Below, one piece after another: positions 1 through 64,000 of a stretch of DNA of 64,000 nt. The translations under genes were made by a program, and so were the position numbers. Each line of letters begins with the position of its first letter. Positions within the stretch are counted from its first letter, which is position 1. Source of the stretch: Narthecium ossifragum. Its lineage: Eukaryota > Streptophyta > Magnoliopsida > Dioscoreales > Nartheciaceae. The stretch lies in the NCBI GenBank assembly GCA_963920575.1, contig OY986971.1, forward strand, positions 19,644,492-19,708,491, written 5' to 3'. The notes under the pieces were generated by a model that was given only the letters and a program-made list of their open reading frames with translations, ran no database searches and had not been told where the DNA came from.

Positions 1-2678
1 CGACTTTGCATAGACTATAGGTGGCTCAACAGGGTGACGGTGAAGAACATGTATTCGATGCCGCGGATCGATGACCTGTTTGACCAGTTGAGAGGATCTT
101 CAGTGTTCTCGAAGATCGACCTCCGCACCGGCTACCACCAGTTGAGGGTTCGGGATTGCGACATCCCGAAGACGACTTTTGGGACTCGGTACGGCCTGTA
201 CGAGTTCGTGGTGATGCCGTTTGGGCTGACGAACGCACCAGCAGCGTTGATGGATCTCATGCAGAGGATCTTCCGGCCTTTCCTAGACGAGTTCGTGGTG
301 GTGTTCGTCGACGACATCCTTATCTACTCCCGGTCAGAGGCGGAGCACGAGCGACACTTGGCGACAGTGTTGCAGCTACTTCGGGAGCATCGGCTTTATG
401 CCAAGGCTTTCAAGTGCGAGTTCTGGCTTGCACAGGTGGGATTCCTTGGACACGTGGTGTCGGCAGCAGGGATCTCAGTTGACCCGGCCAAGGTCGAGGC
501 AGTGGTACAGTGGCAGAGACCGAGAACAGTGTTTGAGGTCCGTAGTTTCTTAGGCCTGGCGGGTTACTACAGACGGTTCGTGCGGGACTTCTCCAAGGTT
601 GCCGGACCGTTGACCAGACTGACACAGAAGGCCGTCCCGTTCGTGTGGGATGATGCTTGTGAGCGAGCCTTCGTGGAGCTGAGGACGAGATTGACCAGTG
701 CGCCAGTGCTGATCGTCCTCGAGCGAGGTGTTGGTTACAATGTTTACTGTGACGCCAGTGGAGAGGGTTTGGGGTGTGTCCTCAAGCAGGAGGGCCACGT
801 AGTTTCCTATGGTTCTCGCCAGCTGAAGAACCATGAGAGGAACTACCCGACCCATGACTTGGAGCTAGCAGCGGTGGTCTTCGCCCTGAAGACCTGGCGG
901 CATTATCTCTATGGCGAGAAGTTCTCAGTCTTCTCAGACCATAAGAGTTTGAGGCACGTTTTCACCCAACGTGACCTCAACCTGAGGCAACGACGCTGGA
1001 TGGAGCTACTGGTGGACTACGACTTTGCGTTGCATTACCATCCTGGTAAGGCCAACGTCGTAGCAGACGCGCTGAGCAGACAGGTGAGAGACACCAGAGC
1101 AGCAGTTGCAGGGTTGTCAGCGCGGCAGTGGCAGGCTCTAGAGACGGCGGGCCAGTTTGGGCTCGAGTTCGAGGATCAGGGATCCAGCAGTTTTCTCTAT
1201 GCAGTGCAGAGTATGCCAGCAGTCTTAGCCAGAGTGTTAGAGGCACAGCACAGTGACCCAGAGCTCGAGGAGTTACGCACAGCAGCGGGCACGGAGGGCG
1301 CAGATGGAGACTGGACAGTATCGTCAGACGGAGGGCTACGGCTCCGAGGCAGAGTAGCGGTTCCAACAGATCCAGTTCTTCGAGACGACGTCCTACGAGA
1401 GTTCCACCACTCTCGCTTTGCAGTTCATCCCGGCGGCACCAAGATGTACCAGGATCTTCGGCGACAGTTCTGGTGGCGCGGGATGAAGAGAGCAGTGACG
1501 GAGTTCGTATCGCGCTGCCTTACCTGTCAGAAGGTCAAGGCAGAGCACCAGCGGACTCCGGGGTTACTTCAGCCGCTTCCACTAGCTGAGTGGAAGTGGG
1601 AGCACATCACGATGGACTTCGTGACCTTGCTAACGAGATCTCTTAGGGGGAATGACGCGATTTGGGTCATCGTTGATCGATTGACCAAATCGGCGCACTT
1701 CCTGCCTATGCGGGTGACAGACTCGACGGACAGGTTGGGTAGCTTGTACGTCAGAGAGGTGGTCAGACTGCACGGAGTTTCAGTTTCTATCGTGTCAGAC
1801 CGTGACCCCAGGTTCACCAGCAGGTTTTGGCGTGACTTTCAGGAGGCAGTTGGCACACTCCTGACTTTCAGTACGGCATCCATCCGCAGACAGACGGGCA
1901 GTCAAAGCGGACGATCCAGATCATAGAGGACATGCGGAGAGCATGTGTCCTCGATGTAGGAGGCAACTAGGAGGAGCACGTTCCCTTGGTGGAGTTCGCC
2001 TACAACAACAGCTACCAGTCCAGTCTTGGAGTAGCGCCTTTCGAGGCGTTGTACGGTAGGCTGTGTCGTTCCCCAGTGTGCTGGACAGAGGTTGGAGAGG
2101 CTTCATTCACCGGTCCAGACATCATCAGGCGGTCGTCAGAGAGGTTGGTACAGATCAGGCAGAGGCTTCTGACGGCTCAGAGCCGGCAGAAGAGTTATGC
2201 AGATCAGAGCCGACGACCGTTGGAGTTTGAAGTCGGCGACCGAGTGTTCTTGCGAGCGTCACCGTACAGAGGTTCTGTCAGGTTTGGCAGAGGTGGCAAA
2301 TTGGCGCCGATGTTTGTCGGGCCGTTTGAGATCTTAGAGAGGGTCAGCGAGGTAGCTTACCGCCTGGATCTTCCTCAGCATATGTCTGTTGTGCATCCGA
2401 CTTTCCATGTGTCGATGCTGAGGAAGTATCACCCAGGCCCGTCTCATGCCATCAGGGTGGATGACATTGAGCTTGAGGCAGACGTGAGCTTTGTTGAGCA
2501 GCCGGTTCAAGTACTTGACCGGAGGGATCAGGTCTTGCGGGGCAAGACGATTCCCTTGGTCAAGGTGCTGTGGAGGCACAGAGGCACCGAGGAGGTCACT
2601 TGGGAGCGCGAGGCGCGCATGCGGCAGGAGTTTCCGCAGTTGTTTTCTTCTCCAGACACTTCTTGTCATGTCCTCTAG
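1..2678 (+). pseudogene. pol: Gypsy pol polyprotein (RT-RNase H-integrase-chromodomain), broken
   Basis: Frame 1 is open from the first base. The reverse transcriptase has FVDDILIYS (about nt 304-330). RNase H follows with YCDASGEG and SDHKSLRH, then DALSR. The integrase HHCC zinc finger lies at about nt 1405-1530 (ending CLTC), and core motifs MDFVTLL and SDRDPRF are visible. Around nt 1880 a one-base loss shifts the frame and the first ORF stops at 1926. In the restored frame a TAG near 1968-1970 replaces an expected Trp codon, after which integrase continues (1986-2678) to the chromodomain-like tail and a TAG at 2676-2678. The enzymes would copy retrotransposon RNA into DNA and insert it. 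This copy cannot make an intact integrase. Confidence 0.9.
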
Positions 2679-2737
2679 TGTAGCTGTTTTATTGTTCCGA
2701 GCCCTACCCATATCGAATCTCGGGACGAGATTTCCTT

Positions 2738-2751
2738 TAAGGGTAATAGGA
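2738..2751 (+). other. Polypurine tract next to the 3' LTR
   Basis: A purine-rich stretch (AAGGGTAATAGGA) directly precedes the TGTG start of the LTR, where the plus-strand primer of an LTR element is expected. It is interrupted by two T residues, so it is a weak match. Confidence 0.5.
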
Positions 2752-2959
2752 TGTGAGGACCTGCCCCTCTATCCCTGTGGCTCGTTGTAGACCGTAAGGG
2801 CAATTTGGTAAATTGCGCCTTGTTGGTTTGTTTCATACCCGCGTGTGCACACACTGACCTTGTCTGTGTTCGTGTTTGTTTAGAATGGCTAGGTGAACCC
2901 GAGATCGGAAGATCTGAGCTTGGGCTTGTGTTTTGGCCGAAGTTTGCCTTTCTGAGTAA

Positions 2960-3080
2960 AGGAGATCGATCTGGATGGCTAGGGAGATTGATCTGGATTG
3001 CAAAGGAGATCGATCTGGATTTCAAAGAGATCAATCTGGATTGCAAAGGAGATCGATCTCACATGCCTTGGAGATCGATC
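2960..3080. repeat. GATCGATC palindrome array in the Tekay LTR
   Basis: About seven units, spaced roughly 15-20 bp, carry the core AGATCGATCT with a GGAT or CACA side. Two units read GATCAATC or GATTGATC, the change expected from CpG deamination. The array lies about 210 bp into the LTR, in the presumed U3. Confidence 0.85.
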
Positions 3081-4022
3081 ATGCTCGAGTCGGTGTTTTC
3101 TTTCTCTTTCGCGAGGACGGCCGTCGGCCGTCGCTCTCCCCTGTCAGAGAGGGAAGACTTCCCCTCCCTTTCCCCCAGCTTTTCCCCGTTTTCCCGGCTT
3201 TCTCCAGGCTTTTCCTTCCTTTTCTTTCCTTCCCTTCCCTTCTCTTCTTCTTCCTTCCTTCTCTCTTTCCCGCGGTGCTCTGTTTTCTTCCCTTTACCGC
3301 CGGCGAGCTTCATCTCCTCCGTTCTCCCTCCTCCGGCCATCTTTTTCGGCGTTCTAAGGCTCGTTGGATTCGTGACAACAAGAGGAAGATCCCTGAAGTG
3401 GTTTGGAGAATTTTTGGTGATCAAATCGCGGGGAATCAGCCGAGGAAAGCGCAGCTAGGTAAGGTTATACCTACTGTGTTCTTTTCGGGTTTTCTTGAGA
3501 TCTAGCCGTTGGATCTTGTTGACCATTGCTTTGCTGGATTTCTTATGCCTTGTAGAATAACTGATTTAAGTTTCATGTTAATCAGTTGAGATTTGAGTAG
3601 GTTTTATGCAAGATTAGTCTCGGATTTCTCGTTTTCTGCTGTTCTTGAGAAACAGCCGGCTTGCGGCGAGTTTTTTGGGCGGTGAGTACATGATCTTGGC
3701 TTTTGAAAAACATAAGCGTTGTAGGTCTACTGGTTACCTTTCCATTCCATCTTGTTTCTTATTTTTCCGATTTATGTACGATTTCTTATAAATTGTTTGA
3801 TGGAGGGCTGCGTTGCAGCAATTAATGGGTAAGTTAGTTTGATTAACGATTTTGATTAGCGTTTTCCCGTTAATCCAACCGTTGGAGGATTATGATTTTT
3901 GGATATGATGATTCTGGTTTATACACCTACGGGTGACTAAGTTGGATCTTGAATCCGACATCGTTTGGACGTCGGATCGACGGGATCAATTAGCCCCTAA
4001 GTAGAAGCTTTGGGTGTTTTTG

Positions 4023-4058
4023 AATATAATATTATATTTCGGAATATAATATTATATT
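4023..4058. repeat. Duplicated 16-bp AT palindrome
   Basis: AATATAATATTATATT is its own reverse complement and occurs twice, at 4023-4038 and 4043-4058, separated by TCGG. Confidence 0.9.
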
Positions 4059-5174
4059 GTGTTTTGTTCATCATCGTTTTCGGGGTTGCTTCCCGTTGCA
4101 GGAGTTCGCGGGCGACGGTCGCGGTACCGTCGTAATGCCGGGACCCGTTGCGGATCGGCTGGCAGCGGTTGGTAGTACCGCTGCAGCGATCCAGTAGACT
4201 TATATGATGCTTGACATACTGTTGCATGCTTTGCTTCTTATCTGTGTATGTCATAGCATGCATCGTTGCCTTGTGCATTAGTTGCATTGGTTAAGGCGTG
4301 GGTGATCTTTGGGTCGCCGTCCCGAGGCTGGAAGCTCGGACTTAGCCCTAGGACCGGGGTTGGGCTGTTAGGACCCGGTTTGAATTGTGGTGTCCAGTCC
4401 ATTCGATGATAGGCTTAGATGACTGACGCACTTGTTCTTGATGATTGTAGAGGTCGTGTCGGCCTCGACTTGGATCTGAGGTGTAGCCGGTGTCCGGTTC
4501 TTCTTAAAACTCTTGAGTAGAGGATTTGCCTACTCAGTGGTGTCTCTTCCCACCAAATAGTGTTCAGTGTCCTGTTGAGAGTTAGCAGTGTTGTTTCCTG
4601 CTACTGAGTGTGACCTGACATGTGACCAGCCCGGCTGGAAGACCATGATCGTGGGCCTCAGGGACACGCGGTGGGGTTATGGGACCCCTGTATACACCCA
4701 GATTCCACTTGAGGGCGACACTGTTGCGATTCCCTCTTCCTTCTGTGTGTCGTAGTGTAGATCCCTACTGAGCTTAGTGCTCACTCCTACCCGGGCTGCG
4801 TTTTGCAGGTGCAGGCGTCAGTTCTTCCTCTGTGGCCCCTACCGGGCAGTTGGACGGCGGTGCGGCGGCGCCTGGTGGCTTTTCAGAGGTGGCGATATTT
4901 ACTGCTTTTACCCTTATGTTAGTTAGTCTCCTACGGGAGTGATGTTGTACTTTGAATCTTCCCCTCTCCGAGGATTTGTATATATTAACACTTGAGTTTT
5001 TAATCTGAGGTTCGAGGTTTTGCTAATTAATATTGTTTTAATTGAGGGTGTTTTGGTGATTTGCTAGGGAGACCAATAGGTTAGAGGGAACCCTCGTCGT
5101 TCTTTTTCCGCGTTGGTTAGGTTCCGGTTCACGTCGCCCGGCCCCGTTGGGCTTTCGCGGATCGGGGCGCGACA

Positions 5175-5379
5175 AGAGGAGCCCAACAGTTTGAAGCACT
5201 TATCTAAGTCCCAACTAGATAGATCCACACTCACCTATTGGAGCAGCTGAGACCACAGCTCTCGCACGAAGCTACAAGAGAAGAGAAGGTGTTCAGGTGT
5301 TTCTTCTTCACTAGAACAGTTTGGGCATGCCTTCTCACTGATCAGACTTGGGGCCCACAAGGACGCCAAAGCGGGGAGT
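5175..5379 (-). pseudogene. LINE1 fragment: zinc-binding region after the reverse transcriptase
   Basis: Read on the minus strand this gives LPALASLWAPSLISEKACPN followed by C..E...HLLFSCSF, the zf-RVT motif that ends ORF2 of plant LINEs. It ends with a stop just before the Tekay LTR. The same frame continues on the other side of the solo LTR 5380-6820 (duplicated GGAGT at 5375-5379 and 6821-6825), so the two pieces were one element before that insertion. Confidence 0.85.
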
Positions 5380-6820
5380 TGATCTCTCACAAACGTTGTC
5401 GTTAAAACGTTATAAATTCAATCAAATATAAATTTATAATCCTTATTCAATCACTAAACTACTAGGTAGGATAGCGGTGAAGTCGAGAGTCGATCCACGG
5501 GGAAAACGTTGGAAATCAAAATCAATTCTCAAAACCCTAAAACTAAGGAAAATAATCAAAGATAGAATAGAGTTATCTAAACGAATAAGGAAAATAAATA
5601 AAAGGTTGATCAATTTGAATCAATGGATTAGCTACTTAGAAATTACTCAATCCGCCCTATTTTCATTATTAGTCTTCTCTAGTTATCATCTTGTTCCCTT
5701 CTCTCAACATTATGGATCATATGGCTACAAGCTCATATGAATCCCTAAAATAAGATTTATGTTCCTAACAGCATAGCCTATCTTTCTTGGCATAGATTGT
5801 CTTCGGTCATACGATTACTTTAAGTTATACTACTCCTAATGACCTTGGCACAACCTATCTTAGCTTAGCATAGCCTATCTCACTAGCAAACCATAAATCA
5901 CATGAAAACCATCCTATGAATCTCTACAATCAATCACAGAAATCATGTAGGACTGAAAATACGTCAAGGAACTCTGTTCCCTCAACTCTATTAACAATAA
6001 AAAGCAAATTCATAGGATCATGTCTTGAGAAGAATACAAGATTCAAACCAAAGAAGATAGAAAACTATGATAGAGTTTCATGAATAATGCTAAGTACAAT
6101 AACTAGCAACTCATCTTTTGGATGAAAGCCATCAGGTTGGAATAGGAAGCTGTCACCGTCCACATCCTCTCCGTCTTCTTCTTCCTCCTCCAAAGATTGT
6201 CAAAAAGATGCTTATTTTCGGCCAGCCAACACCTTCTTATAGGTGTATTTCCGGAATTAGGGTTTTGGGTTGAGTTGGACCTCTAGTGCAACTCGGATTT
6301 CCTAGTTTAATTCTGACAGCCTCTTCCGGTCGCGACTGGGTTCAACCCGTCCAGAATTTGGACATGTACTAAACATAAAAGATGTACATTAGGAAGCCTT
6401 CTCTCATGTTCCGAAAATTTCATATTATTTGGACTTATCTGAAATATTTGGAGAATATTCTCCTGAGCATTGATGGGCCAGTTTTTCAGTAGCTATATAT
6501 CTTTATCTTCTTTAAAACTGGTATTAAACTATCCGGCGTCTCGCCAAATGTCCAACATGAAAGTTGTAGGTCTTGAAGTCTTCTGCAACGGTCTAAATTT
6601 TCAGAATATTTGGACTTATAGAGAATATATAGAGAATATTCTCTTGACATGCGACGAAACAGTCTTTATCACATAAATTCATCCTTTAGTTGAAATTCTT
6701 ATATTTCTTCTCAAATCATGATTACAGCTGAAATTAACTAACAAACTATTAAATACAACTACTCTAGACCTAACAAAGGTAATTTAAGGGGTTTGATTAT
6801 GAATAATTAGTGACTTATCA
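5380..6820 (-). mobile_element. Solo LTR (Gypsy type) inside LINE1
   Basis: A 1.44-kb LTR in minus orientation. On the plus strand it begins TGATCTCTCAC and ends GACTTATCA, with the 5-bp target duplication GGAGT on both sides (5375-5379, 6821-6825). It holds no coding domain. A short ORF at 5477-5740 is LTR sequence; its GTCGAGAGTCGATCCACGGG part matches the conserved end region of the Athila-type LTRs elsewhere in the window. It represents an element lost by LTR-LTR recombination. Unlike most LTRs here it has no TCGA palindrome array. Confidence 0.9.
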
Positions 6821-8955
6821 GGAGTTTCCCATGCGTCAAATCCCAAAAAAAGAGGCACGGCCGGGGTCCAGCGTGAACCTTCCATATGCTCCACCACCAT
6901 ATATCAAAGGCTTCCTTCTAGCTGTCCCGAGCATCAAGATTCTCCATGAAGGAATAACATGACGATGTGGTCATCCTCCTCTCTGTGTTCCACATCCATT
7001 GTGGCTAGTCCATCTCCCCCACCGTGTTAGAGAGAATATGAGATGCAAGATCTGGGTCAAAGAATTCCTTAAGATAATCAGGCCTCCAAGCTCCCTCAAG
7101 AGTCAGGGGACGTCTTTAACCTCCAAGCTTTCCAATTCCTCATAGTCACTAAGTAGCCATGGAAGACGGCTAATTGGGCCATCCTCCAGCCACCAGTCAT
7201 TTAGCACTCGAAGAGAACTCCCCTTCCCAGGCGACCAACGGATCCCTAGTTGCAGTTGCGCTGAAGCCGCGTAGGTAGAACGCCAAAGAGGGAAGCACCT
7301 GGCCAAAGCCTTGGGCTATGGCAAAGCACCCTGCCATAGCAATTGAACCCACATGGACCACTGCTCCTCTAGCAGATACGCAGCTCACCTCATACGTAAG
7401 GCATCTTGCCAGCGGATTCTTAATCCTGAGACCACTAGAAGCTTTGTGCTTGCAGACCTTGTTCCAAACCACTGTAGAACCTTCACCTCTTCTTCCACGC
7501 CATAGGAACTTGCGAATTGGGGCTTCTATCTTCTTCAGAACAATGCACGGCACCTGGAACATCATCACGTAAAAGACAGGTAAGCTTTGTAAGATGGATT
7601 GCACAAGGACCACCCTACCCGCATCTGCCATCAGAATAGCTTCCTAGGAAGATAATCGTATCTGTATCGCCTCCAAGAGTGCATAAAACTCCGAGCTAGG
7701 ATGCATTTGGAATCCAGAGGAATTCTCAAGTATCACCAAGGCCCAATCTTTTCCTCCATACCTATTTGAGCAGAGAGGCGACGACGGCGTCGAGACGATG
7801 TAGAGGGCGAGAACTTCACGCTGAACTTCATCACGTTCATCTCAAGACCGGACAAGAGGCAATATCTCCTAAGCACATTCAACAATTTGAGCACCTCTTC
7901 AGTCTTCGCCAAGGAGAAGAAGAAACAATCATATGCATAAAGCTGATGATTGACCCAGAATTCATCTTGACAATACTTTACTCCCTCCAGGGCAAAGAGT
8001 AGTTGTCTGAGAAGTCATAATAGGAGCTCCAACACCATAATAAAGAGGTACAATGAGAGGGGGTCTCCCTGGCAAAGACCCCTCCGTGATGGAAAATTCC
8101 CACAGAGCCTTCCATTAAGGATCAAGGACAAATTGGGTGACAATACGCATTCCATGATCTAGCGTACCCATTGCTATGAGAAGTCCATCTAAAGAAGAAC
8201 CCTCTTCAAGAAAGCCTAACTGATTGGGTCATATGCGGACCTCAGATCAATCTTCACCGATATCAAGGCCCTATCCTTCGGAGCAGCTTTCAATGTAAGC
8301 ATCAGCTCTTGAGCGGCACCAAAGTTGTCGAAGATTGAACGTCTAGAGACGAAGGCCGACTGCTCCGGGCTAGTGAGACCATTCAGATGAGGCTTGAGTC
8401 TGTTAACTAGAATAGTTGAAATTAACTTGTAGCAGACGTTGCACAAGCTAATGGGCCTAAAGTCCTTCACCCTTCTCGGATTCTGAATCTTAGGGATGAA
8501 AGATATGAACATATCATTCCAGCCTGGTGGCAAAACACTTGTCTGAAAAAAGTCTTGATAAGCCCCAAAACATCCGTACCGACTATATCCCAATGTGTGA
8601 TGAAAGACTCAGCAGTGAGTCCATCTGCCATGGGACATTTGTTTTATCCCAACAACATTAAATTCTGCTTAATCTCCTCATTTGATACCTCTCGAAGTAG
8701 ATCTAGTTGATGCTCCTACTGAAGCTTTGGCAAGTCTGGAAGTGGGATGGAACGACTAGCAGGTCTCCGTCTCCATACATCCTTGAAGAAATCTAGAAAA
8801 GTTCTCCCAATGTCATGTTGCAACTCCATCAGCACCCCGTTGGGATTGAAGATTTCAAAAACATGAGATCTAATTCCTTTAGATCAGCATCGGTGATGAA
8901 AATATCTAGTATTTCGGTTGCCCTCCATTAGCTAGGTTCAACGTCCACGTTGCGC
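6821..8955 (-). pseudogene. LINE1 ORF2 reverse transcriptase part, degenerate
   Basis: Minus-strand reading, 5' to 3': GNRNTRYFHHRC (about 8930), EVSNEEIKQNLMLLG, then RT with FRPISLCNVCYKLISTILVN (8216-8593), KIDLRSAYD, RRGLCQGDPLS (about 8080) and LYAYDCFFFSL (about 7925). The last is the catalytic YADD box with the second D-position base changed (GAT to TAT), so the polymerase site is lost. After this come EAPIRKFLWRG and the post-RT region to about 7100, and a stretch near 7150-7300. Frameshifts and stops break it repeatedly. The protein would have made cDNA directly at a nicked chromosome site. It is a fossil copy that serves as the oldest landing platform of this region. Confidence 0.9.
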
Positions 8956-9905
8956 CAAATGGATGTCATGCTGTGAAATATTTCCAACATATTGGTTCTC
9001 TAAAGAGGGTTCTATTTCCGTCATCACCGTTCATAACGTTCTCCCATCCTCCCAGAGGCTGGGATGGGTCGAGCTTCATCCAACGGTGCAGATCATGCCA
9101 AGTCATTAGGAGCTTACACAACCCATTTCAAGCCGTGAGAACACTGAGCCGGCTAGAATCTCTAAGATCTACTCTCTCGCGTTGCCCCATCTCCCCCGTC
9201 GCCGCGTTTCTTCCCCGTCGATGCCCCTCATCTCGCCGCAACTCCTCCACCACCCCATATGTCCTCCTCGTCGTGGCCGCAACTCCTCCATCACATCTCC
9301 TCATCGTCGCCGCCCCATCATCTTCTCCATCTCCTCTCCGTCGTCGCCGGCAATTCCTCCATCGCCGCTGCCGCATCTCCTCCTCGTCATGTCGGCTGCA
9401 ACTCGTGGCATAAAGTAAAAGTGGTGTAAAGAATGGCTTAGCAAATTAAGGGTAAGCTGGTGAGGCTTGTTCCCGAGTATGGTCCCCCACCATGTTTCTT
9501 TGAATTCTTGGGCTTCCTGAACAGCAGATCCCAGCTATAAGTATTGCATTAGCTAATGTTTTATGGAGAGGTACCACTCGTATGTTTGGAGCTTAATGGA
9601 TAAGAGATGTCACTCATCCATTCACTCCCTGTCGCGCCATCATTTATGGAAGATGATTTTTCTTTTTTTCCATCATTTGTGTGGGAATTAAAGGGTTAAT
9701 TAGTGGTAGGGACAATGCAATCATTGTGGGTTCATTTTGCAGTCATAATCATCATTTGAGTTTAAGTTTGCGATGCCAATTGTTACTTGAGTTGTGATTC
9801 AAATTTGAGTTCGTGCATTCTATACCGGTTGAGTTTTTAGTGAATTCATCTTCACCATTTTTATCTAGCACCTAATGAACTTTGCTTCAATCTAGGATTA
9901 GATAA
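8956..9905. other. No gene seen: left part of the insert that splits LINE1
   Basis: LINE1 coding similarity stops at about 8955. From 9170 to 9420 the plus strand is C/T-rich with many TCGCCG and CTCCTC repeats, which produces ORFs on both strands that look like serine, arginine and proline runs; I take these as composition artefacts or a 5' leader. From 9420 to 9905 there is AT-rich DNA leading to the first FAR1-like exon. No terminal inverted repeat matching the far side (about 28480) could be found by eye. Confidence 0.5.
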
Positions 9906-10213
9906 TGGCCGCTATTAACGGGGTCAACCCTTACAGGGAAGCGTGGCTTGCTTTACCTTCTTCAAAACAAGAAGGTATTTTACCTCACTTTGAACTTTAA
10001 GTTACGATCATGTGCAACTTTTGAAGTTTATTTTCTACTCTCAGATGAAATTGTATAGGCAGACAATGGGGAAAAAATAAGTGTTTGGATGTTAGAATGG
10101 AGAGACATGGACCACACACTTGATTGGTACCTCCAACATTCAAAGCATATTGGATTTGGCATTCGATGTCAGAGTGGCCATAGGGTACAGGGTAATGCAA
10201 CATGGAAGGATAG
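9906..10213 (+). pseudogene. FAR1/FHY3-like gene, 5' part
   Basis: A possible first exon starts at about 9905 (MAAINGVNPYREAWLALPSS) and ends before a GTATTTTA donor. A second exon, opening after a CTCTCAG acceptor at about 10043, reads HTLDWYLQHSKHIGFGIRCQ and then ends at a Copia insertion. This is the start of the FAR1 DNA-binding domain, which normally covers a WRKY-GCM1-type zinc cluster. The codon broken at 10213 is completed at 14010 on the other side of the Copia element. A TAG upstream in the second exon suggests either decay or a later start. Function in the family: transcription factors derived from Mutator-like transposases, or the transposases themselves. Confidence 0.7.
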
Positions 10214-11208
10214 TGTTAGCCCAGATATTGTTTTGATGATGTCAATATATATTTTGATGATAAAATATCGGTTTAATATTATTATCCCTTAATTTGGAAA
10301 GCATTAAAATCTTATTTAATGAGTTTTTGTACTGACGGTCGATGCGACAGACGATGCATGGATCGACCGTAGGGAATGGCGGTTGATGCGTGGATCGACA
10401 GCGGAAGCTGTTCTTGGGAAAATAGGCTGACGATCGATGTAACGGTCGATGGACCGATCGACCATGACCTATGTGACTTGGCTCGAAGGAGCGACGGTTG
10501 ATCGGTGCATCGACCCTGGGAAGCGGTTTTTGCAACAGAGCCTGACGGACGATGTCACGGTCGATGGGACGATCAACCGTGGCTCAAGGAAAGCCTGGCG
10601 AACGATGTCACGGATGATGCGATGGTCGACCGTGAGCCCAGAAAAGAGCCGTTAAAGAGCCGTTGCAGGAACATAAACTAGCCGTTGGGAGGCTATTTGG
10701 AGGGTTTTGAAGCTCAGCTATAAAAGGAAAGTTGTAACAAACTTCGCTGGGACTTAGAGGGAGCTAAGGGATTTTTGTAATCATATTCTAGCAGGTTTCT
10801 ATCTCTTATTAGTGAGCTAAACCTTTGTAAAACTACTTCAAGTGTGAAGTAAACTTTGAGAGAAATATCCAAGAGAGAGCTTGGAGAGATTATAAGGTCG
10901 CGAAGCACCAGTAAGCTTGGTGGATAGGTTGCCAAGCACCCGGAAGCTTGGTGGACAACTTGTAAGAGGTCTTGCATGTAGTGAAACCTCAAGGAGGACC
11001 TTGAGTGAAGCGGACGTAGGCAATGTTTGCCGAACTACTATAAATCTGGTGCAATCTCTCTATCTCTCATCTCTTATCCTTGTTTTAACATAGATTTTCT
11101 GCTCTTATCATTGCAAGCATATTATTTGATTAGATTCCTCCTACTCAGATTTCCTTAATTGATTTTTTTGTTTAAAGCCTAAGATAAACCCCCCCTCTTA
11201 GAGCTTCA
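10214..11208 (+). repeat. 5' LTR of the gag-only Copia element
   Basis: 995 bp, TGTTAGCC to AGCTTCA. A TCGA-palindrome array occupies 10335-10634 and a TATA box (TATAAAAG) lies at 10719-10726, about 85 bp beyond it. Downstream is the presumed leader with repeats of AAGCTTGGTGGA. Confidence 0.9.
10335..10634. repeat. GGTCGACC-type palindrome array, Copia 5' LTR
   Basis: About fifteen sites of the form CGGTCGAT, GGATCGACCG or GGTCGACCGT, many arranged as facing half-pairs. Compared with the 3' LTR, this copy has about 16 bp more at the left end and lacks a roughly 34-bp unit in the middle. Confidence 0.85.
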
Positions 11209-11210
11209 AT

Positions 11211-11222
11211 TGGTATCAGAGC
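11211..11222 (+). other. Primer-binding site, initiator tRNA-Met
   Basis: TGGTATCAGAGC, two bases after the LTR, is the standard complement of the 3' end of plant initiator tRNA-Met used by Copia elements. Confidence 0.9.
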
Positions 11223-11272
11223 TAGGTCTCTAATTTTGTGGTGTAACAGTCCTTAGAGGATCCTAAATCAAT

Positions 11273-12333
11273 ATGGAAATCATAGAGGGACAATCTACCA
11301 ATAGGCCACCCTACTTTAATGGATTTAATTACAACTATTGGAAAACCAAAATAGAAGTCTTCATTCAATCCATGGATTATGATGCATGGTTGATAATAGA
11401 AGATGGAGATTCTATCCCTTCAAAGATCATTGAGGGAAAAGAAGTTCCAAAATCTAAGAATGAATTTACTCCTGCTGATTTTAGAAAACTTCAAGTAAAT
11501 GCCAAAGAAAATTTTTTTCTATTTTGTGCCTTTTGCCCTGATGAATTTAATAGAATTTCTGCATTAAAACGGCTAATGAAATATGGGAAAAACTTGAAGT
11601 TACCTATGAGGGAACAAGTCGTGTCAAGGAGTCTAAGATTAGCATGCCTGTTAATGATTATGAGTTATTTTCCATGAAGGATGATGAGAATATAAATGAA
11701 ATGTTTATTCGTTTTACCAATATCATAAATGTCCTTGATTCTCTTGGTAAAAGCTATACTAATGATGAGATGGTAAGAAAGATCCTTAGATGTCTACCTA
11801 GGACATGGGATCCCAAGGTGACAGCAATCGAAGAAGCTAAAGATTTAACCAAGCTGTCCCTTGATGAGCTAATGGGTTCTCTCATGACATATGAGATGAA
11901 CATGGAAAGAAGTAATGATGGAGAAAGGAAGAAAAATAAAAACATTGCTTTCAAGTCAACATACAAGGAATCATCTGACTCAAGCAATGAAGATGATGAT
12001 GAGGAGATGCAAAAGATCACAAGATGAATCCAACGAATCATCAAGAATCAAGGTAAGAAAAACCCCAATGGTGAAAAAGGAAAATCCTCTTCTTACTTAA
12101 ATAAAATTACTTGTTATGAGTGTAGGAAGCCCGGACATTACATGTAGGATTGTCCAAAGCTCAAGAAATCTTCAAAGAAGAAGAAAAAGGCCAAGGAAGA
12201 AAGTGACTCAAGCTCCACCTCCGAAGAAGAAGAAGAAGAAGAAGAAGAAACTGCAAATCATTGTTTAACTGCATTCGGAGTAAAAGAAGATAAAATTGAC
12301 AAGTGGAGGCACAAGGTATTTAAAGGAGGATAA
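11273..12333 (+). pseudogene. gag: Copia gag (UBN2-type), frameshifted
   Basis: Starts at the ATG at 11273 and reads PPYFNGFNYNYWKTKIEVFI, the start of Copia gag. An extra base near 11565 shifts the frame. The protein continues from about 11640 with SKISMPVNDYELFSMKDDE and KVTAIEEAKDLTKLSLDELM. A TGA at about 12025 and a TAG inside the zinc knuckle (CYECRKPGHYM, stop, DC) cut it again. It ends in a lysine and glutamate-rich tail at the TAA 12331-12333. Gag packs element RNA into virus-like particles. It is clearly homologous to the gag at 62348. Confidence 0.9.
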
Positions 12334-12992
12334 CAATTTGGTTTAAAAGGTAATGGAGGTATGTCTTAATTTTCAATATATGTCTCCTCCATTACATCTT
12401 CTTATTCCATTTTTTTAAAAATTAATTTCATGTTTAAAAATGGTTTAAGAAAGTCTTTTGTGTGAAGAGTTGATTACTTTTTAGAAATGACCGCTTTGAT
12501 TGTAAATCTTCATTTGATATATTGTTTTGAGATGATTTTAAAACTTTCTATTTGTTTCTCTTAAGAAATGTTTTTGTTGTTTTAACTTGATTCTTCCTCC
12601 CCCTCTACCAAATCTTTTTGATAATGTCAAAGAGGGAGAAATATTGTGATATCAGTTTTTTTTTAAACTCTTAAAACCTTATATTCTACATACTTAAAAT
12701 CTTTTGATGTTTAAAGGATTTATTGGTGATTTCATGTGAATATAATTCATGCTCAAATATCACGTCTCATGTTATTATACAAAGAGGTACATATGTCATA
12801 TTTTACACTTTCATATCTTTTGACCTATAATCAAGCTTGATATATCTTTTTAGTGATATATGACTTGCATGCCTCAGAGAAGTTCACTTTAGTACATATT
12901 CTATGAGGTAAATGGATGCACAAATTAAGAGGGAGCTTTCAAGGTGTTATCATCACAATTTAAAAGGTTGCCATCATCAAAAAAAGGGAGAT
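12334..12992 (+). other. Non-coding internal region and polypurine tract of the gag-only element
   Basis: AT-rich, no domain seen; the protease, integrase and RT of a full Copia element would need about 3 kb here and are missing. The polypurine tract AAAAAAGGGAGA (12979-12990) ends just before the 3' LTR. Confidence 0.75.
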
Positions 12993-14004
12993 TGTTAGCC
13001 CATATATTGTTTTGATGATGTCAATATATATTTTGATGATAAAACATCGATTTAATATTATTATCCCTTAATTTGGAAAGCATTAAAATCATATTTAATG
13101 AGTTTTTGTATTGACGATGCATGGATCGACCGTGGGGAATGGCAGTTGATGCGTAGATCGACCGTGGAAGCTATTCTTGGGAAAATAGGCTGATGGTCGA
13201 TGTGACGGTCGATGGACCGATCGACTGTGGCCTATGTGACTTGGCTCGAAGGAGCGACGGTCGATCGGTGCATCGACCCTGGGAAGCGGTTTTCACAACA
13301 GAGCCTGACGGACGATGTCACGGTCGATGGGACGGTCGATCGTGAGGCCTGACGGACAATAGGTGGATCAACCGTGGCTCATGAAAAGCCTGGCGGACGA
13401 TGTCACGGACGATGCGACGGTCGACCGTGAGCCCAGAAAAGAGCCATTAAAGAGCCTTTGCAGGAACAGAAACTAGCCGTTGGGAGGCTATTTGGAGGGC
13501 TTTGAAGCTCAGCTACAAAACGGAAGTTGTAGCAAACTTGACTGGGACTTAGAGGGAGTGAAGGGATTATTGTAATCATATTCTAGCAAGTTTCTATCTC
13601 TTATTAGTGAGCTAATCTTTGTAAAACTACTTCAAGTGTGAAGTAGACTTTGAGAGAAATATCCAAGAGAGAGCTTGGAGAGATTGTAAGGTTGCCAAGC
13701 ACCAGTAAGCTTGGTGGATAGGTTACCAAGCACCCGGAAACTTGGTGGACAACTTGTAAGAGGTCTTTCAAGTATTGGAACCTCAAGGAGGACCTTGAGT
13801 GAAGCGGACGTAGGCAAGGTTTGCCGAACCACTATAAATCTGGTGCAATCTCTCTATCTCTCATCTCTTATCCTTGTTTTAACCTTGATTTTCTGCTCTT
13901 ATCATTGTGAGCATATTATTTGATTAGACTCCTCCTACTCAGATTTCCTTAATTGATTTTATTGTTTAAAGCCTAAGATAAAAGCCCCCCCTCTTAGAGC
14001 TTCA
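12993..14004 (+). repeat. 3' LTR of the gag-only Copia element
   Basis: 1012 bp, same borders as the 5' LTR. The TATA box is changed to TACAAAAC (13515-13522). Array units sit at 13113-13430. Differences from the 5' LTR are concentrated in the array. Confidence 0.9.
13113..13430. repeat. GGTCGACC-type palindrome array, Copia 3' LTR
   Basis: Same type as 10335-10634, with one extra unit (GGTCGATCGTGAGGCC and neighbours) and a shorter left edge. Confidence 0.85.
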
Positions 14005-16246
14005 GATAGAACTTGGGTGTGTAGTAAAGAAGGTGTGAAAAAACAAAAGGCCGTGAAGGTAAAGTTTGATCGAGCAGAAACGAGATGTGGATGTGAGGCT
14101 ATATTTGGTGTTAGACGACAAGCAAGCGGGATTTATTGGGCCAACAAGTGACAAGCAAGGCATAATCATCTCTTGTTTACACCAACTAAGTCTTAGTTTA
14201 TCCCTTCTCATAGAAGGATAGATGAGTTCTCCAAGATTGGATGTGATGACGCTGAAGCCATTGGTCTACGGCCTAAGCAAGCCCATGATCTTATGGCTAT
14301 ATAAGATGGTGGGAGAGAATTGTTGGGGTTCACAAAACAAGACTTGCGGAACTACTTGGTGAATAGGAAAGGTCCAACAAATGCCGATGGAGGTGCCCAA
14401 GCTATACTAGATTATTTCGGTGACCAACGTGAGCAAAATTCTGTCTTCTTTTTCAAGGCCCAACTGGATCCGTTTGGTCTTATCACTAACATATTCTAGT
14501 CCGACCCCTCCATGCAAGTTGACTATGAGTGTTTTGGGGACTTTGTATCATTTGACACTACATTCCGAACCAATAAGGCAACAATGCCGCTTGGGGTTTT
14601 CGCTGGTTTAAACCATCATAGAAAACAAGTTGTATTTGTTGCATGCTTATTGTATGATAAGACTTGAGACACATTTAGGTGGTTGTTTGAGACATTCCTC
14701 CATTGCATGAGAGGAAAAATGCCTCAATCGATATTTACAGATCAAGATGCTGCTAGATTAGCTGCTATTCCTACTGTCCTCACAGAGTCTCGACACCTTT
14801 TATGTGTATGGCATATTAATCAAAATGCCATGAAGAACCTCGGGCCTTTATTCGGCAATGCTGACTTCAAACGGGCTTGGGACCACTTGTTGTGGAGTGG
14901 AGATGAGTTGGATTTCGAAGGGAGTTGGGGAAGGATGATAGAGGAACATGGGCTCCACCAGAATGAATGGTTGAAAAGGACATATAGCTTCCGTCATATA
15001 TGGGCTCCTTTGTTTGTTCGAGATACTTTCTGTGCAGGTAAAAGAAAAGGCATATATTATTTAATATAGATTTGTTTTTCTTTCTTTACACTTATTTCGT
15101 GGATAATAATCTATTCGGGTTACTTTTGTGCAGGTAAAAGAACTACACAGACCAGTGAAAGCTTCAATGCTAGGCTGCAGTCTTATGTTAAATGCGATCT
15201 TAGGTTGGAGCATTTTTTCCATCATTTCCAAAGAGCGATCGACGACCTTAGATATAATGAGTTGGAAGCATATTTCAATATGTTGGATAAGCTACCCAAG
15301 AAGATTGGCCACGACCCCTTGATCGATGATGCGACCACGTTGTACACACCAGATATATTTGATGTGTTTTAGAATGAGGTTATAAAGGTTCCTTACATAA
15401 AGATAGAATCTAGGCAAACTATTGTTGATCACGAGGAGTATAGCCTCCACATATGTACTTCTTTGCACGACTGTAGCCATTCCATCAACCATATTTTAAG
15501 TTTTGACCAAACACTATACGCTTGCAGTTGCAAGCACTTAACATATGTTGGGGTACTTTGTTGCCACATCATAGGAGTCATGCGAATGAAAAGATACTTA
15601 GGCCAGATTCCAGAGCAGTATATCAACAATAGGTGGACTAGGTCCGCTAGGGATGTTTCAGCAGGCACATCAGTGTGCATTGAGAAAGACGCAAGGCGCC
15701 GGGTTGCTATAAAACAACGAAGACTGCTTGCAGAGTTTGGCTCAATAGTCACAAAGTTTTCCTTTGACGAGGCGACTTGGCCTGAGTTTGATAGGATTCG
15801 AGACTTGCTTGAGGACACTATACAGCAAATGTCTATCAGCAAAGGGGTCGAGTTGGGACGCGCAATGGATGGTCCTTCTGCATGTTCTAATCTAATAACT
15901 CAGGATGGGAAAGATGTGGTCGTTACCGGGTTGAAGCGAAGGAAGGCTAAGAACAAGGGAAACAAGAGATTAAAAAGCATTGTTGAGAAGTTTACAAGGA
16001 AGCGAAGAAAGGCATGTGTTCCACCACAACCATCATCACAACCAATAGCACGTCACCACCTCGATCTAAACGATGATCCAAAGGTACATGTATTACGCAA
16101 CTTTGCTTCCTTTTTTAATTAACTCTGTACCAATTATTTAACTCTGCACCAATTTCATAATTTTTGTGTAGTATGGGCTTGACGAGGCAGAAGACCCCCA
16201 CAAGTGGCAATACATGCCACAAGACGAGGTCAAAATTTACTTGTAA
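14005..16246 (+). pseudogene. FAR1/FHY3-like (MULE-transposase-derived) gene, main part
   Basis: The frame continues directly from 10213 with RTWVCSKEGVKKQK (rest of the FAR1 domain). The MULE transposase core follows: VSFDTTFRTNKATMPLGVF, then SIFTDQDAARLAAIP and LLCVWHINQNA (about 14530-14830). An intron at 15038-15133 (GTAAAAG to TGTGCAG) joins TFCAG to KRTTQTSESFNARLQ. The SWIM zinc finger is ACSCKHLTYVGVLCCHIIGV (about 15520). A basic tail RRKAKNKGNKRLK and a last intron (16084-16171) lead to a stop at 16244-16246. In-frame stops at about 14149, 14194, 14302, 14497, 14665 and 15370 show a pseudogene. Family proteins bind DNA as light-signalling regulators or act as Mutator transposases; which one this was cannot be told. 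Confidence 0.88.
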
Positions 16247-16384
16247 ACAACTTTTGTAATCTTAGTCAAGCCCTTTATGGTCATGACAAAACTAAAATCT
16301 CAATGAACTTTGTTTTTGATGGTAATATCATATGACAAAACTGAAATTTCAATAAACCATTTTACCGCTATTAGTTTGTTTAAA

Positions 16385-16479
16385 CCCTTAGCATTCTGCA
16401 GTAAATTACTGCATATTAATATCTGCATATGATAACTTATATAACATTATGCAGTAAATTACTGCTATTAATTTCTGCA
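16385..16479. repeat. Tandem repeat around the Pack-MULE target, left part
   Basis: Units contain CTGCATATGATAACT and GCAGTAAATTACTGC. The array continues at 27883 after the Pack-MULE, and the target duplication TTTCTGCA completes one unit when the insert is removed. Confidence 0.75.
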
Positions 16480-16640
16480 CAAGCCAAAATACATTTCAAT
16501 ACCCTGTAGTTTCAGGTATTATCATTCTACTACCCTAATCTTTAAAAATCATAGTTTAATACCCTGTGGTTTCAAAACTTCGCAATTTAGTCCAAACCAA
16601 CAGACGTCGTTAGCTGAGTTACGACAAACCGGTCACTGTG
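16480..16640 (+). repeat. Left terminal inverted repeat of the Pack-MULE
   Basis: Matches the reverse complement of about 27700-27874 through CTGTAGTTTCAGGTATTATC, CTGTGGTTTCA and ACCGGTCAC, with scattered substitutions. Confidence 0.85.
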
Positions 16641-16689
16641 CTAAATTTTAAAGGGTTTTCATCAATTTTGACTATTTTGACCGGTTTTG

Positions 16690-17278
16690 CTGACGTGGGG
16701 AGAGAGAGCACCATCCTCTACATCCTCCTTCTCTCCCTCGCCGCCATCCTCCTCCACCACACCCCCTCCTCCTTCTCCTGCTCCACCGCCACCACCTCCT
16801 CTTCCTTCTCCTCTAGGACCCACTTCTCCGGCGACCTCCGCGACGCCGAGTACTCCTGGAACTCCCTCCCCTTCCCGGCCTCCCGCCCCCCACCCACCAC
16901 CCTCAGGATCGCCGTCTTTTCCCGCAAGTGGCCAGTCGCGACCAACCCCGATGGCATGGAGCGCCACGCCCTCACCCTCAACTCCGCCCTCTCGTGCCGC
17001 GACCACGAGGTCCATGTCTTCACCTCCTCCCCTTCTTCCCCCAACACCACCTCCGCCCACGCCGTGATGGAGCCGGAGCAACACTCCCCCATCCTCCACT
17101 TCCTCGAGGACGACCACTGGCGCCCCGAGCATGCCTGGCCTCTCTTCAAAGACGAGTCCTCCCGCGGCGGCCCCTTCGACGTGGTTCACACCGAGAGCCA
17201 AGCGCTTCCCAACCGCCTCACCCGCACCCTCCCCAACCTCGCCGTCTCATGGCATGACATCTCCCTCGAAGCCCTACC
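16690..17278 (+). pseudogene. Captured N-terminal fragment of a GT4-type glycosyltransferase
   Basis: The frame reads a hydrophobic anchor (ILYILLLSLAAILLHH), a Ser/Thr-rich stem, then LRIAVFSRKWPVATNPDGME, RHALTLNSALS and HEVHVFTSSP, followed by FDVVHTESQALPN and NLAVSWHDISLEAL. This is the start of a GT-B glycosyltransferase domain as in the plant UDP-glycosyltransferase-like family of Arabidopsis At1g75420 (recalled, not searched). Codons end mostly in G or C, unlike the surrounding AT-rich element DNA. No original start codon is certain. The fragment stops abruptly at the junction with the PAL piece, so no sugar-donor domain exists. Confidence 0.75.
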
Positions 17279-17599
17279 AGGCCATAGATCTGAGGCGACG
17301 TACACGAAGGGGCTATGCCAGGCCATAGATCTGAGGCAGTGGGAGCAGAACCTGAGGGCGGTGGTGAAGCAGCCGGTGTTCTCGTACATCGACGACCCCG
17401 CCAACCCCTCCTATGCCCTCATCGTCCAGCTCCGGGAGGTCGTCATCGAGAAATCCCTCGCCGACGGCCCCGACACCCAGCCGGCCTCGCCATCTTCAAG
17501 CGTATCCCGGCCTTCCTAGACGACCTCAAGCTTCTCCTCGAGCACGATGTCATGAAAGCCCGGGAGATGTTCGAGGGCGGCGACTTCATCGTCGGCAAC
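17279..17599 (+). pseudogene. PAL: Captured phenylalanine ammonia-lyase fragment, part 1
   Basis: The frame reads GLCQAIDLRQWEQNLRAVVK, then directly PVFSYIDDPANPSY and LREVVIEKSL. PAL proteins have LCQAIDLRHLEENL and about 40 residues later VFAYIDDPCSATYPL, so an internal piece has been lost. After a frameshift near 17485 comes IFKRIPAFLDDLKLLLEHDV and AREMFEGGDFIVGN, matching the region before PNRIKECRSYPLYRFV. An 18-bp direct repeat (CAGGCCATAGATCTGAGG at 17279-17296 and 17320-17337) lies at the junction with the glycosyltransferase piece. PAL makes cinnamate from phenylalanine. This fragment lacks the MIO active site. Confidence 0.8.
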
Positions 17600-19202
17600 T
17601 GATCAATAAATTTTATATCTCGCAAGTATACGAATCGGTGCAATCAGTATAGTAGCAAGACGAGTATCGTACCCACAGAGATTTGTAAAGATTATTAGAG
17701 TGAAACGCCAAAGAACAGAAAAGAAAGAAAATAAGAAAGGGAAAATAAGAAATATGAAGTCTCGAAGATAGATGACCAAATAACGAAATAAGAAAACGAT
17801 AGAAATATGATGGATGGATACTAAGGTTCCGATTTCACCATAACATCCTCATTCTATGCATTGAATCAATAAAGATCTCAGTTTAATTCCAAGGGCTCAT
17901 TCTTTCGGTATGATGATCCGTTCGGTCGCGGTCTTCACCAAGTACCCTCAATTAACCCTAGCTAATGAACCCATAACTAAGTGTTAACCAAGAATCAATT
18001 AAGCTCTGAAGAACAATTATGAACCAAGAATACTCTTAGCTTGAACCCGGCCTCGACATAAACTCATTCATTCATAGATCCTGCAAGATTAGGGAATAAA
18101 CCCTCGCCCAATCTCACATACAACAATCTATAATACTTCTATTGGTCAGATAAAGGTATTTAAGATCTCAGTTATAATAATGAATGAAACAAGGAAAATA
18201 AACTGATAAAATAATCATGATCCAATAACATAGAATGATTCAATTAGGGCTACATCGGTACCTTAGAGAAGAAACTAGCCACTCATGTTCACCATGAGGG
18301 CAACAAAACTAATGAAGAAATAAAGAAGAAATAAGAAAAGAAAACCAAGACTGAAACCCTTCTCCTCGCCTCCAAATGCTGCCAAAAAGTCCCCCTCAAA
18401 CCCTAAAAAGAGTCCTATTTATAGCCCCAAAGTCACACCATCAACGGATTTGTTCTAAACCGTTGATTTAGTTCACTGGGAACGTCCGATCGATCCTCCT
18501 CGGGATGTTGGATCGATCAGTATCATTAAAATCTTCAACTTCTATTTACGCCCGAGTCCGATCGATGGATGGATCGATCGCACTATGTTCCTCTAAAAAG
18601 CATACGTTCTGTCATCCTTTAATTTCCAAGTCCGATCGATCGGACTATGAGTGTTGGATCGATCGGTTGAGTAAAAATCCGCTGTTTTTGGCTTTTCCCG
18701 AGTCCGATCGATCGGACCATTGGTGTCGGATCGATCGGACCCCATAGGAGGGATGGAGGGATCGATCAGACCCTATATGGCTGAAAATTATATGTTCTGT
18801 CACGTTTCTGCGTAGTTCGATCGATCGGCGGATCGATCGGACTTCCAGCTTATTTTCTGTTCTGCCATTCAGACTGCGCCATCGGTACTAAAAGTCCCGT
18901 AACTTTCTCCAGGAAACTCGGAATCCCGAACCGTAAAATTCTCCCGAATCTAGACTTCAAGAGCTTTCCAACTACATATAGGACATCATCTGGTTATTCA
19001 TGAGCAGGTACAGATTAATTTTTGAAGTTGATCCATATACTCTTTTCAGCTTCTTTTAGCCCCAATTTCCTGCATTTTCCAAACAACCATGTGAAGCAAC
19101 ATATAGATGTAAAAATAATACTAAAGATGTTGATTAAGGATAATAATCCAGCAATTGAGATGGTTATAAGGCTATTTAGAGTGCACTTTCATGCACTCAT
19201 CA
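17600..19202 (-). repeat. 3' LTR of the Athila-type element (plus-strand left copy)
   Basis: 1603 bp, on the plus strand TGATCAATAAAT to CACTCATCA. A TATA box (TATAAATA on the minus strand) is at 18416-18423, and the palindrome array 18485-18845 lies just upstream of it in the element's sense. Confidence 0.93.
18485..18845. repeat. CCGATCGATCGG palindrome array, Athila 3' LTR
   Basis: About twelve sites with core TCCGATCGATCGGA or GGATCGATC, placed about 60 bp upstream of the TATA box in element sense. Pairs such as CCGATCGATCGG with GGATCGATCGG face each other a few bases apart. Confidence 0.9.
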
Positions 19203-20413
19203 CACCCCCCAACCAGCTTATTGCTAGTCTCTAGCAATTTTAAGCGCAGAAAATATATTAAGCACACCAACGGTCTAAGGTTGTAGTCATGCATAATAAA
19301 AGTTCTACCTTGTCGAGTCAATAGTGCTCTATATAGTACAGAGCACGAAACATCCTATACTCATGCACATGCTACTAACACATGAAATTAACTTCTACAC
19401 TTCAAACATGCTAATCACCATCCAGACGAACACATGTGACGTGACAAATAAAATTTACATACAGAAACAACTTCTACCCACCATTAGTCCAAACACACTA
19501 CCATCTTCATGACCAATCATCCAATCCTCGCACTCTAAGTACAACATGCTTTTTTTTTTCCCTTCTCTTTTTTTTTCCTTTTTCTTTTTTTCTTTTTCAA
19601 CTACCAGACATTTTGCCTTTTTACATGAGCACTCTCCGCTTCATGAGGCGCAGAGACCCGGTTACTTAACAAAACACTGAGTAGTTTTTTTTTTAGCTAT
19701 TAGTGATTCTACCTTTTTACGCGAGCTCCCCGCTTCCTGAGGTAAGAACACTCGGTTACTCAGCAGATCACCTAATAGGTGTTTAGGCACAGCTTAATCA
19801 AGCTCCAGAACTTTTTTTTTTCTTTTTTTTTTCTCTGCATGCAATACTCAACACTAGCTAATGCTGAAATCATGGTCTAGATTAACAATAGCATGCTCAT
19901 TCCTCTTGTGGGTATAATTATCACTGCACATAAAGTGTCCGTGTGTGAGTCACATGATATTCTACCTTTAGGTTATCACGCATGCAATCCATATATAGGC
20001 CAATCCATATGGAAGCAACATGTATAATACGTATAAAAATTTCAACTCATGTACAATTTAACACTATTATACCCACAAGGTAGCATGCAATACTCAATGA
20101 ATGTCTACACCACCCAACCTGAAATCAACATTGTCCTCAATGTGTGCATTTATCCAATAAAAATATGTAGGATGTGGCCATCCAAAAATTTCCAGAGAAA
20201 GAGGAGACAAGATACTGTAAATAAGAAAGAGGCCACTTGATAGAGTAGAAAACATCTCCTCAAGGATCCTCCGAGTGGTTGAAAACCTAAAAGAACACAA
20301 AAGAGAAACATAAAAATGAAAACTAAAAATTGAAACTTAAAAACAAGTTACCTTGGTGGGTTGCCTCCCACCCAGCGCTTTATTTAATGTCTAGGCAAGA
20401 CGTAATACCAAGT
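19203..20413 (-). other. 3' untranslated region of the Athila-type element, with a duplicated module
   Basis: No ORF of note. The polypurine tract (minus strand GGTTGGGGGG) borders the LTR at 19203-19214. A module with CTCCGCTTCATGAGG and CGGTTAC appears twice (about 19610-19690 and 19705-19775), each beside T-rich runs on the plus strand. Small ORFs here have no recognisable domain. Confidence 0.7.
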
Positions 20414-23400
20414 TTAAGGTTCAACAAAATCAACTGCATCCACCACTTCTGAATGTCCTTCCAAATACAATTTCAAACGGTGCCCATTGACTTTGAATTT
20501 GCTCCCATTCCTTTCATTCTCAATTTCAACCGCACCGTGAGGAGATACTTGTGTCACTTTGAACGGGCCCGTCCATCTGGATCTTAATTTACCTGAAAAG
20601 AATTTCATTCGTGAGTTATAAAGTAAAACTTTCATACCTGGTTGGAACTCCTTCCGTTGTATTGCTTTGTCATGATAGAGCTTGGTCCTTTCTTTGTAGA
20701 TTTTAGCGTTCTCGTACGCCTCATTCCGCATCTCATCTAATTCGTTCAATTGCATCTTTCTCATATCCCCCGCTTCTCCCATATCAAAATTCAGCTGCTT
20801 GATTGCCCAATATGCCCTATACTCCAACTACACAGGTAAATGACATGCTTTTCCAAAAACAATGCGATAAGGGCTCATACCAATAGGAGTCTTATAAGCG
20901 GTGCGATACGCCCAAAGAACATCATTCAATTTCACCGCCCAATCCTTCCTTGTAGTGCCAACAACCCGTTCCAGGATCGTCTTTATTTGCCTATTGCTCA
21001 CCTCCACTTGGCCTGACGTTTGAGGGTGGTAAGGAGTTGCAACCCGATGAGTGATGTTGTACTTTTTCAACAATGCATCAAACGCTCTATTGCAAAAGTG
21101 TGATCCCCCATCACTTATAATCGCCCGAGGTGTACCAAACCTTGTAAAAATCATATCTTTCAAGAATCCCACCACGGTCTTGCTGTCATTGTTCCTAGTT
21201 GCAATTGCTTCAATCCACTTAGATACATAATCTACAGCAACAAGAATATACGTGTACCCGTAGGATGGAGGAAACGGTTCCATAAAGTCTATGCCCCAAA
21301 CATCGAACAATTCCACCACTAGATTATTTGTAAGAGGCATCTCATTCCTTTTCCTTATGTTCCCTGACCGTTGACATCTGTCACACTTAGCAACAAAATT
21401 AAATGCATCTTTGAATAATGTAGGCCAAAAGAAACCAGATTGAAGAACTTTAAAAGCAGTTTTCTTACCTCCAAAGTGTCCTCCACAAGTTAATTCATGA
21501 CTAAATTTCAATATATCATCATACTCATATTCTGGAACACAACGCCTTATTATTTGATCAGGACAATGCTTAAATAAATAAGGATCATCCCAAAAATAAT
21601 ATCGAACAGTCGATAAAAATCTTTTCTTTTCCTGTGAACTCAATTCATTACGCAGAACATTACTAGCTAAATAGTTAACAATATCCGCATACCAGGGCTC
21701 TTTACCATTCACAGAGAAGAGTTGTTCATCGGGAAAGCATTCTTGGATGGTTTGTACATCCTTAGGGCCGGCTATGTGCTCCAATCGTGACAAGTGATCT
21801 GCCACTACATTGTCACTCCCTTTCTTGTCCCTTATTTCCAAATCAAACTCTTGCAGCAATAGAATCCACCTGATTAACCTTGGCTTGGTATCCTTTTTGG
21901 TTAGTAGATATTTCAATGCTGCATGATCTGAATAAATAACAACTTTAGATCCAATCAAATAAGAGCGAAATTTCTCCAATGCAAAAACAACAGCAAGTAA
22001 TTCTTTCTCAGTGGTTGAATAATTGATTTGAGCATCATTGAGGGTACGACTTGCATAATAGATAGCATGAGAAACCTTATTCACCCTTTGTCCTAACACA
22101 GCCCCTATAGCATAATCAGACGCATCACACATTATCTCAAAGGGCAACGACCAATCAGGAGGCATAATAATAGGTGCAGTAATCAATTTCTCTTTTAAAG
22201 CATTAAAAGCATCAAGACAGGCTTTACTAAACTTAAACTCAGCATCCTTGGCCAATAAATCACACAGAGGTCGTGCAATCTTAGAAAAATCTCTAATGAA
22301 TCTGCGATAAAATCCTGAATGGCCCAAAAAACTTCGCACACCCTTTATAGACGTAGGGGGCGGCAATTTCTCAATCAAATCTATTTTTGCCCTGTCAACT
22401 TCAATACCTTTACTAGAGATAGCATGTCCTAAAACAATACCTTGTCTTACCATAAAGTGACTCTTCTCCCAGCTCAATGTCAAATTAGTCTCCTCACATC
22501 TCTTAAGCACCAATGTTAGATGATCAAGACAATTATCAAAAGAATTCTCAAATACAGAAAAATCATCCATAAATACCTCGACAAACCTTTCTATCATGTC
22601 AGAAAAAATTGATATCATGCATCTTTGAAAAGTTGCAGGTGCGTTACATAATCCAAATGGCATCCGTCTATACGCAAATGTTCCAAAGGGACATGTGAAT
22701 GTAGTCTTCTCTTGGTCCTCCGGGGCGATGGCTATTTGATTATAACCTGAAAATCCATCAAGAAAACAATAAAACGCATGGCCAGCTAGACGTTCAAGTA
22801 TTTGATCGATAAAATGTAAGGGAAAGTGATCCTTTTTAGTCGCCGCATTAAGCTTGCGGTAATCGATGCAAACCCGCCATCCAGTCGTCATCCTTGTAGG
22901 TATAAGTTCATTGTTCTCATTCTTCACAACTGTTATTCCCGATTTCTTAGGGACTACATGAACTGGACTTACCCAATTGCTGTCAGAAATAGGATATATA
23001 ACACAAACATCCAGTAATTTAAGAACCTCTTCCCGAACAACTTCTTTCATGTTTGGATTAAGGCGACGCTGGACATCCCTTATAGGCTTGGCGTCCTCTT
23101 CCAAAATAATGCGATGCATGCACATAGTAGGACTTACTCCTTTAATATCTGCAATTGTCCAGCCTATTGCAGTTTTATGCTCTCTAAGAACTCTCAATAA
23201 TTTTTCCTCTTCCAATGGAGTAATATCAGAAGCAATAATAACAGGAAGGGTTTCATTGTCACCAAGATATGCATACTTCAGATTACTAGGAAGAGGTTTT
23301 AACTCAAGCTTTGGTGGAGATACTATTGACGAATTTATTTTAGAATGAGAGGTGTCAAGCATCTCTAACCGAACTCCACCAAGGGGGTATGGTTGTACTG

Positions 23401-23824
23401 CCTCAAGGGCTGCTGTGACCTCCTCTACTCCATCATAGCTGTGCGCATCATCCTCTTCCATCATCAATGCTGCTTCCAATGCAGTTTTAACTTGCTCCTG
23501 TCTGAAATTAGAAAACACCATTGAATCTAATACATCTATGGAGAAACAATCAAAAGAATTTGAGGGATATGACAAATATTCGAATACTTTAAATTCAACA
23601 GTTTCACCTAAGACTGTCATGCTTACCTTGCCATCCTGCACATTAATCATAGTCTTTGCTGTAGCCATAAATGGACGTCCAAGAAAAATTGGTAATTTTC
23701 TATCATGCAAGGGTGCATCATCCATTTCCAATATCACAAAATCAGCAGGGATAATTAGTTTATCAACTTGTACCAAAATGTCTTCTACAATGCCTAACGG
23801 ATATTTAATTGAACGATCTGCAAG
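20414..23824 (-). CDS. pol: Athila pol: protease end, RT, RNase H, integrase (one internal stop)
   Basis: After the stop at 23825-23827 the same frame continues. It reads LADRSIK and [20 protein letters not shown] (protease end), [20 protein letters not shown] and FMDDFSVF (RT), [14 protein letters not shown] and [11 protein letters not shown] (RNase H), [13 protein letters not shown] and CDRCQ (integrase zinc finger), [16 protein letters not shown] and [11 protein letters not shown] (catalytic core). A TAG at 20828-20830 replaces an expected Glu codon in [13 protein letters not shown], then the C-terminal part runs to 20414. All catalytic motifs are present. Reads as an Athila polyprotein of about 1140 residues after gag. 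The only visible damage is the two stops. Confidence 0.93.
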
Positions 23825-25768
23825 CTATAAAGACATCGTAGTAGGTTTCAATTCACCAACTCCTAACTGACAGAACACAGAGTAAGGCATCAAATTAACA
23901 CTGGCTCCTAAGTCAAGCATTGCCTCCCCTATTTTTGTATCACCAACAGTAATACTAATGTTAAAACTCCCTGGATCCTTAAGCTTGGGTGGAAGCTTCC
24001 TCTGAAGCACTGCACTTACTGTCTCTGAAACCATTACCTTTTCATGTGATTCATACTTTCGTTTATACGTACTTAATTCCTTGAAGAACTTTGGAAAGGC
24101 TGGCATGTTCCCAATCACATCAAGCAGTGGCAAGTTCACATTAACTTTAGATAAAATATCATAAATTTCAGAATAAGACTTATCCATTTTGGCTTTCTTC
24201 AGGCGGCCTGGAAACGGAATCGGTGGTACATATGGTGCAGGAATGTTGTGATGCACTTCCGGGACTGCATCCGCTTCCTTTTCATACTCAACAGTAGATG
24301 TGCCCAGTGATGGCCTTTTCGTGAGTTCCTCTTTTCCAACCTTCTTACTTTCATCATGACATTCATCAATAACTTCAACATTAATCTTATTATCAATTAT
24401 TTTACCTGAACGAAGAACTGTGATCGCTTTTGCTTGCTCAGGTTGGCTCGGAAATTTTCCTAGAACATGTGCTCTTATAGCATCAGCAAGTTGTCCCACT
24501 TGAACTTCCAACTTCCCCACGGATGCTGCAACACTCTTCAGTACCGCATCATGTTGAGCAATGGTCGAATCTTGTTTTTCCATCTTTGAATCTATTTTCT
24601 GCATAAAAGCCAACATAGTCGCTTCCAAAGACGACTTAACAGATGGGTTAGACTGATTAATAGTAGGCATACTAGCATTAGCAGTATTTTTCCATGAAAA
24701 ATTCGGATGTTCCCTCCAACCTGGATTGTAAGTATTTGCATAAGGGTCAAATCTAGGTCTTGGGTTATAAGCATTCATCAAATTAGCTTGTTCTTGCACA
24801 TATTCAGGAAATTCACTACCACAAGGACATGAATCAAACCTATGACCAACAATATTGCAAATTGAACAAACCTCAACCGGTTTTGCTTGTGTGGACATCA
24901 TTGCGTCCATCTTCTTATTGAGGGCTGCGATTTGCCTTGCCATGTCGTCATTCTGGTTAAGCTCATAGATGCCTCTTTCCTTATTCCTCGTGTCTCTCTG
25001 CTGCGAGTTTGATCCTAGCATCTCATAAATTTCGTACGCCTCTAGTGGTGTCCTTTTGAACATCGCTCCACCTGCAGCATTATCTGCCATAGTCTGACAA
25101 GAAAGATTTAGTCCATCATAGAAATATTGCATCTGATTTTCTAAAGAATAATTATGATGTGGACATTGCATCAAAAACATCTTAAATCTATCCCATGCTT
25201 CATGGAATGGTTCTCCATCAGCTTGCTGAAAATTTGGAATTTGCCTTCTCAAGTTAGTAGTCATGGCATGAGAATAAAATTTACTAACAAACTTGTTATA
25301 AATTGCATCCCAAGTAGTGAGTGATCCAGGAGGCAACGACATCAACCATCTCTTCGCTTTATCCTTCAGGGTGTAAGGAAAACATCGCATCCTCAGTTGA
25401 TCTTCAGTAATGTCACCTAGAGGAAAAGTCTGAATAGTAGCATAATAATCTTTCACAAACGTTAGTGCATCCTCAGAAGGTAAACCATGAAATTCAGGAA
25501 GCATAGAAAAATGTAGATTTTTAAGTTCATAATTCCTAGCCTCAGCAGGTAACGCAATGCACGAAAGTGAGGTAGAAATAGTAGGCCTCGCGTACTCCTC
25601 CAAAGGACGTAAATTGTTATTAAGCGCCATCTCCTCTTGTTCCTCCTCTTGAACTCCTAGATCTGATGTGGACATGCTGTCTTTGTTAGATCTTTTCTTC
25701 CAACTAATTTGATCTACTTTATCATTCAAGGGCAACAACTTTTCTTTCCGTGATCGGCGACCTTGCAT
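23825..25768 (-). CDS. gag: Athila gag and start of protease
   Basis: 647 codons. The capsid core reads LPPGSLTTWDAIYNKFVSKF (about residue 140) and YFYDGLNLSCQTMADNAAGG. A Cys-rich segment CSICNIVGHRFDSCPCGSEF (about 300) and DPYANTYNPGWREHPNFSW are characteristic of Athila gag. A coiled stretch VGKLEVQVGQLADAI follows. The protease motif LDLGASVNLMPYSVF lies about 30 residues from the end. The stop TAG at 23825-23827 sits in TTMSLxLADRS, where related elements keep an open frame, so gag and pol were one ORF. The start at 25768 lies just 26 bp after the primer site on the minus strand. Confidence 0.93.
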   Translation of the reverse strand: MQGRRSRKEKLLPLNDKVDQISWKKRSNKDSMSTSDLGVQEEEQEEMALNNNLRPLEEYARPTISTSLSCIALPAEARNYELKNLHFSMLPEFHGLPSEDALTFVKDYYATIQTFPLGDITEDQLRMRCFPYTLKDKAKRWLMSLPPGSLTTWDAIYNKFVSKFYSHAMTTNLRRQIPNFQQADGEPFHEAWDRFKMFLMQCPHHNYSLENQMQYFYDGLNLSCQTMADNAAGGAMFKRTPLEAYEIYEMLGSNSQQRDTRNKERGIYELNQNDDMARQIAALNKKMDAMMSTQAKPVEVCSICNIVGHRFDSCPCGSEFPEYVQEQANLMNAYNPRPRFDPYANTYNPGWREHPNFSWKNTANASMPTINQSNPSVKSSLEATMLAFMQKIDSKMEKQDSTIAQHDAVLKSVAASVGKLEVQVGQLADAIRAHVLGKFPSQPEQAKAITVLRSGKIIDNKINVEVIDECHDESKKVGKEELTKRPSLGTSTVEYEKEADAVPEVHHNIPAPYVPPIPFPGRLKKAKMDKSYSEIYDILSKVNVNLPLLDVIGNMPAFPKFFKELSTYKRKYESHEKVMVSETVSAVLQRKLPPKLKDPGSFNISITVGDTKIGEAMLDLGASVNLMPYSVFCQLGVGELKPTTMSL

Positions 25769-25793
25769 TCACTACAAATAAACTCTAATCAAA

Positions 25794-25811
25794 TCCCCGG
25801 CAACGGCGCCA
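25794..25811 (-). other. Primer-binding site, tRNA-Asp
   Basis: The plus strand reads TCCCCGGCAACGGCGCCA, identical to the 3' end of plant tRNA-Asp (GTC), so on the minus strand it is an 18-base perfect primer site next to the 5' LTR. Typical of Athila elements. Confidence 0.93.
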
Positions 25812-25817
25812 AAAACT

Positions 25818-27420
25818 TGATGAATAAATTTTATATCTCGCAAGTATACGAATCAGTGCAATCAGTATAGTAGCAAGACGAGTATCGTACCCACAGAGAT
25901 TTGTTAAGATTATTAGAGTGAAACGCTAAATAACAGAAAAGAAAGAAAATAAGGAAGGGAAAATAAGAAATATGAAGTCTCGAAGATAGATGACCTAATA
26001 ACGAAATAAGAAAACGATAGAAATATGATGGATGGATACTAAGGTTCTGATTTCACCATAACATCCTCATTCTATGCATTGAATCAATAAAGATCTCAGT
26101 TTAATTCCAAGGGCTCGTTCTTCCGGTATGATGATCCGTTCGGCCGCGGTCTTCACCAAGTACCCTCAATTAACCCTAGCTAATGAACCCATAATTAAGT
26201 GTTAACCAAGAATCCATTAAGCTCTGAAGAACAATTATGAACCAAGAATACTCTTAGCTTGAACCCGGCCTCGACATAAACTCATTCATTCATAGATCCT
26301 GCAAGATTAGGGAATGAACCCTCGCCCAATCTCACATACAACAATCTATAATACTTCTATTGGCCAGATAAAGGTATTTAAGATCTCAGTTATAATAATG
26401 AATGAAACAAGGAAAATAAACTGATAAAATAATCATGATCCAATAACATAGAATGATTCAGTTAGGGCTACATCGGTACCTTAGAGAAGAAACTAGCCAC
26501 TCATGTTCACCATGAGGGCAACAAAACTAATGAAGAAATAAAGAAGAAATAAAAAAAGAAAACCAAGCCTGGAACCCTTCTCCTTGCCTCCAAATGCTGC
26601 CAAAAAGTCCCCCTCAAACCCTAAAAAAAGTCCTATTTATAGCCCCAAAGTCACACCATCAACGGATTTGTTCTAAACCGTTGATTTAGTTCACTGGGAA
26701 CGTCCGATCGATCCTCCTCGGGATGTTGGATCGATCAGTCTCATTAAAATCTTCAACTTCTATTTACGCCCGAGTCCGATCAATGGATGGATCGATCGCA
26801 CTATGTTCCTCTAAAAAGCATACGTTCTGTCATCCTTTAATTTCCAAGTCCGATCGATCGGACTATGAGTGTTGGATCGATCGGTTGAGTAAAAATCCGC
26901 TGTTTTTGGCTTTTCCCGAGTCCGATCGATCGGACCATTGGTGTCGGATCGATCGGACCCCATAGGAGGGATGAAGGGATCGATTGAACCCTATATGACT
27001 GAAAATTATATGTTCTGTCACGTTTCTGCGTAGTCCGATCGATCGGCGGATCGATCGGACTTCCAGCTTATTTTCTGTTCTGCCATTCAGACTGCGCCAT
27101 CGGTACTAAAAGTCCCGTAACTTTCTCTAAGAAACTCGGAATCCCGAACCGTAAAATTTTCCCGAATCTAGACTTCAATAGCTTTCCAACCATATATAGT
27201 ACATCATCTGGTTCTTCATGAGCAGGTACAGATTAATTTTTGAAGTTAATCCATATACTCTTTTCAGCTTCTTTTAGCCCCAATTTTCTGCATTTTCCAA
27301 ACAACCATGTGAAGCAACATATAGATGTAAAAATAGTACTAAAGATGTTGATTAAGGATAATAAACTAGCAATTGAGATGGTTAGAAGCCTATTTAGAGT
27401 GCACTTTCATGCACTCATCA
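25818..27420 (-). repeat. 5' LTR of the Athila-type element (plus-strand right copy)
   Basis: 1603 bp, same length as the other LTR. TATA box at 26634-26641 (minus strand) and array at 26703-27062. Confidence 0.93.
26703..27062. repeat. CCGATCGATCGG palindrome array, Athila 5' LTR
   Basis: Same number and order of units as in 18485-18845. Single changes include GATCAATGG and GATTGAACC, which break the TCGA core. Confidence 0.9.
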
Positions 27421-27722
27421 GCAACCGCATCAAGAAGTGCCACACCTACCCGGTGTATAGATTCGTCAGGGAGGAGGTGGGGGCGGAGATGCTCACCGGC
27501 GAGAAGAAGGCGAGCCCAGGGGAGTACATCGAGAAGGTGCACGAGGACATGGGGGAGGGGAGATTCAGGGAGGTGGTGCTGTCATGCCTGAAGGACTGGT
27601 GGGGCTCCGCCGGGCCGCCGCAGTCGGAGGTGTCGTCGCCGCTGGACCGGAACCTCGAGCACTGGGGCTGGTTCGAGCAGCCGCGGGAAACGGGTGAAAC
27701 CGGTCACGTGCCACGCACGTGA
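27421..27722 (+). pseudogene. PAL: Captured PAL fragment, part 2, plus a tail of unknown origin
   Basis: Past the Athila element the PAL frame resumes after GCAAC: RIKKCHTYPVYRFVREEVGA, EMLTGEKKASPGEY and VVLSCLKDWWGSAG. This matches the PAL C-terminus (YPLYRFVREELG, LLTGEKVRSPGEE, LLECLKEWNGAP). PAL normally ends there. Here the frame goes on with SSPLDRNLEHWGWFEQPRE, which I do not recognise and which may be a third captured piece. The ORF stops at 27722 inside the right inverted repeat. Confidence 0.8.
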
Positions 27723-27874
27723 CTGGTTTTTCGTGAGTAAGGCTAACGCCGTTTGAGGGTGAGGACTAGATTGCTAGGTTATGAAACCACAGGGTACTAA
27801 AATGTGATTTTTAAAGCTGAGGGTAGTAGAATGATAATACCTGAAACTACAAGGTATTAAAGTGTATTTTGGCC
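27700..27874 (-). repeat. Right terminal inverted repeat of the Pack-MULE
   Basis: Reverse complement of the left end (16480-16640), followed by the target duplication at 27875-27882. Confidence 0.85.
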
Positions 27875-27882
27875 TTTCTGCA

Positions 27883-28489
27883 TATGATAACTCGTATAAC
27901 ATTATGCAGTAAATTGCTGCATTATGCAATAAATTGCTGCATTCTGCAGTAAATCGCATATTTCTGTTTGATTTGGACAGAGTTTTGGGGTCTAAATTAC
28001 TGCATTCTGCAGTAAATTACTCCAACATTCAGATTGCAATTTTGCTTATAGTAGACATTCTCTATCTTTCACTCATGACATACATTACCACTTAACCCAT
28101 AACATACATTGGCACTTTAACTCCAACAATAAAAATACAAGTGCAACATACATCGACACTTTATCCACAACATACATTGGCACTTTTCATATTCAATTAA
28201 GAAAATCCACAACATACATTGGCACTTTACCCATAACATATAATTGAGTGAGTGTACAATATAAGGTCTTGACACTACCCAAAACATACAAAAAATACAA
28301 GTACCAGTTTAACTGGTTTAACACTCATGAGACTACAAATCCAAACATTGTATCTTTCTTTCTTTGATAGCACCATTCCTCTCTCTGTAACATACATGAA
28401 AAGAAGACAAGCACCATTTCTCTCTCTGTAGATAGATACAACATCTGATTCTGTAGGCAAAAAATGGAGTTTGAGGATGGACACTAGCA
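27883..28489. other. Right flank of the FAR1-like gene; repeats, no gene
   Basis: Starts with the continuation of the GCAGTAAATTGCTGC tandem repeat (27883-28020) and then a minisatellite (28070-28245). No coding similarity until LINE1 resumes at about 28490. Confidence 0.6.
28070..28245. repeat. ACATACATTGGCACTTTA minisatellite
   Basis: At least five copies of a unit of about 24 bp (ACATACATTGGCACTTTAnCC), some separated by unrelated AT-rich spacers. Confidence 0.8.
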
Positions 28490-29110
28490 TTTATCAGCTC
28501 CGATGATCCTTAATCTCTTGACTGTGGTACACATAAAAGAGGCAGATAAATTTTGTAGGCGGAATGTTGTGGGTCCCTCCAGAGTACGCTCACGGGTTAG
28601 CCGTAGAAGAAGAGGCCGATGGTTCGAAGCCAAGCGAGGAAGGTGTTGTACTTCAGCCATTGGGAACATTCCCTCCAACATTGAGAGCAGAGCGCTCCGT
28701 CTAGGCGTTCCATAATATGTGCCCAAATCTTCTATTAGACCATGTGAATGAGGACCCCTGGAAACCCAAGTCCAATAGATCATTATCAGAAATAAACTCC
28801 AAGAAATCCTGAACTGAGCAAGAATATGAAAAAGGCGGCTCCCCACTCCTCTTCTCAAAAGCACAAGTGATGGCGTTAAAATCACCTATCATCGAATGAG
28901 GTTAGCCCCTTGCGCTGATATTAGATAGAACTTGCCAGAGATCTCGACGAATAGTAGAGCTCATTGTCGCATAAACCATGGATAGGAACCATTGTCCATG
29001 CATGCTAGAGGTCACCACACCGTGAATGGTATGATATCTGAAATGGAGGAAAGAAACTTGGTCGAGAGAAGTGCGCCACACCACCAGAATACCTCCTCGC
29101 AAACCCTGAG
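28490..29110 (-). pseudogene. LINE1 ORF2 endonuclease domain, main part
   Basis: On the minus strand: GLRGGILVVWRTSLDQVSFL, MIGDFNAITCAFEKRSGEPP, LLDLGFQGSSFTWSNRR, then ASNHRPLLLRLTRE and TTFRLQN. This is the apurinic/apyrimidinic-type endonuclease that precedes RT in plant LINEs; GDFN and SNHRPL are the catalytic landmarks (H from the DH motif kept, D changed to N). Frameshifts occur. The following RT part of the same orientation is found at 8955 and below, so the two are probably one element split by a large insert, with some linker sequence missing. Confidence 0.85.
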
Positions 29111-29207
29111 CCCCCGTTTGGTTCGAGGATAGGGTGGGGATAAAACCGTTATCTCCTACATTATCCTCAAACACCATTTTCTTATCCCAAGCAATCATTA
29201 CTTATTT

Positions 29208-30518
29208 GGGTTTTTTACATATATATCCTCAAGAAACTTTCAAAATACATATTTACCCCTACATTCTTTATATTTTCATATATACCCTTCAAAAGTTTAA
29301 GTGATCACATATATACCCTTCCGTCAACTCCCGTGAGGTTAAGTAACTTAACCATGGTTAAATCATATTTTAGGGGGCTTTTTGTAAATTTATGGGTATT
29401 TTCGTGTAACTATGGGTTTTTAGGGTTTTTTTTACAAATTCTCAGTTTTCACTGCCGACATAGGCCATTTTTGAGGCCAAAAGCCGGCCAAGTTTACTGA
29501 TCTCCTTCCCCTTCTTATCCCCTTCTTCTCCCCACTATTTCTCACTAGAAGCTAGTAGAAGGAGGAGTTTGAGAGAGAAAGAAACGGACAAAAACATAGA
29601 AGAAAAAAAGGGGTTTTCGCGCGGATTTTTTTGAGATTTGAGTGGTAATCGTTGATTTTTTTTCTTCTTCTTGGTGTAGATAAGCTTCCTTATTGATTCC
29701 GGGTTTTCTCATGTATTTTTGGGCATTTTTCGTGACATTTTTTGGGTTTTTTGGATCTTCTCCGGCGAAGGTCGCCGGAGACGACGTCGGGGACGACGCC
29801 GTCCCCTTTTTCCAGCGACTGTAGCGTTGGGTAATCGTCGATTTTTTCCTTCTTCTTGGTGTAGATAAGTTTTCTTGTTGATTTCGGGTTTTTCATGTAT
29901 TTTTGGATATTTTTCATGGTATTTTTCAAGGTTTTTGGATCTTCTCCGGCGAAGGTCGCCGGAGATGACGCCCCCCCTTTTTCCAGCGATTGTAGAGTTG
30001 GGTAATCGTCAATATTTTTCTTCTTCTTGGTGTAGATAAGCTTCCTTGTTGATTCCGGGTTTTTCCATGTATTTTTCGTGGCATTTTTTTAGGTTTTTGG
30101 ATCTTCTCCGACGAAGGTCGCCGGAGACGCCGCCGCCCCCTTTTTTCAGCGACTGTAGCGTTGGGTAATCTTCGATTTTTTTCTTCTTCTTGGTGTAAAT
30201 AAGGTTCCTTGTTGATTCCAGGTTTTTCCATGTATTTTTGGACATTTTTCATGGCATTTTTTGGAGTTTTTGAATCTTCTCCGGCGAAGGTCGCCGGAGA
30301 TGACGGCGGGGATGATGAACAGTATCAGGGGCAAAAAGGTAATTTGACACCATGCCGTTAACGGCGTTATGGAATATTCCCATTTGATTCCACTGCAGGT
30401 AACCCGAGGGGCATATATGTTATAACTTAAACTTTTGAGGATATATATGAAAATATGAAGAATGTAGGGGTAAATACGTATTTTGAAAGTTTTTTGAAGA
30501 TATATATGTAAAAAACCC
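29208..30518. mobile_element. Non-autonomous Mutator-like element with 9-bp TSD
   Basis: 1.31 kb. The ends GGGTTTTTTACATATATATC are inverted repeats with close similarity for about 110 bp. TACTTATTT is duplicated exactly (29199-29207 and 30519-30527). The inside holds four tandem repeats with a strong hairpin and no transposase. ORFs on the minus strand are repeat-derived. Confidence 0.92.
29645..30330. repeat. Four tandem units of 165-186 bp with a GC hairpin
   Basis: Units start at about 29645, 29831, 30002 and 30167 with GTAATCGTCGATTTTT. Each contains CTTCTTCTTGGTGTAGATAA and a palindrome TCTCCGGCGA, 3 nt, TCGCCGGAGA, almost perfectly kept in all four (one copy has CCGACG). Confidence 0.9.
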
Positions 30519-30766
30519 TACTTATTTATCCCCATTTTTCAAACAATAACTTTATCCCCACTCATTATCACCACTTTTTCTAATCCCAGAATCCCTTTAT
30601 CCCCAAGCAATCATTACTAATTTATCCCTATTTTTCAATTATTACTCATTATCTCCACTTTTTTTTAACCTCAAAATCCCTTGTTCCACTTATCCCCACT
30701 TTTTCTATTTACCCTCAAAATCCCTTATCCTCACATTTTCTATCTCCAAATCAAACGAAAGCTGAG

Positions 30767-31036
30767 AGGGCAAAAGAAAAGTTGACCAACTGGGCCCAGC
30801 TACCCCTCAATGAAAGCAATCTGAGGCTCTATACCCACAACCCCTAATAAGATCTAGATGGTAAATAACAATGAGTCTCTGGCATGAATGAGAACCCGTC
30901 GTAGACCAAGCCCATGACAATTTCAGGAAAGAAGACATTAATCTGATTGAGGAAGAGATGTTTAACCCCGCAGACCAGACTCATGCTTCTCCAACCAATT
31001 ACATTTAGCGCAGCCACCGCTTACAGTGGTAGTATC
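30767..31036 (-). pseudogene. LINE1 ORF2 endonuclease N-terminus
   Basis: Minus-strand reading gives NCHGLGLRRVLIHARDSLLF, then LLGVVGIEPQIAFIEG, which resembles the WNCRGLG...L start of plant LINE endonucleases. It joins the piece at 29110 once the MITE-like element is removed. Several stops are present. Confidence 0.65.
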
Positions 31037-31835
31037 CAGTGGCGGAACCAGGGGGGGGCGAGGGGGGGCGGCCGCCCCCCCTGGCAACGCCGGAAACAAC
31101 CCCCACCCTGAGTCAAAGCTTTGGAACATAGGAAAACCCAATGGGTATGCTTTTTTTACAGAATTTGACTCAATCGGTGGTGAGGAGCAATATAGTTATT
31201 GTGGACTCTAGCAAAGAAGACAAAAGAGCAATTAGTGGGTTTTTGTTTGGTTTTGTCTTATTGAAGAGGGAGAGCTTAAGATAAACCAGGGAAGAGAGTA
31301 CATTTAAGATGGATGTAGCTGGAGTGAAGGACACGTGAAGTGGTTTAAACCAGAGAGGCGCCGTTGGTTGGATTTTTATTTGAATTTAGGATATACATAT
31401 ATGTAAAAGCGACTGCCAATCCCATATATATACTAGGCTTTTTGAGTTGGCATTGGTCTTACCAGTTGCGACTGCAACCGTGGAGAGAGTCTTCTCTTCG
31501 ATGAAGATTATCAAGTCTGATTTGCGTAATAAGATGGGATATAACTGGATGAATGATTGCATGGTAGTATACATCAAGCGGGAAATTTTTGAAACTATTG
31601 AGAACGAAATCATTTTGTAATGTTTTCAAAAAATGCAAAAGCGTAGGATCCAACTTTCACCTCTCAATTGCAGCACATAGTACGATACATATATTTTAAT
31701 ATTTGTATTATTTTTATTCCTTAATGTTCGATATTGTAATTCTAAGTTATACTTTGCATTAATTAAAAGAAAAAAATTTGATCATTTTGTTTTAGATTTC
31801 GCCCCCCCTTAAGTCTCATCCTGGTTCCGCCACTG
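31037..31835 (+). mobile_element. hAT element (internally deleted) with 8-bp TSD
   Basis: 799 bp between CAGTGGCGGAACCAGG and its inverted copy CCTGGTTCCGCCACTG. GTAGTATC is duplicated on both sides (31029-31036 and 31836-31843). The inside keeps the 3' end of a transposase gene. A related 5' fragment lies at 42360-42555. Near the left end is GGGGGGCGGCCGCCCCCC, a perfect GC palindrome. Confidence 0.93.
31440..31620 (+). pseudogene. hAT transposase C-terminal dimerisation region
   Basis: The frame reads LALVLPVATATVERVFSSMK, IIKSDLRNKMGYNWMNDCMV and KREIFETIENEI. This is the hATC dimerisation domain (consensus LPVSTASVERSFSAMKxIK). The catalytic part is missing through internal deletion. Confidence 0.88.
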
Positions 31836-31843
31836 GTAGTATC

Positions 31844-32822
31844 AGTCATCGAAAGGTCCCCCACACCCTGTTGATGATGGACAAGAGTAAATCCCGGGGT
31901 TGCCTCTCTCTCCTTGATCTCCATATCTAGAGCATGATCATCAAGAACCATACCCTCATGTAAAATTGCTTTTTGAAACTCATGAAACCCACTTTGGTGA
32001 TAACTCAGAAGAAGCGGCTCCGATTCGGTTGGAGGGGAGTTCGGTTAAGCCGGCCTCATTCTGATCTTGGTTAGGGCGATATCTATGTGGGAGAACTAGA
32101 GGTCCCGGCCGATTTGAACCCGAGTTAAAAGTCATACCAACAAATGTCATGGAGCGACATCTCTGCGAACTCGCCATCTCGTAAGGAAGGCACCATATCC
32201 GCTGCATGATCCGACGATGATTGAAAATTCAAATTTAAAACTTCTTTCCTAGTATAGGACTGCCGCCTATAAGGATGTGAATCCGAGAATTGTGCTAAAC
32301 TTGGAAACAGCTGCCAGTTTCTTTCTGGGGTTGCACCAAATCATGGTTGGACGATGATGACACCACCGATCTTTCCTTCCATATCTGTGCGTCACTTGGC
32401 ACCAAATCATTCACTTTGTCTGCTTCTGCCGAAGACAACGTAGCACGTTCGTTGCTAGGCATCGGACATGGGTTCACCATCGGAGGATCATGCTGAACCA
32501 GCCCCCTCGGTGGTCATCGTCGTTGCACAATGTGCCACTCCCCACCAAAAGGCTCCTCTAACACCATCCCATTGGTCTCCACCAGTTGCACCTCTAGCGC
32601 TTCATACCGTGGCTAGTAGACAGGAGTTTGATCATGCCAAGCAGGGGCCACATCCATACCATGCACCGCCGCATGTTCCGAGCTCGACTCCACCGCAGCA
32701 CCAGCCATACCACGGGACAACTCCTCTATGTATAGCTTTTTTGCCTTACATGAAGTCACTTTGTGTCCAATACGACCGCAGAAAGAGCAGTTGTCGTTCT
32801 CATACACAAAAGGTTGAGTGAA
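31844..32822 (-). pseudogene. LINE1 ORF1, C-terminal part with zinc knuckle
   Basis: On the minus strand the frame starts at 32822 with FTQPFVYENDNCSFCGRIGH and KVTSCKAKK, a CCHC knuckle as in plant LINE ORF1. A long tail without known domain follows. When the solo LTR 32823-34427 is taken out, the frame joins RVIQF to TQPFVYE without a break. ORF1 proteins bind LINE RNA. Confidence 0.85.
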
Positions 32823-34427
32823 TGATGAGATGTGAGAAGTAAACAAATTAACCCCTTAATTTACCTTTGTTAGTTTTCAAGTAAGGTATTTCTAATAATC
32901 TTCATGGTATTTCAGGTACAAGAGCCCTCAACAAGAGTTAGATCAAGTTTGGAGCGAAAATGAGCCTATTCGGGCACATTAAAGTACGTGGGTCAACTTC
33001 AAAAATTAATGTACATGCTCAGGAAGAACCAGATGATGCACTATATATAATTAGAAATCTCTTGATGTCTAGTTTTTGGAGAATTTTACGGTTCGTAATT
33101 TTGATATTTTTAGCGGAAGTTACGACATTTTTAATACCAATGACGTAGTGCTGAGAAAGAAGCTGAAATTTTCATGTAGAATTAAAAGATCGATCTTCAC
33201 AACATATGAAGATCGATCTTTTCTGTGCAGGAACAGTGGCAAAGAGCAATAATTCAAAAGATCGATCTTCTCCCTATAGAAGATCGATCTTCCTCTAGCA
33301 CAGCCAACTATACAGGATGCAAAGATCGATCTTCACCCCTAGAAGATTGATCTTTCCTTGCTAGTTAAGCAAAATGAAGGGCCCAGATCTAAGCCCAATG
33401 AGAGAAGTTTTGGGCAAGGAAAGGGGCAACCCTAGCTTGGGAAAGAGGAGAGCTCTCTCCTCCAAGGGAAGGGATTGAAGAAGAGAAGGATGATCCAACT
33501 CTTCTTCACATCTCGAACAATAAAGATGAGTAGCTAATCTCCTATCCTAGTGGAATACCATGATGTTTTAGGTTTTCTTTGTAGTTTTCTTTGAATTTGG
33601 ATGTTGTAATCATTGTGAGACAAGTTGTATAAATTTATTCTTCATTTCTATACCTTTGTAGTTGGATTCTAATGTTGAATGGTGGATCTCATTCTATTGC
33701 ATAGGCTAGACCCTTATGCTTGGATGGTATTTGTTGATATTCCCAAATGAGTAGGCTATGGTAGAACCATGACCACTCATGTTGAAAGGAGTATTGACTC
33801 TAGATTAGGGCTTGTAGGTGCTAGAACCACCCCAATCCACATCTAGCCTAGAGTCCATTCTATATTTTGTAGTGTATTGGATGCGATGTGTTAGAACCAC
33901 CTCGATATATTACTATTTTTCATACAACCGAACTCCTTGCAACGAGATGATCCTAACCTGACCTCTTGTTAGCGATGATCGAAGATAATCCCTCGATCAT
34001 TGACTTTCTAGCTTAGACTATTTGCGACGGATAGTCCTTAACCGGCTATTCGTTAGCAACAACCTTTGTTGACCACAAGGTAGTCGATATTGTATTGCAT
34101 CGATAGAATTGCACATCTTGATCCATTAGAAAGCTACGATTGAACCTAATTCAAATTGAGACTTTCTAGGACCTCTCTCTATCCCTTGAATCATTTACAT
34201 GTTTCCGTAGTTATCATATTCTAAAACCCAAAACCATTTCTTTTTTATCCTTGTAGGAACACTTAGATTAGGCCTTGTAGTTTAATTATTTCCATATACA
34301 TTCCCTGTGGATTCGACTCGAACTCACCGCTAGCTACCTCCTAAGTAGTTAGTTAGTTAGTAGTTTGATTATAAATTTATAATTTTGAACGGACGCATTA
34401 AATTTTGACACTTTTCGAGCCTTATCA
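32823..34427 (+). mobile_element. Solo LTR (Gypsy type) inside LINE1 ORF1
   Basis: 1605 bp, TGATGAGATGTG to GAGCCTTATCA, with GTGAA duplicated on both sides (32818-32822 and 34428-34432). The end region GATTCGACTCGAACTCACCG shows it lies in plus orientation and is related to the Athila-type LTRs. It carries a palindrome array at 33185-33357. TATATATAA at 33042-33050 lies upstream, not downstream, of the array. Confidence 0.93.
33185..33357. repeat. AAAGATCGATCTTC hairpin array
   Basis: Three pairs of facing palindromes: AAAAGATCGATCTTCA, 7 nt, TGAAGATCGATCTTTT is a perfect hairpin, followed by two close variants with 6-9 nt loops. One half reads GAAGATTGATCTT. Confidence 0.92.
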
Positions 34428-34432
34428 GTGAA

Positions 34433-34930
34433 CTGAATCACTCTCCCCCCAGGTATAATTATCACCACCGGGTTTCCTAGCTTTGCCGGCACCATGAGGT
34501 ACATCTCAATTCAAACTCATGCATAACAACATCTATCAGTGAACTTTTAACTTCATCAATTGCCAATGTAGTGCCAGCATTTGCAGCAATCATCAACACT
34601 ACCTTCCACTTGAAGCACTCCTGCGGTATCTCTAGAATAAGAACCCATACCGGTGCCTTCTAGAAATCCTTCTCCGTTGGGCGGAAGCCATCTCTCAAAC
34701 GTAGTAGAGACAGAGTCTTCCCAGCAATAGACCATGGTCCTCCTGTGAGGACTCGGAAGATGTCATTTTTCACTTGCAAACTTAAAAAAAAAGAGACCTC
34801 GGAAGATGTCATTTTTCACTTGGAAACGTAGTAGAGACAGAGTCTTCCCAGCAATAGACCATGGTCCTCCTGTGAGGACTCGGAAGATGTCATTTTTCAC
34901 TTGCAAACTTAAAAAAAAAAGAGACCTCGC
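34433..34930 (-). pseudogene. LINE1 ORF1, N-terminal DUF4283 part
   Basis: The minus strand reads RVLTGGPWSIAGKTLSLLR, DGFRPTEKDF and KAPVWVLILEIPQECF, the DUF4283 domain common to plant LINE ORF1 and related proteins. It is broken by a local duplication (34700-34929) and ends where LINE2 begins in the opposite direction. Confidence 0.83.
34700..34929. repeat. Tandem duplication of 127 bp at the LINE1/LINE2 junction
   Basis: The segment starting CGTAGTAGAGACAGAGTC occurs at 34700 and 34827. GGAAGATGTCATTTTTCACT occurs three times in it. Confidence 0.92.
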
Positions 34931-35585
34931 ATCTGATCCATCACCGGTACACCAGAGGACTTCACTAAGACTCCAGTATGGCTTCACCTACCGGACCTCC
35001 CTATGGAGCTCTTTGACAGGGAGGCGGTAATGAGGATTGTCTCCTCGGTTGGGCTACCTCTACAGGTTGACCTTGTAACTGAGGATGCTATGCGAGGGTG
35101 TGTGTCAAGATGGACCTAAGTCGGATGGTTAAACTTGGGGTCCCGGTCACGACGAGGTGTGGAACGCGGCTTGTAGATTTCATTTTTGAGAATGTTAGGA
35201 TCTGTGAATTTTGTGCAAAGATTGGTCACGAGGCGGGTTCGTGTAAGCCTAGTTTGGAGATGAAGGAAGAAGAGGCCCGTGAGAAAGAAGAGAGGGGAAG
35301 ACCAACGGTCAAGGAGAAGATGGCTACAAATGGTTGTGTACCTTACGGGGAGACACCAGCGACCGAAATGGATGAAGATATACCGCTGGGCTTTGAAGGT
35401 CCGGAAACCCACTCTGAACCGATACAGATCACGCCGGCGTTGATTGCCGCAACAGCGGAGGGATGGCATGTGGTCCGGCGAGCACGACCAGGAGCGCGGG
35501 GGAGACGCCCACTAGATGGGGGACACGCACTCTAGAAGGATTATGGGTGTCAGATGATGTCAGCCGATGGAGCGCGTACACGTGG
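34930..35585 (+). pseudogene. LINE2 ORF1: second half of DUF4283 and zinc knuckle
   Basis: Plus strand: TKTPVWLHLPDLPMELFDRE, VMRIVSSVGLPLQVDLVTED (frame +1 near 34950-35090), then in the ORF at 35098-35535 RLVDFIFENVRICEFCAKIG, HEAGSC (CCHC knuckle) and an acidic, lysine-rich tail ending near GWHVVRRARPGARGR. The N-terminal half of DUF4283 is missing at the junction with LINE1, so the copy is 5' truncated. It continues at 57929. Confidence 0.85.
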
Positions 35586-36642
35586 TGTCGCGCCCCGACC
35601 CGCGTAGGCCCAACCGGGCCGGGCGACGCGAAGCGGAACCTAACCTACTGGGGAAATTTTGACGAGATTTCCCTCTAATCGTAGTGGTTACCCTAACAAT
35701 TCACAATCATCATGTATTATACAATCATTACAAACTCAAAGACTGAACTAGAATAGATACATGTCCTCAAAACAGGGAAATTATACATTTATCACTCCCG
35801 TAGGAGACTATCTATAACAAAAGGTAAAAGCATAGATCGCCGCTCCTCAAGTACCGCCAGACGCCGCCACGTCACCAAACACCGGCCCGGTAGGGGCGAC
35901 CGAAGAAGAGCTAGCGCCAGCACCTGCAAAACGCAGCCCGGGTAGGAGTGAGCACTAAACTCAGCAGGAACACTACACTATGACACTCACAAGGGAGGGA
36001 ACACAACAGTGTAGTTCCCCAAGCCTATCCTAGGTGTATACAAGGGTCCCATAACCCTATCATCGAAAACGACTGAATACTACAAATCGAGTTCTGGACC
36101 AAGCTACACGCAACGGTCCTAGAGCTAGATCCGGGCTACCAGAAAGCCCCGGATCGGCAACGCCCTACACAGATGCAACTAGTGTACAACACAATGCATG
36201 CTATGACATGCGCAGGATAAAGCATGTAAGCATGCAACAATATGTGATGATATAAATAACAAGGTCTGGGCACGGCACCCTGCCGGCCCGGGGTGGTGAA
36301 CAGGTAAATAAGGTCTAAGGAGCTGCTGCCGTGGTACCACCACCAACTGCCAGTAGTCCACCACAACACCTGCACCGGGAAGCAGCCCCACAAACAATGG
36401 CTCACATACATCACGGATAAAGCCCTCGGCGCACGCCGGCATGCGAGGCTAAGTAAAGCTGTAGGACTACCCGCCCGTTTATTCTAAACATCCCAGGAGT
36501 CATCACTCCCCCGGTTCACCACTGCCCTATTATAGGGCTAACATACTTAAACATATGTACCAAGTATTAAGACAGTAAAGAAAACCGTCATACAAAGCCC
36601 CGCGGGCAAAATAAAAAGAGAATTTCTCTCTCTACCGTAGAC

Positions 36643-36882
36643 GGATCGATCCCTCCCTCAAGGGAGGATCGATCCCTCTAATGACAGAGAACAAACTCTC
36701 CATATCGCGCCGAGTCCAATCGATCCATCCTCCCAGTACGATCTATCCGACTCGCGATAGGGAACATCCCATGCTACCCAAGGCACCGGGATCGATCGTC
36801 CTCACCCGAGACTGATCGATCCTGCTCCGGTCAGCATGACCAACAAGGAGGGATCGATCCATCTCAAAGACGGATCGATCGC
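36643..36882. repeat. GGATCGATCC array, downstream copy in the Tekay solo LTR
   Basis: About eight sites with core GGATCGATCC, some decayed to CCAATCGATCC. In element sense it lies about 340-580 bp past the TATA box. Confidence 0.85.
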
Positions 36883-37247
36883 GTTGGGTTCTCCGATAAA
36901 CCGACGGCGAGAAATACCGTCGGAAAACTCCACCAAATCCCACAAAACCTTGGGATCTAGTAGTACGAAGGATCACGAGTCCAAAACCGGCAGAAATACT
37001 ACAATCTAACAAGTATACAACAAGATCTAAGCATAAGAACACCAACAGCTGGAGAAACTTCCAAAAGCCCGAGACAAAAGTAGGTAGGGTCCCTACCTAA
37101 GCAATAGCAGCTTCAATCCCAGCTACTAGGCCTTGGATCGTCCACAACCTCTTCGAAATCCAGAAATTCTCAGCCCAAAAACTCGGATTTCCAAAGAGAT
37201 TCAACGAAAAAGGTTGCGTTTGTTTTATAGGTTAACGAACCGACTAA

Positions 37248-37475
37248 GCAGGATTGATCCGTCCAAGGAGACCGATCGATCCGTCCAAGAGAACGATCGA
37301 TCCGTCCAAGAGAACGATCGATCCATCCAAGAGAACGATCGATCCAGCCAAGAGAACGATCGATCCAGCCCAAGAGACCAATCGATCCTTCTCCGAGTCC
37401 GATCGATCCTTCGCAACGATTCATATTCCTGACATTGACCGATCGATCCCTCTAGCAAGGAAGGATCGATCCGTC
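37248..37475. repeat. CGATCGATCC tandem array next to the TATA box
   Basis: A near-regular tandem of about 19-bp units (CGATCGATCCGTCCAAGAGA) repeated some six times, then four dispersed sites. It ends about 20 bp before the TATA box in element sense. Confidence 0.92.
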
Positions 37476-37732
37476 TCTCGCAGGAAGCTGGACTTGGGCT
37501 AAAACTTAAGCCCAAGTCCGGATCTTTCGATTCCAGGTCTCACTAACCATTCTAGCCAAACATTACCACAAACATGGTCAGTGTGTGCACACGCGAGTGT
37601 GAAACAAGCCAACAAGGCGCAATTTACCAAATTGCCATTGCGGTCCATGACGAGCCACAGGAGTAGAGGGACGGGTCCTCACACGTGGAGTTTGGAGGCT
37701 AAAAGCACCGGTGGTGTCGCAGAGGGGACAAC

Positions 37733-39736
37733 ATGTGAGGACCCGTTCCTCAAACCTGACTCAACCGTGTGTGTCGAGGGTCGTTCCACACTCACGTTGT
37801 GCACACACGACCTTGGGATGATGTCTTTGTTTGATTAGAACCCTTAGGTGTGACCAGGATCGAAAGATCAAGGTTAGGACATAAGCGTTTGCTCGTTTGG
37901 CACTTTTCAGTATGAGAAGATCGATCTTTTAGGCATAAACGATCGATCTCCTTGTGCCTGGAAAGTCTTTGAATTGTCAGGAGAAAAGATCGATTGATCT
38001 CTCTCGTCGTGACTGGTCCTATAAGTAGGACATGTCTCTTTCCTTTGGATTTCTTTTGGAAATCGAGGATGAAGATCAAATCCGGTGGCTTGAGGAGGAT
38101 CATTTGGACGATCCAAAGCTTGTTGATTTGGATTTGGAGGCTTCCAGCAGTTCTAGGTAGGGATCTCTACCCAAGTCATGTGATTTGGTTTCTTACGGCT
38201 TGTTCTCTTCTCTTTTGCTTAGAACTATTTGTTTAGCCATTGGTTTTCTGGTATTTTGGTGTTTTTGGACTCCTCTAGTCCTACGCTTTCCGATCCATGA
38301 ATTTCACGAAGTTTGGTTTTGTATTCCGTGAGTTTTCCGACGTTTTCTTCGGTGGGTTTCCGGCGTTGCATAAGAAGGATCGATCTTCTCCACACAAGAA
38401 GATCGATCTCCCTTGTGACCTCACGCCCAACCCGAGGAGGATCGATCTTCATGGCCATGAAGATCGATCTCTTCTTGCACAAGGCGGTGCTGCGCTGCGG
38501 CCGGAGGAAGATCGATCTTCATATGAGGTGAAGATGGATCCTTTCCTTGGCTGTGGCCCGAGTAAGTTGATTTTGATTTGGTTTTCAATGGCTTTGATTT
38601 CAAATCAACTCGGTTTTCTTATATGTCTTTCCTACTGTTAGAATTAGGATATTAAAATGTTTTAATCGTGATTTCATGGTTTGCCTTCGAGTTTTACGAT
38701 GATTTGTATTTCGAATCGTTTTGCCGATTTTTATGGATTTTAATCGATTTTTCAATCTGTAGTTGCATTTATTTATTATGCTTTATTTTAGTTGTAACTT
38801 GTAGTAGTTAGATCTTTACCGCTTTGTGGCTAACCGAGAGAATCATAGTTGTACCTCATATTGTTGATATGCCATATAGTGACACATAGGTTAGATGCAG
38901 GTATAGGTGCATGCATTTGATTGCATTAGGTGCATTCTAGGTTAGGATGTGGGCGATGGGTTGATCGCCGATCCGAGGCTCTCGGGTAGCTCGGGTCTAG
39001 CTCTAGGGTCATGGTTGGGTAGCCAAGTCTAGGGCAAGATTGTGGTGTTATTGGTTTACCATATCATGGTTCTTGAGGTTTAGAGGTCATACCATTATCC
39101 CTTGCCAAGCTTAAGGTGTGGGTGTGCTTTACTTTCCTGTTGTTGACGTTTGTTGAGCACTAGACCCGCGTGATCCCCGGCGTGATTCGCGATTGGGGAG
39201 CGCCTAGAGCCTGTGTGATCCCCGTCGTGTTTGCATGCTTGTAGTTGGTTGCGCCTTAGGCTTGGCAAGGAGACGGTTCAGTTGCAGTTAGCGGCTCTTT
39301 TCAAAATGCGTTCCTTGAGTGTGACATAGAGTAGAACCCTACTGAGCTTTGTTACTCACTCCTACCTGGCTTGCGTTTGCAGGTGCAGACGCCAGTGCTT
39401 CCGTAGCTCCCAACAGATCAGCTTTTGGCGCCGTGTCGACTTCTGGAGGGCATTGAGGTGATTAAAGATCTGATAGTACAACTTGATAGTTTTGTATACA
39501 ATATCCCTCGTGGATCAGTTTATATGTATAATTCCATCTTTGAGTAATTTTGATATAGATCTTTACAAGTCTGATGTTAATGGAATAGTAAGTATTTAAA
39601 TTGCAGTTTTGCCATCATAAGTCTTTTGTTTAGGTTATTGTGGTAATTGTTGTATCACGTCAGATCGGAAGTGAATAGGTGCAGGTCCCTCCCCTCACAT
39701 TCTAGTTCGAATGGGTTCTCTTGGGTCGGGGCATGA
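37733..39736 (+). mobile_element. LTR of a Tekay-related family, plus strand
   Basis: Starts TGTGAGGACCCGTTCC and ends GTCGGGGCATGACA, matching both ends of the Tekay LTRs. No polymerase sequence adjoins it, so it is a solo LTR or a remnant. The flanking 5-mers (CAACA and CAGTG) do not match, so no target duplication is claimed. Arrays lie at 37916-38003, about 17 bp before TATAAGTA (38020-38027), and at 38375-38540. Only about 45 bp of LINE2 sequence separate it from the previous solo LTR. Confidence 0.8.
37916..38540. repeat. AAGATCGATCTT arrays flanking the TATA box
   Basis: Group 1 (37916-38003) has four sites before the TATA box. Group 2 (38375-38540) has six sites in facing pairs such as GATCGATCTTC, 9 nt, GAAGATCGATC. 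The same two-group layout is seen in the minus-strand Tekay solo LTR. Confidence 0.88.
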
Positions 39737-39741
39737 CACAG

Positions 39742-41428
39742 TGATAAAACGTGAAAAGTGTCGCGGCTTAACGCGCCCGATCAAAATTAGAAATTTATAA
39801 TCAAACTCTCTACTAACTACCTTTGGGGGTAGCTAGTGGTGAGTCAGAGTCGATCCATTGGGAAGAAACTAGGATTGAAGCGACATACTAAGCATAATCG
39901 TCTACCAAGAAGTTAGAGGAAAAGATTAAGATTTGGGTTCTTAACTAGACTAGACTAAAATTAATGCGAAAAGGTGATAAAATTTGAAGAAGGGCCGAGG
40001 GATTCTTAATCAATAACAAGGGTTCTAATACTTCTTCCTAGGACCAGGGCATGCTTCCTCAAATTGAATGGTTAAATCCAAATGTCGATAGGCGAGTGGC
40101 GAGTTACACCTATCACTCGATGAGGCTCGGGTTAAAATCCCTCGTCAGCAAGAACAAAGCTCTAATAATCGGCGACCGAATGATTAGTTGTGATCGCCGC
40201 TAACGAACCCTCTAATTAGGATGCATTCGTCGCAAGAGAGCTAACATAGTATGGATGCAGGTGTGATAGCGAGGCGGTTCTAGCACCTCGCTGGCCAAAA
40301 TCCCAATGATAGGATGGGTGGAGGGTTAGGAATAGATTGGTGGTGGGTCTAGCACCCCAATCTATTCCAATCTTGGATTAGAATCCTTCCCCGTGAGATA
40401 ATCCATGGTTCTAGCATGAATCCCTCTCATGAGAGGTTCCATCCAAGCCCTAGCATGCAAGACCTAGATCTAGGGCACAATAGGGCAATCCAAGCATTCA
40501 TCAATGAAAACAACACCAAATTCATATAGAAATTAAATCCAATCAATACAACCATTCAATAGAGTAGCAAAAGCCCTAAATCCTAGGATTCCTTAAAAGA
40601 AACCCTTATTACAACATAAGAATCCCTAAGCTAAGAGTTTAGTGACTCATCTTGGGGGTTTGATTCGTGGAGGAAGGTTGATGACGCTCTCCTTCCATGG
40701 ATCTCCTCCAAAAAGGCCTTATTCTAAATTAGGTAAGAGGAGTCTCAAAGAGGAAAGGCTGGAAAAAGTCTAAGAGAGAGGCCTCCAAAATTCCCCCAAA
40801 GGGGTCTATTTATAGATTACAAGCATCCCCCACTCGGATTAGATCTGTCCCGTTGATTTTGCTCAGCTGGCACATAAAGATCATTCTTTATAGGGTAAAA
40901 GATCCATCTTTCTCTTCCGTGTGATTGTCGGTCCCGTGGAAGATCGATCTTCCCTATGAATGAAGATCGATCTGTGTTCTGGACTGGTGGCTGCGTCCCG
41001 GTGAAGATCGATTTTCGTATGCTGTGAAGATCGATCTTTTGCGCTTCATATGCTCCTCAGCTCCATTAGGTGATCGATCTTTTAGTAGACGATCATGCCC
41101 TAGGGAAAGATCGATCATGCCCTAGGGAAAGATCGATCATTTCAAAGCTTGCGCTCTGTCTTTGGAAATGCACATAGAGGATCGATCTTCTCATGATGAG
41201 AAGATCGATCTTTGTTGTTCCGCCTAGATTTCTTCTTGATGCCTTTAAAGGATCGATCTTCATCAATAAAGGATCGATCTTCTTCATACTAAACTAGCCC
41301 GAATGAGTTCGTTTTAGCTCCAAACTTGATCTAATCTTCGTTGAAGGCTCTTGTACCTGTAGGGTGTTGCTCGAAGACTAACAAGGCCAAATTAAAATGG
41401 TGATTTGTGCATTTTTCACGTCTTATCA
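39742..41428 (-). repeat. 3' LTR of the decayed Athila-type element
   Basis: 1687 bp, TGATAAAACGTG to GTCTTATCA on the plus strand, followed by the polypurine tract (GTTAGGGGGTG on the minus strand). TATA box (minus) 40807-40814; array 40886-41285. Confidence 0.93.
40886..41285. repeat. AAGATCGATCTT array, 3' LTR copy
   Basis: About fourteen sites. The two nearest the TATA box have decayed (GATCATTC and GATCCATC), while the 5' LTR keeps GATCGATC at both. A roughly 57-bp group present in the 5' LTR is missing here. Confidence 0.9.
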
Positions 41429-41840
41429 CACCCCCTAACTTGATCTTTGCTGGTGCTCGAGCAAAGCAAAGTAAAACGAAGGGAAAGGAAAAAAATAAGA
41501 AACTATCTAACTCTAATCACCCGACCTACGATTAGTCACTTCTCAAATAGTGTTAGTTCCTATGCAGTCAAGATTCAATTATATGCACACATAGATTCAA
41601 ATGCATAACTCAATCTATCAAACCATAGCACAAATAAAATGCAAGCGGATAACTCCATCAATAGCATCATTCAAACACTTCAAAGCACTTGACCATGATT
41701 AGCACTCGTCTAAGCAATCCGTGTAGTGAAAGTTGCTACTCAAGTACTCGGGGTCTCATAGTCATTCAAGTAGGGTTCCAATCAAAACTAGGCATCCTTA
41801 GCACTTCACACCGGTTGAACAAATGACAAGTTTTATTTAA
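41429..41840 (-). other. 3' untranslated region of the decayed Athila-type element
   Basis: Polypurine tract at the LTR border, then AT-rich DNA without an ORF up to the MULE. Confidence 0.6.
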
Positions 41841-42359
41841 CGGATAATTACCGATTAGTCTCATTGGGAGACTAATTTTACCGATTAGTCTAGATTAGAA
41901 GACCTTAACCCGTTTAGTCCCCCTAATTCATGTTTTATGACCAAAATGCCCTCAAGGCCGGCTCGTCGTTCCCAACATCTCGCGTGAGATCGCGATCCCG
42001 TCGGAGGTTGCTGATCTCGTGGGTGATCCCGTCGGAGGTCGCTGATCTCGTTTGGGTTGGCCTGTACTCTTATAATACGTGTCCCTTAATATTGATTAGA
42101 ATAAAATGGTACAGTAGTAGTTCAGGTTGTCTGGAAAACCCTGTTGCATTCAGAGCTTCTTGCATGCCTGCCTGCATGCTGCAACTTGGTTATAAGAGTC
42201 ATATGGCATGGTGGTGGTGATTGCCATTGGAGTAAGAGAAACTTGATAACTACTACTATAAAGAAGAAGATCGATGATGGGTGGGTCAAAAATCTCAGTG
42301 GGTAGTGCTGTGGGGGACGCAGAAAAGCCAGGAGCCCACCCACCAACAAAGAGGCAGAG

Positions 42360-42555
42360 CAGTGGCGGAACAGGAGAGGGGGGGGGGGGGGGGGGGGGCG
42401 GCGGCCGCCCCCCCTGGCAACGCCGGAAACACCAACCCCCCCAATCAAAGTACTGGAATAGAGGCAAATCAACAGATTTTAGTCCAATTTGCGGCGAGGA
42501 TCAATATAATTATTGTGGACTCTAGCAAGAGGACAATAGAGTAATCAGTGGCATC
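42360..42555 (+). repeat. hAT fragment related to 31037-31240
   Basis: Starts CAGTGGCGGAACAGG, contains a G run of over 18 bases and GGCGGCCGCC, then follows the other hAT copy through ATTATTGTGGACTCTAGCAA. The right half and terminal repeat are missing. Confidence 0.82.
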
Positions 42556-42845
42556 ACCTAATTGAAGTAGGATAGAGTTTCGAGGGAGCAACATCCATGC
42601 CTCCCAACAAATTGATCTCTCCTCAGCAGCCCTCCTATCGCACACGTGTTTCCAAGGATTAAAAAAGTAATCAAATAAATGAGAAGATCTCATCTCATCC
42701 CAGATTCTCAACCGTGAGCTGCCTCTCACTCCAACAGCATGGGGGTTTAGCTTAAGATAGAAGTTCCAAGGGAACAACATCCAAACCTACAACAAATTCA
42801 ATCTTTCTCGGCCGTGAGATGCATGCATGCACTCTCTCAACCAAT

Positions 42846-42847
<2 letters not shown>

Positions 42848-42909
<62 letters not shown>
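42848..42909. repeat. (TA)n microsatellite
   Basis: About 31 TA units; the hydrophobic tyrosine-isoleucine ORF across it is an artefact. Confidence 0.95.
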
Positions 42910-42912
<3 letters not shown>

Positions 42913-42924
42913 GTATATTTGTAT

Positions 42925-43710
42925 TGTGGAAAGTAACTACCACCAAAATTATAGAAAGTAACTATCACCAAAATTATGAAAAGTAACTACCAGCATTGTG
43001 GAAAGTAACTACCAAAATTATGGAAAGTAACTACCACCAAAATTATGGAAAGTAACTACCAGCGTTGTGGAAGGTAACTACCAACAAAATTGTGGAAAGT
43101 AACTACCACCAGCATTGTGGAAAGTAACTACCACTAGTATCATTGTGAAAAGTAACTACCAAAATTATGGAAAGTAACTACCACCAGTATTATGGAAAGT
43201 AACTACCAAAATTGTGGAAAGTAACTGCCACAAGCATTGTGGAAAGTAACTACCACAAGTATTGTGGAAAATAACTACCACTAGCATTGTGGAAAATAAC
43301 TACCACTAGCATTGTGGAAAGCAATTTCCACCAGCATTGTGGAAAGTAACTACCATCAACATTGTGAAAAGTAACTAACAGAATTTTGGAAAGTAACTAC
43401 TAACTGGTAGTTTTCATTGGTAGTTACTTTCCAGTTGGTACTTACTTTCCACAATGTTAGTGGTAGTTACTTTCCACAATGATGTTGGTGGTGGTTACTT
43501 TCCACACATTCCATAATTTTTGTGGTCGTTACTTTCCACAATTTTTGTAGTTACTTTCCATAATTTTGGTAGTTACTTTTCACAATTTTGGTAGTAGTTA
43601 CTTTCTAAAATTTTAGTTGTAGTTACTTTCCATAATTTTGGTAGTTACTTTCCATAATTTTGGTGGTTACTTTCCACAATTTTGATGGTAGTTACTTTTC
43701 ATAATTATTT
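42925..43710. repeat. Inverted minisatellite of GGAAAGTAACTACC units
   Basis: The left arm (42925-43400) has about 20 copies of TGTGGAAAGTAACTACCA spaced 19-27 bp. The right arm (43410-43710) has about 13 copies of the reverse complement GGTAGTTACTTTCCACA. The turn is near 43405. The transcript would fold into a long imperfect hairpin. Confidence 0.93.
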
Positions 43711-44302
43711 AGAGACTTATATGGTGCAAATCGAAGGTTATCTCAACGAATCTTTATCATGGGAGTAGCAAGCATGCTGTGCCAAATTGTGCATTAAAAT
43801 CCAACTGGATCTGTCACAGTAGTGCATCACTTCTCGTTATATGAAAAGGTAGTACAGGTAACAGTAACACATCCTCTGCTCTCTTATTACCAAGACAGAG
43901 ACATTATAGAAGGCTGCTCTTCCATCTACCATGCTAGCTAGCTAGGAAGACAAGTGCCAGCAGGACAAAGAATGAAGGGGTGGTTGAAGGGTAGCCCATT
44001 AAGCCCCACAGCAGTTTTAAAACACATACGAAGAAGACGCGTCAAAGTAGCTAGCTATATATGATACCCTTGGGCCTTGGCATCATTTCTCCAACCACAA
44101 CCACTAATCAAAGCCAAGGGAATGCATATAGATAGAGACCCACACATCACAACAGTACGGTGGCGGTGGCCATGAAGGCGCAAGAGGATTTTGAGAGAGT
44201 GTTTGTGAGACCTAAATATAATAAGGGTATTTTAGTCCAATATAAGTTTAGAGACTTAATGATAAGTTGATATTTTATAAAAGACTTATTGGTAATTCTC
44301 CC
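43711..44302 (+). other. Promoter-like or gene-start segment in the MULE
   Basis: After AT-rich DNA there is TATATATGATAC (about 44055), a leader with CACAACCACTAATCAAAG, and an ATG at 44172 in GGTGGCGGTGGCCATGAAGG, followed by only a short open stretch (KAQEDFERVFV) before the inverted repeat. It could be a captured host promoter and first codons. I do not recognise the gene. Confidence 0.4.
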
Positions 44303-44344
44303 TTTATTTAAAGCATTTTTTTTCTTTTTGTTTTTTTTATGAAT

Positions 44345-44700
44345 AAAACTATTGGTCGTACACTGCTCTGATCCCTTAGGCTTTCTACTAGGCCCATGTA
44401 ACGGGATTTGGGCCAGTGGCTCTCCAGTCAGATGACCTAAAGGCACTAGGTGTTGAGGCACCCCTCAGGCTTAATTTCCCGAACCCAGGATGCCATGAAT
44501 CACAGCTGACCGCAAGCTTTTATTCAATACTAGCATGACTGTGCAATGCCTTGATCCCTTAAGCTTTCTTCAAGGCTCATTTAACGAGTGTTAGGTCAAT
44601 GACTCCCAAGCCAGACGGCTTTGGGGCATTAGGTGTTGAAGCACCCCTCGGACCTACTCACTTGAGCCTAGAAGGCTACGAATCAAGACTAGTCACTTTT
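44345..44700. repeat. Two degenerate tandem units of about 175 bp in the Athila 3' region
   Basis: Both units carry CTGATCCCTTAGGCTTTCT-like sequence, then GGCACTAGGTGTTGAGGCAC and ACCCCTCGG. They border a T-rich run on the plus strand, as does the duplicated module in the other Athila-type element. Confidence 0.8.
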
Positions 44701-44702
44701 AG

Positions 44703-45824
44703 TAAACTGGTTCTTGGCCTCTAACTTGGCTTCGTACCCTACTACAAGTCATCTCACTCGAATGTAAATAGCCTTGGATTTCCAATCTATCAAGGTCCCC
44801 CAATCAAACATTACTTGCCCCCTCATACAAGTGTAAGTGCACAAGTGGATTGGATCACTTAAATGTATTTAATGCATGGCAATCAGAATTAAAGTAGAAG
44901 AATAACACTACTCATGAAGTGATTCGCCAAATTTTACAACGCATGAGAATCAAGATGAATTATGCAATAATCATCCATGCTAGCATTAGAATTGAAATTT
45001 TTTCGCATATTTACCACTCAAATAAACATGTGACTCAACATAGGTCGATCATAGGTTATCTATAAACATGATGAAATCATACCCCCTAACTTAAGTGGGT
45101 TTGTCCTCAAGCACGGAAGAAGGGTAAAGTGTAGAGATAACCTCGTGAAGCTGTATAGGAAAATGTAACCTTGGTGATAAATACAAAGTAGATGAGAGCC
45201 AAGGTTAGTCGTGAACACCTAGTGATATCGTGATATCAAAATGTCATATATCGAGTTGCAATCCATAGTATTTCTGCCCTGTAAAATCATAGAGGAAGTA
45301 CCCATAATAGCATTATGGAAATCAAAGAATAGAGATGCACATTTTGGAGAAAAATCGGGCAACATTCCCTCTATTTATTCAATAAGCATAAGGGATGTAC
45401 AAAGATGCCATTTGCATCCAAACATATATACATCCATTCACAAATACATTGCCACATCTTCATTTACAAGCATACATCCACAATAACATAAGCACAACAA
45501 AATCTTTATCCACCCATCCACCATGACAATCACCCACGGGGCACACCCCCAAAGCAAAAAATCATGTATATAAATACCCAATATTAAAGATGGCAACCAT
45601 AGCAAAAGTGGAGCAATGGAGTACAAAAATTTCCCACCCACCAAACACACAAAGAATACGCTCCAACCATCGACAAAATACAAAATTGACCTCTAGATAA
45701 AGTCTATCATCAAGAACAAGCCCCTAGTACTACATGCCTCTAGATGCAAGAAACCTAAAAAGTAAACATGCAACCAAGCAAGCATCTAGGCGACATGCAA
45801 ACCGCTGAGCTGAAAGGACACGTA
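44703..45824 (-). other. Non-coding 3' region after ORF3
   Basis: AT-rich DNA with only short ORFs lacking recognisable domains. It links ORF3 to the tandem units and the 3' LTR. Confidence 0.6.
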
Positions 45825-47291
45825 TCATCCCTGAGGTCTCGGCTCTGGAAAGGTAAGAGGTCGATATGGAACGATAGCGGTGACCGGCGGAGGAGGAGGG
45901 TGGAGGTCATCGAGACGCGCGAGGATACGTGAGGCAACCTGGTAAAGTGCGGAGACGTCCTGGCGAAGGCCGGATATGTCCTCTCGAAAGGCGGCGTCAC
46001 GCGCGTCTACCGCGTCCAAACGATGGAGCACGGCGTCCTGAAGCGCTCGGTGCTCACGATAAATCTCGTCCAAGGTAGGGTGCTCCACGGGTCCAAACTA
46101 TGGCGATGTATGTACAGGTCTCGGCTGTCGTATGGGCGCGCCGACCTTTCGCATGTAGCCAAGGACCTTGCCCCAGGTGGCGGCACCGAAGTAGGCAAGC
46201 CTGAGGGCCTCGGTAGAAACGGTCGGCTCGCCCTCCGGGACAAGATCCTGACTGGATAAGAAGGATGAAATCAGGTTCGGGTGCGGGACAACTTTGTTGT
46301 CATAGCTCGGTTTCCGGTCCCGAACCACCCCGTGGTAAAACTGCGTCATATCCTCTAAAATCTGTTGAGGTATGTAGAGCGCCCACTCCTTGGCCAACAA
46401 CCACAATGTGCAAAGCCAACAACCAATCCGATATTGGTCATAGTCGTTCTGAAAGACGTTGCGGCGCAAGATCTCGTCGATCAACCAAAATGAGCCCTGC
46501 AGCTCGACATGCGTAAATGTGCCTCCGCCCGTGCATACCGGGTGGAGGAAGAGGTGAGCATCGGAGTCCCGAACGTACAACTCCTCGGGTCGGAATTTGT
46601 AAAAGTTCAGGGCAGCGAATAGGAATCCCCAAAACCTCCGAGATGGTTTTGGACGTTAATGTAACCTCGACCCCTTCAATCACGGATGAGAAGCCACAGG
46701 CGGGGAAGGATCCATCAGTAGCATCATCCCTATCATCCTTGTAGGCGATGACTTTCATGTTCTGGTAGAACATGCAGACAAGCCTAGGGTACACCGTGGT
46801 CTCAGGTGTGCACAGAGGTAGAAGACCACGGCTTTTTAGGATTGCGATGGACTCCTGGGCATGCTCGATAGTACGAAAGAAATCAACATCGAAAGTGAAT
46901 TTGAGGTTTACCTCCCGCTGCCATTGCAGAAGTAGACCTCGGACGACCGTGGGCGCAGTGGAAGGCCGGACATTCTTCTTGAGCTTCTTGGATTGGCGAG
47001 GGTTGGATGAAGAAGCAGTTGAGGTTTTCCTTTTTGATGTTATCGGAGCCGTGGGCAATGCGGCCGGAGCTCTCGCGGTCCGCACCGGCCGTGTGGAAGA
47101 AACAGGAGGGGTGGCAGTTTATCGTGAAGGTGGTGAAGTAGGAGGGTGGAAGCTTATCGTGGAGGTGTCGGAGGTCCTGGAAGCCTCGCTAAAGGAGTGG
47201 AGGGAGGCCTTGCCGGTGGTGTGGAAGATGAAGCGGCGGCCTTTCCTTTCTCGACGGCCTTTTTGGTGGCGGCGGTTGACTTGCGGCCCAT
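45825..47291 (-). pseudogene. Athila ORF3 (envelope position), frameshifted
   Basis: Minus strand. A start at 47291 reads MGRKSTAATKKAVEKGKAAA. The frame breaks, then continues with PITSKRKTSTASSSNPRQSK, a basic region, and NLKFTFDVDFF, YPRLVCMFYQNMKVIAYKDD, SVIEGVEVTLTSKTISEVLG. After another shift near 46610 comes ELYVRDSDAHLFLHPVC, LQGSFWLIDEILRRN and CWLCTLWLLAKEWALYIP. A TAG precedes HPTLDEIYREHRALQDAVLH and DISGLRQDVSALYQVASRIL, a coiled-coil end. The middle resembles the putative plant transposon protein domain found in extra ORFs of Athila-like elements (recalled). No transmembrane segment is evident, so it is not clearly an envelope protein. Confidence 0.72.
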
Positions 47292-47583
47292 CGGAGGTAA
47301 GTAGACGAAGGTGGTCGGCTTGAGGAGAAGAGGAACGACGAATGTGGCCGGCGAAGAGGAGCTCGTTGGAAGAGAAAGCGCAGCCGGCGGGAGGAGAAGA
47401 GGAAATGTGGAGATATGTAACGGCGTCAGGGTCGATTGAGGGAAGGGAAGTGATGGGGAGAGGTCGCGGACGCACTGAGAGGTGGAAGGCGATGTGATTT
47501 GGTCGGAGAACCGGCGGCGCGATGGTCAGAGACGGAGACGAAGAGAGGCAGCGGCGGGGTCGACTGAGGGAAGAAGGGGGGGA

Positions 47584-48185
47584 AAGATCGATCTTAGGGC
47601 TTGTGAGCCCTAAGTCGATCTCCCTCCTATATATATTTTTTAACAATCCCCGCAAAAGATTGATCTTTTGCAGGGAGAAAGATCGATCTTTTGATACGTG
47701 GCAGCATCATAAAAGGATCTGGCTTAAGGCGCGCTGACGTGTACAAGTAAGATCAATCTTCTTCACTTGGCCTCTCAGCTAAGATGGGGCAAAGGTAAGA
47801 GCGATCTTCCATGCAAGAAGCTCGATCTTACTGTCTCTGAGAATTGCAGAAACTCCGTAAAAGATCGATTTTCAAGTGATAAAAGATCGATCAACTCAAA
47901 ACCATCCCTCTGTCACAATTAAATGCGCAAGAAAGATCGATCTCCAGTGACGAAAAGATCGATCCCCTCAAAACCATCCCTTTGTCACAATTAAATGCGC
48001 AAGAGAGATCAATCTTCAGTGACGGAAAGATCAATCACCTCAAATCCATCCCTCTGTCACATTTAAATGCGCAAGAGAGATCGATCTTCAGGTGACGAAA
48101 AGATCGATCATTCATACCCAAGCTTCAGCTCCTATACAAACGGATGCAAAGGATCGATCTTCACACCTCGGAAGATCGATCTTTT
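47584..48185 (-). promoter_or_regulatory. Internal palindrome array and TATA box upstream of ORF3
   Basis: About eighteen GATCGATC-type sites, in facing pairs, lie between the end of pol (48536) and ORF3. In element sense most of the array (48185-47650) is followed after about 15-20 bp by TATATATA (47628-47635) and then by ORF3 about 340 bp on. Decayed units read GATCAATC. This repeats the U3 arrangement inside the element, so I infer an internal promoter for ORF3. Confidence 0.65.
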
Positions 48186-48535
48186 GCATACAAAAACGCA
48201 AAATAGAGCTAAAAACCTGGGAACTTGCTCGACACTCCACATGCATGAATACTAGACTCCTTAGGCGTTAAAATACCATAGTGGAAACACTCCAAGCCAT
48301 TCAATTCATCAATCATCACACAAATTCAACAAAAACCATCTTAACATCACAATCATCCACACAAAAATCGATTAAAAAACACACTAAAATCAAACATGCA
48401 AATAATTGAAAACACAATCAATCATGCAAAGTAGAAATATCACACACACAATTATCAAAAATACGAGGAAAGGATGGGTTGCCTCCCACCAAGCGCTTGA
48501 TTTACCGGCTCTAGCTTGACACAATGCATGCACTA

Positions 48536-51479
48536 TCACTCATAATTCGGTTCATTCAAGATCATGGTGGTTTCTAAGGTGAGTGAATTTTCAACATAAG
48601 GTTTCAACCTTTGGCCATTTACTTTGAAAGTAGAACCGGACTTGGGATTATGGATTTCAATAGCCCCATGAGGAAAAACTTGAGTGACTTGGAAGGGGTC
48701 ATTCCATCTAGATTTGAGCTTTCCCGGAAAGAGCCAAAGCTTGGCATTGGAAAGCCAAACCTTATCACCAATATTGAACGTTTTACGGATGAGGAACTTG
48801 TCATGATAGGCCTTTGTCCGGGCCTTATAAATGAGGGCATTGTCATAAGCCTTATTTTGGAGTTCCTCTAACTCATCTAGTTGAAGCAATCGAGCATCAA
48901 GGCCGGTGGGTAACCAATTAATCTTAAGAATATTCAACCAGGCCTTATCCATGAGTTTTATAGGTAGGCGGCAGTGCCTTCCATAAACCATCCGATAGGG
49001 TGACATCCCTATGGGTGTCTTGTAAGCGGTCCTATATGCCCACAAGGCAACATTTAACCTCATGGACCAATATTTTCTGTCTGAACGCACCACCTTTTCA
49101 AAGATACGCTTGATTTCACGATTAGACACATCCGCTTGCCCACTCATTTGAGGATGGTATGGTGTGGCAACCTTATGGGAGATGTTGTATTTGTCAAGGG
49201 TGGCTCAGAAATGCCTATTCATGAAATGTGACCCTCCATCACTTATGATAGCCTTAGGGTGACCAAATCGAGAGAAGATGTTGGCATGAAGGAATGTGAT
49301 GACAACTCGATGATCATTAGTCTTAGTGGCTATGGCTTCTATCCACTTCGAAACATAATCAATGGCCAACAAAATATACACGTTTCCATTTGAGGGTGGA
49401 AAAGGGCCCATTAAATCAATGCCCCACACATCGAAAACTTCGCATTCAAGAATAGGATTTTGGGGTATCTCATTCCGCCTAGAAATGTTGCCAAGTTGTT
49501 GTGTCAGGAAAGATAGTGGGCCAATAGAAATCGGAATGAAAGATTTTGGCCGCGGTTCGTCGGCCCGAAAAATGTCCTCCACATGCGCGAGAGTGGCATG
49601 CCGTCAAGATAGAAATGATTTCCGATTCGGGCACACAACGCCTCATGATTTGATCTGGACAATGCTTAAACAGGGTTGGATCATTCCAAACATATGATTT
49701 GACTCAAAAGAAGAACTTGTCCCGGTCTTGCTTAGACCAATGAGAAGGAGTACGACCGGACACAATGTAATTTACAATATATGCAAACCAAGGCTTTGGC
49801 GCTTGATCCACTACCAAAAGATGTTCATCGGGGAACGAATCATTGATTGGCGAAGAATCGTCGATCACATCCAAAGGAAGTCTAGCAAGGTGGTATGCTA
49901 CAACGTTCAAAGCTCCCTTCTTATCCCTCAACTCAAGATCGAACTCTTGAAGAAGCATGATCCAGCGGACTAATCGAGGTTTGACCTCTTTCTTGGTGAC
50001 GAGATATCGAAGGGCGGAGTGGTCCGTGAAAATGACAACTTTAGATTCAAGAAGATAGGACCGGAATTTCTCTAAGGCAAAGATCACGGCTAGAAACTCT
50101 TTCTCGGTGGTGGTATATTTCACTTGGGCCTCATTCAAAGTTTTGCTCGCATAGTAAATGACTCGAGGAAGTTTGTCAATTGTTTTCCCCAGAATGACAC
50201 CTACGGCATGATTGGAAGCATCACACATGATCTCAAAAGGATGATCATAGACCGGAGGATGAACAATGGGTGCCGAAGAGAGTGAATCATGAAGGGTGCG
50301 AAAAGTGTGAAGGCATGAATCATCGAATACGAATGGCACATCCTTAGCAAGCAAGGCACAAAGAGGCCGGAAGAGTTTGCTTAAATCCTTTATGAATCGT
50401 TTATAGAACCCAGCATGGCCCAAGAACGATCGGATTTGACGAACCGAAGAGGGAGAAGGAAGTTTGGAAATGAGTTCAAGCTTGGCTCTATCGACTTCCA
50501 TCCCTCTACTAGAAATCACATGGCCAAGGACGATCCCCTCACTAACCATAAAATGACTTTTCTCCCAACTCAAGACAAGGCTAGTCTCTTCACACCTAGC
50601 AAGAACTTTAGTCAAATTCACAAGGCATGATTCAAATGTTTGGCCAAAGACGGAGAAATCATCCATGAAAATCTCTAGGAATTGCTTAATCATGTCCCCA
50701 AAGATAGAAAGCATGCATCGTTGGAAAGTGGCTGGGGCTTTGCAAAGGCCAAATGGCATGCGTCGATATGCGAAAGTGCCATAGGGACATGTGAAGGTAG
50801 TCTTTTCTTGATCATTGGGATCTTTGGTTACTTGATTGTATCCGGAGTAGCCATCAAGAAAACAATAGTAAAATTGGCCCACGAGTCTTTCCAAGATTTG
50901 GTCAATGAATGGCAAGGGAAAATGGTCCTTCCTAGTCAAGGCGTTCAAGCGCGTATAATCAATGCAAACCCTCCATCCCGTGGTCTGGCGAGTTGGGATA
51001 CTCTCTCCCTTATAATTTTTAACCACCGTAATTCCTGATTTTTTAGGGACGACTTGGGTTGGGCTAATCCATTTAGAATCCGAAATAGAATAAATGATAC
51101 CCACATCCAACAGTTTGACCACCTCGTTCATCACCACCTCTTTCATGAGAGGATTAAGGCAGCGTTGCATCTCCCTCATAGATTTAGTTTCATCCTCCAA
51201 ATGTATGTGATGCATGCATATCGAGGGGTCTATGCCTCTAAGATCGGCGATGCACCACCCTATAGCTCTTCTATGTAATTTAAGAACTCTAAGAAGTTGA
51301 GACACTTGGGATTTGGTCAACGAAGAAGAGATAATCACCGGAAGAGTGTGTTTAGGTCCAAGGAAGGCGTATTTGAGATTGGAGGGTAATGTCTTGAGCT
51401 CTAAAGAAGGTGGCACGACCAAAGATGGTAACGCCGGAGTTGAAGAAGTGGAAGGTAATGGCTCAATCGGGGGTTTCCG
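48536..51479 (-). pseudogene. pol: Decayed Athila pol (RT, RNase H, integrase)
   Basis: The RT/RNase H ORF (51422-49704) has [43 protein letters not shown] and [15 protein letters not shown] at about 49704 breaks the start of integrase. The zinc finger keeps CGGHFSG but its second Cys pair is lost in a deletion near 49500. The core reads [16 protein letters not shown] (then TGA at about 49205) and [11 protein letters not shown] (49147-48536). The C-terminal part [14 protein letters not shown] region precedes [19 protein letters not shown]. Same lineage as the element at 17600-27420 but a different family. Confidence 0.92.
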
Positions 51480-54188
51480 CTACGAAATTTCACAAACGTC
51501 ATCATATAAATCAAGAGCACTTGAATCCTTGGGAACTTCGTCACTATCGAGCTTGAAAACCGATGCAAATTCATTGAAATCGCCATTCTTCTCATGCAAA
51601 TCCGAAAAATAAACATTTAAATTCGGAAAATCGATGTTCAAATCCGGCAAATCTTGCTTGTACACAACATCATCACTCAAGATGGACACATCACAAGCAT
51701 CTTCAAAACTTAACAATTTATGCATTGCATCATCCACACAATTATCCACTTCATCATCATTCACCAATGCATTAACCATAAAACAATCATCATCGTATGC
51801 ATGATGCTTAGATGAATGGAATATGTCTAGGCGAAGCTCCATGTTGCCGAATGTGACCGTCATAATGTCGTCCCTACAATTAATGTAAGTGTTGGCCGTA
51901 GCCAAGAAGGGTCGACCAAGAATTATGGGGATGGTTTTCTTAGTTTGAATCACGGGTTCCATGTCTAAAACCAGAAAATCCACCGGGAAGACACATCGGT
52001 CAACCTTGACTAGTGCGTCCTCAAAAATACCCCTTGGGGTCTTAATAGATCGGTCGGCTAATTGTAAAGTCATCGCAGTAGGCTTGAGCTCGCCTATGCC
52101 AAACTTGGAATACAATGAGTAAGGCATGAGATTCACGCTTGCTTCCAAGTCTAACAAAGCTCCCTCTATCACACGGTCCCCTATGGTGCATGAGATGGTC
52201 GGGGTCCCAGGGTCCTTAAGCTTAGGAGGGAGGTCGCATCGAAGAATTGAACTTACTTGCTCAGTCAAGAAAATTTTCTTAGAAATATGGGACCTAGATT
52301 GCCTTTTATGAATGTAAAGCTCCTTAAGGAACTTAGCATAAGATGGGATTTGTTTGATAGCATCTAGAAGAGGAAGGTTGATGTGGACTTTCTTGAACAC
52401 TTCCATCATTTCATCAAGTCTAGGATTCTTGAACGGAGTTGAGGTTGGGTCCACTAGAGCCTCGGGAAAAGGAATTTTAGGAAAATACGTCTTAGGATTT
52501 GGCTCGGTATCCTTGGATGATGTCATGTTTAGCGATGCATGTAGATCTTCAATGGGCTCATGAGGGTTTGGGATAGGCATGTCATGTGATGCATTTGGTT
52601 GCGTAGACACATGCAAATCCTCATTTATTGATGGATGCGAATGAGATGCATGCTCTTGATTAAGAGTATCCTCCGTAGGTTTCTCAATATTGGCAAAAGT
52701 TTTACCACTCCGAAGGGTCGTGATGGCTTGAACTTGCTCATGGGATGAATCAATAGAATATTGGCCCTTGGGATTAAGAATGGGTTGGCTAGGCAATCTC
52801 CCTTCTTCCCTTCTTGAGATGGCATTGGCCAATTGGCCCAATTGCACCTCCATGTTTGCTATAGATTGAGAATGGGAGTGAAGTAATTGGGTGCTAGCTT
52901 CAAAAGAATCCAAGGCCTTCAAAAGTCTCTCATCAATGTTTTGGTTTCCCTTTGGTTTTCGAGAATGAGAAGGTTGGCTTGTAGGAATTTGAGAATGAGA
53001 AGGCTCATATGGTCGAGATCCCCAAGGTTGAGGTGGTTGAGCTTGATACGGTGCTTGGGGAGAGTAAGCTTGGGGAGGCCGATATGACGGTTGGAATGGA
53101 TGAGCTTGGCCTTGAGAATTAGGAGGATATGCCGATTGGAATTTTTTAGGGTAATTTGGGGCTTGAGTGCCCATGGGTGGTGGCCTTGGGTTGAAAGAAT
53201 TAGGTTGTTGGCCGGGTGTCCTCCAAGAAAAATTTGGATGGTCTCTCAAACCGGGATTGTACGTGTTGGAATACGGATCATAAGCCGGTTTGGATTGTCC
53301 ATAAATCGCATTGACATGTTCTTGCACTAGCTCGGGATAATGGCATGCCAAATGGCAATCAGTTACATCATGGCCGGGATTGGAGCACAAGAAACAACGT
53401 TCCCTCGAAGATGAGGGCGACAAAGGATTAGAGGAAGCAACTTGATTTATAGTTTGGGTAAGGACTTGATCAAGCTTCCTACTCAAAGCGTCGACTTGTT
53501 GGGCAAGCTGGGTTGACTCATTAAGCTCAAGAATTCACCTAGAAGTAGGTTGACTCGAAGACCCTCGGTTGTTTTTAGAGGAAGAGGAATGGTGTTGGGA
53601 GTTCTCGGCAAGTTTCTCGAAAAGTTTCCAAGAATCATCAAGAGGGTTTGTGATAAAGACTCCCCCACACGCGGTATCAATAGTCAATTGGTACCTCTCC
53701 TTAAGACCTTTGTAGAAATTTTCCACGATAGCCCCTTGCGAAAATTGATGATGCGGACACTTCATAAGAAGTTCTCTATAGTGGTCCCAAGCTTCATGGA
53801 ACGCTTCATCATCGGCTTGTCTAAAAGATGCAATCTCTTGGCGAAGATCACTAGTTTTAGTGATTGGAAAGAATTTAGCAAGAAATTGGGCTTGTAGTTG
53901 AGGTCAAGTTGACATAGATCGAGGTTCCAAAGAAGTAAGCCAATATTTGGCTTTACCCTTGAGAGTGAAGGGGAACAATTTAATTCTCAAAGCGTCTTCG
54001 GTAAAATTGTTGACCCTTATCATAGAACTTATTAAAATAAATTCTTCAATATGGTTGTAAGGGTCCTCGTGGGATAATCCATGAAAGGCCGAAAAAGATT
54101 GTAGAAATTGAGGTTTAATCTCATAATGGGCCACCTAAATCACCGGGGGTTGGATGCAAGAATTTGAGGTGAAAGAATTAGGGATATA
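51480..54188 (-). pseudogene. gag: Decayed Athila gag and protease
   Basis: Minus strand. Capsid parts at 54134-53535 (HYEIKPQFLQSFSAFHGLSH, MKCPHHQFSQGAIVENFYKG). Then the ORF 53486-51480 has CFLCSNPGHDVTDC, DPYSNTYNPGLRDHPNFSW, a long proline and glutamine-rich linker, and the protease LLDLEASVNLMPYSLYSKFG. In Athila proteases this motif is DLGAS, so Gly is changed to Glu next to the catalytic Asp. Stops near 54120, 53900 and 53535 break gag, and a TAG at 51480-51482 separates it from pol. Confidence 0.9.
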
Positions 54189-55784
54189 TGATGAGTGCAT
54201 GAAAGTGCACTCTGAATAACCTTAAAACCATCTCAATTGCTATATCTTCACCCTTAATCAACTTCTTTAGCACTATTTTTATAGTAAATGTTACTTCACA
54301 TAGTTGCTTGGAAAATGCAGGAAATTGGAGCTGAAAGAAGCTGAAAAGATTATATGGGTCGACTTGGAAGATGAACCTGTACCTGATGATGAAGAACCAG
54401 ATAATGTGCCATATATGGTTGAAAAGTTCTTGAAGTCTAGTTTCTGGAGAATTTTATGATTCGTGATTCCGAGTTTTCTAGAGGAAGTTACAACATTTTT
54501 CGTACCAGTGCGCAGTGCTGAGTGAATAGTGGAATCCTCACGGTCGACCGTCAAATCCTCACGGTCGACCGCGGAGCCCGAAAATCATCACGGTCGACCG
54601 TAAGATGCTCACGGTCGACCGTTGCATCGACCGTCAGCCTCTGTCAACGAAAATACTTCGCAGGGTCGATGCGAAGATCGACCGCAGTTTATCAAAATAA
54701 ATTGTGCACCTCACGATCGACCGTCAGGGTCTCACGGTCGACCGCCAGATCAGCCAGGGGCGTATAACGGGTTTAACCTTAACCCGAGTTTGCTAATTCT
54801 TGGACCCTATAAATAGGAAACTTAGGGTTACTCAAAGGAGTTCTTGGACGTTTTTGGAGGCTATTTTCTGGACGTTTCCCAAAGGAAGAAGATGAAGGAA
54901 TCTCCATCCATGGCCGAGTAATCCGCGGGCATGGTGGACGGATGATCTAGTGAGGACTAGGGCTTCTTCTCCAACAATGGTTCATAGTTTTTAATCTTCA
55001 TTGTTAAACTCTTTTCTATGTATTGGATCTTCAAATATTATTTTCAGATTATAGATTTCTATGTGGATGATAAATATTATGAATCCAGTCATGCTTCTTT
55101 CATGATCTTATAATCCCATAGTCTTCTCATTTGATTCTCCTACCGAGTCTTCCGAGACCTTTGCTATGCATTGCCCGTAGTGACAATTGGTATTGTGTAT
55201 TCTTAGGGATCTGGTGACACAAGGTTGGGGCTCTATCATGAGGAATCTTTGCTATGCATTGCCGATTGTGAGAGTTGGTATTGTGTATTATTAGAAATCC
55301 GGTTAGATAGAGTTAGGGCTTTGTCCCGATGAACTTTTGCTACGCGTTGCCTGTAGTGACAGCCGGTATCGTGTATTATTAGGTTTGGTTGGATGAAGTT
55401 AGAACTATAAAAAGGAAGAACTAATCGTAGGAGGAGACATTTATAAATTTTGTTAGGTTTATAGTTCCATATCTTCCGGTTAAGGTGATTGGGATGTGAA
55501 TCCCTTAACTGAATATCATATGAACCGTTGAGAAGAGAAGAACCTAAATCCGAGTGAAGTGATTCCTGAAGCCTAGCCTCATCAAAATCCTGATATCTCT
55601 AGTTAACCTTACATTATCATTAACTCCTTTGATCTAATTTAGTTACTTCTCAAGTTCTTGTTTGTCTTCAATTCATTGTTATTTGTATTTCTGGATCTTT
55701 CCTGCTTGTCTCTCTGTGGGATTCGACCTCTCTTATGCTGTACTGCACCGCGACCGCTGTGCGTGACACATTTGAGCGATATCA
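54189..55784 (+). mobile_element. Solo LTR inside the Athila gag
   Basis: 1596 bp, TGATGAGTGCATG to GAGCGATATCA, with ATATA duplicated (54184-54188 and 55785-55789). Removing it joins the gag frame RRAMKDFYI to PNSFTSNSCIQPP on the minus strand. It has the array 54538-54748 and a TATA box (TATAAATA) at 54808-54815. A set of three repeats of CTTTGCTATGCATTGCC (55160-55380) lies further down. Confidence 0.93.
54538..54748. repeat. CACGGTCGACCGT palindrome array
   Basis: About ten sites, most of them exact ACGGTCGACCG, spaced 14-30 bp, ending 60 bp before the TATA box. Same core as the Copia arrays although this LTR is Gypsy-type. Confidence 0.93.
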
Positions 55785-56243
55785 ATATAAAAGTCCTTCA
55801 TGGCCCTACGACCTTGGTTTTCGAGTTGGTGAAGATTGGCCAGAGGGTCGGGAAGATCAAGAGGATCAGGGTTATCCATGGATGAATGAGAATGAGCTAA
55901 TGGTTTATGCGATACAACACGAGAATTCAAAAATGCTTGCAATGTAATATCAAAATCGGAATCCTCATGCACACTCATTCACACATCACGAAGAGCATAC
56001 AAGGTTGAGAAATACAAACAGTGCACTCTCGGTGACATGTTGTTGACGATCGCTCCTCCTCCGCTCGAAAGGATGCTCCGTCGTTCCCCCTTTCGATCAC
56101 AAAAAGATATGACAATATTAGTACGATTCTATTTTTGGTCTTTTATATAGTAGGTAAAAGAAAAAAAACTAACTGGAAAGAAAACTACACTAAGTAAGCT
56201 ACTCAAAACTAATTATTACTCCCCGGCAACGGCACCAAAATTT
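55785..56243 (-). pseudogene. gag: Athila gag N-terminus, leader and primer site
   Basis: Minus strand ORF from about 55978: MSVHEDSDFDITLQAFLNSR, a Pro/Leu-rich stretch, then NQGRRAMKDFYI at the solo LTR border. The leader (55979-56219) has no ORF. The primer site on the plus strand is TCCCCGGCAACGGCACCA (56220-56237), the tRNA-Asp site with one mismatch (G to A). Confidence 0.85.
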
Positions 56244-57923
56244 TGATAAGACGTGTAAAGTGTCGCGGCTTAACGCGCCCGATCAAAATTAGAAATTTAT
56301 AATCAAACTCTCTACTAACTACCTTTTGGGGTAGCTAGTGGTGAGTCCGAGTCGATCCACCGGGAAAAAACTAGGATTGAAGTGGCATACTAAGTATAAA
56401 ATATGAAGAAGGGTCGAGGGATTCTTAATTAATAACAAGGGTTCTAATACTTCTTCCTAGGACCAGGGCATGCTTCCTCAAATTGAATGATTAAATCCAA
56501 ATGTCGATAGGCGAGTGGCGAGTTACACCTATCACTCGACGAGGCTCGGGTTAACATCCCTCGTCGGCAAGAACAAACGTCTAATAATCGGCGACCGAAT
56601 GATTAGTTGTGATCGCCGCTAACGAACCCTATAATTAGGAAGGATTCGTCGCAAGAGAGCTAACATAGTATGGATGTAGGTGTGATAGCGAGGCGGTTCT
56701 AGCACCTTGCTGGTCAAAATCCCAATGATAGGATGGGTGGAGGATTAGGAATAGATTGGTGGTGGGTCTAGCACCCCAATCTATTCCAATTTTGGATTAG
56801 AATCCTTCGCCGTGAGATAATCCATGGTTCTAGCATGAATCCCTCTCATGAGAGGTTCCATCCAAGCCCTAGCATGCAAGACCTAGATCTAGGGCACAAT
56901 AGGGCAATCCAAGCATTCATCAATGAAAACAACACCAAATTCATATAGAAATTAAATCCAATCAATACAACCATTCAATAGAGTAGCAAAAGCCCTAAAT
57001 CCTAGGATTCCTTAAAAGAAACTCTTATTACATCATAAGAATCCCTAAGCTAAGAGTTTAGTGACTCATCTTGGGGATTTGATCTGTGGAGGGAGGTTGA
57101 TGACGCTCTCCTTCCATGGATCTCCTCCAAAAAGGCCTTATTCCAAATTAGGTAAAAGGAGTCTCAAAGAGGAAAGGCTGGAAAAAGTCTAAGAGAGAGG
57201 CCCCCAAAATTCCCCCAAAGGGGTCTATTTATAGATTACAAGCATCCCCCACTCGGATTAGATCTGGGCCATTGATTTTGCTCAGCTGGCACATAAAGAT
57301 CGATCTTTATAGGGTAAAAGATCGATCTTTCTCTTCCGTGTGATTTCTGATCCCGTGGATGATCGATCTTCCTATGGATGAAGATCGATCTGTGTTCTGG
57401 ACTGGCGGCTGCATCCCGATGAAGATCGATCTTCCTATGGTGTGAAGATCGATCTTTTGCGCTTCATATGCTCCTCAGCTCCAGAAGGTGATCGATCTTT
57501 TAGTAGACGAAGATCGATCCTCTAAATCGTTGCGCTCTGTCATCTCTTTTGCCTGTGAAAGATCGATCTTGTCCAAGGGAAAGATCGATCTTGTCCAAGG
57601 GAAAGATCGATCCTTTCAAAACTTGCGCTCTGTCACTGAAAATGCACATAGAGGATCGATCTTCTCATGATGAGAAGATCGATCTTTGTTGTTCCGCCTG
57701 GATTTCTTCTTGATGTCTTTAAAGGATCGATCTTCTTCAATAAAGGATCGATCTTCTTCATACTAAATTGGCTCGAATGAGTTTGTTTTAGCTCCAAACT
57801 TGATCTAATCCTCGTTGAGGGCTCTTGTACTTGTAATGGGGTAATGGTAGTCAGTAGGGCGTTGCTCGGAGACTAGCAAGGCCAAATTGAAAGGATGATT
57901 TGTGCACTTTTCACGTCTTATCA
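56244..57923 (-). repeat. 5' LTR of the decayed Athila-type element
   Basis: 1680 bp. TATA box (minus) 57236-57243; array 57295-57760. It lacks about 85 bp present in the 3' LTR near 39890-39990 and has an extra array group. Confidence 0.93.
57295..57760. repeat. AAGATCGATCTT array, 5' LTR copy
   Basis: About seventeen sites in facing pairs, including a tandem GAAAGATCGATCTTGTCCAA repeated twice that is not in the 3' LTR. Confidence 0.9.
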
Positions 57924-57928
57924 CACAG

Positions 57929-60900
57929 TGCCTGGAGGACAAGCCACCGCACCAGGACGAGGGAAGGACGCAGGGCAGTGGAGAGGTGAGGGTACCGGAT
58001 TGGACATTGAACAAGAGGATGGAGATGGGATATGGATGTGTATATCCTTCTGGAAAAAAGTAGGGGGCAGGAAGCCTTTGGAAGCGAGGTGGCTCACGTG
58101 ACCGTGCTCATTGATGGGCTTAAGGCAAAAGCCCAGCCATGTGACAAAGTGGGGGGCAGGAAGCCTCTGGAAGCAAGGTGGCTCAAGTGACCATGCTCAT
58201 TGATGGGCTTAAGGCAAAAGCCCAGCCAGGTGACAAAGTATTGAGACCCAATCCCATAACTCAAGTGGGTAAGCTGGTGAATAGATTTCATGCTCTATCT
58301 ATGCCCAAGGTGCTTTGCATTAGAGGGGCCTGTCTTCAACCACCTTAGGCATAGATGGTGACATGGACTTAGACAAGCAACACGATGTGGCCTTTCAAAA
58401 GTTAGTTGCCACCATGGGTTCAAAGATGCATGTTCACATTCTGGTGAAGTTGGGGACTCTATGGAGACAGTTGAGGCGACGATGGTGATCGATGGCCCTC
58501 GGATAGCGAAGGAGATAGAGTGCGAAGGGTAGCGAAAGAGACTCTGCTTAGATACACCGCTAAGTGAGCACTCGGACAGTTCCAAGGTGATTCCATGACC
58601 CTAATATATTGGAATTGCCGGCGGGCTGGACCCGGGCGTGTTGTCCGCACATTTTACCGGCTTACTGGCGAACACGTTCTCTCTATGATTATGCCAGCTA
58701 ATGCTTGGCTCGGTGAAGATAATTTAGCATGGCTATAGGGTAAGCTAGGTGACCAGTGGGATTGTTACCTTCTTCCCTGTGTTGGGCGGAGGGGCGGTAT
58801 CCTGGTGTGTTGGAGGGTCGCACACGGGCGTGCTTCCTTTACGCATTGGTCAGTACAGGTGATTCATGGTACTCTCTCTTCTCCTAGTGTTGGACTAATG
58901 CTTGTCTCAACCGTCTATGGTTCTACAAGTGATGTGGAACACAAGCAGCTCTGGGAGGCTTTGTCCATGGCCGAGACTGTTGGGTTGCCACACCTTATAA
59001 TTGGCGAGTTCAACGCCATTGTGTCCGCGGAGGAGAAGAGGGGTGGAATGGCCTTCAAATTTGGCATGGTAGAGAGGGATTTTTCTCACTTTATTTGTGC
59101 TAATGGTATGATGGAGCTAGACTTCACTGGTAGCAAGTTCACTTGGTCTAATCATTAGGAGGGACTAAGGCGAATCCTAGAAAGGTTGGACATGACTCTA
59201 TGTAACCAAGCATGGAAGGCCATGTTCCCTATGGTATTTGTGCGCCATCTTCCGAGGGTAGGGTCTGACCATGCACCTCTGTTGGTCATCCTACATAGGG
59301 ATCAACAGAAGAGAGGTCCTACTACATTCTGGTTGGAGCATAGTTGGATGAAGACTTAGGAGTTCAAGGAGGCATTAACGAGAGCATGGAGCTTCCCTTG
59401 TGCAGGTTCAAACCAGTTTGTCTTCACCATCCGATTGAAGGCTATTAAACCCGGTGGTCAAAGGGTGGGATCGGCGTCAGCGGTCATATGATCTATTTGG
59501 GACTGGCAAGAAGATTGAGGCTCTCCTTGATAATCTCTATAGCTTAGAGGACCGTGGTGAATTGCTGGAAGTGGATGCTGACCTCTTGGAAAATCTGGAG
59601 ACTCAATGGGACAAAGTCATGACAATGCAGGAGCAAAGAGTGAGCCAGCGAGTGCGTCGAAACTGGATTCAGGTTGTCGATCGAAATTCCAAATTTTACC
59701 ACCAGCAGGTGTCTCGGAGGGCTCATAAGTCCAAGTCTGCCAACTTATTCGTGAAGATGGGACTATAATTGCTGATCAGGGCGGCCTGGGTTGGATGCTG
59801 CAGGAGCACTACTATAGGCTATGGGATGATGGTGGACAACTGTTTGAGCATTTTCTCCCAGATCTCCCGAAGTTGGGGTTGCAGTGGCATGATATACTTT
59901 TGGCAGAGGTAACACATGAGGAAGTTAAGGATGCAATCTTTTCTCTGGGCCGGAACAAATGCCCCCGCCTTGGTGGAGTGCCGATAGAATTCTACGTCTG
60001 GTTCTAGGATACTGTAGGGCCGCAAGGCTTCCCCCGACATGGCACGAGACCTTCATCTCACTCATACCTAAATGCAAGCTCCCTCAACGAGTGAAGGACT
60101 ATCGACCAATTAGCCTCTGCAACGTGGGATACAAGGTTTTCACGTCCATCTTGGTGCGTAGGCTTAAGGACCCTTTGGGCGAGTTGGTGAGTCTAAATCA
60201 ATTAGCATTTTTAGAAGGTAGATGCATTTTCGACAGCATTGATGTAGCGTAGGAGGTGGTCCATTCGGTTGATACTGCGCCAAAATCATGAAGCCCCATG
60301 GTGGTTAAGGTGGACCTCATGTCGGCCTATGATCGAGTTCGATGGTCCTTCCTTGAAGCAGTTATGCGGAGGATGGAATTCCCTGCTATTTGGATCAATT
60401 CGATAATGACTTGTGTACATGATGTGAGGTACTCCTTTATCATAAATGGTGAGGTGCATGGCCGGGTTCATTCTAAGCGAGGGCTACGACAGGGGGACCC
60501 GTTATCACCCTATCTCTTCATTCTTGCGTAGGAGACATTGTCAAGAATCCTTGAGAGCTCGGACTCGAGGTTGGAGGGACTAAATTTCCGAGGATCCGAT
60601 TTCAATATTTCACATCTTCTCTATGCAGACGACTGCCTCCTTGTGACTCAGGCTACTTGTCTTGAGGAGAGAAAACTAAGGTTGAAGCTTACATTGTTCC
60701 ATGTATTGACTGGGCTTGAAATGATCCCTAGCAAGAGCAGCGTGAGATTTTCTAGGACAGTTGACAAGTACCGACGTATCGCCATCCATGGGATCTTGCG
60801 AGTTGGGGAGAAAATAGAGGGCTGGGAATCCCTTGGTTCACCCCTCAGCTCGAAGAAGCTCCGGATCGCTGACTTCACACCTTTGGTGGAGAATATGTCT

Positions 60901-61122
60901 GAAGCTGGCCGGGTCACACTGGTGAAGTCGGTTTTGCAGAGCATCCCTGTTCATGCGATGACTACCTCTGTTCTTCCTGTTCCTGTCATCAACAGCTTGG
61001 AAGGCTTGTGTCGGAGTTTCTTGTGGAAAGGAAAGCCAGCAGGTCTTAATGCAGTGGCTTGGCGCGATGTGTGCAATCCGAAGGAGTGGGGAGGACTTGG
61101 GATCATGAACTATGCAATATGG
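57929..61122 (+). pseudogene. LINE2: end of ORF1 and ORF2 (endonuclease, RT)
   Basis: After the Athila element LINE2 resumes with ORF1 remains, including a duplicated segment GGGGGCAGGAAGCCTYTGGA (58059 and 58150). ORF2 starts near 58597 with LIYWNCRRAGPGRVVR; the endonuclease has RRGGILVCWRVAHGR, LIIGEFNAIVSAEEKRGG (Asp of GDFN changed to Glu) and VGSDHAPLLV. RT has VKDYRPISLCNVGYKVFTSI, VKVDLMSAYDRVRW, LRQGDPLSPYLFIL and LLYADDCLLV, so the YADD box is kept. Stops at about 59156, 59360, 60250, 60289 and 60529 and frameshifts near 59450 and 59760 disable it. It ends at NPKEWGGLGIMNYAIW, cut by the Copia element. Confidence 0.92.
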
Positions 61123-62283
61123 TGTTGATCCTAACCTTATTTTGATGATGCCAATATACATTAAATGATAAAATATATGTTTAACATTTATTACCCCTTT
61201 AATTGGAAATCTTAAATTCAATATTTAAGTTATTTTTGTACTGATGGTCGATGCAAGGATCGACCGTGGGAATGTCGCGGTCGATCCATGGATCGACCGT
61301 GGTGAATGTTTCATACTTGGCAATATGCGTATTGGCTCACGGTCGATCGGTGCATCGACCGTGGGAAGTGTTTTTCTTCACAGAGCCTGACGGACGATGC
61401 GGCGGTCGACCGTGGCGCATTAATGAAGAATGTGAAGAAGCGACGGTCGATCGGTGCATCGACCCTGGGAGGCGTTTTTCTTCACAGAGGCTTATGGACG
61501 ATGCGACGGTCGATGCGGCGGTCGACCATGGCGCATATATGAAGAAAAGTCAAGGAGCGACGGTCGATCCGAGCATCGACCCTGGGAAGCGACCTTCTCA
61601 ACAAAGGCTCACGGACGATGTGACGGTCGATGTCACGGTCGACCGTGAGAGGGACGGACGATGCGTGGATCGACCGTCGAGCAAAAAGGCTGAGTTTTTT
61701 ATACGTGACGGACGATGCATGGATCGACGGCCAGCAGCGTGCAGAGTAAAAAACTAGCCATTGGAGAGTTGTAGGGAGCCGTTGGAGCTCCTAGATGAGC
61801 TGGTTGAAGCCCAAGTATAAGTAGTTCCTTCATGTAAACTTGCTACAACTTTTATCATTATTATTGAGATCATTTGAGCAAGTTCTAGAAAAGATTTCTA
61901 CTTATTCTCCTTTGAGCTAAAACCTTTGTAAGCCTTCTTCAAGTGTGAAGAGGTATTTTGAGAGTTGTTCAACAGCAAGTGGCTGTGATTGTAAGGTCAC
62001 CAAGCACCAGGAAGCTTGGAGGAAAAGCTTGTAAAGGATTTGCAAGTAGTGGAACCTCAAGAAGAGCCTTGAGAGAAGTGGAAGTAGACCAAGAGTTGGG
62101 TCGAACCACTATAAATCGGTGTTATCTCTCTAACCCTTCCTTCATTTAATTCTTGCATGCTATTGTAGTTAAGTTTCATTTCGTTTACAAGCATTCAAGC
62201 TGTTAAATCTTTTTCTATCTGAATTTTCCATCAATCTAGTTTTTCGAAAAGGGTCCAATTCACCTCCCCCTCTTAGACCTTCA
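61123..62283 (+). repeat. 5' LTR of the second Copia element
   Basis: 1161 bp, TGTTGATCC to AGACCTTCA. Array 61243-61735, TATAAGTA at 61816-61823, then the leader with CACCAAGCACCAGGAAGCTT as in the other Copia LTR. Confidence 0.9.
61243..61735. repeat. GGTCGACC-type palindrome array, second Copia LTR
   Basis: About twenty-two sites in a repeating module: GCGACGGTCGATCGGTGCAT, CGACCCTGGGAAGCG, then a spacer. Longer than in the gag-only element but clearly the same module. It ends about 80 bp before the TATA box. Confidence 0.9.
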
Positions 62284-62285
62284 AT

Positions 62286-62297
62286 TGGTATCAGAAC
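62286..62297 (+). other. Primer-binding site, initiator tRNA-Met
   Basis: TGGTATCAGAAC, with one difference (A for G) from the usual TGGTATCAGAGC, two bases after the LTR. Confidence 0.88.
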
Positions 62298-62347
62298 TAG
62301 GTCTCTAATTTAGTGGTGTAACAACCCTTAGAGGATCCTATCTAGAG

Positions 62348-64000
62348 ATGGAAAACATAGAGGGACAAGCTACCAAAATGTCACCCTACTTCAATGGTTC
62401 AAACTACAATTACTTGAAAACAAAAATGGAAATTTTTGTTCAATCCATGGACTATGAGGCATGGTTGGTAATAGAGGATGGACCTTATGTCCCTACTAAA
62501 ATTGTTGATGGGAAAGATGTCCCAAAGACAAAGAGTGACTACACCCCAATTGATCTCAAAAACCTTCAAACTAATGCCAAGGCCAAAAGCTTTCTATTTT
62601 GTGCCCTTAGTCCTAGTGAATTCAATAGGGTCTCTACATGCAAATCAGCAAAAGAGATATGGTACAAACTTGAGGTTACATATGAGGGAACTAGCCGGGT
62701 TAAAGAGTCTAAGATAAGTATGCTTGTACATGAGTATGAACTATTTTGCATGAAGAATGATGAAACTATTAGTGAAATGTTTACACGTTTTACTAACATA
62801 TTAAATATGCTTGAATCTCTTGGAAGAATTTATGCTAACGATGAGGTTGTGAGGAAGATTCTTAGGTGTCTACCTAAGTCTTGGGATCCTAAAGTGACAG
62901 CGATCGAAGAAGCCAAGGATCTATCCAAACTGCCACTAGATGAGCTCATGGGTTCCCTCATGACCTATGAGATGAACTTGAAGAGGAGCAACGAAGAGGG
63001 AGATAAAAAGAAGAAGACGGTTGCCTTCAAGTCATCTAGTAAAGACTCATCCGATTCAAGTGATGGAGATGACGATGAGGAGTTGGCGATGATATCAAGA
63101 AGAATACAAAATATCTTCAAACGCCAAGGAGAAAAGAAATTCTTCAAGAAGAAATTCCCCAAAGGTGAAAAATACAGTCCTACTTCTTCTAACACAAATG
63201 AAATCATATGTTATGAGTGTAGAAAACCCGGACAGTACAAGTTCAATTGCCCTCAACTCAAGAAGCCTTCAAGGAAGGAGTTCAATAATAGGAAGGCAAT
63301 GGTGGCTACTTGGGGAGAAAGTGATGTGGAGACCTCATCCGATGAAGAAAAATAAGTGGTAGCCAACATATGCTTAATGGCACATGGAGATGAGGAAGAA
63401 GAAGAAAATGAGGTAGAGGATGAGCTTGCATTTGAAGAACTTTTTGATGCTTATCATGCTTTAGATAATGATTTCAAATTCCTTAAAAAGAAATACCATG
63501 CTACGTGTAAGGACTTGAAGAAAGTAGAAGAAGACAAATTAGATGTCATGCATATGATTGGAACCTTAGAAAAGAAAAACAAATTCATGCTAAAGAACAA
63601 GTCTTGTGACACAAATGACACACTTAAGGATGAACTCAAGGACACTCAATATGAGCTCACCATATTGAAGAACACAAACTATGATATGCAAAGGGAACTT
63701 ATCTTCTTGAGGAAATCCAAGAGAGATCTCACTCTAGAGGTTAATGACCTAAAAATCACTATAGCTAAATTTATGAAAAGTAGAGATAAGCTAGATGAGA
63801 TCCTTGATAGCCAAAGGAACTCCTTAAATAAGGAAGGAATTGGCTACAACCCTAGGAAGGTGAACAACCAAAAGAAGACTAACTTTGTTAAAGCTTCTTC
63901 TCATCCTCCTAAGGTAACACAAGCACCTACATGTCATTATTGTTGCAAAGTAGGTCACATTGCACCTAGTTGCTATCTCATGAAGAATGCTAATGCTAAG
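62348..64000 (+). CDS. gag: Copia gag, UBN2-type, with an in-frame stop
   Basis: ATG at 62348; MSPYFNGSNYNYLKTKMEIF opens the capsid. EIWYKLEVTYEGTSRVKESK, VRKILRCLPKSWDPKVTAIE and KDLSKLPLDELMGSLMTYEM give the conserved UBN2 region. The first zinc knuckle reads CYECRKPGQYKFNC: the usual His is Gln, so it should not hold zinc. A TAA at 63353-63355 interrupts the frame, after which an acidic and coiled-coil stretch (ELFDAYHALDNDFKFLKKKY) and a second knuckle CHYCCKVGHIAPSC follow to the window end. The long coiled-coil gag suggests a SIRE-type lineage. Pol is beyond the window. Confidence 0.9.

Follow-up and report, generated by a model that had tools for sequence, protein, structure and literature searches.

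Arrays of palindromes with TCGA at the dyad recur in the LTRs of Ty1 Sireviruses and of two Ty3 lineages, Athila and a Tekay-like one, in a 64,000-nucleotide stretch of the Narthecium ossifragum genome (the window, meaning the whole stretch of DNA analysed). The arrays are real and lie far above chance expectation: counted from a length of 8 bp upwards, 101 palindromes have TCGA at their centre against 15.6 expected, TCGA being the most over-represented palindrome centre in the window. Of these, 85 fall into 20.7 kb of LTR, nine into one internal array and seven into the remaining 42.7 kb, and the density is 4.1 per kb in LTRs versus 0.16 per kb elsewhere; the LTR limits of this count depart from the final ones, some by a few bases and some by more (F ended at 39500), with B and D given ends set by hand. 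GATCGATC has 83 copies and GGTCGACC 11, where dinucleotides predict 1.2 and 0.5. Genome-wide, AAGATCGATCTT occurs 12,229 times and ACGGTCGACCGT 12,621 times, versus 33 and 10 occurrences of their reversed letters. CpG o/e exceeds the window mean of 0.74 in 14 of 15 arrays. As the boxes are apparently common to quite different elements, a host protein probably reads them as a switch.

Arrays in three LTR lineages

A preliminary description of this DNA had named nine array-bearing LTRs from unrelated families. All nine arrays, with TCGA at the dyad, were verified in the sequence, and the reported enrichment in LTRs and recurrence across Ty1 and Ty3 elements were borne out. The nine LTRs, however, are best described as three lineages rather than nine unrelated families, because A, B, T and H have a common Athila framework, G1, E and F a Tekay-like one, and C and D that of Copia elements of Sirevirus type.

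Tekay-like LTR G1, 2752-5174: array 2963..3080, + strand; six sites with spacings of 22, 22, 21, 22 and 22 bp; next 400 bp without a TATA
Tekay-like solo LTR E, 35586-37683, TSD CGTGG (+ strand): array upstream of TATA 37252..37472, - strand; TATA at 37229, 23 bp away
E, second array, downstream of TATA: 36643..36880, - strand
Tekay-like LTR F, 37734-39738: array upstream of TATA 37917..37999, + strand; TATA at 38020, 21 bp away
F, second array, downstream of TATA: 38378..38540, + strand
Sirevirus LTR C1, 10214-11208: degenerate GGTCGACC/GATCGATC-type array 10361..10631, + strand
TATA box of C1: 10719..10724, + strand; 88 bp past the last palindrome
Sirevirus LTR C2, 12993-14004, partner of C1 and 89% identical to it: array 13124..13428, + strand; no TATA in the following 400 bp
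Sirevirus LTR D: GGTCGACC-type array 61258..61675, + strand; TATAAGTA at 61816, 141 bp away
Athila 3' LTR A3, 17600-19202: CCGATCGATCGG-type array 18488..18838, - strand; TATAAATA at 18423, 65 bp away
Athila 5' LTR A5, 25818-27420, 97% identical to A3: array 26706..27056, - strand, as in A3; TATAAATA at 26641, 65 bp away
Athila solo LTR T, 32823-34427, TSD GTGAA: AAGATCGATCTT array 33186..33352, + strand; nearest downstream TATA at 276 bp
Athila 3' LTR H3, 39742-41428: AAGATCGATCTT array 40901..41279, - strand; TATAAATA at 40814, 87 bp away; TATAAAGA at 9 bp
Athila 5' LTR H5, 56244-57923: AAGATCGATCTT array 57293..57753, - strand; TATAAATA at 57233, 65 bp away
Athila LTR B, from 54189, 3' end not fixed: ACGGTCGACCGT array 54540..54744, + strand; TATAAATA at 54808, 65 bp away
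Athila element H, internal array: 47584..48183, - strand; 16 sites, most of them in pairs, located after the pol end and before the extra-ORF region; TATATATA at 47628, inside the array end
Extra-ORF region of H, downstream of the internal array: 46438..47118, - strand; weak Transposase_32 match below the Pfam cut-off; in-frame stop upstream
Gap motif TGACAGAG: example 57535..57542, - strand; other exact copies start at 36682, 47908, 48052, 54639 and 57628

The earlier counter-examples hold too: the solo LTR 5380-6820 contains no palindrome, and G1 and T are as listed. The second arrays of E and F, C2 and the internal array were absent from the preliminary list.

In the elements placed in Athila, the RT, RNase H and integrase domains are of Ty3 type; B and T were placed by LTR similarity alone. 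The TSD of element H is CACAG (+ strand). Non-Met PBSs directly follow A5 (TGGCGCCGTTGCCGGGG) and H5 (TGGTGCCGTTGCCGGGGA), and we take PBSs of these types to be those of Athila. Non-chromoviruses do not use tRNA-Met, according to the passages found in PMC6317226. A second Athila element, L008, likewise has an internal array (L008:4794-4893) before an extra-ORF region, so that array and region occur together in two of the three Athila elements whose internal region was inspected; element A has neither. The internal array of H was also considered as a nested solo LTR, a candidate that was rejected: no LTR ends are visible by eye around it, and L008 shows the same order of pol, array and extra ORF. 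Among 740 candidates, none matched the extra-ORF piece of H at E 0.001. In protein searches, most of the best 120 of 7960 matches to the pol of element A came from eudicots. For a host glycosyltransferase piece, Musa was the best of 84 matches, at 57%, and other monocots came next, which makes a non-grass monocot the likely host.

An ORF upstream of G1 has a strong SH3_Tf2-1 match and a Chromo match at E 0.0078, below the Chromo cut-off; E and F are called Tekay-like by LTR similarity alone. The Sirevirus placement is by LTR and junction features, the internal region of C being short and D being cut by the window end. The LTR/PBS junction (CA, ATTGG, TATCAGAGC) is exact in C1 at 11207 and has one mismatch in D at 62282 (TATCAGAAC); C2 is a 3' LTR and hence has none. 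A C-rich integrase signal stands just inside the LTR end in C1 (ACCCCCCCTC), C2 (GCCCCCCCTC) and D (CACCTCCCCCTC, 62261), and before the 3' LTR C2 the Sirevirus PPT AGGGGGAG is absent, AAAAAAAGGGAGAT standing there instead.

Pairing, TATA distance and shared sequence

The palindromes are arranged as pairs 21-23 bp apart, a regularity on which the preliminary description had not remarked. Neighbour distances of 20-24 bp make up 55 of 115 in the window (with the duplicate arrays A5, H3 and C2 kept) and 62 of 150 in 27 clusters from 23 regularly spaced 10-kb stretches, 20 of which came from the first 10 Mb of five contigs and contained 200 N. Clusters with at least three sites hold 59 such spacings, where 2000 null placements gave 15.9 on average and 28 at most. 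Within the first 20 sampled clusters, short spacings alternate with long ones: 52 neighbours are mixed versus 36 expected (0 of 5000 permutations). No alternation is seen in G1 or in the upstream array of E, both of which simply repeat units of 21-22 bp. A strict 10.5-bp phasing of all distances was rejected: the distances are non-random, but the best period is 9.45 (9.8 without the 20-24 class), and we therefore claim only the 21-23 bp peak. Similarity to the window LTRs lies within 1.5 kb of 18 of 20 sampled clusters, versus 28.6% of sampled bases. Matches of 73-79% within 1.5 kb assigned L010, L016, L022 and L023 to the Tekay-like lineage and gave their sense strand; the clusters L025-L027 were given no lineage.

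A5, H3 and C2 duplicate A3, H5 and C1 and were left out of the phasing, mutation, folding and flank analyses, C2 being kept in the cross-lineage array comparison. CpG decay at the dyad is not the dominant mutation, as only eight of 29 one-mismatch sites are C>T or G>A at that position; ten of the 29 carry an A>G or T>C substitution of the kind that separates the two palindrome types (independent arrays). All six exact copies of TGACAGAG in the window, a motif picked after inspecting the data, lie inside arrays.

From the last palindrome (at most one mismatch) to the TATA, the distance is 88 bp in C1, 65 in A3 and A5, 23 in E, 21 in F, 87 in H3, 65 in B and H5, and 141 in D. The nine named TATAs thus bear out the array position beside the TATA, and the range of 17-100 bp given earlier holds for eight of them, the TATA of Sirevirus D (61816) falling outside it. 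Most Athila LTRs have a usual distance of 64-66 bp and Tekay-like LTRs one of 21-27 bp, with exceptions (H3 87, L012:9106, an Athila LTR, 53, C1 88 and D 141 bp). In the sample, TATAA[AG] starts at 64-66 bp on five of 54 cluster sides versus 0.13 expected, and at 21-27 bp on four of 54 versus 0.33 expected; 18 of the 27 sampled clusters have neither distance, and no TATA was found in range after G1, C2 and the second arrays of E and F. The 64-66 bp distance accompanies a stretch that is similar between several Athila LTRs and is therefore in part shared ancestry.

Array sequence also appears to be common to Ty3 elements and Sireviruses, mainly in inverted orientation. The array of the Athila LTR B resembles the inverted arrays of D and of the partner LTRs C1 and C2 beyond the palindromes, with a score reached in none of 2000 shuffles each, and that of the sampled Athila LTR L012 resembles the same three, inverted, with none of 200 each (mononucleotide shuffles within gaps in all cases). 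L012 versus D in direct orientation was likewise unreached in 200 shuffles, with a score of 59 versus 114 inverted. A seventh cross-lineage match, of the downstream array of F with the internal array, stood outside the 2000-shuffle repeat. The identity profile of the L012 LTR is a mosaic that looks like a U3 swap: its array and TATA go with one Athila type and its R-U5 with a different one. Given the match of B to Sirevirus arrays and the L012 profile, the independent gain proposed earlier is not the whole story. Exchange between LTRs, which the preliminary description had named as an outcome that would contradict it, is in part borne out, but not as one recent event.

A putative promoter cassette

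From the computed enrichment, pairing, TATA spacing, sequence sharing and one LTR with a mosaic profile we infer a promoter cassette bound by host dimers and spread by exchange plus convergence, a reading that we favour with some reserve. The arrays would act as cis-regulatory cassettes in LTR promoters and, in Athila, at one internal position as well, with a host DNA-binding protein putatively attaching as a dimer to each TCGA-centred palindrome. At a spacing of 21-23 bp, or two turns of the helix, paired sites could hold their dimers on one side of the DNA, with the last site at the usual TATA distance within each Ty3 lineage, and such a cassette might activate in either orientation. Recombination in the course of reverse transcription may carry it from one LTR to another, not only among Athila elements but also, on at least one occasion, across the divide between Ty3 elements and Sireviruses. 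Tandem duplication is able to copy spacings, which counts against the dimer-pair reading, and the two palindrome types need not have one common binder. A search of the literature on plant transcription factors for GATCGATC yielded no recognised binder among the papers listed.

More tentatively, and with the balance somewhat against it, a single exchangeable enhancer cassette could be shared by the Sireviruses (Ty1) and the two Ty3 lineages within one host. It would consist of a palindrome, 22 bp, a second palindrome and then some 40-50 bp in which TGACAGAG-like spacers are frequent; it would cross superfamilies by template switching, its palindrome type would change in concert, and competing retrotransposons would jointly use, and re-tune, a single transcription-factor system of the host. 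Should one host factor read the cassette, which is present across Ty1 and Ty3 lineages in tens of thousands of copies, a single regulator could activate much of the mobile load, and LTR promoters would evolve as exchangeable parts. As the sites are short, exact and numerous, a direct test by a binding screen is feasible.

An unlikely but not negligible alternative is a role in RNA, in which the transcript of the 3' U3 would form hairpins at the paired palindromes and so supply small-RNA silencing, or else help the element to survive it, as proposed for maize Sireviruses, whose palindromes are small-RNA hot spots according to the parts consulted of PMC10760457 and PMC5311732. Folding is more stable in each of 12 arrays than in its mononucleotide shuffles (z -5.5 to -10.9), and ten of the 12 reach z <= -2 versus palindrome-keeping shuffles (20 shuffles each in both cases). 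Inner pair flanks are more self-complementary than outer ones (0.72/0.61 vs 0.50/0.50 at the first two positions), as would be expected of hairpins too. Permuting partners within arrays, however, showed that a flank matches its own partner no better than it matches flanks taken from the array's other pairs (p = 0.26 over 46 pairs), and hairpins need neither the TATA distance nor the 22-bp spacing. Hairpin pairing was thus rejected as the cause of the pairs and is kept as a rival only. It seems improbable that the arrays are neutral, fast-evolving tandem repeats, grown by slippage and unequal exchange with palindromes as by-products. Partner LTRs do differ in site number (11 vs 10 in A3/A5, 12 vs 15 in H3/H5), the upstream array of E is mostly a run of 21-22 bp units including near-identical 21-bp ones, and G1 has 22-bp units; yet the 8-bp core is identical in three lineages despite diverged spacers, spacings alternate, TATA distances form two classes and two palindromes exceed 12,000 copies each.

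We likewise give little credence to a binder encoded by the elements themselves, such as the Athila extra ORF, in a self-activation or anti-silencing system exploited by other elements through site copying. The array upstream of the extra-ORF region in H and L008 and the array sequence common across superfamilies would fit it; the lack of a match for the extra-ORF piece of H among the 740 candidates, its weak Pfam match and the arrays in Sireviruses of other plants, as given in the passages found in PMC2829016, speak against it. Least credible of all is host use, the arrays recruiting an LTR-recognising repressor as silencing targets and not as activators: they are CpG-rich and their palindrome types vary within otherwise similar LTRs, as in an arms race, but elements retain and apparently exchange them in many copies, which would be hard to square with a purely harmful target.

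Relation to described LTR boxes

Tnt1 and Tto1 of tobacco carry tandem enhancer boxes in U3, in few copies and in one family each; the arrays described here repeat U3 boxes as well, in many copies and across lineages. Regarding the closest precedent, the statements below on Sirevirus boxes hold for the passages found in PMC2829016, which also mention the symmetry of Tnt1 box I. Sirevirus palindrome arrays beside the TATA, including CGGTCGACCG, have been published (Bousios et al. 2010, PMC2829016): the RM boxes are high-copy and palindromic, occupy the upper LTR half and form CpG islands, the TATA lying on average 37 bp past the island; Sireviruses with an env-like gene carry extra copies before that gene, and the boxes are described as Sirevirus-specific as compared with classic Copia elements (PMC2829016). 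New as far as could be found are the architecture in two Ty3 lineages, the 21-23 bp pairs, the usual TATA distance, the Athila array between pol and extra ORF, and the Ty3-Sirevirus sharing; titles and abstract openings disclosed no published palindrome arrays in Ty3 elements, and the passages found by word search in PMC11963269 and PMC10794571 do not treat them.

In Del (Tekay) LTRs, a variable CpG-rich 5' stretch in most monocot Del groups resembles our arrays (Cruz et al. 2014, PMC4029996); the stem 'palindrom' is absent from the main text of that paper, and the passages found describe no repeat units. In ONSEN, strand transfer in R yields mosaic LTRs (PMC5668417). Regulatory sequence can cross families or virus species, as in wheat Quinta and the Copia family Gisela, which have a common LTR motif (PMC11302176), and in grass pararetroviruses, which share regulatory stretches (PMC5491270); none of the three cases concerns palindrome arrays in the passages found. 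Maize Sirevirus LTR palindromes are, as here, clustered in the regulatory region and variable between copies (PMC10760457, PMC5311732, in part); in the present arrays the pair flanks lack covariation.

Compared with the RM boxes described so far (PMC2829016), ours also occur in Athila and Tekay-like LTRs, are paired at 21-23 bp and share array sequence across superfamilies. The Tnd-1 box ACAATCGATTGT has TCGA at the dyad, as here. The CGG-CCG core is for the most part missing from the GATCGATC types; among Ty3 arrays it is present with ACGGTCGACCGT (B, L012:9106) and absent with AAGATCGATCTT and GGATCGATCC. RM-like boxes before an extra-ORF region are seen in H (47584-48183) and L008:4794-4893, the Sirevirus counterpart gene being env-like and the present one known only as an extra ORF. 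Upstream of the TATA, RM-like boxes stand at 23, 21, 65, 65, 65, 65 and 87 bp in the Ty3 LTRs E, F, A3, A5, B, H5 and H3 (not in G1 and T), and boxes of the type of the Vitis element box CGGTCGACCG, whose core type is also that of C, D and B, at 88 bp in C1 and 141 bp in D.

Palindrome enrichment and the lineages of the LTRs

The window contains 314 copies of TCGA, and on 101 of them a perfect palindrome of 8 bp or longer is centred, where 15.6 would be expected from the dinucleotides; on the same basis, GATCGATC occurs 83 times against 1.2 expected. With the LTR limits set for this count, 85 of the palindromes fall in LTRs (20.7 kb), nine in an internal array (0.6 kb) and seven in the other 42.7 kb of this TE-rich plant DNA. 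Arrays are present in all three LTR pairs detected by self-comparison, a procedure that made no use of palindromes. Outside the window we sampled 20 evenly spaced 10-kb stretches, with three added later, and the 200 kb of the first 20 hold 82 copies of GATCGATC (2.8 expected). Genome-wide, AAGATCGATCTT and ACGGTCGACCGT occur 12,229 and 12,621 times, against 33 and 10 for controls with the same letters read backwards.

How many independent families share the arrays? The preliminary description had spoken of unrelated families, a wording that is not borne out: comparison of the LTRs yields three groups, and the families therefore shrink to three lineages, two Ty3 and one Ty1, namely Athila (the pairs A3/A5 and H3/H5, T and B), Tekay-like (G1, E and F) and Copia (C1/C2 and D). 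In Athila, TGGCGCCGTTGCCGGGG at A5 and TGGTGCCGTTGCCGGGGA at H5 directly follow the LTR, and the pol regions of elements A and H have stretches aligning at 66-68%. In the Tekay-like group, an ORF preceding G1 encodes an SH3_Tf2-1 domain together with a chromodomain below threshold. Judged by Sirevirus criteria from the part of PMC2829016 consulted (LTR/PBS junction, C-rich LTR end, PPT), the junction is present in C1 and, with one mismatch, in D, and the C-rich end in C1, C2 and D; the exact PPT is absent at C2, where it was looked for.

Pairing of sites and distance to TATA

The sites tend to be paired. Of the 115 distances between neighbours in the window, 55 fall at 20-24 bp (most often 21, 22 or 23) and 19 at 47-51 bp; G1 and E's upstream array are exceptions, being runs of 21-22 bp units. 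The 23 sampled stretches contain 27 clusters, with spacings of 20-24 bp in 62 of 150 cases; clusters of at least three sites have 59 such spacings against 15.9 under the null (maximum 28 in 2000 placements). Across the first 20 clusters, short spacings alternate with long ones, giving 52 mixed neighbours against 36 expected, a value reached in none of 5000 permutations. In contrast to this usual alternation, one sampled cluster (L025:5352-5760) has five successive 24-bp spacings.

A gap motif, TGACAGAG, chosen after inspection of the sequence, has six exact copies in the window, all within arrays, which make up 7.9% of it:
E, downstream array: one copy
B: one copy
H5: two copies
I, the internal array of element H: two copies
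With one mismatch allowed, 14 of 57 copies lie in arrays, and similar strings stand between pairs in stretches L008 and L018. In 14 of the 15 arrays CpG o/e is higher than the mean of the window; with perfect palindromes masked it is 0.85-1.63 in 13 of 15, dropping in G1 (0.31) and T (0.00). A variable 5' CpG island is described as frequent in monocot Del LTRs in the part of PMC4029996 consulted.

The palindromes of A, H and B differ, yet A3, A5, H5 and B all have TATAAATA 65 bp away from their last site. The distance to TATA is 87 bp in H3 and 276 bp in T, 23 bp in E and 21 bp in F, and 88 bp in C1 and 141 bp in D. The 400 bp that follow the array contain no TATA in G1 and C2, and the same holds for the second array of either E or F and for the stretch past the final site of I; in array I, TATATATA stands at 47628, within the end of the array. 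Among the 54 cluster sides of the sample, five have TATAA[AG] starting at 64-66 bp (0.13 expected) and four at 21-27 bp (0.33 expected), with 14 in total within 150 bp of a cluster (7.2 expected); the nine sides belong to nine different clusters, and 18 of 27 clusters have neither distance. Among the 64-66 bp cases, lineage is given for L008, L012:3893 and L015:9869, all with Athila LTR similarity (L012:3893 also with Tekay-like similarity nearby), and not for L026; L018 is without an LTR match, and its stretch before TATA is similar. Lineage is given for one of the four 21-27 bp cases, the Tekay-like L022. The Athila cluster L012:9106 has TATA at 53 bp. As the sequence between array and TATA is similar among several Athila LTRs, the 64-66 bp distance in Athila is, on this similarity, in part inherited.

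Internal arrays of Athila elements

On its plus strand, L008 contains a second Athila element with the order seen in H (pre-array stretch, array, extra-ORF region):
47584-48183 (window): array I, inside H, after the end of pol and before the extra-ORF region
4402-4611 (L008, plus): match to the H stretch preceding array I
4794-4893 (L008, plus): four paired palindromes
7203-7798 (L008, plus): stretch like the H extra-ORF region, 63%
9788 (L008, plus): LTR start
In element A, no cluster lies in the internal region. The H extra ORF is interrupted and has weak Transposase_32 similarity, and its open piece gave no match in a protein search. The position of these arrays before a putative extra ORF resembles that of the Sirevirus boxes upstream of an env-like gene, as described in the consulted part of PMC2829016. 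The internal region of the L008 element also has a 218-residue open frame (5480-6133, plus strand) after a palindrome pair (5508-5537). Within the span of H, 42923-43706 is dense in overlapping direct and inverted self-matches, without a GATCGATC array.

Sharing between lineages and a putative enhancer cassette

Arrays were compared with gaps shuffled and palindromes held fixed. Seven of 110 cross-lineage comparisons were never reached in 100 shuffles, about one being expected, and six of these, rerun with 2000 shuffles, were reached 0 times in each:
B against D, C1 and C2, inverted
E upstream against H5
F downstream against H5
F downstream against T, inverted
Direct comparison of B with D was reached by 147 of 2000. 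The inverted Athila-Sirevirus match is repeated by the Athila array of L012 (0 of 200 against each of D, C1 and C2); direct comparison with D also gave 0 of 200, but a score of 59 against 114 inverted. Tentative Tekay-like arrays in L010, L022 and L023 gave 0 of 200 in all nine inverted comparisons with D, C1 and C2; in direct orientation, L010 against C2 was reached 0 times and L023 against D once. Direct matches of these three are weaker with B (reached by 8, 7 and 1 of 200 shuffles) and L012 (7, 3 and 3 of 200). The arrays of L010, L022 and L023 may be of the second, downstream-of-TATA kind; the second arrays of E (36643-36880) and F (38378-38540) lie downstream of TATA, within the LTR portion expected to be transcribed.

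The Athila LTR of L012 (9690-8000, minus strand) has a mosaic identity profile. Its positions 301-750, with the array and a TATA at 638, are nearer B in eight of nine 50-bp windows (0.74-0.84 against 0.56-0.72 for A5) and nearer A5 in one (0.70 against 0.50), whereas positions 801-1450 have an identity of 0.90-1.00 to A5 and 0.48-0.68 to B, over the extent of the compared B piece. The change-over, 110-160 bp past TATA, fits strand transfer in R of the kind reported for ONSEN in the consulted part of PMC5668417.

The sites combine a constant core with flanks that vary, and many are paired two helical turns apart; their distance from TATA is typical of the lineage, they recur at an internal position that resembles a promoter, and elements share them in both orientations. 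These features make the arrays look, as far as sequence can tell, like a putative enhancer cassette for a candidate dimeric DNA-binding protein. Palindromes acting as folded RNA hairpins would account for the palindromes themselves, for their folding energy and for the symmetry seen inside pairs, but leave spacing and position unexplained, and we consider this unlikely. In the literature consulted, itself seen in part, we found no published report of the paired grammar or of the TATA distance classes, nor one of arrays of this kind in Athila or Tekay.

The Tekay-like LTRs at 35586-37683 (E, minus strand) and 37734-39738 (F, plus strand) stand head to head with 50 bp between them; E, a solo LTR, is flanked by a CGTGG duplication, and the insertion point of Athila H lies no more than a few bases from the F end. 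Beyond the Sirevirus LTR C2, a fragment of a host-type glycosyltransferase of family GT4 at 16614-17516 points to a monocot host, its closest match being Musa (57%).
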